Source: Sacculina carcini
Lineage: Eukaryota; Arthropoda; Thecostraca; Sacculinidae
NCBI GenBank assembly: GCA_916048095.2
Contig: OU696574.1
Coordinates: 11,715,087 to 11,779,086 of the forward strand
Direction of reading: 5' to 3'
Length of the DNA stretch: 64,000 nt
In this document: piece after piece, positions 1 to 64,000 of the stretch
How the letters are laid out: each line of letters begins with the position of its first letter
Numbering within the stretch: the stretch's first letter is position 1
Made by a program: the position numbers and the translations under genes
Notes under the pieces: model-generated
Told to the model about the DNA's origin: nothing
The model's database searches: none
What the model saw: the letters and a program-made list of their open reading frames with translations, nothing else

Positions 1-2150
1 ACTTAGGGTACACTTAGGTAACACTTAGGGCACACTTAGGTAACACTTAGGGCACACTTAGGTTACACTTAGGGTACATTTAGGTAACACTTAGGGTACA
101 TTTAGGTAACACTTAGGGCACACTTAGGTAACACTTAGGTAACACTTAGGGCACACTTAGGTAACACTTAGGTAACACTTAGGTAACACTTAGGTAACAC
201 TTAGGTAACACTTAGGTAACACTTAGGGCACACTTAGGTAACACTTAGGTAACACTTAGGGCACACTTAGGTAACACTTAGGGCACACTTAGGTAACACT
301 TAGGTAACACGTAGGGCACACTTAGGTAACACTTAGGTAACACTTAGGTAACACTTAGGACACACTTAGGGAACACTTAGGACACACTTAGGTAACACTT
401 AGGTAACACTTAGGTAACACTTAGGTAACACTTAGGGCACACTTAGGTAACACTTAGGGCACACTTAGGTAACACTTAGGGCACACTTAGGTAACACTTA
501 AGGCACACTTAGGTAACACTTAGGGCACACTTAGGTAACACTTAGGGCACACTTAGGTAACACTTAGGGCACACTTAGGTAACACTTAGGGCACACTTAG
601 GTAACACTTAGGGCACACTTAGGTAACACTTAGGGCACACTTAGGTAACACTTAGGGCACACTTAGGACACACTTAGGGAACACTTAGGACACACTTAGG
701 TAACACTTAGGTAACACTTAGGTAACACTTAGGTAACACTTAGGTAACACTTAGGTAACACTTAGGGTACACTTAGGTAACACTTAGGGCACACTTAGGT
801 AACACTTAGGGCACACTTAGGTTACACTTAGGGTACATTTAGGTAACACTTAGGGTACATTTAGGTAACACTTAGGGCACACTTAGGTAACACTTAGGTA
901 ACACTTAGGGCACACTTAGGTAACACTTAGGTAACACTTAGGTAACACTTAGGTAACACTTAGGTAACACTTAGGTAACACTTAGGGCACACTTAGGTAA
1001 CACTTAGGTAACACTTAGGGCACACTTAGGTAACACTTAGGGCACACTTAGGTAACACTTAGGTAACACGTAGGGCACACTTAGGTAACACTTAGGTAAC
1101 ACTTAGGTAACACTTAGGACACACTTAGGGAACACTTAGGACACACTTAGGTAACACTTAGGTAACACTTAGGTAACACTTATGGCACACTTAGGTAACA
1201 CTTAGGGCACACTTAGGTAACACTTAGGTAACACTTAGGTAACACTTAGGTAACACTTAGGTAACACTTAGGGCACACTTAGGTAACACTTAGGGCACAC
1301 TTAGGTAACACTTAGGGCACACTTAGGTAACACTTAGGGCACACTTACGTAACACTTAGGGCACACTTAGGTAACACTTAGGGCACACTTAGGTAACAGT
1401 TAGGGCACACTTGGGTAACACTTGGGTAACACTTGGGTAACACTTAGGTAACACTTAGGTAACACTTAGGTAACACTTAGGTAACACTTAGGTAACACTT
1501 AGGTAACACTTAGGTAACACTTAGGTAACACTTAGGGCACACTTAGGTAACACTTAGGGCACACTTAGGTTACACTTAGGGTACATTTAGGTAACACATA
1601 GGGTACATTTAGGTAACACTTAGGGCACACTTAGGTAACACTTAGGTAACACTTAGGTAACACTTAGGTAACACTTAGGGCACACTTAGGTAACACTTAG
1701 GGCACACTTAGGTAACACTTAGGGCACACTTAGGTAACACTTAGGGCACACTTAGGTAACACTTAGAGCACACTTAGGTAACACTTAAGGCACACTTAGG
1801 TAACACTTAGGGCACACTTAGGTAACACTTAGGGCACACTTAGGTAACACTTAGGGCACACTTAGGTAACACTTAGGGAACACTTAGGACACACTTAGGT
1901 AACACTTAGGTAACACTTAGGTAACACTTAGGTAACACTTAGGTAACACTTAGGGTACACTTAGGGTACACTTAGGTAACACTTAGGGCACACTTAGGTA
2001 ACACTTAGGGCACACTTAGGTTACACTTAGGGTACATTTAGGTAACACTTAGGGTACATTTAGGTAACACTTAGGGCACACTTAGGTAACACTTAGGTAA
2101 CACTTAGGGCACACTTAGGTAACACTTAGGTAACACTTAGGTAACACTTA
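1..2150 (+). repeat. HOR block with two 759-bp modules (copy I)
   Basis: Two successive modules both begin with the order T A C A C W T L T L C A A C. Their T monomers start at -1 (cut by the window edge) and 758, which is 759 bp or 69 monomers apart. Each then has a run of A, a K (CpG at 310 and 1,069) and a D-E-D triplet. The first module continues with a Q and a long A-C dimer run; the second goes on to V, H (1,348), P (1,396), three G, W-T-L-B, R, Q and a T-T doublet near 1,961. The block matches 4,731-6,880 at a constant offset of 4,730 bp, checked at K, Q, V, H, B, R and T-T. One clear difference is the P at 1,396, which is an ordinary C at 6,126. Confidence 0.9.
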
Positions 2151-2960
2151 GGTAACACTTAGGTAACACTTAGGTAACACTTAGGTAACACTTAGGTAAC
2201 ACTTAGGTAACACTTAGGTAACACTTAGGTAACACTTAGGTAACACTTAGGTAACACTTAGGTAACACTTAGGTAACACTTAGGTAACATTTAGGTAACA
2301 TTTAGGTAACACTTATGTAACACTTAGGGCACATTTAGGTTACACTTAGGGCACACTTAGGTAACACTTAGGGTACATTTAGGTAACACTTAGGGTACAT
2401 TTAGGTAACACTTAGGGCACACTTAGGTAACACTTAGGTAACACTTAGGGCACACTTAGGTAACACTTAGGTAACACTTAGGTAACACTTAGGTAACACT
2501 TAGGTAACACTTAGGTAACACTTAGGTAACACTTAGGTAACACTTAGGTAACACTTAGGTAACACTTAGGTAACACTTAGGTAACACTTAGGTAACACTT
2601 AGGGCACACTTAGGTAACACTTAGGGCACACTTAGGTAACACTTAGGGCACACTTAGGTTACACTTAGGGTACATTTAGGTAACACTTAGGGTACATTTA
2701 GGTAACACTTAGGGCACACTTAGGTAACACTTAGGTAACACTTAGGGCACACTTAGGTAACACTTAGGTAACACTTAGGTAACACTTAGGTAACACTTAG
2801 GTAACACTTAGGTAACACTTAGGTAACACTTAGGTAACACTTAGGTAACACTTAGGTAACACTTAGGTAACATTTAGGTAACATTTAGGTAACACTTATG
2901 TAACACTTAGGGCACATTTAGGTTACACTTAGGGCACACTTAGGTAACACTTAGGGTACA
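2019..2960 (+). repeat. Duplicated W-T-L ... L-L-Y module with 16-A run
   Basis: Two neighbouring modules each run W T L T L C A A C, then a run of A, then L L Y C M C A T L. Their W monomers are 638 bp apart and their Y monomers 583 bp apart. The 55-bp discrepancy is five A monomers: the first copy has 16 consecutive A units (2,111-2,286), the longest pure A run I noted, and the second has 11 (2,749-2,869). A third stretch of 13 A units (2,452-2,594) lies between them. Length change therefore sits in the pure A runs and comes in whole monomers. Confidence 0.85.
2111..2286 (+). repeat. Longest pure A run (16 monomers)
   Basis: Sixteen identical ACACTTAGGTA units with no substitution. The homologous runs at 2,749 and before 6,950 are shorter by several whole monomers, so this run is a site of copy-number change in single 11-bp steps. 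Other long A runs lie at 2,452-2,594 (13 units) and 50,621-50,763 (13 units). Confidence 0.9.
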
Positions 2961-3660
2961 TTTAGGTAACACTTAGGGCACACTTAGGTAACACTTAGGG
3001 TACACGTAGGGCACACTTAGGTAACACTTAGGTAACACTTAGGTAACACTTAGGACACACTTAGGGAACACTTAGGACACACTTAGGTAACACTTAGGTA
3101 ACACTTAGGTAACACTTAGGTAACACTTAGGGCACACTTAGGTAACACTTAGGGCACACTTGGGTAACACTTATGGCACACTTAGGACACACTTAGGGAA
3201 CACTTTGGACACACTTAGGTAACACTTAGGTAACACTTAGGTAACACTTAGGTAACACTTAGGTAACACTTAGGGCACACTTAGGTAACACTTAGGTAAC
3301 ACTTAGGGCACACTTAGGTAACACTTAGGGCACACTTAGGTAACACTTAGGTAACACGTAGGGCACACTTAGGTAACACTTAGGTAACACTTAGGTAACA
3401 CTTAGGACACACTTAGGGAACACTTAGGACACACTTAGGTAACACTTAGGTAACACTTAGGTAACACTTAGGTAACACTTAGGGCACACTTAGGTAACAC
3501 TTAGGGCACACTTGGGTAACACTTATGGCACACTTAGGTAACACTTAGGGCACACTTAGGTAACACTTAGGTAACACTTAGGTAACACTTAGGTAACACT
3601 TAGGTAACACTTAGGGCACACTTAGGTAACACTTAGGGCACACTTAGGTAACACTTAGGG
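2960..3660 (+). repeat. 352-bp tandem pair (32 monomers)
   Basis: K (CpG at 3,005 and 3,357), the following A A A D E D, and the G-V doublet (TATGG at 3,172 and 3,524) all repeat at an offset of 352 bp. The first K is unusual in following a T rather than an A. Between the copies, a second D-E-D-like triplet near 3,180-3,215 carries a private substitution, ACTTTGG in place of ACTTAGG at about 3,203. The pair looks like a local tandem duplication followed by divergence. Confidence 0.85.
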
Positions 3661-4728
3661 CACACTTAGGTAACACTTAGGGCACACTTAGGTAACACTT
3701 AGGGCACACTTAGGTAACACTTAGGGCACACTTAGGTAACAGTTAGGGCACACTTGGGTAACACTTGGGTAACACTTGGGTAACACTTAGGTAACACTTA
3801 GGTAACACTTAGGTAACACTTAGGTAACACTTAGGTAACACTTAGGTAACACTTAGGTAACACTTAGGTAACACTTAGGTAACACTTAGGGCACACTTAG
3901 GTAACACTTAGGTAACACTTAGGTAACACTTAGGTAACACTTAGGGCACACTTAGGTAACACTTAGGGCACACTTAGGTAACACTTAGGGCACACTTAGG
4001 TAACACTTAGGGCACACTTAGGTAACACTTAGGGCACACTTAGGTAACACTTAGGGCACACTTAGGTAACAGTTAGGGCACACTTGGGTAACACTTGGGT
4101 AACACTTGGGTAACACTTAGGTAACACTTAGGTAACACTTAGGTAACACTTAGGTAACACTTAGGTAACACTTAGGTAACACTTAGGTAACACTTAGGTA
4201 ACACTTAGGTAACACTTAGGGCACACTTAGGTAACACTTAGGGCACACTTAGGTTACACTTAGGGTACATTTAGGTAACACATAGGGAACATTTAGGTAA
4301 CACTTAGGGCACACTTAGGTAACACTTAGGTAACACTTAGGTAACACTTAGGTAACACTTAGGGCACACTTAGGTAACACTTAGGGCACACTTAGGTAAC
4401 ACTTAGGGCACACTTAGGTAACACTTAGGGCACACTTAGGTAACACTTAGGGCACACTTAGGTAACACTTAAGGCACACTTAGGTAACACTTAGGGCACA
4501 CTTAGGTAACACTTAGGGCACACTTAGGTAACACTTAGGGCACACTTAGGTAACACTTAGGGCACACTTAGGTAACACTTAGGGCACACTTAGGTAACAC
4601 TTAGGGCACACTTAGGTAACACTTAGGGCACACTTAGGACACACTTAGGGAACACTTAGGACACACTTAGGTAACACTTAGGTAACACTTAGGTAACACT
4701 TAGGTAACACTTAGGTAACACTTAGGTA
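3660..4728 (+). repeat. 330-bp P-module pair followed by W-T-L-B' block
   Basis: Two P-G-G-G clusters start at 3,739 and 4,069, exactly 30 monomers apart, and are separated by a long A run and A-C dimers. Downstream are W T L, a B' (ACACATAGGGA), A-C dimers with a Q near 4,470, and a D-E-D triplet near 4,630-4,660, which leads into the next HOR block at 4,729. The B' form also appears near 7,585, 14,645, 17,570, 29,230 and at several places after 45 kb, so it defines a sublineage of the B marker. Confidence 0.85.
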
Positions 4729-7700
4729 ACACTTAGGGTACACTTAGGTAACACTTAGGGCACACTTAGGTAACACTTAGGGCACACTTAGGTTACACTT
4801 AGGGTACATTTAGGTAACACTTAGGGTACATTTAGGTAACACTTAGGGCACACTTAGGTAACACTTAGGTAACACTTAGGGCACACTTAGGTAACACTTA
4901 GGTAACACTTAGGTAACACTTAGGTAACACTTAGGTAACACTTAGGTAACACTTAGGGCACACTTAGGTAACACTTAGGTAACACTTAGGGCACACTTAG
5001 GTAACACTTAGGGCACACTTAGGTAACACTTAGGTAACACGTAGGGCACACTTAGGTAACACTTAGGTAACACTTAGGTAACACTTAGGACACACTTAGG
5101 GAACACTTAGGACACACTTAGGTAACACTTAGGTAACACTTAGGTAACACTTAGGTAACACTTAGGGCACACTTAGGTAACACTTAGGGCACACTTAGGT
5201 AACACTTAGGGCACACTTAGGTAACACTTAAGGCACACTTAGGTAACACTTAGGGCACACTTAGGTAACACTTAGGGCACACTTAGGTAACACTTAGGGC
5301 ACACTTAGGTAACACTTAGGGCACACTTAGGTAACACTTAGGGCACACTTAGGTAACACTTAGGGCACACTTAGGTAACACTTAGGGCACACTTAGGACA
5401 CACTTAGGGAACACTTAGGACACACTTAGGTAACACTTAGGTAACACTTAGGTAACACTTAGGTAACACTTAGGTAACACTTAGGTAACACTTAGGGTAC
5501 ACTTAGGTAACACTTAGGGCACACTTAGGTAACACTTAGGGCACACTTAGGTTACACTTAGGGTACATTTAGGTAACACTTAGGGTACATTTAGGTAACA
5601 CTTAGGGCACACTTAGGTAACACTTAGGTAACACTTAGGGCACACTTAGGTAACACTTAGGTAACACTTAGGTAACACTTAGGTAACACTTAGGTAACAC
5701 TTAGGTAACACTTAGGGCACACTTAGGTAACACTTAGGTAACACTTAGGGCACACTTAGGTAACACTTAGGGCACACTTAGGTAACACTTAGGTAACACG
5801 TAGGGCACACTTAGGTAACACTTAGGTAACACTTAGGTAACACTTAGGACACACTTAGGGAACACTTAGGACACACTTAGGTAACACTTAGGTAACACTT
5901 AGGTAACACTTATGGCACACTTAGGTAACACTTAGGGCACACTTAGGTAACACTTAGGTAACACTTAGGTAACACTTAGGTAACACTTAGGTAACACTTA
6001 GGGCACACTTAGGTAACACTTAGGGCACACTTAGGTAACACTTAGGGCACACTTAGGTAACACTTAGGGCACACTTACGTAACACTTAGGGCACACTTAG
6101 GTAACACTTAGGGCACACTTAGGTAACACTTAGGGCACACTTGGGTAACACTTGGGTAACACTTGGGTAACACTTAGGTAACACTTAGGTAACACTTAGG
6201 TAACACTTAGGTAACACTTAGGTAACACTTAGGTAACACTTAGGTAACACTTAGGTAACACTTAGGGCACACTTAGGTAACACTTAGGGCACACTTAGGT
6301 TACACTTAGGGTACATTTAGGTAACACATAGGGTACATTTAGGTAACACTTAGGGCACACTTAGGTAACACTTAGGTAACACTTAGGTAACACTTAGGTA
6401 ACACTTAGGGCACACTTAGGTAACACTTAGGGCACACTTAGGTAACACTTAGGGCACACTTAGGTAACACTTAGGGCACACTTAGGTAACACTTAGAGCA
6501 CACTTAGGTAACACTTAAGGCACACTTAGGTAACACTTAGGGCACACTTAGGTAACACTTAGGGCACACTTAGGTAACACTTAGGGCACACTTAGGTAAC
6601 ACTTAGGGAACACTTAGGACACACTTAGGTAACACTTAGGTAACACTTAGGTAACACTTAGGTAACACTTAGGTAACACTTAGGGTACACTTAGGGTACA
6701 CTTAGGTAACACTTAGGGCACACTTAGGTAACACTTAGGGCACACTTAGGTTACACTTAGGGTACATTTAGGTAACACTTAGGGTACATTTAGGTAACAC
6801 TTAGGGCACACTTAGGTAACACTTAGGTAACACTTAGGGCACACTTAGGTAACACTTAGGTAACACTTAGGTAACACTTAGGTAACACTTAGGTAACACT
6901 TAGGTAACACTTAGGTAACACTTAGGTAACACTTAGGTAACACTTAGGTAACATTTAGGTAACATTTAGGTAACACTTATGTAACACTTAGGGCACATTT
7001 AGGTTACACTTAGGGCACACTTAGGTAACACTTAGGGTACACTTAGGTAACACTTAGGGTACACTTAGGTAACACTTAGGGCACACTTAGGTTACACTTA
7101 GGGCACAATTAGGTTACACTTAGGGCACACTTAGGTAACACTTAGGGTTCATTTAGGTAACACTTAGGGCACACTTAGGTAACACTTAGGTAACACTTAG
7201 GTAACACTTAGGTAACACTTAGGTAACACTTAGGTAACACTTAGGGCACACTTAGGTAACACTTAGGGCACACTTAGGTAACACTTAGGTAACACGTAGG
7301 GCACACTTAGGTAACACTTAGGGTACATTTAGGTAACACTTAGGGCACACTTAGGTAACACTTAGGGTACATTTAGGTAACACTTAGGGCACACTTAGGT
7401 AACACTTAGGGTACATTTAGGTAACACTTAGGGCACACTTAGGTAACACTTAGGTAACACTTAGGTAACACTTAGGTAACACTTAGGTAACACTTAGGGC
7501 ACACTTAGGTAATACTTAGGTAACACTTAGGGCACACTTAGGTAACACTTAGGGCACACTTAGGTAACACTTAGGGTACATTTAGGTAACACATAGGGAA
7601 CATTTAGGTAACACTTAGGGCACACTTAGGTAACACTTAGGTAACACTTAGGTAACACTTAGGTAACACTTAGGGCACACTTAGGTAACACTTAGGGCAC

Positions 7701-8039
7701 ACTTAGGTAACACTTAGGGCACACTTAGGTAACACTTAGGGCACACTTAGGTAACACTTAGGGCACACTTAGGTAACACTTAAGGCACACTTAGGTAACA
7801 CTTAGGGCACACTTAGGTAACACTTAGGGCACACTTAGGTAACACTTAGGGCACACTTAGGTAACACTTAGGGCACACTTAGGTAACACTTAGGGCACAC
7901 TTAGGTAACACTTAGGGCACACTTAGGTAACACTTAGGGCACACTTAGGACACACTTAGGGAACACTTAGGACACACTTAGGTAACACTTAGGTAACACT
8001 TAGGTAACACTTAGGTAACACTTAGGTAACACTTAGGTA
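4729..8039 (+). repeat. 3,311-bp HOR, first copy
   Basis: Begins at the T monomer at 4,729 and contains the 759-bp double module (T at 4,729 and 5,488; K at 5,040 and 5,799), then V, H (6,078), three G without the usual P, W-T-L-B, R, Q, T-T near 6,691, L-L-Y near 6,977, N at 7,105, F near 7,149, a third K (7,295) and the T-L-C-A series at 7,320-7,430. The next copy starts at 8,040, 301 monomers later. Its first 2,150 bp are the 4,730-bp-offset relative of the window start. It has six fewer A monomers than that relative just before L-L-Y. Confidence 0.9.
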
Positions 8040-11000
8040 ACACTTAGGGTACACTTAGGTAACACTTAGGGCACACTTAGGTAACACTTAGGGCACACTT
8101 AGGTTACACTTAGGGTACATTTAGGTAACACTTAGGGTACATTTAGGTAACACTTAGGGCACACTTAGGTAACACTTAGGTAACACTTAGGGCACACTTA
8201 GGTAACACTTAGGTAACACTTAGGTAACACTTAGGTAACACTTAGGTAACACTTAGGTAACACTTAGGGCACACTTAGGTAACACTTAGGTAACACTTAG
8301 GGCACACTTAGGTAACACTTAGGGCACACTTAGGTAACACTTAGGTAACACGTAGGGCACACTTAGGTAACACTTAGGTAACACTTAGGTAACACTTAGG
8401 ACACACTTAGGGAACACTTAGGACACACTTAGGTAACACTTAGGTAACACTTAGGTAACACTTAGGTAACACTTAGGGCACACTTAGGTAACACTTAGGG
8501 CACACTTAGGTAACACTTAGGGCACACTTAGGTAACACTTAAGGCACACTTAGGTAACACTTAGGGCACACTTAGGTAACACTTAGGGCACACTTAGGTA
8601 ACACTTAGGGCACACTTAGGTAACACTTAGGGCACACTTAGGTAACACTTAGGGCACACTTAGGTAACACTTAGGGCACACTTAGGTAACACTTAGGGCA
8701 CACTTAGGACACACTTAGGGAACACTTAGGACACACTTAGGTAACACTTAGGTAACACTTAGGTAACACTTAGGTAACACTTAGGTAACACTTAGGTAAC
8801 ACTTAGGGTACACTTAGGTAACACTTAGGGCACACTTAGGTAACACTTAGGGCACACTTAGGTTACACTTAGGGTACATTTAGGTAACACTTAGGGTACA
8901 TTTAGGTAACACTTAGGGCACACTTAGGTAACACTTAGGTAACACTTAGGGCACACTTAGGTAACACTTAGGTAACACTTAGGTAACACTTAGGTAACAC
9001 TTAGGTAACACTTAGGTAACACTTAGGGCACACTTAGGTAACACTTAGGTAACACTTAGGGCACACTTAGGTAACACTTAGGGCACACTTAGGTAACACT
9101 TAGGTAACACGTAGGGCACACTTAGGTAACACTTAGGTAACACTTAGGTAACACTTAGGACACACTTAGGGAACACTTAGGACACACTTAGGTAACACTT
9201 AGGTAACACTTAGGTAACACTTAGGTAACACTTAGGGCACACTTAGGTAACACTTAGGGCACACTTGGGTAACACTTATGGCACACTTAGGTAACACTTA
9301 GGGCACACTTAGGTAACACTTAGGTAACACTTAGGTAACACTTAGGTAACACTTAGGTAACACTTAGGGCACACTTAGGTAACACTTAGGGCACACTTAG
9401 GTAACACTTAGGGCACACTTAGGTAACACTTAGGGCACACTTACGTAACACTTAGGGCACACTTAGGTAACACTTAGGGCACACTTAGGTAACAGTTAGG
9501 GCACACTTGGGTAACACTTGGGTAACACTTGGGTAACACTTAGGTAACACTTAGGTAACACTTAGGTAACACTTAGGTAACACTTAGGTAACACTTAGGT
9601 AACACTTAGGTAACACTTAGGTAACACTTAGGGCACACTTAGGTAACACTTAGGGCACACTTAGGTTACACTTAGGGTACATTTAGGTAACACATAGGGT
9701 ACATTTAGGTAACACTTAGGGCACACTTAGGTAACACTTAGGTAACACTTAGGTAACACTTAGGTAACACTTAGGGCACACTTAGGTAACACTTAGGGCA
9801 CACTTAGGTAACACTTAGGGCACACTTAGGTAACACTTAGGGCACACTTAGGTAACACTTAGAGCACACTTAGGTAACACTTAAGGCACACTTAGGTAAC
9901 ACTTAGGGCACACTTAGGTAACACTTAGGGCACACTTAGGTAACACTTAGGGCACACTTAGGTAACACTTAGGGAACACTTAGGACACACTTAGGTAACA
10001 CTTAGGTAACACTTAGGTAACACTTAGGTAACACTTAGGTAACACTTAGGGTACACTTAGGGTACACTTAGGTAACACTTAGGGCACACTTAGGTAACAC
10101 TTAGGGCACACTTAGGTTACACTTAGGGTACATTTAGGTAACACTTAGGGTACATTTAGGTAACACTTAGGGCACACTTAGGTAACACTTAGGTAACACT
10201 TAGGGCACACTTAGGTAACACTTAGGTAACACTTAGGTAACACTTAGGTAACACTTAGGTAACACTTAGGTAACACTTAGGTAACACTTAGGTAACACTT
10301 AGGTAACACTTAGGTAACATTTAGGTAACATTTAGGTAACACTTATGTAACACTTAGGGCACATTTAGGTTACACTTAGGGCACACTTAGGTAACACTTA
10401 GGGTACACTTAGGTAACACTTAGGGTACACTTAGGTAACACTTAGGGCACACTTAGGTTACACTTAGGGCACAATTAGGTTACACTTAGGGCACACTTAG
10501 GTAACACTTAGGGTTCATTTAGGTAACACTTAGGGCACACTTAGGTAACACTTAGGTAACACTTAGGTAACACTTAGGTAACACTTAGGTAACACTTAGG
10601 TAACACTTAGGGCACACTTAGGTAACACTTAGGGCACACTTAGGTAACACTTAGGTAACACGTAGGGCACACTTAGGTAACACTTAGGGTACACTTAGGT
10701 AACACTTAGGGCACACTTAGGTAACACTTAGGGTACATTTAGGTAACACTTAGGGCACACTTAGGTAACACTTAGGGTACATTTAGGTAACACTTAGGGC
10801 ACACTTAGGTAACACTTAGGTAACACTTAGGTAACACTTAGGTAACACTTAGGTAACACTTAGGGCACACTTAGGTAATACTTAGGTAACACTTAGGGCA
10901 CACTTAGGTAACACTTAGGGCACACTTAGGTAACACTTAAGGCACACTTAGGTAACACTTAGGGCACACTTAGGTAACACTTAGGGCACACTTAGGTAAC

Positions 11001-11350
11001 ACTTAGGGCACACTTAGGTAACACTTAGGGCACACTTAGGTAACACTTAGGGCACACTTAGGTAACAGTTAGGGCACACTTGGGTAACACTTGGGTAACA
11101 CTTGGGTAACACTTAGGTAACACTTAGGTAACACTTAGGTAACACTTAGGTAACACTTAGGTAACACTTAGGTAACACTTAGGTAACACTTAGGGCACAT
11201 TTAGGTAACACTTAGGGCACACTTAGGTTACACTTAGGGTACATTTAGGTAACACATAGGGTACATTTAGGTAACACTTAGGGCACACTTAGGTAACACT
11301 TAGGTAACACTTAGGTAACACTTAGGTAACACTTAGGGCACACTTAGGTA
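8040..11350 (+). repeat. 3.3-kb HOR, second copy
   Basis: Repeats the preceding block in order: T at 8,040 and 8,799, K at 8,351 and 9,110 (offset 3,311), then H at 9,444, P at 9,492, W-T-L-B, R, Q, T-T, L-L-Y, N at 10,471 and K at 10,661 (offset now 3,366). The five-monomer shift falls just before the V monomer near 9,280, where this copy has the longer approach C A C G V and the first copy has only V. It ends in an A-C dimer run and P-G-G-G at 11,065. Close relatives of its second half lie around 20, 26 and 31 kb. Confidence 0.9.
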
Positions 11351-14300
11351 ACACTTAGGGCACACTTAGGTAACAGTTAGGGCACACTTGGGTAACACTT
11401 GGGTAACACTTGGGTAACACTTAGGTAACACTTAGGTAACACTTAGGTAACACTTAGGTAACACTTAGGTAACACTTAGGTAACACTTAGGTAACACTTA
11501 GGTAACACTTAGGGCACACTTAGGTAACACTTAGGGCACACTTAGGTTACACTTAGGGTACATTTAGGTAACACATAGGGTACATTTAGGTAACACTTAG
11601 GGCACACTTAGGTAACACTTAGGTAACACTTAGGTAACACTTAGGTAACACTTAGGGCACACTTAGGTAACACTTAGGGCACACTTAGGTAACACTTAGG
11701 GCACACTTAGGTAACACTTAGGGCACACTTAGGTAACACTTAGGGCACACTTAGGTAACACTTAGGGCACACTTAGGTAACACTTAGGGCACACTTAGGA
11801 CACACTTAGGGAACACTTAGGACACACTTAGGTAACACTTAGGTAACACTTAGGTAACACTTAGGTAACACTTAGGGCACACTTAGGTAACACTTAGGGC
11901 ACACTTGGGTAACACTTATGGCACACTTAGGTAACACTTAGGGCACACTTAGGTAACACTTAGGTAACACTTAGGTAACACTTAGGGCACACTTAGGTAA
12001 CACTTAGGGCACACTTAGGTAACACTTAGGGCACACTTAGGTAACACTTAGGGCACACTTAGGTAACACTTAGGGCACACTTAGGTAACACTTAGGGCAC
12101 ACTTAGGTAACACTTAGGGCACACTTAGGTAACAGTTAGGGCACACTTGGGTAACACTTGGGTAACACTTGGGTAACACTTAGGTAACACTTAGGTAACA
12201 CTTAGGTAACACTTAGGTAACACTTAGGTAACACTTAGGTAACACTTAGGTAACACTTAGGTAACACTTAGGGCACACTTAGGTAACACTTAGGGCACAC
12301 TTAGGTTACACTTAGGGTACATTTAGGTAACACATAGGGTACATTTAGGTAACACTTAGGGCACACTTAGGTAACACTTAGGTAACACTTAGGTAACACT
12401 TAGGTAACACTTAGGGCACACTTAGGTAACACTTAGGGCACACTTAGGTAACACTTAGGGCACACTTAGGTAACACTTAGGGCACACTTAGGTAACACTT
12501 AGGGCACACTTAGGTAACACTTAGGGCACACTTAGGTAACACTTAGGGCACACTTAGGACACACTTAGGGAACACTTAGGACACACTTAGGTAACACTTA
12601 GGTAACACTTAGGTAACACTTAGGTAACACTTAGGGCACACTTAGGTTACACTTAGGGTACATTTAGGTAACACATAGGGTACATTTAGGTAACACTTAG
12701 GGCACACTTAGGTAACACTTAGGTAACACTTAGGTAACACTTAGGTAACACTTAGGGCACACTTAGGTAACACTTAGGGCACACTTAGGTAACAGTTAGG
12801 GCACACTTGGGTAACACTTGGGTAACACTTGGGTAACACTTAGGTAACACTTAGGTAACACTTAGGTAACACTTAGGTAACACTTAGGTAACACTTAGGT
12901 AACACTTAGGTAACACTTAGGTAACACTTAGGGCACACTTAGGTAACACTTAGGGCACACTTAGGTTACACTTAGGGTACATTTAGGTAACACATAGGGT
13001 ACATTTAGGTAACACTTAGGGCACACTTAGGTAACACTTAGGTAACACTTAGGTAACACTTAGGTAACACTTAGGGCACACTTAGGTAACACTTAGGGCA
13101 CACTTAGGTAACACTTAGGGCACACTTAGGTAACACTTAGGGCACACTTAGGTAACACTTAGGGCACACTTAGGTAACACTTAGGGCACACTTAGGTAAC
13201 ACTTAGGGCACACTTAGGACACACTTAGGGAACACTTAGGACACACTTAGGTAACACTTAGGTAACACTTAGGTAACACTTAGGTAACACTTAGGGCACA
13301 CTTAGGTAACACTTAGGGCACACTTGGGTAACACTTATGGCACACTTAGGTAACACTTAGGGCACACTTAGGTAACACTTAGGTAACACTTAGGTAACAC
13401 TTAGGGCACACTTAGGTAACACTTAGGGCACACTTAGGTAACACTTAGGGCACACTTAGGTAACACTTAGGGCACACTTAGGTAACACTTAGGGCACACT
13501 TAGGTAACACTTAGGGCACACTTAGGTAACACTTAGGGCACACTTAGGTAACAGTTAGGGCACACTTGGGTAACACTTGGGTAACACTTGGGTAACACTT
13601 AGGTAACACTTAGGTAACACTTAGGTAACACTTAGGTAACACTTAGGTAACACTTAGGTAACACTTAGGTAACACTTAGGTAACACTTAGGGCACACTTA
13701 GGTAACACTTAGGGCACACTTAGGTTACACTTAGGGTACATTTAGGTAACACATAGGGTACATTTAGGTAACACTTAGGGCACACTTAGGTAACACTTAG
13801 GTAACACTTAGGTAACACTTAGGTAACACTTAGGGCACACTTAGGTAACACTTAGGGCACACTTAGGTAACACTTAGGGCACACTTAGGTAACACTTAGG
13901 GCACACTTAGGTAACACTTAGGGCACACTTAGGTAACACTTAGGGCACACTTAGGTAACACTTAGGGCACACTTAGGACACACTTAGGGAACACTTAGGA
14001 CACACTTAGGTAACACTTAGGTAACACTTAGGTAACACTTAGGTAACACTTAGGTAACACTTAGGGCACACTTAGGTAACACTTAGGTAACACTTAGGGC
14101 ACACTTAGGTAACACTTAGGGCACACTTAGGTAACACTTAGGTAACACGTAGGGCACACTTAGGTAACACTTAGGTAACACTTAGGTAACACTTAGGACA
14201 CACTTAGGGAACACTTAGGACACACTTAGGTAACACTTAGGTAACACTTAGGTAACACTTAGGTAACACTTAGGGCACACTTAGGTAACACTTAGGGCAC

Positions 14301-15079
14301 ACTTAGGTAACACTTATGGCACACTTAGGTAACACTTAGGGCACACTTAGGTAACACTTAGGTAACACTTAGGTAACACTTAGGTAACACTTAGGTAACA
14401 CTTAGGGCACACTTAGGTAACAGTTAGGGCACACTTGGGTAACACTTGGGTAACACTTGGGTAACACTTAGGTAACACTTAGGTAACACTTAGGTAACAC
14501 TTAGGTAACACTTAGGTAACACTTAGGTAACACTTAGGTAACACTTAGGTAACACTTAGGTAACACTTAGGTAACACTTAGGGCACACTTAGGTAACACT
14601 TAGGGCACACTTAGGTTACACTTAGGGTACATTTAGGTAACACATAGGGAACATTTAGGTAACACTTAGGGCACACTTAGGTAACACTTAGGTAACACTT
14701 AGGTAACACTTAGGTAACACTTAGGGCACACTTAGGTAACACTTAGGGCACACTTAGGTAACACTTAGGGCACACTTAGGTAACACTTAGGGCACACTTA
14801 GGTAACACTTAGGGCACACTTAGGTAACACTTAAGGCACACTTAGGTAACACTTAGGGCACACTTAGGTAACACTTAGGGCACACTTAGGTAACACTTAG
14901 GGCACACTTAGGTAACACTTAGGGCACACTTAGGTAACACTTAGGGCACACTTAGGTAACACTTAGGGCACACTTAGGTAACACTTAGGGCACACTTAGG
15001 ACACACTTAGGGAACACTTAGGACACACTTAGGTAACACTTAGGTAACACTTAGGTAACACTTAGGTAACACTTAGGTA
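11350..15079 (+). repeat. Serial P-headed modules of 660-759 bp
   Basis: P-G-G-G clusters start at 11,373, 12,132, 12,792, 13,551 and 14,420; the first four are spaced 759, 660 and 759 bp. A typical module runs P G G G, a run of A, C A C W T L B L, C, a few A, A-C dimers, D E D, A A A A, C A C G V, A-C dimers and the next P. The 660-bp module lacks the G-V segment and has a second W-T-L-B instead. The last module gains a K (14,148) with D-E-D and a V without its preceding G, so it is a hybrid between P-type and T-type modules. Confidence 0.85.
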
Positions 15080-17935
15080 ACACTTAGGGTACACTTAGGT
15101 AACACTTAGGGCACACTTAGGTAACACTTAGGGCACACTTAGGTTACACTTAGGGTACATTTAGGTAACACTTAGGGTACATTTAGGTAACACTTAGGGC
15201 ACACTTAGGTAACACTTAGGTAACACTTAGGGCACACTTAGGTAACACTTAGATAACACTTAGGTAACACTTAGGTAACACTTAGGTAACACTTAGGTAA
15301 CACTTAGGGCACACTTAGGTAACACTTAGGTAACACTTAGGGCACACTTAGGTAACACTTAGGGCACACTTAGGTAACACTTAGGTAACACGTAGGGCAC
15401 ACTTAGGTAACACTTAGGTAACACTTAGGTAACACTTAGGACACACTTAGGGAGCACTTAGGACACACTTAGGTAACACTTAGGTAACACTTAGGTAACA
15501 CTTAGGTAACACTTAGGGCACACTTAGGTAACACTTAGGGCACACTTGGGTAACACTTATGGCACACTTAGGTAACACTTAGGGCACACTTAGGTAACAC
15601 TTAGGTAACACTTAGGTAACACTTAGGTAACACTTAGGTAACACTTAGGGCACACTTAGGTAACACTTAGGGCACACTTAGGTAACACTTAGGGCACACT
15701 TAGGTAACACTTAGGGCACACTTACGTAACACTTAGGGCACACTTAGGTAACACTTAGGGCACACTTAGGTAACAGTTAGGGCACACTTGGGTAACACTT
15801 GGGTAACACTTGGGTAACACTTAGGTAACACTTAGGTAACACTTAGGTAACACTTAGGTAACACTTAGGTAACACTTAGGTAACACTTAGGTAACACTTA
15901 GGTAACACTTAGGTAACACTTAGGGCACACTTAGGTAACACTTAGGGCACACTTGGGTAACACTTATGGCACACTTAGGTAACACTTAGGGCACACTTAG
16001 GTAACACTTAGGTAACACTTAGGTAACACTTAGGTAACACTTAGGTAACACTTAGGGCACACTTAGGTAACACTTAGGGCACACTTAGGTAACACTTAGG
16101 GCACACTTAGGTAACACTTAGGGCACACTTACGTAACACTTAGGGCACACTTAGGTAACACTTAGGGCACACTTAGGTAACAGTTAGGGCACACTTGGGT
16201 AACACTTGGGTAACACTTGGGTAACACTTAGGTAACACTTAGGGCACACTTAGGTAACACTTAGGGCACACTTAGGTTACACTTAGGGTACATTTAGGTA
16301 ACACTTAGGTAACACTTAGGGTACACTTAGGTAACACTTAGGGCACACTTAGGTAACACTTAGGGCACACTTAGGTTACACTCAGGGTACATTTAGGTAA
16401 CACTTAGGGTACATTTAGGTAACACTTAGGGCACACTTAGGTAACACTTAGGTAACACTTAGGGCACACTTAGGTAACACTTAGGTAACACTTAGGTAAC
16501 ACTTAGGTAACACTTAGGTAACACTTAGGTAACACTTAGGTAACACTTAGGTAACACTTAGGTAACACTTAGGTAACACTTAGGTAACATTTAGGTAACA
16601 TTTAGGTAACACTTATGTAACACTTAGGGCACATTTAGGTTACACTTAGGGCACACTTAGGTAACACTTAGGGTACACTTAGGTAACACTTAGGGTACAC
16701 TTAGGTAACACTTAGGGCACACTTAGGTTACACTTAGGGCACAATTAGGTTACACTTAGGGCACACTTAGGTAACACTTAGGGTTCATTTAGGTAACACT
16801 TAGGGCACACTTAGGTAACACTTAGGTAACACTTAGGTAACACTTAGGTAACACTTAGGTAACACTTAGGTAACACTTAGGGCACACTTAGGTAACACTT
16901 AGGGCACACTTAGGTAACACTTAGGTAACACGTAGGGCACACTTAGGTAACACTTAGGGTACATTTAGGTAACACTTAGGGCACACTTAGGTAACACTTA
17001 GGGTACATTTAGGTAACACTTAGGGCACACTTAGGTAACACTTAGGGTACATTTAGGTAACACTTAGGGCACACTTAGGTAACACTTAGGTAACACTTAG
17101 GTAACACTTAGGTAACACTTAGGTAACACTTAGGTAACACTTAGGTAACACTTAGGACACACTTAGGGAACACTTAGGACACACTTAGGTAACACTTAGG
17201 TAACACTTAGGTAACACTTAGGTAACACTTAGGGCACACTTAGGTAACACTTAGGGCACACTTGGGTAACACTTATGGCACACTTAGGTAACACTTAGGG
17301 CACACTTAGGTAACACTTAGGTAACACTTAGGTAACACTTAGGTAACACTTAGGTAACACTTAGGGCACACTTAGGTAACACTTAGGGCACACTTAGGTA
17401 ACACTTAGGGCACACTTAGGTAACACTTAGGGCACACTTACGTAACACTTAGGTAACACTTAGGTAACACTTAGGTAACACTTAGGTAACACTTAGGTAA
17501 CACTTAGGGCACACTTAGGTAATACTTAGGGCACACTTAGGTTACACTTAGGGTACATTTAGGTAACACATAGGGAACATTTAGGTAACACTTAGGGCAC
17601 ACTTAGGTAACACTTAGGTAACACTTAGGTAACACTTAGGGCACACTTAGGTAACACTTAGGGCACACTTAGGTAACACTTAGGGCACACTTAGGTAACA
17701 CTTAGGGCACACTTAGGTAACACTTAGGGCACACTTAGGTAACACTTAAGGCACACTTAGGTAACACTTAGGGCACACTTAGGTAACACTTAGGGCACAC
17801 TTAGGTAACACTTAGGGCACACTTAGGTAACACTTAGGGCACACTTAGGTAACACTTAGGGCACACTTAGGTAACACTTAGGGCACACTTAGGTAACACT
17901 TAGGGCACACTTAGGTAACACTTAGGGCACACTTA
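15080..17935 (+). repeat. Mosaic block: T module, G-V-H-P doublet, N-F-K module
   Basis: Starts with a T module (T at 15,080, K at 15,391) that matches the one at 8,040 with a 7,040-bp offset. The D-E-D triplet here has its third unit changed to S (GCACTTAGGAC) near 15,453, the first S in the window. Two successive G-V ... H ... P-G-G-G segments follow (H at 15,725 and 16,132; P at 15,773 and 16,180). Then come a short W-T-L, a second T module fragment with a private ACACTCAGGGT at 16,379, L-L-Y, N at 16,741, F, K at 16,931 and the T-L-C-A series. From about 17,160 the order switches abruptly to D-E-D, G-V, H (17,441), B' and A-C dimers with a Q. Confidence 0.85.
17750..17932 (+). repeat. Long A-C dimer run (22-bp repeat)
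   Basis: About eight alternating A and C monomers in a row after a Q unit, a typical example of the 22-bp second-order repeat found throughout the window. The left end of the 6,094-bp duplication falls inside this run, which suggests that dimer runs are where misaligned recombination or template switching joined blocks. In such runs TTAGGG occurs every 22 bp and TTAGGT alternates with it. Confidence 0.85.
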
Positions 17936-20900
17936 GGACACACTTAGGGAACACTTAGGACACACTTAGGTAACACTTAGGTAACACTTAGGTAACACTT
18001 AGGTAACACTTAGGTAACACTTAGGTAACACTTAGGGTACACTTAGGTAACACTTAGGGCACACTTAGGTAACACTTAGGTAACACTTAGGGCACACTTA
18101 GGGTACATTTAGGTAACACTTAGGGTACATTTAGGTAACACTTAGGGCACACTTAGGTAACACTTAGGTAACACTTAGGGCACACTTAGGTAACACTTAG
18201 GTAACACTTAGGTAACACTTAGGTAACACTTAGGTAACACTTAGGTAACACTTAGGGCACACTTAGGTAACACTTAGGTAACACTTAGGGCACACTTAGG
18301 TAACACTTAGGGCACACTTAGGTAACACTTAGGTAACACGTAGGGCACACTTAGGTAACACTTAGGTAACACTTAGGTAACACTTAGGACACACTTAGGG
18401 AACACTTAGGACACACTTAGGTAACACTTAGGTAACACTTAGGTAACACTTAGGTAACACTTAGGGCACACTTAGGTAACACTTAGGGCACACTTAGGTA
18501 ACACTTAGGGCACACTTAGGTAACACTTAAGGCACACTTAGGTAACACTTAGGGCACACTTAGGTAACACTTAGGGCACACTTAGGTAACACTTAGGGCA
18601 CACTTAGGTAACACTTAGGGCACACTTAGGTAACACTTAGGGCACACTTAGGTAACACTTAGGGCACACTTAGGTAACACTTAGGGCACACTTAGGACAC
18701 ACTTAGGGAACACTTAGGACACACTTAGGTAACACTTAGGTAACACTTAGGTAACACTTAGGTAACACTTAGGTAACACTTAGGTAACACTTAGGGTACA
18801 CTTAGGTAACACTTAGGGCACACTTAGGTAACACTTAGGGCACACTTAGGTTACACTTAGGGTACATTTAGGTAACACTTAGGGTACATTTAGGTAACAC
18901 TTAGGGCACACTTAGGTAACACTTAGGTAACACTTAGGGCACACTTAGGTAACACTTAGGTAACACTTAGGTAACACTTAGGTAACACTTAGGTAACACT
19001 TAGGTAACACTTAGGGCACACTTAGGTAACACTTAGGTAACACTTAGGGCACACTTAGGTAACACTTAGGGCACACTTAGGTAACACTTAGGTAACACGT
19101 AGGGCACACTTAGGTAACACTTAGGTAACACTTAGGTAACACTTAGGACACACTTAGGGAACACTTAGGACACACTTAGGTAACACTTAGGTAACACTTA
19201 GGTAACACTTAGGTAACACTTAGGGCACACTTAGGTAACACTTAGGGCACACTTGGGTAACACTTATGGCACACTTAGGTAACACTTAGGGCACACTTAG
19301 GTAACACTTAGGTAACACTTAGGTAACACTTAGGTAACACTTAGGTAACACTTAGGGCACACTTAGGTAACACTTAGGGCACACTTAGGTAACACTTAGG
19401 GCACACTTAGGTAACACTTAGGGCACACTTACGTAACACTTAGGGCACACTTAGGTAACACTTAGGGCACACTTAGGTAACAGTTAGGGCACACTTGGGT
19501 AACACTTGGGTAACACTTGGGTAACACTTAGGTAACACTTAGGTAACACTTAGGTAACACTTAGGTAACACTTAGGTAACACTTAGGTAACACTTAGGTA
19601 ACACTTAGGTAACACTTAGGGCACACTTAGGTAACACTTAGGGCACACTTAGGTTACACTTAGGGTACATTTAGGTAACACATAGGGTACATTTAGGTAA
19701 CACTTAGGGCACACTTAGGTAACACTTAGGTAACACTTAGGTAACACTTAGGTAACACTTAGGGCACACTTAGGAAACACTTAGGGCACACTTAGGTAAC
19801 ACTTAGGGCACACTTAGGTAACACTTAGGGCACACTTAGGTAACACTTAGAGCACACTTAGGTAACACTTAAGGCACACTTAGGTAACACTTAGGGCACA
19901 CTTAGGTAACACTTAGGGCACACTTAGGTAACACTTAGGTAACACTTAGGGTACACTTAGGGTACACTTAGGTAACACTTAGGGCACACTTAGGTAACAC
20001 TTAGGGCACACTTAGGTTACACTTAGGGTACATTTAGGTAACACTTAGGGTACATTTAGGTAACACTTAGGGCACACTTAGGTAACACTTAGGTAACACT
20101 TAGGGCACACTTAGGTAACACTTAGGTAACACTTAGGTAACACTTAGGTAACACTTAGGTAACACTTAGGTAACACTTAGGTAACACTTAGGTAACACTT
20201 AGGTAACACTTAGGTAACATTTAGGTAACATTTAGGTAACACTTATGTAACACTTAGGGCACATTTAGGTAACACTTAGGGCACACTTAGGTAACACTTA
20301 GGGTACACTTAGGTAACACTTAGGGTACACTTAGGTAACACTTAGGGCACACTTAGGTTACACTTAGGGCACAATTAGATTACACTTAGGGCACACTTAG
20401 GTAACACTTAGGGTTCATTTAGGTAACACTTAGGGCACACTTAGGTAACACTTAGGTAACACTTAGGTAACACTTAGGTAACACTTAGGTAACACTTAGG
20501 TAACACTTAGGGCACACTTAGGTAACACTTAGGGCACACTTAGGTAACACTTAGGTAACACGTAGGGCACACTTAGGTAACACTTAGGGTACATTTAGGT
20601 AACACTTAGGGCACACTTAGGTAACACTTAGGGTACATTTAGGTAACACTTAGGGCACACTTAGGTAACACTTAGGGTACATTTAGGTAACACTTAGGGC
20701 ACACTTAGGTAACACTTAGGTAACACTTAGGTAACACTTAGGTAACACTTAGGTAACACTTAGGGCACACTTAGGTAATACTTAGGTAACACTTAGGGCA
20801 CACTTAGGTAACACTTAGGGCACACTTAGGTAACACTTAAGGCACACTTAGGTAACACTTAGGGCACACTTAGGTAACACTTAGGGCACACTTAGGTAAC

Positions 20901-22845
20901 ACTTAGGGCACACTTAGGTAACACTTAGGGCACACTTAGGTAACACTTAGGGCACACTTAGGTAACAGTTAGGGCACACTTGGGTAACACTTAGGTAACA
21001 CTTAGGTAACACTTAGGTAACACTTAGGTAACACTTAGGTAACACTTAGGTAACACTTAGGTAACACTTAGGTAACACTTAGGTAACACTTAGGTAACAC
21101 TTAGGGCACATTTAGGTAACACTTAGGGCACACTTAGGTAACACTTAGGGTACATTTAGGTAACACATAGGGTACATTTAGGTAACACTTAGGGCACACT
21201 TAGGTAACACTTAGGTAACACTTAGGTAACACTTAGGTAACACTTAGGGCACACTTAGGTAACACTTAGGGCACACTTAGGTAACAGTTAGGGCACACTT
21301 GGGTAACACTTGGGTAACACTTGGGTAACACTTAGGTAACACTTAGGTAACACTTAGGTAACACTTAGGTAACACTTAGGTAACACTTAGGTAACACTTA
21401 GGTAACACTTAGGTAACACTTAGGGCACACTTAGGTAACACTTAGGGCACACTTAGGTTACACTTAGGGTACATTTAGGTAACACATAGGGTACATTTAG
21501 GTAACACTTAGGGCACACTTAGGTAACACTTAGGTAACACTTAGGTAACACTTAGGTAACACTTAGGGCACACTTAGGTAACACTTAGGGCACACTTAGG
21601 TAACACTTAGGGCACACTTAGGTAACACTTAGGGCACACTTAGGTAACACTTAGGGCACACTTAGGTAACACTTAGGGCACACTTAGGTAACACTTAGGG
21701 CACACTTAGGACACACTTAGGGAACACTTAGGACACACTTAGGTAACACTTAGGTAACACTTAGGTAACACTTAGGTAACACTTAGGGCACACTTAGGTA
21801 ACACTTAGGGCACACTTGGGTAACACTTATGGCACACTTAGGTAACACTTAGGGCACACTTAGGTAACACTTAGGTAACACTTAGGTAACACTTAGGTAA
21901 CACTTAGGTAACACTTAGGGCACACTTAGGTAACACTTAGGGCACACTTAGGTAACACTTAGGGCACACTTAGGTAACACTTAGGGCACACTTAGGTAAC
22001 ACTTAGGGCACACTTAGGTAACACTTAGGGCACACTTAGGTAACAGTTAGGGCACACTTGGGTAACACTTGGGTAACACTTGGGTAACACTTAGGTAACA
22101 CTTAGGTAACACTTAGGTAACACTTAGGTAACACTTAGGTAACACTTAGGTAACACTTAGGTAACACTTAGGTAACACTTAGGGCACACTTAGGTAACAC
22201 TTAGGGCACACTTAGGTTACACTTAGGGTACATTTAGGTAACACATAGGGTACATTTAGGTAACACTTAGGGCACACTTAGGTAACACTTAGGTAACACT
22301 TAGGTAACACTTAGGGCACACTTAGGTAACACTTAGGGCACACTTAGGTAACACTTAGGGCACACTTAGGTAACACTTAGGGCACACTTAGGTAACACTT
22401 AGGGCACACTTAGGTAACACTTAGGGCACACTTAGGTAACACTTAGGGCACACTTAGGACACACTTAGGGAACACTTAGGACACACTTAGGTAACACTTA
22501 GGTAACACTTAGGTAACACTTAGGTAACACTTAGGTAACACTTAGGGCACACTTAGGTAACACTTAGGTAACACTTAGGGCACACTTAGGTAACACTTAG
22601 GGCACACTTAGGTAACACTTAGGTAACACGTAGGGCACACTTAGGTAACACTTAGGTAACACTTAGGTAACACTTAGGACACACTTAGGGAACACTTAGG
22701 ACACACTTAGGTAACACTTAGGTAACACTTAGGTAACACTTAGGTAACACTTAGGGCACACTTAGGTAACACTTAGGGCACACTTGGGTAACACTTATGG
22801 CACACTTAGGTAACACTTAGGGCACACTTAGGTAACACTTAGGTA
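17936..22845 (+). repeat. 6,094-bp-offset duplication, copy 1
   Basis: This segment and 24,030-28,950 are copies of one block. Offsets at D-E-D, T, K, H, N, P and L markers are exactly 6,094 bp (554 monomers) up to about 22,260, and then 6,105 bp after one extra A in the second copy. Shared private variants support direct copying: an A-A-C-T-L order without W near 18,090, AGGAAAC near 19,772, N changed to ACAATTAGATT at 20,371, and L in place of M near 20,260. Contents in order: T modules (18,028 and 18,787), K, Q, D-E-D, G-V-H-P (19,480), R, T-T, L-L-Y, N, F, K, T-L-C-A series, then P clusters at 20,965, 21,284 and 22,043. The P at 20,965 is followed by only one G. Confidence 0.92.
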
Positions 22846-24035
22846 ACACTTAGGTAACACTTAGGACACACTTAGGTAACACTTAGGTAACACTTAGGTA
22901 ACACTTAGGTAACACTTAGGTAACACTTAGGGCACACTTAGGTAACACTTAGGGCACACTTAGGTAACACTTAGGGCACACTTAGGTAACACTTAGGGCA
23001 CACTTAGGTAACACTTAGGGCACACTTAGGACACACTTAGGGAACACTTAGGACACACTTAGGTAACACTTAGGTAACACTTAGGTAACACTTAGGTAAC
23101 ACTTAGGTAACACTTAGGTAACACTTAGGTAACACTTAGGTAACACTTAGGTAACACTTAGGTAACACTTAGGGCACACTTAGGTAACACTTAGGGCACA
23201 CTTAGGTTACACTTAGGGTACATTTAGGTAACACATAGGGTACATTTAGGTAACACTTAGGGCACACTTAGGTAACACTTAGGTAACACTTAGGTAACAC
23301 TTAGGTAACACTTAGGGCACACTTAGGTAACACTTAGGGCACACTTAGGTAACACTTAGGGCACACTTAGGTAACACTTAGGGCACACTTAGGTAACACT
23401 TAGGGCACACTTAGGTAACACTTAGGGCACACTTAGGTAACACTTAGGGCACACTTAGGACACACTTAGGGAACACTTAGGACACACTTAGGTAACACTT
23501 AGGTAACACTTAGGTAACACTTAGGTAACACTTAGGTAACACTTAGGGCACACTTAGGTAACACTTAGGTAACACTTAGGGCACACTTAGGTAACACTTA
23601 GGGCACACTTAGGTAACACTTAGGTAACACGTAGGGCACACTTAGGTAACACTTAGGTAACACTTAGGTAACACTTAGGACACACTTAGGGAACACTTAG
23701 GACACACTTAGGTAACACTTAGGTAACACTTAGGTAACACTTAGGTAACACTTAGGGCACACTTAGGTAACACTTAGGGCACACTTGGGTAACACTTATG
23801 GCACACTTAGGTAACACTTAGGGCACACTTAGGTAACACTTAGGTAACACTTAGGTAACACTTAGGACACACTTAGGTAACACTTAGGTAACACTTAGGT
23901 AACACTTAGGTAACACTTAGGTAACACTTAGGGCACACTTAGGTAACACTTAGGGCACACTTAGGTAACACTTAGGGCACACTTAGGTAACACTTAGGGC
24001 ACACTTAGGTAACACTTAGGGCACACTTAGGACAC
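22205..24035 (+). repeat. 1,001-bp tandem pair (91 monomers)
   Basis: W-T-L-B, D-E-D, K (22,629 and 23,630), the G-V doublet (TATGG at 22,796 and 23,797) and a private A A A D A A A order (AGGACAC near 22,863 and 23,864) all repeat about 1,001 bp apart. The W monomers are 990 bp apart, so one monomer differs inside. The first copy overlaps the end of the 6,094-bp copy 1 and the second fills the gap before copy 2, so this duplication helped set the spacing of the larger pair. Confidence 0.88.
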
Positions 24036-27000
24036 ACTTAGGGAACACTTAGGACACACTTAGGTAACACTTAGGTAACACTTAGGTAACACTTAGGTAA
24101 CACTTAGGTAACACTTAGGTAACACTTAGGGTACACTTAGGTAACACTTAGGGCACACTTAGGTAACACTTAGGTAACACTTAGGGCACACTTAGGGTAC
24201 ATTTAGGTAACACTTAGGGTACATTTAGGTAACACTTAGGGCACACTTAGGTAACACTTAGGTAACACTTAGGGCACACTTAGGTAACACTTAGGTAACA
24301 CTTAGGTAACACTTAGGTAACACTTAGGTAACACTTAGGTAACACTTAGGGCACACTTAGGTAACACTTAGGTAACACTTAGGGCACACTTAGGTAACAC
24401 TTAGGGCACACTTAGGTAACACTTAGGTAACACGTAGGGCACACTTAGGTAACACTTAGGTAACACTTAGGTAACACTTAGGACACACTTAGGGAACACT
24501 TAGGACACACTTAGGTAACACTTAGGTAACACTTAGGTAACACTTAGGTAACACTTAGGGCACACTTAGGTAACACTTAGGGCACACTTAGGTAACACTT
24601 AGGGCACACTTAGGTAACACTTAAGGCACACTTAGGTAACACTTAGGGCACACTTAGGTAACACTTAGGGCACACTTAGGTAACACTTAGGGCACACTTA
24701 GGTAACACTTAGGGCACACTTAGGTAACACTTAGGGCACACTTAGGTAACACTTAGGGCACACTTAGGTAACACTTAGGGCACACTTAGGACACACTTAG
24801 GGAACACTTAGGACACACTTAGGTAACACTTAGGTAACACTTAGGTAACACTTAGGTAACACTTAGGTAACACTTAGGTAACACTTAGGGTACACTTAGG
24901 TAACACTTAGGGCACACTTAGGTAACACTTAGGGCACACTTAGGTTACACTTAGGGTACATTTAGGTAACACTTAGGGTACATTTAGGTAACACTTAGGG
25001 CACACTTAGGTAACACTTAGGTAACACTTAGGGCACACTTAGGTAACACTTAGGTAACACTTAGGTAACACTTAGGTAACACTTAGGTAACACTTAGGTA
25101 ACACTTAGGGCACACTTAGGTAACACTTAGGTAACACTTAGGGCACACTTAGGTAACACTTAGGGCACACTTAGGTAACACTTAGGTAACACGTAGGGCA
25201 CACTTAGGTAACACTTAGGTAACACTTAGGTAACACTTAGGACACACTTAGGGAACACTTAGGACACACTTAGGTAACACTTAGGTAACACTTAGGTAAC
25301 ACTTAGGTAACACTTAGGGCACACTTAGGTAACACTTAGGGCACACTTGGGTAACACTTATGGCACACTTAGGTAACACTTAGGGCACACTTAGGTAACA
25401 CTTAGGTAACACTTAGGTAACACTTAGGTAACACTTAGGTAACACTTAGGGCACACTTAGGTAACACTTAGGGCACACTTAGGTAACACTTAGGGCACAC
25501 TTAGGTAACACTTAGGGCACACTTACGTAACACTTAGGGCACACTTAGGTAACACTTAGGGCACACTTAGGTAACAGTTAGGGCACACTTGGGTAACACT
25601 TGGGTAACACTTGGGTAACACTTAGGTAACACTTAGGTAACACTTAGGTAACACTTAGGTAACACTTAGGTAACACTTAGGTAACACTTAGGTAACACTT
25701 AGGTAACACTTAGGGCACACTTAGGTAACACTTAGGGCACACTTAGGTTACACTTAGGGTACATTTAGGTAACACATAGGGTACATTTAGGTAACACTTA
25801 GGGCACACTTAGGTAACACTTAGGTAAATCTTAGGTAACACTTAGGTAACACTTAGGGCACACTTAGGAAACACTTAGGGCACACTTAGGTAACACTTAG
25901 GGCACACTTAGGTAACACTTAGGGCACACTTAGGTAACACTTAGAGCACACTTAGGTAACACTTAAGGCACACTTAGGTAACACTTAGGGCACACTTAGG
26001 TAACACTTAGGGCACACTTAGGTAACACTTAGGTAACACTTAGGGTACACTTAGGGTACACTTAGGTAACACTTAGGGCACACTTAGGTAACACTTAGGG
26101 CACACTTAGGTTACACTTAGGGTACATTTAGGTAACACTTAGGGTACATTTAGGTAACACTTAGGGCACACTTAGGTAACACTTAGGTAACACTTAGGGC
26201 ACACTTAGGTAACACTTAGGTAACACTTAGGTAACACTTAGGTAACACTTAGGTAACACTTAGGTAACACTTAGGTAACACTTAGGTAACACTTAGGTAA
26301 CACTTAGGTAACATTTAGGTAACATTTAGGTAACACTTAGGTAACACTTAGGGCACATTTAGGTAACACTTAGGGCACACTTAGGTAACACTTAGGGTAC
26401 ACTTAGGTAACACTTAGGGTACACTTAGGTAACACTTAGGGCACACTTAGGTTACACTTAGGGCACAATTAGATTACACTTAGGGCACACTTAGGTAACA
26501 CTTAGGGTTCATTTAGGTAACACTTAGGGCACACTTAGGTAACACTTAGGTAACACTTAGGTAACACTTAGGTAACACTTAGGTAACACTTAGGTAACAC
26601 TTAGGGCACACTTAGGTAACACTTAGGGCACACTTAGGTAACACTTAGGTAACACGTAGGGCACACTTAGGTAACACTTAGGGTACATTTAGGTAACACT
26701 TAGGGCACACTTAGGTAACACTTAGGGTACATTTAGGTAACACTTAGGGCACACTTAGGTAACACTTAGGGTACATTTAGGTAACACTTAGGGCACACTT
26801 AGGTAACACTTAGGTAACACTTAGGTAACACTTAGGTAACACTTAGGTAACACTTAGGGCACACTTAGGTAATACTTAGGTAACACTTAGGGCACACTTA
26901 GGTAACACTTAGGGCACACTTAGGTAACACTTAAGGCACACTTAGGTAACACTTAGGGCACACTTAGGTAACACTTAGGGCACACTTAGGTAACACTTAG

Positions 27001-28950
27001 GGCACACTTAGGTAACACTTAGGGCACACTTAGGTAACACTTAGGGCACACTTAGGTAACAGTTAGGGCACACTTGGGTAACACTTGGGTAACACTTGGG
27101 TAACACTTAGGTAACACTTAGGTAACACTTAGGTAACACTTAGGTAACACTTAGGTAACACTTAGGTAACACTTAGGTAACACTTAGGTAACACTTAGGG
27201 CACATTTAGGTAACACTTAGGGCACACTTAGGTTACACTTAGGGTACATTTAGGTAACACATAGGGTACATTTAGGTAACACTTAGGGCACACTTAGGTA
27301 ACACTTAGGTAACACTTAGGTAACACTTAGGTAACACTTAGGGCACACTTAGGTAACACTTAGGGCACACTTAGGTAACAGTTAGGGCACACTTGGGTAA
27401 CACTTGGGTAACACTTGGGTAACACTTAGGTAACACTTAGGTAACACTTAGGTAACACTTAGGTAACACTTAGGTAACACTTAGGTAACACTTAGGTAAC
27501 ACTTAGGTAACACTTAGGGCACACTTAGGTAACACTTAGGGCACACTTAGGTTACACTTAGGGTACATTTAGGTAACACATAGGGTACATTTAGGTAACA
27601 CTTAGGGCACACTTAGGTAACACTTAGGTAACACTTAGGTAACACTTAGGTAACACTTAGGGCACACTTAGGTAACACTTAGGGCACACTTAGGTAACAC
27701 TTAGGGCACACTTAGGTAACACTTAGGGCACACTTAGGTAACACTTAGGGCACACTTAGGTAACACTTAGGGCACACTTAGGTAACACTTAGGGCACACT
27801 TAGGACACACTTAGGGAACACTTAGGACACACTTAGGTAACACTTAGGTAACACTTAGGTAACACTTAGGTAACACTTAGGGCACACTTAGGTAACACTT
27901 AGGGCACACTTGGGTAACACTTATGGCACACTTAGGTAACACTTAGGGCACACTTAGGTAACACTTAGGTAACACTTAGGTAACACTTAGGTAACACTTA
28001 GGTAACACTTAGGGCACACTTAGGTAACACTTAGGGCACACTTAGGTAACACTTAGGGCACACTTAGGTAACACTTAGGGCACACTTAGGTAACACTTAG
28101 GGCACACTTAGGTAACACTTAGGGCACACTTAGGTAACAGTTAGGGCACACTTGGGTAACACTTGGGTAACACTTGGGTAACACTTAGGTAACACTTAGG
28201 TAACACTTAGGTAACACTTAGGTAACACTTAGGTAACACTTAGGTAACACTTAGGTAACACTTAGGTAACACTTAGGGCACACTTAGGTAACACTTAGGG
28301 CACACTTAGGTTACACTTAGGGTACATTTAGGTAACACATAGGGTACATTTAGGTAACACTTAGGGCACACTTAGGTAACACTTAGGTAACACTTAGGTA
28401 ACACTTAGGTAACACTTAGGGCACACTTAGGTAACACTTAGGGCACACTTAGGTAACACTTAGGGCACACTTAGGTAACACTTAGGGCACACTTAGGTAA
28501 CACTTAGGGCACACTTAGGTAACACTTAGGGCACACTTAGGTAACACTTAGGGCACACTTAGGACACACTTAGGGAACACTTAGGACACACTTAGGTAAC
28601 ACTTAGGTAACACTTAGGTAACACTTAGGTAACACTTAGGTAACACTTAGGGCACACTTAGGTAACACTTAGGTAACACTTAGGGCACACTTAGGTAACA
28701 CTTAGGGCACACTTAGGTAACACTTAGGTAACACGTAGGGCACACTTAGGTAACACTTAGGTAACACTTAGGTAACACTTAGGACACACTTAGGGAACAC
28801 TTAGGACACACTTAGGTAACACTTAGGTAACACTTAGGTAACACTTAGGTAACACTTAGGGCACACTTAGGTAACACTTAGGGCACACTTGGGTAACACT
28901 TATGGCACACTTAGGTAACACTTAGGGCACACTTAGGTAACACTTAGGTA
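24030..28950 (+). repeat. 6,094-bp-offset duplication, copy 2
   Basis: Copy of 17,936-22,845. K at 24,433, 25,192 and 26,655, H at 25,526, N at 26,465, and P at 25,574, 27,059, 27,378 and 28,137 are each 6,094 bp from their partners. Differences that arose after copying include AATCTTAGGTA at 25,827 (two substitutions), loss of the Y substitution near 26,333 and one extra A near 28,390. The left edge falls inside an A-C dimer run and the right edge just after the G-V at 28,901. Both edges are what out-of-step recombination between dimers would leave. Confidence 0.92.
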
Positions 28951-31270
28951 ACACTTAGGTAACACTTAGGTAACACTTAGGTAACACTTAGGGCACACTT
29001 AGGTAACAGTTAGGGCACACTTGGGTAACACTTGGGTAACACTTGGGTAACACTTAGGTAACACTTAGGTAACACTTAGGTAACACTTAGGTAACACTTA
29101 GGTAACACTTAGGTAACACTTAGGTAACACTTAGGTAACACTTAGGTAACACTTAGGTAACACTTAGGGCACACTTAGGTAACACTTAGGGCACACTTAG
29201 GTTACACTTAGGGTACATTTAGGTAACACATAGGGAACATTTAGGTAACACTTAGGGCACACTTAGGTAACACTTAGGTAACACTTAGGTAACACTTAGG
29301 TAACACTTAGGGCACACTTAGGTAACACTTAGGGCACACTTAGGTAACACTTAGGGCACACTTAGGTAACACTTAGGGCACACTTAGGTAACACTTAGGG
29401 CACACTTAGGTAACACTTAAGGCACACTTAGGTAACACTTAGGGCACACTTAGGTAACACTTAGGGCACACTTAGGTAACACTTAGGGCACACTTAGGTA
29501 ACACTTAGGGCACACTTAGGTAACACTTAGGGCACACTTAGGTAACACTTAGGGCACACTTAGGTAACACTTAGGGCACACTTAGGACACACTTAGGGAA
29601 CACTTAGGACACACTTAGGTAACACTTAGGTAACACTTAGGTAACACTTAGGTAACACTTAGGTAACACTTAGGTAACACTTAGGGTACACTTAGGTAAC
29701 ACTTAGGGCACACTTAGGTAACACTTAGGGCACACTTAGGTTACACTTAGGGTACATTTAGGTAACACTTAGGGTACATTTAGGTAACACTTAGGGCACA
29801 CTTAGGTAACACTTAGGTAACACTTAGGGCACACTTAGGTAACACTTAGGTAACACTTAGGTAACACTTAGGTAACACTTAGGTAACACTTAGGTAACAC
29901 TTAGGGCACACTTAGGTAACACTTAGGTAACACTTAGGGCACACTTAGGTAACACTTAGGGCACACTTAGGTAACACTTAGGTAACACGTAGGGCACACT
30001 TAGGTAACACTTAGGTAACACTTAGGTAACACTTAGGACACACTTAGGGAGCACTTAGGACACACTTAGGTAACACTTAGGTAACACTTAGGTAACACTT
30101 AGGTAACACTTAGGGCACACTTAGGTAACACTTAGGGCACACTTGGGTAACACTTATGGCACACTTAGGTAACACTTAGGGCACACTTAGGTAACACTTA
30201 GGTAACACTTAGGTAACACTTAGGTAACACTTAGGTAACACTTAGGGCACACTTAGGTAACACTTAGGGCACACTTAGGTAACACTTAGGGCACACTTAG
30301 GTAACACTTAGGGCACACTTACGTAACACTTAGGGCACACTTAGGTAACACTTAGGGCACACTTAGGTAACAGTTAGGGCACACTTGGGTAACACTTGGG
30401 TAACACTTGGGTAACACTTAGGTAACACTTAGGTAACACTTAGGTAACACTTAGGTAACACTTAGGTAACACTTAGGTAACACTTAGGTAACACTTAGGT
30501 AACACTTAGGTAACACTTAGGTAACACTTAGGGCACACTTAGGTAACACTTAGGGCACACTTGGGTAACACTTATGGCACACTTAGGTAACACTTAGGGC
30601 ACACTTAGGTAACACTTAGGTAACACTTAGGTAACACTTAGGTAACACTTAGGTAACACTTAGGGCACACTTAGGTAACACTTAGGGCACACTTAGGTAA
30701 CACTTAGGGCACACTTAGGTAACACTTAGGGCACACTTACGTAACACTTAGGGCACACTTAGGTAACACTTAGGGCACACTTAGGTAACAGTTAGGGCAC
30801 ACTTGGGTAACACTTGGGTAACACTTGGGTAACACTTAGGTAACACTTAGGTAACACTTAGGTAACACTTAGGTAACACTTAGGTAACACTTAGGTAACA
30901 CTTAGGTAACACTTAGGGCACACTTAGGTAACACTTAGGGCACACTTAGGTTACACTTAGGGTACATTTAGGTAACACATAGGGTACATTTAGGTAACAC
31001 TTAGGGCACACTTAGGTAACACTTAGGTAACACTTAGGTAACACTTAGGTAACACTTAGGGCACACTTAGGTAACACTTAGGGCACACTTAGGTAACACT
31101 TAGGGCACACTTAGGTAACACTTAGGGCACACTTAGGTAACACTTAGGGCACACTTAGGTAACACTTAAGGCACACTTAGGTAACACTTAGGGCACACTT
31201 AGGTAACACTTAGGGCACACTTAGGTAACACTTAGGGCACACTTAGGTAACACTTAGGGAACACTTAGGA
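28950..31270 (+). repeat. Mosaic block with repeated G-V-H-P segments
   Basis: Contains P-G-G-G at 29,006, W-T-L-B', A-C dimers with a Q, D-E-D, a T module (T 29,677, K 29,988, with S at about 30,049), then two G-V ... H ... P segments (H at 30,322 and 30,740; P at 30,370 and 30,788) like the pair at 15.7-16.2 kb. It ends with W-T-L-B, a Q and an E-D pair lacking the first D near 31,256. Confidence 0.83.
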
Positions 31271-34200
31271 CACACTTAGGTAACACTTAGGTAACACTTA
31301 GGTAACACTTAGGTAACACTTAGGTAACACTTAGGGTACACTTAGGGTACACTTAGGTAACACTTAGGGCACACTTAGGTAACACTTAGGGCACACTTAG
31401 GTTACACTTAGGGTACATTTAGGTAACACTTAGGGTACATTTAGGTAACACTTAGGGCACACTTAGGTAACACTTAGGTAACACTTAGGGCACACTTAGG
31501 TAACACTTAGGTAACACTTAGGTAACACTTAGGTAACACTTAGGTAACACTTAGGTAACACTTAGGTAACACTTAGGTAACACTTAGGTAATACTTAGGT
31601 AACACTTAGGTAACATTTAGGTAACATTTAGGTAACACTTATGTAACACTTAGGGCACATTTAGGTTACACTTAGGGCACACTTAGGTAACACTTAGGGT
31701 ACACTTAGGTAACACTTAGGGTACACTTAGGTAACACTTAGGGCACACTTAGGTTACACTTAGGGCACAATTAGGTTACACTTAGGGCACACTTAGGTAA
31801 CACTTAGGGTTCATTTAGGTAACACTTAGGGCACACTTAGGTAACACTTAGGTAACACTTAGGTAACACTTAGGTAACACTTAGGTAACACTTAGGTAAC
31901 ACTTAGGTAACACTTAGGGCACACTTAGGTAACACTTAGGGCACACTTAGGTAACACTTAGGTAACACGTAGGGCACACTTAGGTAACACTTAGGGTACA
32001 TTTAGGTAACACTTAGGGCACACTTAGGTAACACTTAGGGTACATTTAGGTAACACTTAGGGCACACTTAGGTAACACTTAGGGTACATTTAGGTAACAC
32101 TTAGGGCACACTTAGGTAACACTTAGGTAACACTTAGGTAACACTTAGGTAACACTTAGGTAACACTTAGGTAACACTTAGGGCACACTTAGGTAATACT
32201 TAGGTAACACTTAGGGCACACTTAGGTAACACTTAGGGCACACTTAGGTAACACTTAAGGCACACTTAGGTAACACTTAGGGCACACTTAGGTAACACTT
32301 AGGGCACACTTAGGTAACACTTAGGGCACACTTAGGTAACACTTAGGGCACACTTAGGTAACACTTAGGGCACACTTAGGTAACAGTTAGGGCACACTTG
32401 GGTAACACTTGGGTAACACTTGGGTAACACTTAGGTAACACTTAGGTAACACTTAGGTAACACTTAGGTAACACTTAGGTAACACTTAGGTAACACTTAG
32501 GTAACACTTAGGTAACACTTAGGGCACATTTAGGTAACACTTAGGGCACACTTAGGTTACACTTAGGGTACATTTAGGTAACACATAGGGTACATTTAGG
32601 TAACACTTAGGGCACACTTAGGTAACACTTAGGTAACACTTAGGTAACACTTAGGGCACACTTAGGTAACACTTAGGGCACACTTAGGTAACAGTTAGGG
32701 CACACTTGGGTAACACTTGGGTAACACTTGGGTAACACTTAGGTAACACTTAGGTAACACTTAGGTAACACTTAGGTAACACTTAGGTAACACTTAGGTA
32801 ACACTTAGGTAACACTTAGGTAACACTTAGGGCACACTTAGGTAACACTTAGGGCACACTTAGGTTACACTTAGGGTACATTTAGGTAACACATAGGGTA
32901 CATTTAGGTAACACTTAGGGCACACTTAGGTAACACTTAGGTAACACTTAGGTAACACTTAGGTAACACTTAGGGCACACTTAGGTAACACTTAGGGCAC
33001 ACTTAGGTAACACTTAGGGCACACTTAGGTAACACTTAGGGCACACTTAGGTAACACTTAGGGCACACTTAGGTAACACTTAGGGCACACTTAGGTAACA
33101 CTTAGGGCACACTTAGGACACACTTAGGGAACACTTAGGACACACTTAGGTAACACTTAGGTAACACTTAGGTAACACTTAGGTAACACTTAGGGCACAC
33201 TTAGGTAACACTTAGGGCACACTTGGGTAACACTTATGGCACACTTAGGTAACACTTAGGGCACACTTAGGTAACACTTAGGTAACACTTAGGTAACACT
33301 TAGGTAACACTTAGGTAACACTTAGGGCACACTTAGGTAACACTTAGGGCACACTTAGGTAACACTTAGGGCACACTTAGGTAACACTTAGGGCACACTT
33401 AGGTAACACTTAGGGCACACTTAGGTAACACTTAGGGCACACTTAGGTAACAGTTAGGGCACACTTGGGTAACACTTGGGTAACACTTGGGTAACACTTA
33501 GGTAACACTTAGGTAACACTTAGGTAACACTTAGGTAACACTTAGGGCACACTTAGGTAACACTTAGGGCACACTTAGGTAACAGTTAGGGCACACTTGG
33601 GTAACACTTGGGTAACACTTGGGTAACACTTAGGTAACACTTAGGTAACACTTAGGGCACACTTAGGTAACACTTAGGGCACACTTAGGTTACACTTAGG
33701 GTACATTTAGGTAACACATAGGGTACATTTAGGTAACACTTAGGGCACACTTAGGTAACACTTAGGTAACACTTAGGTAACACTTAGGTAACACTTAGGG
33801 CACACTTAGGTAACACTTAGGGCACACTTAGGTAACACTTAGGGCACACTTAGGTAACACTTAGGGCACACTTAGGTAACACTTAGGGCACACTTAGGTA
33901 ACACTTAGGGCACACTTAGGTAACACTTAGGGCACACTTAGGACACACTTAGGGAACACTTAGGACACACTTAGGTAACACTTAGGGCACACTTAGGTAA
34001 CACTTAGGGCACACTTAGGTAACACTTAGGTAACACGTAGGGCACACTTAGGTAACACTTAGGTAACACTTAGGTAACACTTAGGACACACTTAGGGAAC
34101 ACTTAGGACACACTTAGGTAACACTTAGGTAACACTTAGGTAACACTTAGGTAACACTTAGGGCACACTTAGGTAACACTTAGGGCACACTTGGGTAACA

Positions 34201-34755
34201 CTTATGGCACACTTAGGTAACACTTAGGGCACACTTAGGTAACACTTAGGTAACACTTAGGTAACACTTAGGTAACACTTAGGTAACACTTAGGGCACAC
34301 TTAGGTAACACTTAGGGCACACTTAGGTAACACTTAGGGCACACTTAGGTAACACTTAGGGCACACTTAGGTAACACTTAGGGCACACTTAGGTAACACT
34401 TAGGGCACACTTAGGTAACAGTTAGGGCACACTTGGGTAACACTTGGGTAACACTTGGGTAACACTTAGGTAACACTTAGGTAACACTTAGGTAACACTT
34501 AGGTAACACTTAGGTAACACTTAGGTAACACTTAGGTAACACTTAGGTAACACTTAGGGCACACTTAGGTAACACTTAGGTAACACTTAGGTAACACTTA
34601 GGTAACACTTAGGTAACACTTAGGGCACACTTAGGTAACACTTAGGGCACACTTAGGTAACACTTAGGGCACACTTAGGTAACACTTAGGGCACACTTAG
34701 GTAACACTTAGGGCACACTTAGGTAACACTTAGGGCACACTTAGGTAACAGTTAG
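31270..34755 (+). repeat. T-T / L-L-Y / N-F-K block and P modules
   Basis: Another relative of the 20-kb and 26-kb blocks: T-T near 31,335, L-L-Y, N at 31,767, F, K at 31,968, T-L-C-A series, then P at 32,383, 32,691 and 33,450. N is 5,302 bp after the N of the preceding copy. The module P(33,450)-132 bp-P-836 bp-P-330 bp-P(34,748) recurs at 37,905-39,203 with a constant 4,455-bp offset. The last P at 34,748 is followed by C instead of the usual three G monomers, which marks a junction with the next block. Confidence 0.85.
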
Positions 34756-34759
34756 GGCA

Positions 34760-36585
34760 CACTTAGGGCACACTTAGGTAACACTTAGGTAACACTTAGG
34801 GCACACTTAGGTAACACTTAGGGCACACTTAGGTAACACTTAGGTAACACGTAGGGCACACTTAGGTAACACTTAGGTAACACTTAGGTAACACTTAGGA
34901 CACACTTAGGGAGCACTTAGGACACACTTAGGTAACACTTAGGTAACACTTAGGTAACACTTAGGTAACACTTAGGGCACACTTAGGTAACACTTAGGGC
35001 ACACTTGGGTAACACTTATGGCACATTTAGGTAACACTTAGGGCACACTTAGGTTACACTTAGGGTACATTTAGGTAACACATAGGGTACATTTAGGTAA
35101 CACTTAGGGCACACTTAGGTAACACTTAGGTAACACTTAGGTAACACTTAGGTAACACTTAGGGCACACTTAGGTAACACTTAGGGCACACTTAGGTAAC
35201 AGTTAGGGCACACTTGGGTAACACTTGGGTAACACTTGGGTAACACTTAGGTAACACTTAGGTAACACTTAGGTAACACTTAGGTAACACTTAGGTAACA
35301 CTTAGGTAACACTTAGGTAACACTTAGGTAACACTTAGGGCACACTTAGGTAACACTTAGGGCACACTTAGGTTACACTTAGGGTACATTTAGGTAACAC
35401 ATAGGGTACATTTAGGTAACACTTAGGGCACACTTAGGTAACACTTAGGTAACACTTAGGTAACACTTAGGTAACACTTAGGGCACACTTAGGTAACACT
35501 TAGGGCACACTTAGGTAACACTTAGGGCACACTTAGGTAACACTTAGGGCACACTTAGGTAACACTTAGGGCACACTTAGGTAACACTTAGGGCACACTT
35601 AGGTAACACTTAGGGCACACTTAGGACACACTTAGGGAACACTTAGGACACACTTAGGTAACACTTAGGTAACACTTAGGTAACACTTAGGTAACACTTA
35701 GGGCACACTTAGGTAACACTTAGGGCACACTTGGGTAACACTTATGGCACACTTAGGTAACACTTAGGGCACACTTAGGTAACACTTAGGTAACACTTAG
35801 GTAACACTTAGGTAACACTTAGGTAACACTTAGGGCACACTTAGGTAACACTTAGGGCACACTTAGGTAACACTTAGGGCACACTTAGGTAACACTTAGG
35901 GCACACTTAGGTAACACTTAGGGCACACTTAGGTAACACTTAGGGCACACTTAGGTAACAGTTAGGGCACACTTGGGTAACACTTGGGTAACACTTGGGT
36001 AACACTTAGGTAACACTTAGGTAACACTTAGGTAACACTTAGGTAACACTTAGGGCACACTTAGGTAACACTTAGGGCACACTTAGGTAACAGTTAGGGC
36101 ACACTTGGGTAACACTTGGGTAACACTTGGGTAACACTTAGGTAACACTTAGGTAACACTTAGGGCACACTTAGGTAACACTTAGGGCACACTTAGGTTA
36201 CACTTAGGGTACATTTAGGTAACACATAGGGTACATTTAGGTAACACTTAGGGCACACTTAGGTAACACTTAGGTAACACTTAGGTAACACTTAGGTAAC
36301 ACTTAGGGCACACTTAGGTAACACTTAGGGCACACTTAGGTAACACTTAGGGCACACTTAGGTAACACTTAGGGCACACTTAGGTAACACTTAGGGCACA
36401 CTTAGGTAACACTTAGGGCACACTTAGGTAACACTTAGGGCACACTTAGGACACACTTAGGGAACACTTAGGACACACTTAGGTAACACTTAGGGCACAC
36501 TTAGGTAACACTTAGGGCACACTTAGGTAACACTTAGGTAACACGTAGGGCACACTTAGGTAACACTTAGGTAACACTTAGGTAA
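34760..36585 (+). repeat. 1,947-bp-offset pair, copy 1
   Basis: Copy 1 of a tandem pair; the partner is 36,707-38,532. K at 34,850, S near 34,911, a private V followed by L (ACATTT at 35,023), P at 35,199, 35,958 and 36,090, D-E-D near 36,460 and K at 36,544 all have partners exactly 1,947 bp (177 monomers) downstream. The V-then-L order was seen nowhere else in the window. The copies diverge right after the last K: here four A and a C follow, whereas the partner has A A A D E D. Confidence 0.92.
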
Positions 36586-36706
36586 CACTTAGGTAACACT
36601 TAGGGCACACTTAGGTAACACTTAGGTAACACTTAGGGCACACTTAGGTAACACTTAGGTAACACTTAGGTAACACTTAGGTAACACTTAGGTAACACTT
36701 AGGTAA

Positions 36707-38532
36707 CACTTAGGGCACACTTAGGTAACACTTAGGTAACACTTAGGGCACACTTAGGTAACACTTAGGGCACACTTAGGTAACACTTAGGTAACACGTA
36801 GGGCACACTTAGGTAACACTTAGGTAACACTTAGGTAACACTTAGGACACACTTAGGGAGCACTTAGGACACACTTAGGTAACACTTAGGTAACACTTAG
36901 GTAACACTTAGGTAACACTTAGGGCACACTTAGGTAACACTTAGGGCACACTTGGGTAACACTTATGGCACATTTAGGTAACACTTAGGGCACACTTAGG
37001 TTACACTTAGGGTACATTTAGGTAACACATAGGGTACATTTAGGTAACACTTAGGGCACACTTAGGTAACACTTAGGTAACACTTAGGTAACACTTAGGT
37101 AACACTTAGGGCACACTTAGGTAACACTTAGGGCACACTTAGGTAACAGTTAGGGCACACTTGGGTAACACTTGGGTAACACTTGGGTAACACTTAGGTA
37201 ACACTTAGGTAACACTTAGGTAACACTTAGGTAACACTTAGGTAACACTTAGGTAACACTTAGGTAACACTTAGGTAACACTTAGGGCACACTTAGGTAA
37301 CACTTAGGGCACACTTAGGTTACACTTAGGGTACATTTAGGTAACACATAGGGTACATTTAGGTAACACTTAGGGCACACTTAGGTAACACTTAGGTAAC
37401 ACTTAGGTAACACTTAGGTAACACTTAGGGCACACTTAGGTAACACTTAGGGCACACTTAGGTAACACTTAGGGCACACTTAGGTAACACTTAGGGCACA
37501 CTTAGGTAACACTTAGGGCACACTTAGGTAACACTTAGGGCACACTTAGGTAACACTTAGGGCACACTTAGGACACACTTAGGGAACACTTAGGACACAC
37601 TTAGGTAACACTTAGGTAACACTTAGGTAACACTTAGGTAACACTTAGGGCACACTTAGGTAACACTTAGGGCACACTTGGGTAGCACTTATGGCACACT
37701 TAGGTAACACTTAGGGCACACTTAGGTAACACTTAGGTAACACTTAGGTAACACTTAGGTAACACTTAGGTAACACTTAGGGCACACTTAGGTAACACTT
37801 AGGGCACACTTAGGTAACACTTAGGGCACACTTAGGTAACACTTAGGGCACACTTAGGTAACACTTAGGGCACACTTAGGTAACACTTAGGGCACACTTA
37901 GGTAACAGTTAGGGCACACTTGGGTAACACTTGGGTAACACTTGGGTAACACTTAGGTAACACTTAGGTAACACTTAGGTAACACTTAGGTAACACTTAG
38001 GGCACACTTAGGTAACACTTAGGGCACACTTAGGTAACAGTTAGGGCACACTTGGGTAACACTTGGGTAACACTTGGGTAACACTTAGGTAACACTTAGG
38101 TAACACTTAGGGCACACTTAGGTAACACTTAGGGCACACTTAGGTTACACTTAGGGTACATTTAGGTAACACATAGGGTACATTTAGGTAACACTTAGGG
38201 CACACTTAGGTAACACTTAGGTAACACTTAGGTAACACTTAGGTAACACTTAGGGCACACTTAGGTAGCACTTAGGGCACACTTAGGTAACACTTAGGGC
38301 ACACTTAGGTAACACTTAGGGCACACTTAGGTAACACTTAGGGCACACTTAGGTAACACTTAGGGCACACTTAGGTAACACTTAGGGCACACTTAGGACA
38401 CACTTAGGGAACACTTAGGACACACTTAGGTAACACTTAGGGCACACTTAGGTAACACTTAGGGCACACTTAGGTAACACTTAGGTAACACGTAGGGCAC
38501 ACTTAGGTAACACTTAGGTAACACTTAGGTAA
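36707..38532 (+). repeat. 1,947-bp-offset pair, copy 2
   Basis: Partner of 34,760-36,585, with K at 36,797 and 38,491, V-then-L near 36,970, and P at 37,146, 37,905 and 38,037. Private changes after copying include GGTAGCAC at about 37,682 (before V) and 38,265. The second of these is inherited by the next duplication at 42,247, so it predates that event. About 120 bp of T-module-like sequence separates the two 1,947-bp copies. Confidence 0.9.
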
Positions 38533-41500
38533 CACTTAGGACACACTTAGGGAACACTTAGGACACACTTAGGTAACACTTAGGTAACACTTAGGTAACA
38601 CTTATGTAACACTTAGGGCACACTTAGGTAACACTTAGGGCACACTTGGGTAACACTTATGGCACACTTGGGTAACACTTAGGGCACACTTAGGTAACAC
38701 TTAGGTAACACTTAGGTAACACTTAGGTAACACTTAGGTAACACTTAGGGCACACTTAGGTAACACTTAGGGCACACTTAGGTAACACTTAGGGCACACT
38801 TAGGTAACACTTAGGGCACACTTAGGTAACACTTAGGGCACACTTAGGTAACACTTAGGGCACACTTAGGTAACAGTTAGGGCACACTTGGGTAACACTT
38901 GGGTAACACTTGGGTAACACTTAGGTAACACTTAGGTAACACTTAGGTAACACTTAGGTAACACTTAGGTAACACTTAGGTAACACTTAGGTAACACTTA
39001 GGTAACACTTAGGGCACACTTAGGTAACACTTAGGTAACACTTAGGTAACACTTAGGTAACACTTAGGTAACACTTAGGGCACACTTAGGTAACACTTAG
39101 GGCACACTTAGGTAACACTTAGGGCACACTTAGGTAACACTTAGGGCACACTTAGGTAACACTTAGGGCACACTTAGGTAACACTTAGGGCACACTTAGG
39201 TAACAGTTAGGGCACACTTGGGTAACACTTGGGTAACACTTGGGTAACACTTAGGTAACACTTAGGTAACACTTAGGTAACACTTAGGTAACACTTAGGT
39301 AACACTTAGGTAACACTTAGGTAACACTTAGGTAACACTTAGGGCACACTTAGGTAACACTTAGGGCACACTTAGGTTACACTTAGGGCACACTTAGGTA
39401 ACACTTAGGGCACACTTAGGTAACACTTAGGGCACACTTAGGTAACACTTAGGGCACACTTAGGTAACACTTAGGGCACACTTGGGTAACACTTATGGCA
39501 CACTTAGGTAACACTTAGGGCACACTTAGGTAACACTTAGGTAACACTTAGGTAACACTTAGGTAACACTTAGGTAACACTTAGGGCACACTTAGGTAAC
39601 ACTTAGGGCACACTTAGGTAACACTTAGGGCACACTTAGGTAACACTTAGGGCACACTTAGGTAACACTTAGGGCACACTTAGGTAACACTTAGGGCACA
39701 CTTAGGTAACAGTTAGGGCACACTTGGGTAACACTTGGGTAACACTTGGGTAACACTTAGGTAACACTTAGGTAACACTTAGGTAACACTTAGGTAACAC
39801 TTAGGTAACACTTAGGGCACACTTAGGTAACACTTAGGGCACACTTAGGTAACAGTTAGGGCACACTTGGGTAACACTTGGGTAACACTTGGGTAACACT
39901 TAGGTAACACTTAGGTAACACTTAGGGCACACTTAGGTAACACTTAGGGCACACTTAGGTAACACTTAGGGTACATTTAGGTAACACATAGGGTACATTT
40001 AGGTAACACTTAGGGCACACTTAGGTAACACTTAGGTAACACTTAGGTAACACTTAGGTAACACTTAGGGCACACTTAGGTAACACTTAGGGCACACTTA
40101 GGTAACACTTAGGGCACACTTAGGTAACACTTAGGGCACACTTAGGTAACACTTAGGGCACACTTAGGTAACACTTAGGGCACACTTAGGTAACACTTAG
40201 GGCACACTTAGGACACACTTAGGGAACACTTAGGACACACTTAGGTAACACTTAGGGCACACTTAGGTAACACTTAGGGCACACTTAGGTAACACTTAGG
40301 TAACACGTAGGGCACACTTAGGTAACACTTAGGTAACACTTAGGTAACACTTAGGACACACTTAGGGAACACTTAGGACACACTTAGGTAACACTTAGGT
40401 AACACTTAGGTAACACTTAGGTAACACTTAGGGCACACTTAGGTAACACTTAGGGCACACTTGGGTAACACTTATGGCACACTTAGGTAACACTTAGGTA
40501 ACACTTAGGTAACACTTAGGTAACACTTAGGTAACACTTAGGGCACACTTAGGTAACACTTAGGGCACACTTAGGTAACACTTAGGGCACACTTAGGTAA
40601 CACTTAGGGCACACTTAGGTAACACTTAGGGCACACTTAGGTAACACTTAGGGCACACTTAGGTAACACTTAGGGCACACTTAGGACACACTTAGGGAAC
40701 ACTTAGGACACACTTAGGTAACACTTAGGGCACACTTAGGTAACACTTAGGGCACACTTAGGTAACACTTAGGTAACACGTAGGGCACACTTAGGTAACA
40801 CTTAGGTAACACTTAGGTAACACTTAGGACACACTTAGGGAACACTTAGGACACACTTAGGTAACACTTAGGTAACACTTAGGTAACACTTATGTAACAC
40901 TTAGGGCACACTTAGGTAACACTTAGGGCACACTTAGGTAACACTTAGGGCACACTTGGGTAACACTTAGGGCACACTTAGGTAACACTTAGGTAACACT
41001 TAGGTAACACTTAGGTAACACTTAGGTAACACTTAGGGCACACTTAGGTAACACTTAGGGCACACTTAGGTAACACTTAGGGCACACTTAGGTAACACTT
41101 AGGGCACACTTAGGTAACACTTAGGGCACACTTAGGTAACACTTAGGGCACACTTAGGTAACAGTTAGGGCACACTTGGGTAACACTTGGGTAACACTTG
41201 GGTAACACTTAGGTAACACTTAGGTAACACTTAGGTAACACTTAGGTAACACTTAGGTAACACTTAGGTAACACTTAGGTAACACTTAGGTAACACTTAG
41301 GGCACACTTAGGTAACACTTAGGTAACACTTAGGTAACACTTAGGTAACACTTAGGTAACACTTAGGGCACACTTAGGTAACACTTAGGGCACACTTAGG
41401 TAACACTTAGGGCACACTTAGGTAACACTTAGGGCACACTTAGGTAACACTTAGGGCACACTTAGGTAACACTTAGGGCACACTTAGGTAACAGTTAGGG

Positions 41501-44450
41501 CACACTTGGGTAACACTTGGGTAACACTTGGGTAACACTTAGGTAACACTTAGGTAACACTTAGGTAACACTTAGGTAACACTTAGGTAACACTTAGGTA
41601 ACACTTAGGTAACACTTAGGTAACACTTAGGGCACACTTAGGTAACACTTAGGGCACACTTAGGTTACACTTAGGGCACACTTAGGTAACACTTAGGGCA
41701 CACTTAGGTAACACTTAGGGCACACTTAGGTAACACTTAGGGCACACTTAGGTAACACTTAGGGCACACTTGGGTAACACTTATGGCACACTTAGGTAAC
41801 ACTTAGGGCACACTTAGGTAACACTTAGGTAACACTTAGGTAACACTTAGGTAACACTTAGGTAACACTTAGGGCACACTTAGGTAACACTTAGGGCACA
41901 CTTAGGTAACACTTAGGGCACACTTAGGTAACACTTAGGGCACACTTAGGTAACACTTAGGGCACACTTAGGTAACACTTAGGGCACACTTAGGTAACAC
42001 TTAGGGCACACTTAGGTAACAGTTAGGGCACACTTGGGTAACACTTGGGTAACACTTGGGTAACACTTAGGTAACACTTAGGTAACACTTAGGGCACACT
42101 TAGGTAACACTTAGGGCACACTTAGGTTACACTTAGGGTACATTTAGGTAACACATAGGGTACATTTAGGTAACACTTAGGGCACACTTAGGTAACACTT
42201 AGGTAACACTTAGGTAACACTTAGGTAACACTTAGGGCACACTTAGGTAGCACTTAGGGCACACTTAGGTAACACTTAGGGCACACTTAGGTAACACTTA
42301 GGGCACACTTAGGTAACACTTAGGGCACACTTAGGTAACACTTAGGGCACACTTAGGTAACACTTAGGGCACACTTAGGACACACTTAGGGAACACTTAG
42401 GACACACTTAGGTAACACTTAGGGCACACTTAGGTAACACTTAGGGCACACTTAGGTAACACTTAGGTAACACGTAGGGCACACTTAGGTAACACTTAGG
42501 TAACACTTAGGTAACACTTAGGACACACTTAGGGAACACTTAGGACACACTTAGGTAACACTTAGGTAACACTTAGGTAACACTTATGTAACACTTAGGG
42601 CACACTTAGGTAACACTTAGGGCACACTTGGGTAACACTTAGGGCACACTTGGGTAACACTTAGGGCACACTTAGGTAACACTTAGGTAACACTTAGGTA
42701 ACACTTAGGTAACACTTAGGTAACACTTAGGGCACACTTAGGTAACACTTAGGGCACACTTAGGTAACACTTAGGGCACACTTAGGTAACACTTAGGGCA
42801 CACTTAGGTAACACTTAGGGCACACTTAGGTAACACTTAGGGCACACTTAGGTAACAGTTAGGGCACACTTGGGTAACACTTGGGTAACACTTGGGTAAC
42901 ACTTAGGTAACACTTAGGTAACACTTAGGTAACACTTAGGTAACACTTAGGTAACACTTAGGTAACACTTAGGTAACACTTAGGTAACACTTAGGGCACA
43001 CTTAGGTAACACTTAGGTAACACTTAGGTAACACTTAGGTAACACTTAGGTAACACTTAGGGCACACTTAGGTAACACTTAGGGCACACTTAGGTAACAC
43101 TTAGGGCACACTTAGGTAACACTTAGGGCACACTTAGGTAACACTTAGGGCACACTTAGGTAACACTTAGGGCACACTTAGGTAACAGTTAGGGCACACT
43201 TGGGTAACACTTGGGTAACACTTGGGTAACACTTAGGTAACACTTAGGTAACACTTAGGTAACACTTAGGTAACACTTAGGTAACACTTAGGTAACACTT
43301 AGGTAACACTTAGGTAACACTTAGGGCACACTTAGGTAACACTTAGGGCACACTTAGGTTACACTTAGGGCACACTTAGGTAACACTTAGGGCACACTTA
43401 GGTAACACTTAGGGCACACTTAGGTAACACTTAGGGCACACTTAGGTAACACTTAGGGCACACTTGGGTAACACTTATGGCACACTTAGGTAACACTTAG
43501 GGCACACTTAGGTAACACTTAGGTAACACTTAGGTAACACTTAGGTAACACTTAGGTAACACTTAGGGCACACTTAGGTAACACTTAGGGCACACTTAGG
43601 TAACACTTAGGGCACACTTAGGTAACACTTAGGGCACACTTAGGTAACACTTAGGGCACACTTAGGTAACACTTAGGGCACACTTAGGTAACAGTTAGGG
43701 CACACTTGGGTAACACTTGGGTAACACTTGGGTAACACTTAGGTAACACTTAGGTAACACTTAGGTAACACTTAGGTAACACTTAGGTAACACTTAGGGC
43801 ACACTTAGGTAACACTTAGGGCACACTTAGGTAACAGTTAGGGCACACTTGGGTAACACTTGGGTAACACTTGGGTAACACTTAGGTAACACTTAGGTAA
43901 CACTTAGGGCACACTTAGGTAACACTTAGGGCACACTTAGGTTACACTTAGGGTACATTTAGGTAACACATAGGGTACATTTAGGTAACACTTAGGGCAC
44001 ACTTAGGTAACACTTAGGTAACACTTAGGTAACACTTAGGTAACACTTAGGGCACACTTAGGTAACACTTAGGGCACACTTAGGTAACACTTAGGGCACA
44101 CTTAGGTAACACTTAGGGCACACTTAGGTAACACTTAGGGCACACTTAGGTAACACTTAGGGCACACTTAGGTAACACTTAGGGCACACTTAGGACACAC
44201 TTAGGGAACACTTAGGACACACTTAGGTAACACTTAGGGCACACTTAGGTAACACTTAGGGCACACTTAGGTAACACTTAGGTAACACGTAGGGCACACT
44301 TAGGTAACACTTAGGTAACACTTAGGACACACTTAGGGAACACTTAGGACACACTTAGGTAACACTTAGGTAACACTTAGGTAACACTTAGGTAACACTT
44401 AGGGCACACTTAGGTAACACTTAGGGCACACTTGGGTAACACTTATGGCA
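38030..44450 (+). repeat. Chain of three related blocks (offsets 2,288, 1,694, 3,982)
   Basis: K at 38,491, 40,779 and 42,473, Y at 38,602, 40,890 and 42,584, and P pairs at 38,873/39,203, 41,161/41,491 and 42,855/43,185 show three related units. The first and third are 3,982 bp apart (362 monomers), confirmed at P 38,037/42,019, the AGCAC variant 38,267/42,249, P 39,709/43,691 and 39,852/43,834, D-E-D and K 40,306/44,288. The outer pair covers about 38,030-40,470 and 42,010-44,450. A derived order W-then-C (GGTTACACTTAGGGC at 39,375, 41,663 and 43,357) replaces W-T-L here. The middle unit is 2,288 bp after the first and 1,694 bp before the third. Confidence 0.9.
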
Positions 44451-47400
44451 CACTTAGGTAACACTTAGGGCACACTTAGGTAACACTTAGGTAACACTTA
44501 GGTAACACTTAGGTAACACTTAGGTAACACTTAGGGCACACTTAGGTAACACTTAGGGCACACTTAGGTAACACTTAGGGCACACTTAGGTAACACTTAG
44601 GGCACACTTAGGTAACACTTAGGGCACACTTAGGTAACACTTAGGGCACACTTAGGTAACAGTTAGGGCACACTTGGGTAACACTTGGGTAACACTTGGG
44701 TAACACTTAGGTAACACTTAGGTAACACTTAGGTAACACTTAGGTAACACTTAGGTAACACTTAGGTAACACTTAGGTAACACTTAGGGCACACTTAGGT
44801 AACACTTAGGTAACACTTAGGTAACACTTAGGTAACACTTAGGTAACACTTAGGGCACACTTAGGTAACACTTAGGGCACACTTAGGTAACACTTAGGGC
44901 ACACTTAGGTAACACTTAGGGCACACTTAGGTAACACTTAGGGCACACTTAGGTAACACTTAGGGCACACTTAGGTAACAGTTAGGGCACACTTGGGTAA
45001 CACTTGGGTAACACTTGGGTAACACTTAGGTAACACTTAGGTAACACTTAGGTAACACTTAGGTAACACTTAGGTAACACTTAGGTAACACTTAGGTAAC
45101 ACTTAGGTAACACTTAGGGCACACTTAGGTAACACTTAGGGCACACTTAGGTTACACTTAGGGCACACTTAGGTAACACTTAGGGCACACTTAGGTAACA
45201 CTTAGGGCACACTTAGGTAACACTTAGGGCACACTTAGGTAACACTTAGGGCACACTTAGGTAACACTTAGGGTACACTTAGGTAACAGTTAGGGCACAC
45301 TTGGGTAACACTTGGGTAACACTTGGGTAACACTTAGGTAACACTTAGGTAACACTTAGGTAACACTTAGGTAACACTTAGGTAACACTTAGGTAACACT
45401 TAGGTAACACTTAGGTAACACTTAGGTAACACTTAGGTAACACTTAGGGCACACTTAGGTAACACTTAGGGCACACTTAGGTTACACTTAGGGTACATTT
45501 AGGTAACACATAGGGAACATTTAGGTAACACTTAGGGCACACTTAGGTAACACTTAGGTAACACTTAGGTAACACTTAGGTAACACTTAGGGCACACTTA
45601 GGTAACACTTAGGGCACACTTAGGTAACACTTAGGGCACACTTAGGTAACACTTAGGGCACACTTAGGTAACACTTAGGGCACACTTAGGTAACACTTAA
45701 GGCACACTTAGGTAACACTTAGGGCACACTTAGGTAACACTTAGGGCACACTTAGGTAACACTTAGGGCACACTTAGGTAACACTTAGGGCACACTTAGG
45801 TAACACTTAGGGCACACTTAGGTAACACTTAGGGCACACTTAGGTAACACTTAGGGCACACTTAGGACACACTTAGGGAACACTTAGGACACACTTAGGT
45901 AACACTTAGGTAACACTTAGGTAACACTTAGGTAACACTTAGGTAACACTTAGGTAACACTTAGGGTACACTTAGGTAACACTTAGGGCACACTTAGGTA
46001 ACACTTAGGGCACACTTAGGTTACACTTAGGGTACATTTAGGTAACACTTAGGGTACATTTAGGTAACACTTAGGGCACACTTAGGTAACACTTAGGTAA
46101 CACTTAGGGCACACTTAGGTAACACTTAGGTAACACTTAGGTAACACTTAGGTAACACTTAGGTAACACTTAGGTAACACTTAGGGCACACTTAGGTAAC
46201 ACTTAGGTAACACTTAGGGCACACTTAGGTAACACTTAGGGCACACTTAGGTAACACTTAGGTAACACGTAGGGCACACTTAGGTAACACTTAGGTAACA
46301 CTTAGGTAACACTTAGGACACACTTAGGGAGCACTTAGGACACACTTAGGTAACACTTAGGTAACACTTAGGTAACACTTAGGTAACACTTAGGTAACAC
46401 TTAGGGCACACTTAGGTAACACTTATGGCACACTTAGGTAACACTTAGGGCACACTTAGGTAACACTTAGGGCACACTTAGGTAACACTTAGGGCACACT
46501 TAGGTAACACTTAGGGCACACTTAGGTAACAGTTAGGGCACACTTGGGTAACACTTGGGTAACACTTGGGTAACACTTAGGTAACACTTAGGTAACACTT
46601 AGGTAACACTTAGGTAACACTTAGGGCACACTTAGGTAACACTTAGGGCACACTTAGGTAACAGTTAGGGCACACTTGGGTAACACTTGGGTAACACTTG
46701 GGTAACACTTAGGTAACACTTAGGTAACACTTAGGGCACACTTAGGTAACACTTAGGGCACACTTAGGTTACACTTAGGGTACATTTAGGTAACACATAG
46801 GGTACATTTAGGTAACACTTAGGGCACACTTAGGTAACACTTAGGTAACACTTAGGTAACACTTAGGTAACACTTAGGGCACACTTAGGTAACACTTAGG
46901 GCACACTTAGGTAACACTTAGGGCACACTTAGGTAACACTTAGGGCACACTTAGGTAACACTTAGGGCACACTTAGGTAACACTTAGGGCACACTTAGGT
47001 AACACTTAGGGCACACTTAGGACACACTTAGGGAACACTTAGGACACACTTAGGTAACACTTAGGGCACACTTAGGTAACACTTAGGGCACACTTAGGTA
47101 ACACTTAGGTAACACGTAGGGCACACTTAGGTAACACTTAGGTAACACTTAGGTAACACTTAGGACACACTTAGGGAACACTTAGGACACACTTAGGTAA
47201 CACTTAGGTAACACTTAGGTAACACTTAGGTAACACTTAGGGCACACTTAGGTAACACTTAGGGCACACTTGGGTAACACTTATGGCACACTTAGGTAAC
47301 ACTTAGGGCACACTTAGGTAACACTTAGGTAACACTTAGGTAACACTTAGGTAACACTTAGGTAACACTTAGGGCACACTTAGGTAACACTTAGGGCACA

Positions 47401-49660
47401 CTTAGGTAACACTTAGGGCACACTTAGGTAACACTTAGGGCACACTTAGGTAACACTTAGGGCACACTTAGGTAACACTTAGGGCACACTTAGGTAACAG
47501 TTAGGGCACACTTGGGTAACACTTGGGTAACACTTGGGTAACACTTAGGTAACACTTAGGTAACACTTAGGTAACACTTAGGTAACACTTAGGTAACACT
47601 TAGGTAACACTTAGGTAACACTTAGGTAACACTTAGGGCACACTTAGGTAACACTTAGGTAACACTTAGGTAACACTTAGGTAACACTTAGGTAACACTT
47701 AGGGCACACTTAGGTAACACTTAGGGCACACTTAGGTAACACTTAGGGCACACTTAGGTAACACTTAGGGCACACTTAGGTAACACTTAGGGCACACTTA
47801 GGTAACACTTAGGGCACACTTAGGTAACAGTTAGGGCACACTTGGGTAACACTTGGGTAACACTTGGGTAACACTTAGGTAACACTTAGGTAACACTTAG
47901 GTAACACTTAGGTAACACTTAGGTAACACTTAGGTAACACTTAGGTAACACTTAGGTAACACTTAGGGCACACTTAGGTAACACTTAGGGCACACTTAGG
48001 TTACACTTAGGGCACACTTAGGTAACACTTAGGGCACACTTAGGTAACACTTAGGGCACACTTAGGTAACACTTAGGGCACACTTAGGTAACACTTAGGG
48101 CACACTTAGGTAACACTTAGGGCACACTTAGGTAACAGTTAGGGCACACTTGGGTAACACTTGGGTAACACTTGGGTAACACTTAGGTAACACTTAGGTA
48201 ACACTTAGGTAACACTTAGGTAACACTTAGGTAACACTTAGGTAACACTTAGGTAACACTTAGGTAACACTTAGGTAACACTTAGGTAACACTTAGGGCA
48301 CACTTAGGTAACACTTAGGGCACACTTAGGTTACACTTAGGGTACATTTAGGTAACACATAGGGAACATTTAGGTAACACTTAGGGCACACTTAGGTAAC
48401 ACTTAGGTAACACTTAGGTAACACTTAGGTAACACTTAGGTAACACTTAGGGCACACTTAGGTAACACTTAGGGCACACTTAGGTAACACTTAGGGCACA
48501 CTTAGGTAACACTTAGGGCACACTTAGGTAACACTTAGGGCACACTTAGGTAACACTTAAGGCACACTTAGGTAACACTTAGGGCACACTTAGGTAACAC
48601 TTAGGGCACACTTAGGTAACACTTAGGGCACACTTAGGTAACACTTAGGGCACACTTAGGTAACACTTAGGGCACACTTAGGTAACACTTAGGGCACACT
48701 TAGGTAACACTTAGGGCACACTTAGGACACACTTAGGGAACACTTAGGACACACTTAGGTAACACTTAGGTAACACTTAGGTAACACTTAGGTAACACTT
48801 AGGTAACACTTAGGTAACACTTAGGGTACACTTAGGTAACACTTAGGGCACACTTAGGTAACACTTAGGGCACACTTAGGTTACACTTAGGGTACATTTA
48901 GGTAACACTTAGGGTACATTTAGGTAACACTTAGGGCACACTTAGGTAACACTTAGGTAACACTTAGGGCACACTTAGGTAACACTTAGGTAACACTTAG
49001 GTAACACTTAGGTAACACTTAGGTAACACTTAGGTAACACTTAGGGCACACTTAGGTAACACTTAGGTAACACTTAGGGCACACTTAGGTAACACTTAGG
49101 GCACACTTAGGTAACACTTAGGTAACACGTAGGGCACACTTAGGTAACACTTAGGTAACACTTAGGTAACACTTAGGACACACTTAGGGAGCACTTAGGA
49201 CACACTTAGGTAACACTTAGGTAACACTTAGGTAACACTTAGGTAACACTTAGGGCACACTTAGGTAACACTTAGGGCACACTTGGGTAACACTTATGGC
49301 ACACTTAGGTAACACTTAGGGCACACTTAGGTAACACTTAGGTAACACTTAGGTAACACTTAGGTAACACTTAGGTAACACTTAGGGCACACTTAGGTAA
49401 CACTTAGGGCACACTTAGGTAACACTTAGGGCACACTTAGGTAACACTTAGGGCACACTTACGTAACACTTAGGGCACACTTAGGTAACACTTAGGGCAC
49501 ACTTAGGTAACAGTTAGGGCACACTTGGGTAACACTTGGGTAACACTTGGGTAACACTTAGGTAACACTTAGGTAACACTTAGGTAACACTTAGGTAACA
49601 CTTAGGTAACACTTAGGTAACACTTAGGTAACACTTAGGTAACACTTAGGTAACACTTAG
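44450..49660 (+). repeat. Pair of blocks about 2.85 kb apart
   Basis: P at 44,978 and 45,286 match 47,827 and 48,135 (offset 2,849), as do the B' monomers near 45,511 and 48,360. T at 45,957 and 48,817, K at 46,268 and 49,128 and the following S units are 2,860 bp apart, so the second copy has one more monomer inside. Each block runs P G G G, A run, C A C W C ..., P G G G, W T L B', A-C dimers with Q, D E D, T module, K and D E S. The segment 46,430-47,830 between them is a relative of 37.9-39.2 kb (P at 46,661, 47,497 and 47,827, offset 8,624). Confidence 0.87.
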
Positions 49661-50763
49661 GTAACACTTAGGGCACACTTAGGTAACACTTAGGGCACAC
49701 TTGGGTAACACTTATGGCACACTTAGGTAACACTTAGGGCACACTTAGGTAACACTTAGGTAACACTTAGGTAACACTTAGGTAACACTTAGGTAACACT
49801 TAGGGCACACTTAGGTAACACTTAGGGCACACTTAGGTAACACTTAGGGCACACTTACGTAACACTTAGGGCACACTTAGGTAACACTTAGGGCACACTT
49901 AGGTAACAGTTAGGGCACACTTGGGTAACACTTGGGTAACACTTGGGTAACACTTAGGTAACACTTAGGTAACACTTAGGTAACACTTAGGTAACACTTA
50001 GGTAACACTTAGGTAACACTTAGGTAACACTTAGGTAACACTTAGGTAACACTTAGGTAACACTTAGGTAACACTTAGGGCACACTTAGGTAACACTTAG
50101 GTAACACTTAGGTAACACTTAGGTAACACTTAGGTAACACTTAGGGCACACTTAGGTAACACTTAGGGCACACTTAGGTAACACTTAGGGCACACTTAGG
50201 TAACACTTAGGGCACACTTAGGTAACACTTAGGGCACACTTAGGTAACACTTAGGGCACACTTAGGTAACAGTTAGGGCACACTTGGGTAACACTTGGGT
50301 AACACTTGGGTAACACTTAGGTAACACTTAGGTAACACTTAGGTAACACTTAGGTAACACTTAGGTAACACTTAGGTAACACTTAGGTAACACTTAGGTA
50401 ACACTTAGGGCACACTTAGGTAACACTTAGGGCACACTTAGGTTACACTTAGGGCACACTTAGGTAACACTTAGGGCACACTTAGGTAACACTTAGGGCA
50501 CACTTAGGTAACACTTAGGGCACACTTAGGTAACACTTAGGGCACACTTAGGTAACACTTAGGGCACACTTAGGTAACAGTTAGGGCACACTTGGGTAAC
50601 ACTTGGGTAACACTTGGGTAACACTTAGGTAACACTTAGGTAACACTTAGGTAACACTTAGGTAACACTTAGGTAACACTTAGGTAACACTTAGGTAACA
50701 CTTAGGTAACACTTAGGTAACACTTAGGTAACACTTAGGTAACACTTAGGTAACACTTAGGTA
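49660..50763 (+). repeat. 1,100-bp tandem pair, copy 1
   Basis: Order: C A C G V, A run, A-C dimers with H (CpG at 49,858), P G G G (49,906), A run, C, A run, A-C dimers, P G G G (50,269), A run, C A C W C, A-C dimers, P G G G (50,577) and a 13-unit A run. Every marker recurs 1,100 bp (100 monomers) later, and the lines compared are identical. The copies are directly adjacent. I saw no difference over the shared length, so this is one of the youngest duplications in the window. Confidence 0.93.
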
Positions 50764-51830
50764 ACACTTAGGGCACACTTAGGTAACACTTAGGGCACAC
50801 TTGGGTAACACTTATGGCACACTTAGGTAACACTTAGGGCACACTTAGGTAACACTTAGGTAACACTTAGGTAACACTTAGGTAACACTTAGGTAACACT
50901 TAGGGCACACTTAGGTAACACTTAGGGCACACTTAGGTAACACTTAGGGCACACTTACGTAACACTTAGGGCACACTTAGGTAACACTTAGGGCACACTT
51001 AGGTAACAGTTAGGGCACACTTGGGTAACACTTGGGTAACACTTGGGTAACACTTAGGTAACACTTAGGTAACACTTAGGTAACACTTAGGTAACACTTA
51101 GGTAACACTTAGGTAACACTTAGGTAACACTTAGGTAACACTTAGGTAACACTTAGGTAACACTTAGGTAACACTTAGGGCACACTTAGGTAACACTTAG
51201 GTAACACTTAGGTAACACTTAGGTAACACTTAGGTAACACTTAGGGCACACTTAGGTAACACTTAGGGCACACTTAGGTAACACTTAGGGCACACTTAGG
51301 TAACACTTAGGGCACACTTAGGTAACACTTAGGGCACACTTAGGTAACACTTAGGGCACACTTAGGTAACAGTTAGGGCACACTTGGGTAACACTTGGGT
51401 AACACTTGGGTAACACTTAGGTAACACTTAGGTAACACTTAGGTAACACTTAGGTAACACTTAGGTAACACTTAGGTAACACTTAGGTAACACTTAGGTA
51501 ACACTTAGGGCACACTTAGGTAACACTTAGGGCACACTTAGGTTACACTTAGGGCACACTTAGGTAACACTTAGGGCACACTTAGGTAACACTTAGGGCA
51601 CACTTAGGTAACACTTAGGGCACACTTAGGTAACACTTAGGGCACACTTAGGTAACACTTAGGGCACACTTAGGTAACAGTTAGGGCACACTTGGGTAAC
51701 ACTTGGGTAACACTTGGGTAACACTTAGGTAACACTTAGGTAACACTTAGGTAACACTTAGGTAACACTTAGGTAACACTTAGGTAACACTTAGGTAACA
51801 CTTAGGTAACACTTAGGTAACACTTAGGGC
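50764..51830 (+). repeat. 1,100-bp tandem pair, copy 2
   Basis: Copy of 49,660-50,763: V near 50,813, H at 50,958, P at 51,006, 51,369 and 51,677. The final A run is shorter than in copy 1 and leads into C A C W T L B' rather than G-V, so the right edge of the duplication lies in that A run. The same P spacing (363 then 308 bp) recurs at 58,332-59,003 and 63,172-63,843, so this module was also copied over longer distances. Confidence 0.92.
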
Positions 51831-53990
51831 ACACTTAGGTAACACTTAGGGCACACTTAGGTTACACTTAGGGTACATTTAGGTAACACATAGGGAACAT
51901 TTAGGTAACACTTAGGGCACACTTAGGTAACACTTAGGTAACACTTAGGTAACACTTAGGTAACACTTAGGTAACACTTAGGGCACACTTAGGTAACACT
52001 TAGGGCACACTTAGGTAACACTTAGGGCACACTTAGGTAACACTTAGGGCACACTTAGGTAACACTTAGGGCACACTTAGGTAACACTTAAGGCACACTT
52101 AGGTAACACTTAGGGCACACTTAGGTAACACTTAGGGCACACTTAGGTAACACTTAGGGCACACTTAGGTAACACTTAGGGCACACTTAGGTAACACTTA
52201 GGGCACACTTAGGTAACACTTAGGGCACACTTAGGTAACACTTAGGGCACACTTAGGACACACTTAGGGAACACTTAGGACACACTTAGGTAACACTTAG
52301 GTAACACTTAGGTAACACTTAGGTAACACTTAGGTAACACTTAGGTAACACTTAGGGCACACTTAGGTAACACTTAGGGCACACTTAGGTAACACTTAGG
52401 GCACACTTAGGTTACACTTAGGGTACATTTAGGTAACACTTAGGGTACATTTAGGTAACACTTAGGGCACACTTAGGTAACACTTAGGTAACACTTAGGG
52501 CACACTTAGGTAACACTTAGGTAACACTTAGGTAACACTTAGGTAACACTTAGGTAACACTTAGGTAACACTTAGGGCACACTTAGGTAACACTTAGGTA
52601 ACACTTAGGGCACACTTAGGTAACACTTAGGGCACACTTAGGTAACACTTAGGTAACACGTAGGGCACACTTAGGTAACACTTAGGTAACACTTAGGTAA
52701 CACTTAGGACACACTTAGGGAGCACTTAGGACACACTTAGGTAACACTTAGGTAACACTTAGGTAACACTTAGGTAACACTTAGGGCACACTTAGGTAAC
52801 ACTTAGGGCACACTTGGGTAACACTTATGGCACACTTAGGTAACACTTAGGGCACACTTAGGTAACACTTAGGGCACACTTAGGTAACACTTAGGGCACA
52901 CTTAGGTAACACTTAGGGCACACTTAGGTAACAGTTAGGGCACACTTGGGTAACACTTGGGTAACACTTGGGTAACACTTAGGTAACACTTAGGTAACAC
53001 TTAGGTAACACTTAGGTAACACTTAGGTAACACTTAGGTAACACTTAGGTAACACTTAGGTAACACTTAGGTAACACTTAGGGCACACTTAGGTAACACT
53101 TAGGGCACACTTAGGTTACACTTAGGGTACATTTAGGTAACACATAGGGAACATTTAGGTAACACTTAGGGCACACTTAGGTAACACTTAGGTAACACTT
53201 AGGTAACACTTAGGTAACACTTAGGTAACACTTAGGGCACACTTAGGTAACACTTAGGGCACACTTAGGTAACACTTAGGGCACACTTAGGTAACACTTA
53301 GGGCACACTTAGGTAACACTTAGGGCACACTTAGGTAACACTTAAGGCACACTTAGGTAACACTTAGGGCACACTTAGGTAACACTTAGGGCACACTTAG
53401 GTAACACTTAGGGCACACTTAGGTAACACTTAGGGCACACTTAGGTAACACTTAGGGCACACTTAGGTAACACTTAGGGCACACTTAGGTAACACTTAGG
53501 GCACACTTAGGACACACTTAGGGAACACTTAGGACACACTTAGGTAACACTTAGGTAACACTTAGGTAACACTTAGGTAACACTTAGGTAACACTTAGGT
53601 AACACTTAGGTAACACTTAGGGTACACTTAGGTAACACTTAGGGCACACTTAGGTAACACTTAGGGCACACTTAGGTTACACTTAGGGTACATTTAGGTA
53701 ACACTTAGGGTACATTTAGGTAACACTTAGGGCACACTTAGGTAACACTTAGGTAACACTTAGGGCACACTTAGGTAACACTTAGGTAACACTTAGGTAA
53801 CACTTAGGTAACACTTAGGGCACACTTAGGTAACACTTAGGGCACACTTAGGTAACACTTAGGGCACACTTAGGTAACACTTAGGGCACACTTAGGTAAC
53901 ACTTAAGGCACACTTAGGTAACACTTAGGGCACACTTAGGTAACACTTAGGGCACACTTAGGTAACACTTAGGGCACACTTAGGTAACAC
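51830..53990 (+). repeat. Mosaic block with two W-T-L-B' segments
   Basis: W-T-L-B' near 51,860, A-C dimers with Q and D-E-D, then a T module whose first T has become C (near 52,353), K at 52,659 and S near 52,721. A shortened G-V segment goes straight to A-C dimers and P-G-G-G at 52,931. A second W-T-L-B' with Q and D-E-D follows near 53,115-53,530, then a T module (T 53,613) that breaks off into A-C dimers with Q. No long exact partner was identified, although each piece has relatives elsewhere. Confidence 0.8.
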
Positions 53991-55640
53991 TTAGGGAACA
54001 CTTAGGACACACTTAGGTAACACTTAGGTAACACTTAGGTAACACTTAGGTAACACTTAGGTAACACTTAGGTAACACTTAGGGTACACTTAGGGTACAC
54101 TTAGGTAACACTTAGGGCACACTTAGGTAACACTTAGGGCACACTTAGGTTACACTTAGGGTACATTTAGGTAACACTTAGGGTACATTTAGGTAACACT
54201 TAGGGCACACTTAGGTAACACTTAGGTAACACTTAGGGCACACTTAGGTAACACTTAGGTAACACTTAGGTAACACTTAGGTAACACTTAGGTAACACTT
54301 AGGTAACACTTAGGTAACACTTAGGTAACATTTAGGTAACATTTAGGTAACACTTATGTAACACTTAGGGCACATTTAGGTTACACTTAGGGCACACTTA
54401 GGTAACACTTAGGGTACACTTAGGTAACACTTAGGTAACACTTAGGTAACACGTAGGGCACACTTAGGTAACACTTAGGGTACATTTAGGTAACACTTAG
54501 GGCACACTTAGGTAACACTTAGGGTACATTTAGGTAACACTTAGGGCACACTTAGGTAACACTTAGGGTACATTTAGGTAACACTTAGGGCACACTTAGG
54601 TAACACTTAGGGCACACTTAGGTAACACTTAGGTAACACGTAGGGCACACTTAGGTAACACTTAGGGTACATTTAGGTAACACTTAGGGCACACTTAGGT
54701 AACACTTAGGGCACACTTAGGTAACACTTAGGGCACACTTAGGTTACACTTAGGGCACACTTAGGTAACACTTAGGGCACACTTAGGTAACACTTAGGGC
54801 ACACTTAGGTAACACTTAGGGCACACTTAGGTAACACTTAGGGCACACTTAGGTAACACTTAGGGCACACTTAGGTAACAGTTAGGGCACACTTGGGTAA
54901 CACTTGGGTAACACTTGGGTAACACTTAGGTAACACTTAGGTAACACTTAGGTAACACTTAGGTAACACTTAGGTAACACTTAGGTAACACTTAGGTAAC
55001 ACTTAGGTAACACTTAGGTAACACTTAGGGCACACTTAGGTAACACTTAGGGCACACTTAGGTTACACTTAGGGTACATTTAGGTAACACATAGGGAACA
55101 TTTAGGTAACACTTAGGGCACACTTAGGTAACACTTAGGTAACACTTAGGTAACACTTAGGTAACACTTAGGTAACACTTAGGGCACACTTAGGTAACAC
55201 TTAGGGCACACTTAGGTAACACTTAGGGCACACTTAGGTAACACTTAGGGCACACTTAGGTAACACTTAGGGCACACTTAGGTAACACTTAAGGCACACT
55301 TAGGTAACACTTAGGGCACACTTAGGTAACACTTAGGGCACACTTAGGTAACACTTAGGGCACACTTAGGTAACACTTAGGGCACACTTAGGTAACACTT
55401 AGGGCACACTTAGGTAACACTTAGGGCACACTTAGGTAACACTTAGGGCACACTTAGGACACACTTAGGGAACACTTAGGACACACTTAGGTAACACTTA
55501 GGTAACACTTAGGTAACACTTAGGTAACACTTAGGTAACACTTAGGTAACACTTAGGGTACACTTAGGTAACACTTAGGGCACACTTAGGTAACACTTAG
55601 GGCACACTTAGGTTACACTTAGGGTACATTTAGGTAACAC
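53990..55640 (+). repeat. 1,694-bp tandem pair, copy 1
   Basis: Order: E D without the first D (53,994), T-T (54,075), W T L T L, L-L-Y (54,354), C M, two K only 187 bp apart (CpG at 54,452 and 54,639) flanking T-L-C-A units, W-C, P G G G (54,878), W T L B', Q, D E D, T (55,549), W T L. All markers recur 1,694 bp (154 monomers) downstream. The closely spaced K pair is unique to these two copies. The N and F markers that normally follow L-L-Y are absent. Confidence 0.92.
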
Positions 55641-57330
55641 TTAGGGCACACTTAGGTAACACTTAGGGCACACTTAGGTAACACTTAGGGAACACTTAGG
55701 ACACACTTAGGTAACACTTAGGTAACACTTAGGTAACACTTAGGTAACACTTAGGTAACACTTAGGTAACACTTAGGGTACACTTAGGGTACACTTAGGT
55801 AACACTTAGGGCACACTTAGGTAACACTTAGGGCACACTTAGGTTACACTTAGGGTACATTTAGGTAACACTTAGGGTACATTTAGGTAACACTTAGGGC
55901 ACACTTAGGTAACACTTAGGTAACACTTAGGGCACACTTAGGTAACACTTAGGTAACACTTAGGTAACACTTAGGTAACACTTAGGTAACACTTAGGTAA
56001 CACTTAGGTAACACTTAGGTAACATTTAGGTAACATTTAGGTAACACTTATGTAACACTTAGGGCACATTTAGGTTACACTTAGGGCACACTTAGGTAAC
56101 ACTTAGGGTACACTTAGGTAACACTTAGGTAACACTTAGGTAACACGTAGGGCACACTTAGGTAACACTTAGGGTACATTTAGGTAACACTTAGGGCACA
56201 CTTAGGTAACACTTAGGGTACATTTAGGTAACACTTAGGGCACACTTAGGTAACACTTAGGGTACATTTAGGTAACACTTAGGGCACACTTAGGTAACAC
56301 TTAGGGCACACTTAGGTAACACTTAGGTAACACGTAGGGCACACTTAGGTAACACTTAGGGTACATTTAGGTAACACTTAGGGCACACTTAGGTAACACT
56401 TAGGGCACACTTAGGTAACACTTAGGGCACACTTAGGTTACACTTAGGGCACACTTAGGTAACACTTAGGGCACACTTAGGTAACACTTAGGGCACACTT
56501 AGGTAACACTTAGGGCACACTTAGGTAACACTTAGGGCACACTTAGGTAACACTTAGGGCACACTTAGGTAACAGTTAGGGCACACTTGGGTAACACTTG
56601 GGTAACACTTGGGTAACACTTAGGTAACACTTAGGTAACACTTAGGTAACACTTAGGTAACACTTAGGTAACACTTAGGTAACACTTAGGTAACACTTAG
56701 GTAACACTTAGGTAACACTTAGGGCACACTTAGGTAACACTTAGGGCACACTTAGGTTACACTTAGGGTACATTTAGGTAACACATAGGGAACATTTAGG
56801 TAACACTTAGGGCACACTTAGGTAACACTTAGGTAACACTTAGGTAACACTTAGGTAACACTTAGGTAACACTTAGGGCACACTTAGGTAACACTTAGGG
56901 CACACTTAGGTAACACTTAGGGCACACTTAGGTAACACTTAGGGCACACTTAGGTAACACTTAGGGCACACTTAGGTAACACTTAAGGCACACTTAGGTA
57001 ACACTTAGGGCACACTTAGGTAACACTTAGGGCACACTTAGGTAACACTTAGGGCACACTTAGGTAACACTTAGGGCACACTTAGGTAACACTTAGGGCA
57101 CACTTAGGTAACACTTAGGGCACACTTAGGTAACACTTAGGGCACACTTAGGACACACTTAGGGAACACTTAGGACACACTTAGGTAACACTTAGGTAAC
57201 ACTTAGGTAACACTTAGGTAACACTTAGGTAACACTTAGGTAACACTTAGGGTACACTTAGGTAACACTTAGGGCACACTTAGGTAACACTTAGGGCACA
57301 CTTAGGTTACACTTAGGGTACATTTAGGTA
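55640..57330 (+). repeat. 1,694-bp tandem pair, copy 2
   Basis: Copy of 53,990-55,640 with E-D at 55,688, T-T at 55,769, Y at 56,048, K at 56,146 and 56,333, P at 56,572 and T at 57,243. The junction is visible: near 55,630 the order W T L jumps to C A C A E D where other T modules continue T L C A A C. The break therefore lies in the short A-C stretch at about 55,640-55,680. Confidence 0.92.
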
Positions 57331-60300
57331 ACACTTAGGGTACATTTAGGTAACACTTAGGGCACACTTAGGTAACACTTAGGTAACACTTAGGGCACAC
57401 TTAGGTAACACTTAGGTAACACTTAGGTAACACTTAGGTAACACTTAGGTAACACTTAGGTAACACTTAGGGCACACTTAGGTAACACTTAGGTAACACT
57501 TAGGGCACACTTAGGTAACACTTAGGGCACACTTAGGTAACACTTAGGTAACACGTAGGGCACACTTAGGTAACACTTAGGTAACACTTAGGTAACACTT
57601 AGGACACACTTAGGGAGCACTTAGGACACACTTAGGTAACACTTAGGTAACACTTAGGTAACACTTAGGTAACACTTAGGGCACACTTAGGTAACACTTA
57701 GGGCACACTTGGGTAACACTTATGGCACACTTAGGTAACACTTAGGGCACACTTAGGTAACACTTAGGTAACACTTAGGTAACACTTAGGTAACACTTAG
57801 GTAACACTTAGGGCACACTTAGGTAACACTTAGGGCACACTTAGGTAACACTTAGGGCACACTTAGGTAACACTTAGGGCACACTTACGTAACACTTAGG
57901 GCACACTTAGGTAACACTTAGGGCACACTTAGGTAACAGTTAGGGCACACTTGGGTAACACTTGGGTAACACTTGGGTAACACTTAGGTAACACTTAGGT
58001 AACACTTAGGTAACACTTAGGTAACACTTAGGTAACACTTAGGTAACACTTAGGTAACACTTAGGTAACACTTAGGTAACACTTAGGTAACACTTAGGGC
58101 ACACTTAGGTAACACTTAGGGCACACTTGGGTAACACTTATGGCACACTTAGGTAACACTTAGGGCACACTTAGGTAACACTTAGGTAACACTTAGGTAA
58201 CACTTAGGTAACACTTAGGTAACACTTAGGGCACACTTAGGTAACACTTAGGGCACACTTAGGTAACACTTAGGGCACACTTACGTAACACTTAGGGCAC
58301 ACTTAGGTAACACTTAGGGCACACTTAGGTAACAGTTAGGGCACACTTGGGTAACACTTGGGTAACACTTGGGTAACACTTAGGTAACACTTAGGTAACA
58401 CTTAGGTAACACTTAGGTAACACTTAGGTAACACTTAGGTAACACTTAGGTAACACTTAGGTAACACTTAGGTAACACTTAGGTAACACTTAGGTAACAC
58501 TTAGGGCACACTTAGGTAACACTTAGGTAACACTTAGGTAACACTTAGGTAACACTTAGGTAACACTTAGGGCACACTTAGGTAACACTTAGGGCACACT
58601 TAGGTAACACTTAGGGCACACTTAGGTAACACTTAGGGCACACTTAGGTAACACTTAGGGCACACTTAGGTAACACTTAGGGCACACTTAGGTAACAGTT
58701 AGGGCACACTTGGGTAACACTTGGGTAACACTTGGGTAACACTTAGGTAACACTTAGGTAACACTTAGGTAACACTTAGGTAACACTTAGGTAACACTTA
58801 GGTAACACTTAGGTAACACTTAGGTAACACTTAGGGCACACTTAGGTAACACTTAGGGCACACTTAGGTTACACTTAGGGCACACTTAGGTAACACTTAG
58901 GGCACACTTAGGTAACACTTAGGGCACACTTAGGTAACACTTAGGGCACACTTAGGTAACACTTAGGGCACACTTAGGTAACACTTAGGGCACACTTAGG
59001 TAACAGTTAGGGCACACTTGGGTAACACTTGGGTAACACTTGGGTAACACTTAGGTAACACTTAGGTAACACTTAGGTAACACTTAGGTAACACTTAGGT
59101 AACACTTAGGTAACACTTAGGTAACACTTAGGTAACACTTAGGTAACACTTAGGGCACACTTAGGTAACACTTAGGGCACACTTAGGTTACACTTAGGGT
59201 ACATTTAGGTAACACATAGGGAACATTTAGGTAACACTTAGGGCACACTTAGGTAACACTTAGGTAACACTTAGGTAACACTTAGGTAACACTTAGGTAA
59301 CACTTAGGGCACACTTAGGTAACACTTAGGGCACACTTAGGTAACACTTAGGGCACACTTAGGTAACACTTAGGGCACACTTAGGTAACACTTAGGGCAC
59401 ACTTAGGTAACACTTAAGGCACACTTAGGTAACACTTAGGGCACACTTAGGTAACACTTAGGGCACACTTAGGTAACACTTAGGGCACACTTAGGTAACA
59501 CTTAGGGCACACTTAGGTAACACTTAGGGCACACTTAGGTAACACTTAGGGCACACTTAGGTAACACTTAGGGCACACTTAGGACACACTTAGGGAACAC
59601 TTAGGACACACTTAGGTAACACTTAGGTAACACTTAGGTAACACTTAGGTAACACTTAGGTAACACTTAGGTAACACTTAGGGTACACTTAGGTAACACT
59701 TAGGGCACACTTAGGTAACACTTAGGGCACACTTAGGTTACACTTAGGGTACATTTAGGTAACACTTAGGGTACATTTAGGTAACACTTAGGGCACACTT
59801 AGGTAACACTTAGGTAACACTTAGGGCACACTTAGGTAACACTTAGGTAACACTTAGGTAACACTTAGGTAACACTTAGGTAACACTTAGGTAACACTTA
59901 GGGCACACTTAGGTAACACTTAGGTAACACTTAGGGCACACTTAGGTAACACTTAGGGCACACTTAGGTAACACTTAGGTAACACGTAGGGCACACTTAG
60001 GTAACACTTAGGTAACACTTAGGTAACACTTAGGACACACTTAGGGAGCACTTAGGACACACTTAGGTAACACTTAGGTAACACTTAGGTAACACTTAGG
60101 TAACACTTAGGGCACACTTAGGTAACACTTAGGGCACACTTGGGTAACACTTATGGCACACTTAGGTAACACTTAGGGCACACTTAGGTAACACTTAGGT
60201 AACACTTAGGTAACACTTAGGTAACACTTAGGTAACACTTAGGGCACACTTAGGTAACACTTAGGGCACACTTAGGTAACACTTAGGGCACACTTAGGTA

Positions 60301-63300
60301 ACACTTAGGGCACACTTACGTAACACTTAGGGCACACTTAGGTAACACTTAGGGCACACTTAGGTAACAGTTAGGGCACACTTGGGTAACACTTGGGTAA
60401 CACTTGGGTAACACTTAGGTAACACTTAGGTAACACTTAGGTAACACTTAGGTAACACTTAGGTAACACTTAGGTAACACTTAGGTAACACTTAGGTAAC
60501 ACTTAGGTAACACTTAGGTAACACTTAGGGCACACTTAGGTAACACTTAGGGCACACTTGGGTAACACTTATGGCACACTTAGGTAACACTTAGGGCACA
60601 CTTAGGTAACACTTAGGTAACACTTAGGTAACACTTAGGTAACACTTAGGTAACACTTAGGTAACACTTAGGGCACACTTAGGTAACACTTAGGGCACAC
60701 TTAGGTAACACTTAGGGCACACTTACGTAACACTTAGGGCACACTTAGGTAACACTTAGGGCACACTTAGGTAACAGTTAGGGCACACTTGGGTAACACT
60801 TGGGTAACACTTGGGTAACACTTAGGTAACACTTAGGTAACACTTAGGTAACACTTAGGTAACACTTAGGTAACACTTAGGTAACACTTAGGTAACACTT
60901 AGGTAACACTTAGGGCACACTTAGGTAACACTTAGGGCACACTTAGGTTACACTTAGGGTACATTTAGGTAACACATAGGGTACATTTAGGTAACACTTA
61001 GGGCACACTTAGGTAACACTTAGGTAACACTTAGGTAACACTTAGGGCACACTTAGGTAACACTTAGGGCACACTTAGGTAACACTTAGGGCACACTTAG
61101 GTAACACTTAGGGCACACTTAGGTAACACTTAAGGCACACTTAGGTAACACTTAGGGCACACTTAGGTAACACTTAGGGCACACTTAGGTAACACTTAGG
61201 GCACACTTAGGTAACACTTAGGGAACACTTAGGACACACTTAGGTAACACTTAGGTAACACTTAGGTAACACTTAGGTAACACTTAGGTAACACTTAGGT
61301 AACACTTAGGGTACACTTAGGGTACACTTAGGTAACACTTAGGGCACACTTAGGTAACACTTAGGGCACACTTAGGTTACACTTAGGGTACATTTAGGTA
61401 ACACTTAGAGTACATTTAGGTAACACTTAGGGCACACTTAGGTAACACTTAGGTAACACTTAGGGCACACTTAGGTAACACTTAGGGCACACTTAGGTAA
61501 CACTTAGGGCACACTTAGGACACACTTAGGGAACACTTAGGACACACTTAGGTAACACTTAGGTAACACTTAGGTAACACTTAGGTAACACTTAGGTAAC
61601 ACTTAGGTAACACTTAGGGTACACTTAGGTAACACTTAGGGCACACTTAGGTAACACTTAGGGCACACTTAGGTTACACTTAGGGTACATTTAGGTAACA
61701 CTTAGGGTACATTTAGGTAACACTTAGGGCACACTTAGGTAACACTTAGGTAACACTTAGGGCACACTTAGGTAACACTTAGGTAACACTTAGGTAACAC
61801 TTAGGTAACACTTAGGTAACACTTAGGTAACACTTAGGGCACACTTAGGTAACACTTAGGTAACACTTAGGGCACACTTAGGTAACACTTAGGGCACACT
61901 TAGGTAACACTTAGGTAACACGTAGGACACACTTAGGTAACACTTAGGTAACACTTAGGTAACACTTAGGTAACACTTAGGTAACACTTAGGGCACACTT
62001 AGGTAACACTTAGGGCACACTTAGGTTACACTTAGGGTACATTTAGGTAACACATAGGGTACATTTAGGTAACACTTAGGGCACACTTAGGTAACACTTA
62101 GGTAACACTTAGGTAACACTTAGGGCACACTTAGGTAACACTTAGGGCACACTTAGGTAACACTTAGGGCACACTTAGGTAACACTTAGGGCACACTTAG
62201 GTAACACTTAAGGCACACTTAGGTAACACTTAGGGCACACTTAGGTAACACTTAGGTAACACTTAGGTAACACTTAGGGCACACTTAGGTAACACTTAGG
62301 TAACACTTAGGGCACACTTAGGTAACACTTAGGGCACACTTAGGTAACACTTAGGTAACACGTAGGGCACACTTAGGTAACACTTAGGTAACACTTAGGT
62401 AACACTTAGGACACACTTAGGGAGCACTTAGGACACACTTAGGTAACACTTAGGTAACACTTAGGTAACACTTAGGTAACACTTAGGGCACACTTAGGTA
62501 ACACTTAGGGCACACTTGGGTAACACTTATGGCACACTTAGGTAACACTTAGGGCACACTTAGGTAACACTTAGGTAACACTTAGGTAACACTTAGGTAA
62601 CACTTAGGTAACACTTAGGGCACACTTAGGTAACACTTAGGGCACACTTAGGTAACACTTAGGGCACACTTAGGTAACACTTAGGGCACACTTACGTAAC
62701 ACTTAGGGCACACTTAGGTAACACTTAGGGCACACTTAGGTAACAGTTAGGGCACACTTGGGTAACACTTGGGTAACACTTGGGTAACACTTAGGTAACA
62801 CTTAGGTAACACTTAGGTAACACTTAGGTAACACTTAGGTAACACTTAGGTAACACTTAGGTAACACTTAGGTAACACTTAGGTAACACTTAGGTAACAC
62901 TTAGGGCACACTTAGGTAACACTTAGGGCACACTTGGGTAACACTTATGGCACACTTAGGTAACACTTAGGGCACACTTAGGTAACACTTAGGTAACACT
63001 TAGGTAACACTTAGGTAACACTTAGGTAACACTTAGGTAACACTTAGGTAACACTTAGGTAACACTTAGGGCACACTTAGGTAACACTTAGGGCACACTT
63101 AGGTAACACTTAGGGCACACTTACGTAACACTTAGGGCACACTTAGGTAACACTTAGGGCACACTTAGGTAACAGTTAGGGCACACTTGGGTAACACTTG
63201 GGTAACACTTGGGTAACACTTAGGTAACACTTAGGTAACACTTAGGTAACACTTAGGTAACACTTAGGTAACACTTAGGTAACACTTAGGTAACACTTAG

Positions 63301-64000
63301 GTAACACTTAGGTAACACTTAGGTAACACTTAGGTAACACTTAGGGCACACTTAGGTAACACTTAGGTAACACTTAGGTAACACTTAGGTAACACTTAGG
63401 TAACACTTAGGGCACACTTAGGTAACACTTAGGGCACACTTAGGTAACACTTAGGGCACACTTAGGTAACACTTAGGGCACACTTAGGTAACACTTAGGG
63501 CACACTTAGGTAACACTTAGGGCACACTTAGGTAACAGTTAGGGCACACTTGGGTAACACTGGGGTAACACTTGGGTAACACTTAGGTAACACTTAGGTA
63601 ACACTTAGGTAACACTTAGGTAACACTTAGGTAACACTTAGGTAACACTTAGGTAACACTTAGGTAACACTTAGGGCACACTTAGGTAACACTTAGGGCA
63701 CACTTAGGTTACACTTAGGGCACACTTAGGTAACACTTAGGGCACACTTAGGTAACACTTAGGGCACACTTAGGTAACACTTAGGGCACACTTAGGTAAC
63801 ACTTAGGGCACACTTAGGTAACACTTAGGGCACACTTAGGTAACAGTTAGGGCACACTTGGGTAACACTTGGGTAACACTTGGGTAACACTTAGGTAACA
63901 CTTAGGTAACACTTAGGTAACACTTAGGTAACACTTAGGTAACACTTAGGTAACACTTAGGTAACACTTAGGTAACACTTAGGTAACACTTAGGGCACAC
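57243..64000 (+). repeat. About three 2.4-kb HOR units
   Basis: T-module markers repeat: K at 57,554, 59,985 and 62,361, V near 57,721, 60,152 and 62,528, and H at 57,888, 60,319 and 62,695; the offsets are 2,431 and 2,376 bp. All three K modules carry the S unit. Each continues through a second G-V ... H ... P segment (H at 58,284, 60,726 and 63,124). The first and third then carry P clusters spaced 363 and 308 bp; the second goes instead to W-T-L-B, T-T and a T module at 61,610 with a K altered to ACACGTAGGAC (61,921). The third unit has a private ACACTGGGGTA at 63,557 and runs off the window. Confidence 0.88.

Follow-up and report, generated by a model that had tools for sequence, protein, structure and literature searches.

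Introduction

Long arrays of short repeated units are known from several settings. A classical higher-order repeat is one fixed multimer repeated many times, and a repeat of the telomerase type usually has a unit of 5–8 bp. For satellites with short units, the unequal-exchange models outlined in PMC8122249 make arrays homogeneous if variants are fixed at a rate higher than the mutation rate. The array described here, which fills the whole 64-kb stretch of DNA that was analysed (the window), fits this condition as it is put there. It is a mosaic of large blocks that were copied from within the array, and it shows whole-monomer length changes and rare base substitutions. We consider it likely that the window lies inside a long, young satellite array, probably from a eukaryote, and that this is an ordinary satellite that was recently homogenised by in-register recombination.

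Array structure and register

The whole 64 kb is one array, in a single phase and a single orientation, with no other DNA inserted, as listed here.

1 to 64000, plus strand: tandem array of the 11-bp monomer, uninterrupted, with both ends outside the window

Divided into units of 11 bases starting at base 1, the window contains 5,818 complete monomers, with 2 bases left over. All 5,818 of the 5,818 are in phase and in one orientation, with 0 reverse-orientation monomers in the window, so the stretch has the long head-to-tail array of a short unit that characterises satellite DNA. Among these monomers there are 34 distinct 11-mer types. The modal monomer is ACTTAGGTAAC (3,087 of 5,818), followed by ACTTAGGGCAC (1,420 of 5,818), while nine types were seen once and four more were seen 2–4 times, all as base changes. 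Tandem Repeats Finder reported a single array at 1–63,994 with a period of 22, 93% matches and 0% indels. At lags of 11 and 22, self-match was 0.858 and 0.940, respectively, and among the lags of 1–399 not divisible by 11 it never exceeded 0.2815. When the monomer types are written out in order, alternation of the two common monomers is seen in many tracts, which reach 8 dimers at most. No base run in the window is longer than 4, and a run of 4 occurs once. One pair of rare monomers lies side by side.

25818 to 25839, plus strand: two neighbouring once-only monomer types, with changes at two adjoining bases

The changed bases, 25828–25829, lie on either side of the boundary between the two monomers, and both changes are unique in the window. 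They are perhaps the product of one multi-base mutation.

The register was examined with a phase profile built from the window itself, and with this profile the expected phase was the best one in 63,979 of 63,979 overlapping 22-bp stretches, by a margin of at least 57 nats. In control sequences, lone 1-bp insertions placed at random were detected in 200 of 200 cases, and an insertion with a deletion 5, 8, 11, 22 or 50 bp downstream produced a novel 11-mer in 200 of 200 cases at each spacing. Compensated pairs 1, 2 and 3 bp apart were detected in 161 of 192, 182 of 198 and 193 of 200 cases, respectively. Such close pairs within a monomer, which sometimes cannot be told from substitutions, are the only kind that the scan could partly miss. 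We also considered whether compensated indels within monomers had produced any of the types. Single-base steps join 34 of the 34 types in one network, and 33 substitutions suffice to make all of them; therefore, no off-register indel, in the form of an insertion plus a deletion, is needed. The earlier note had claimed an 11-bp register without a slip across the window, and this is confirmed by the full scan, with monomer boundaries in phase throughout and no compensated frameshift required. Its count of 5,817 monomers was one short.

Block copying within the array

The share of monomers that lie in an exact repeat is 98.5% for repeats of at least 20 monomers, 95.4% for at least 30, 83.2% for at least 50 and 59.2% for at least 100. 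The longest exact repeat has 230 monomers, compared to 15 in one shuffled order. The window was then described with a copying model, in which the costs were chosen by us, sources had to be at least 30 monomers away and jump costs of 8, 12 and 20 were used. At jump cost 12, the parse consisted of 39 blocks (38 jumps) of 143–4,455 bp. The longest exact repeat and the two largest blocks are given below.

48192 to 50721, plus strand: longest exact repeat, 230 monomers (2,530 bp); the second copy starts at 56618
17821 to 22275, plus strand: largest copied block, 4,455 bp; best copy at 23915–28369 (parse at jump cost 12)
23915 to 27995, plus strand: second-largest block, 4,081 bp; best copy at 17821–21901, the reciprocal of the block at 17821 to 22275

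The 39-block parse and the 98.5% of monomers in exact repeats of at least 20 monomers show the block copies and shared variants of concerted evolution. The parse at jump cost 12 contained 48 mismatching monomers, with 50 base changes, and 35 whole-monomer gaps. Among the 48 mismatches, 12 pairs were counted twice, once from each side, and account for 24; this leaves 36 distinct mismatching monomer pairs. With jump costs of 8, 12 and 20, there were 47, 38 and 32 jumps, 46, 50 and 58 base substitutions, and 19, 35 and 45 whole-monomer gaps, respectively. At jump cost 12, the divergence between the window and its best copies elsewhere is about 0.08% (50 of 63,998 bases). Gaps of a single monomer were the commonest class (24 of 35 at jump cost 12), and 23 of these 24 were judged by eye to lie in or adjoin a run of the modal monomer, which is where slippage is easiest. 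No gap of two monomers (22 bp) between best copies occurred among the 19, 35 and 45 gaps at jump costs 8, 12 and 20, respectively; in the alternating tracts, too, best copies never differ by such a gap.

Indels compared to substitutions

The window holds 0 off-register indels against 33 or more substitution origins. The 33 origin substitutions and the 36 distinct copy mismatches partly overlap, and from these two counts we estimate that the 5,818 monomers represent about 33–50 independent mutations. The monomers cannot be counted as separate trials when the independent mutations number only some tens, and the case for an indel shortage is far weaker than it would be with 5,818 independent monomers.

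The chance of seeing no indel was calculated as P(0) = (1/(1 + r))^K, where K is the number of substitutions and r is the indel:substitution ratio. Zero indels place a 95% upper limit on this ratio of 0.095 with K = 33 and 0.062 with K = 50. Ratios for eight eukaryotes, computed from Table 1 of PMC4978911, range from 0.057 in mouse to 0.46 in worm, with Drosophila at 0.089. The tabulated value for mouse is under both limits and that for Drosophila is under the K = 33 limit only. With the ratios from this table, P(0) at K = 33 is 0.16 for mouse, 0.06 for Drosophila, 0.027 for Chlamydomonas, 0.016 for human, 0.007 for Arabidopsis, 0.002 for Paramecium, 0.0001 for yeast and lower for worm. Thus, P(0) is below 0.05 under six of these eight published genome-wide ratios at K = 33 and under seven of the eight at K = 50. 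The ratios cited in PMC4369104 are about 0.03 for yeast, which is under both upper limits, 0.13 for Arabidopsis and 1.31 for C. elegans, and that paper gives 0.18 for its own worm strain. Judging from the values in these two sources, estimates for one species vary up to about tenfold between studies. In Dictyostelium, PMC7466956 reports indels to be twice as frequent as substitutions, outside simple repeats too. No published ratio for DNA free of base runs was found in our literature search; with no base run longer than 4 in the window, small indels should arise less often by mutation and indel errors in sequencing should be fewer.

Block copying was also simulated, with 60 runs per indel fraction and no further tuning. 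Zero indel types were left in 33%, 10% and 1.7% of runs at indel fractions of 0.05, 0.10 and 0.15, respectively, in simulations that averaged about 22 monomer types compared to 34 in the window. A modest indel shortage is possible but not established.

Distribution of variants within the monomer

To place the substitutions, we linked every type to the most abundant of the types one step away, apart from one that was linked manually so as to break a cycle. Counted by monomer position from 0 to 10, the 33 variant-origin substitutions number 1, 3, 4, 2, 2, 4, 4, 3, 4, 4 and 2. This distribution is even (chi-square 4.0, p = 0.95), which argues against any single base being strictly required and against a strict binding constraint. 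The abundance of the variants differs by monomer position (permutation p = 0.028, 20,000 shuffles), with those at positions 0, 3, 6, 9 and 10 never above 10 copies, and since types hitch-hike together in copied blocks this difference offers a weak lead but does not prove selection.

Discussion

Recent in-register homogenisation would account for most of what is seen. The copying would be homology-dependent, by unequal sister exchange, gene conversion or break-induced replication. Exchange of this kind would pair monomers in register, so that whole monomers could be added or removed without any ruler. With copying faster than mutation, only some tens of independent mutations would be on display, and with so few, one expects few or no off-register indels on view. 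The perfect spacing is then mostly as expected for a repeat that was copied recently in large blocks. Several results count against this explanation. Neutral copying does not predict the positional difference in variant abundance (p = 0.028), and the simulated runs with no indel type fell to 10% and 1.7% at indel fractions of 0.10 and 0.15. Also counting against it are the P(0) values below 0.05 for six of eight ratios at K = 33 and seven of eight at K = 50 (Table 1 of PMC4978911), the ratio of 1.31 cited for C. elegans (PMC4369104) and the high indel frequency reported for Dictyostelium (PMC7466956).

Another explanation is that the spacing has to be exactly 11 bp (or 22 bp) for a bound protein or a chromatin lattice and that off-register indels are removed by selection or by a recombination bias, which we regard as unlikely. 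We would likewise call it improbable that such indels are actively eliminated, through a protein lattice or because recombination refuses partners that are out of phase, with substitutions still arising at all monomer positions. The helical repeat of DNA is 10.5 bp, so monomers of 11 bp drift round the helix and do not match it. Odd whole-monomer changes are common, with 24 of 35 gaps being of one monomer, and thus a 22-bp spacing is not kept. The even spread of mutation origins over the 11 positions (p = 0.95) also speaks against such a constraint. Two results lean towards it: zero indels beside at least 33 substitution origins, with P below 0.05 for six of the eight ratios from Table 1 of PMC4978911 at K = 33, and the positional abundance (p = 0.028), with no more than 10 copies of any variant at positions 0, 3, 6, 9 and 10. 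The earlier note had proposed two alternatives, very fast homogenisation or a constraint that a protein or helical phasing places on the 11 bp. The first part stands, in the sense that copying outruns mutation, as supported by the repeat coverage of 95.4% and 59.2% and the divergence of about 0.08%. The second part is not needed and finds little support, given the even origins and the difference between 11 bp and 10.5 bp. Its statement that the array changes length only by whole monomers agrees with the copy parse.

It is quite unlikely that assembly or polishing smoothed real off-register indels or misbuilt some of the block copies. An assembly consensus can suppress minority variants, but the nine once-only types and the four seen 2–4 times survive, so rare differences were not all smoothed. 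In addition, the longest exact repeat of 2,530 bp is exceeded by usual long reads, and with no base run longer than 4, indel error should be low. Hairpins as the cause of the register were ruled out for the 110-base stretch at 221–330, which, folded as single-stranded DNA, did worse than its dinucleotide shuffles whichever strand was used (at least as good a fold was reached by 199 of 200 shuffles for one strand and by 200 of 200 for the other). Self-pairing of the repeat seems poor in this one folded stretch.

Recent homogenisation in register bears on how "perfect" satellites are judged, since thousands of in-phase monomers may stand for only some tens of independent mutations. The modest indel shortage, if upheld in older arrays of this monomer, would provide a direct test of selection on satellite spacing.

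Comparison with known systems

The open-licence literature was searched with 10-mers of the modal monomer, in all rotations and on both strands, and with six 11-mers. No satellite with this 11-bp monomer was named in the titles among the matches listed, which for the 10-mers include chance primer matches. There were 0 exact matches in viral contigs to the 22-bp pattern of two modal monomers, and prokaryote genome contigs gave 0 exact matches to a 22-bp pattern in which each monomer had two two-way ambiguous bases. On these exact-match scans, a viral or prokaryotic source was rejected.

Compared to the telomeric repeats TTAGG and TTAGGG, the array has TTAGG in its two commonest monomers, a resemblance that may be due to chance. 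Its periods of 11 and 22 differ from a telomerase-type unit, and the window contains no chromosome end, so it is not a telomeric repeat array. Primate alpha satellite forms higher-order repeats in which blocks of many monomers are likewise copied together. In contrast to the fixed multimer there, the array has an 11-bp monomer and irregular blocks of 143–4,455 bp at many different offsets and is, therefore, not a classical higher-order repeat. With short-unit satellites under unequal exchange, as in the Smith and Perelson–Bell models outlined in PMC8122249, the array shares tandem uniformity, whole-unit length changes, block copies and the small number of variants that results when copying outruns mutation. 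Its 11-bp unit is just outside the 5–10 bp class in the abstract of that paper.
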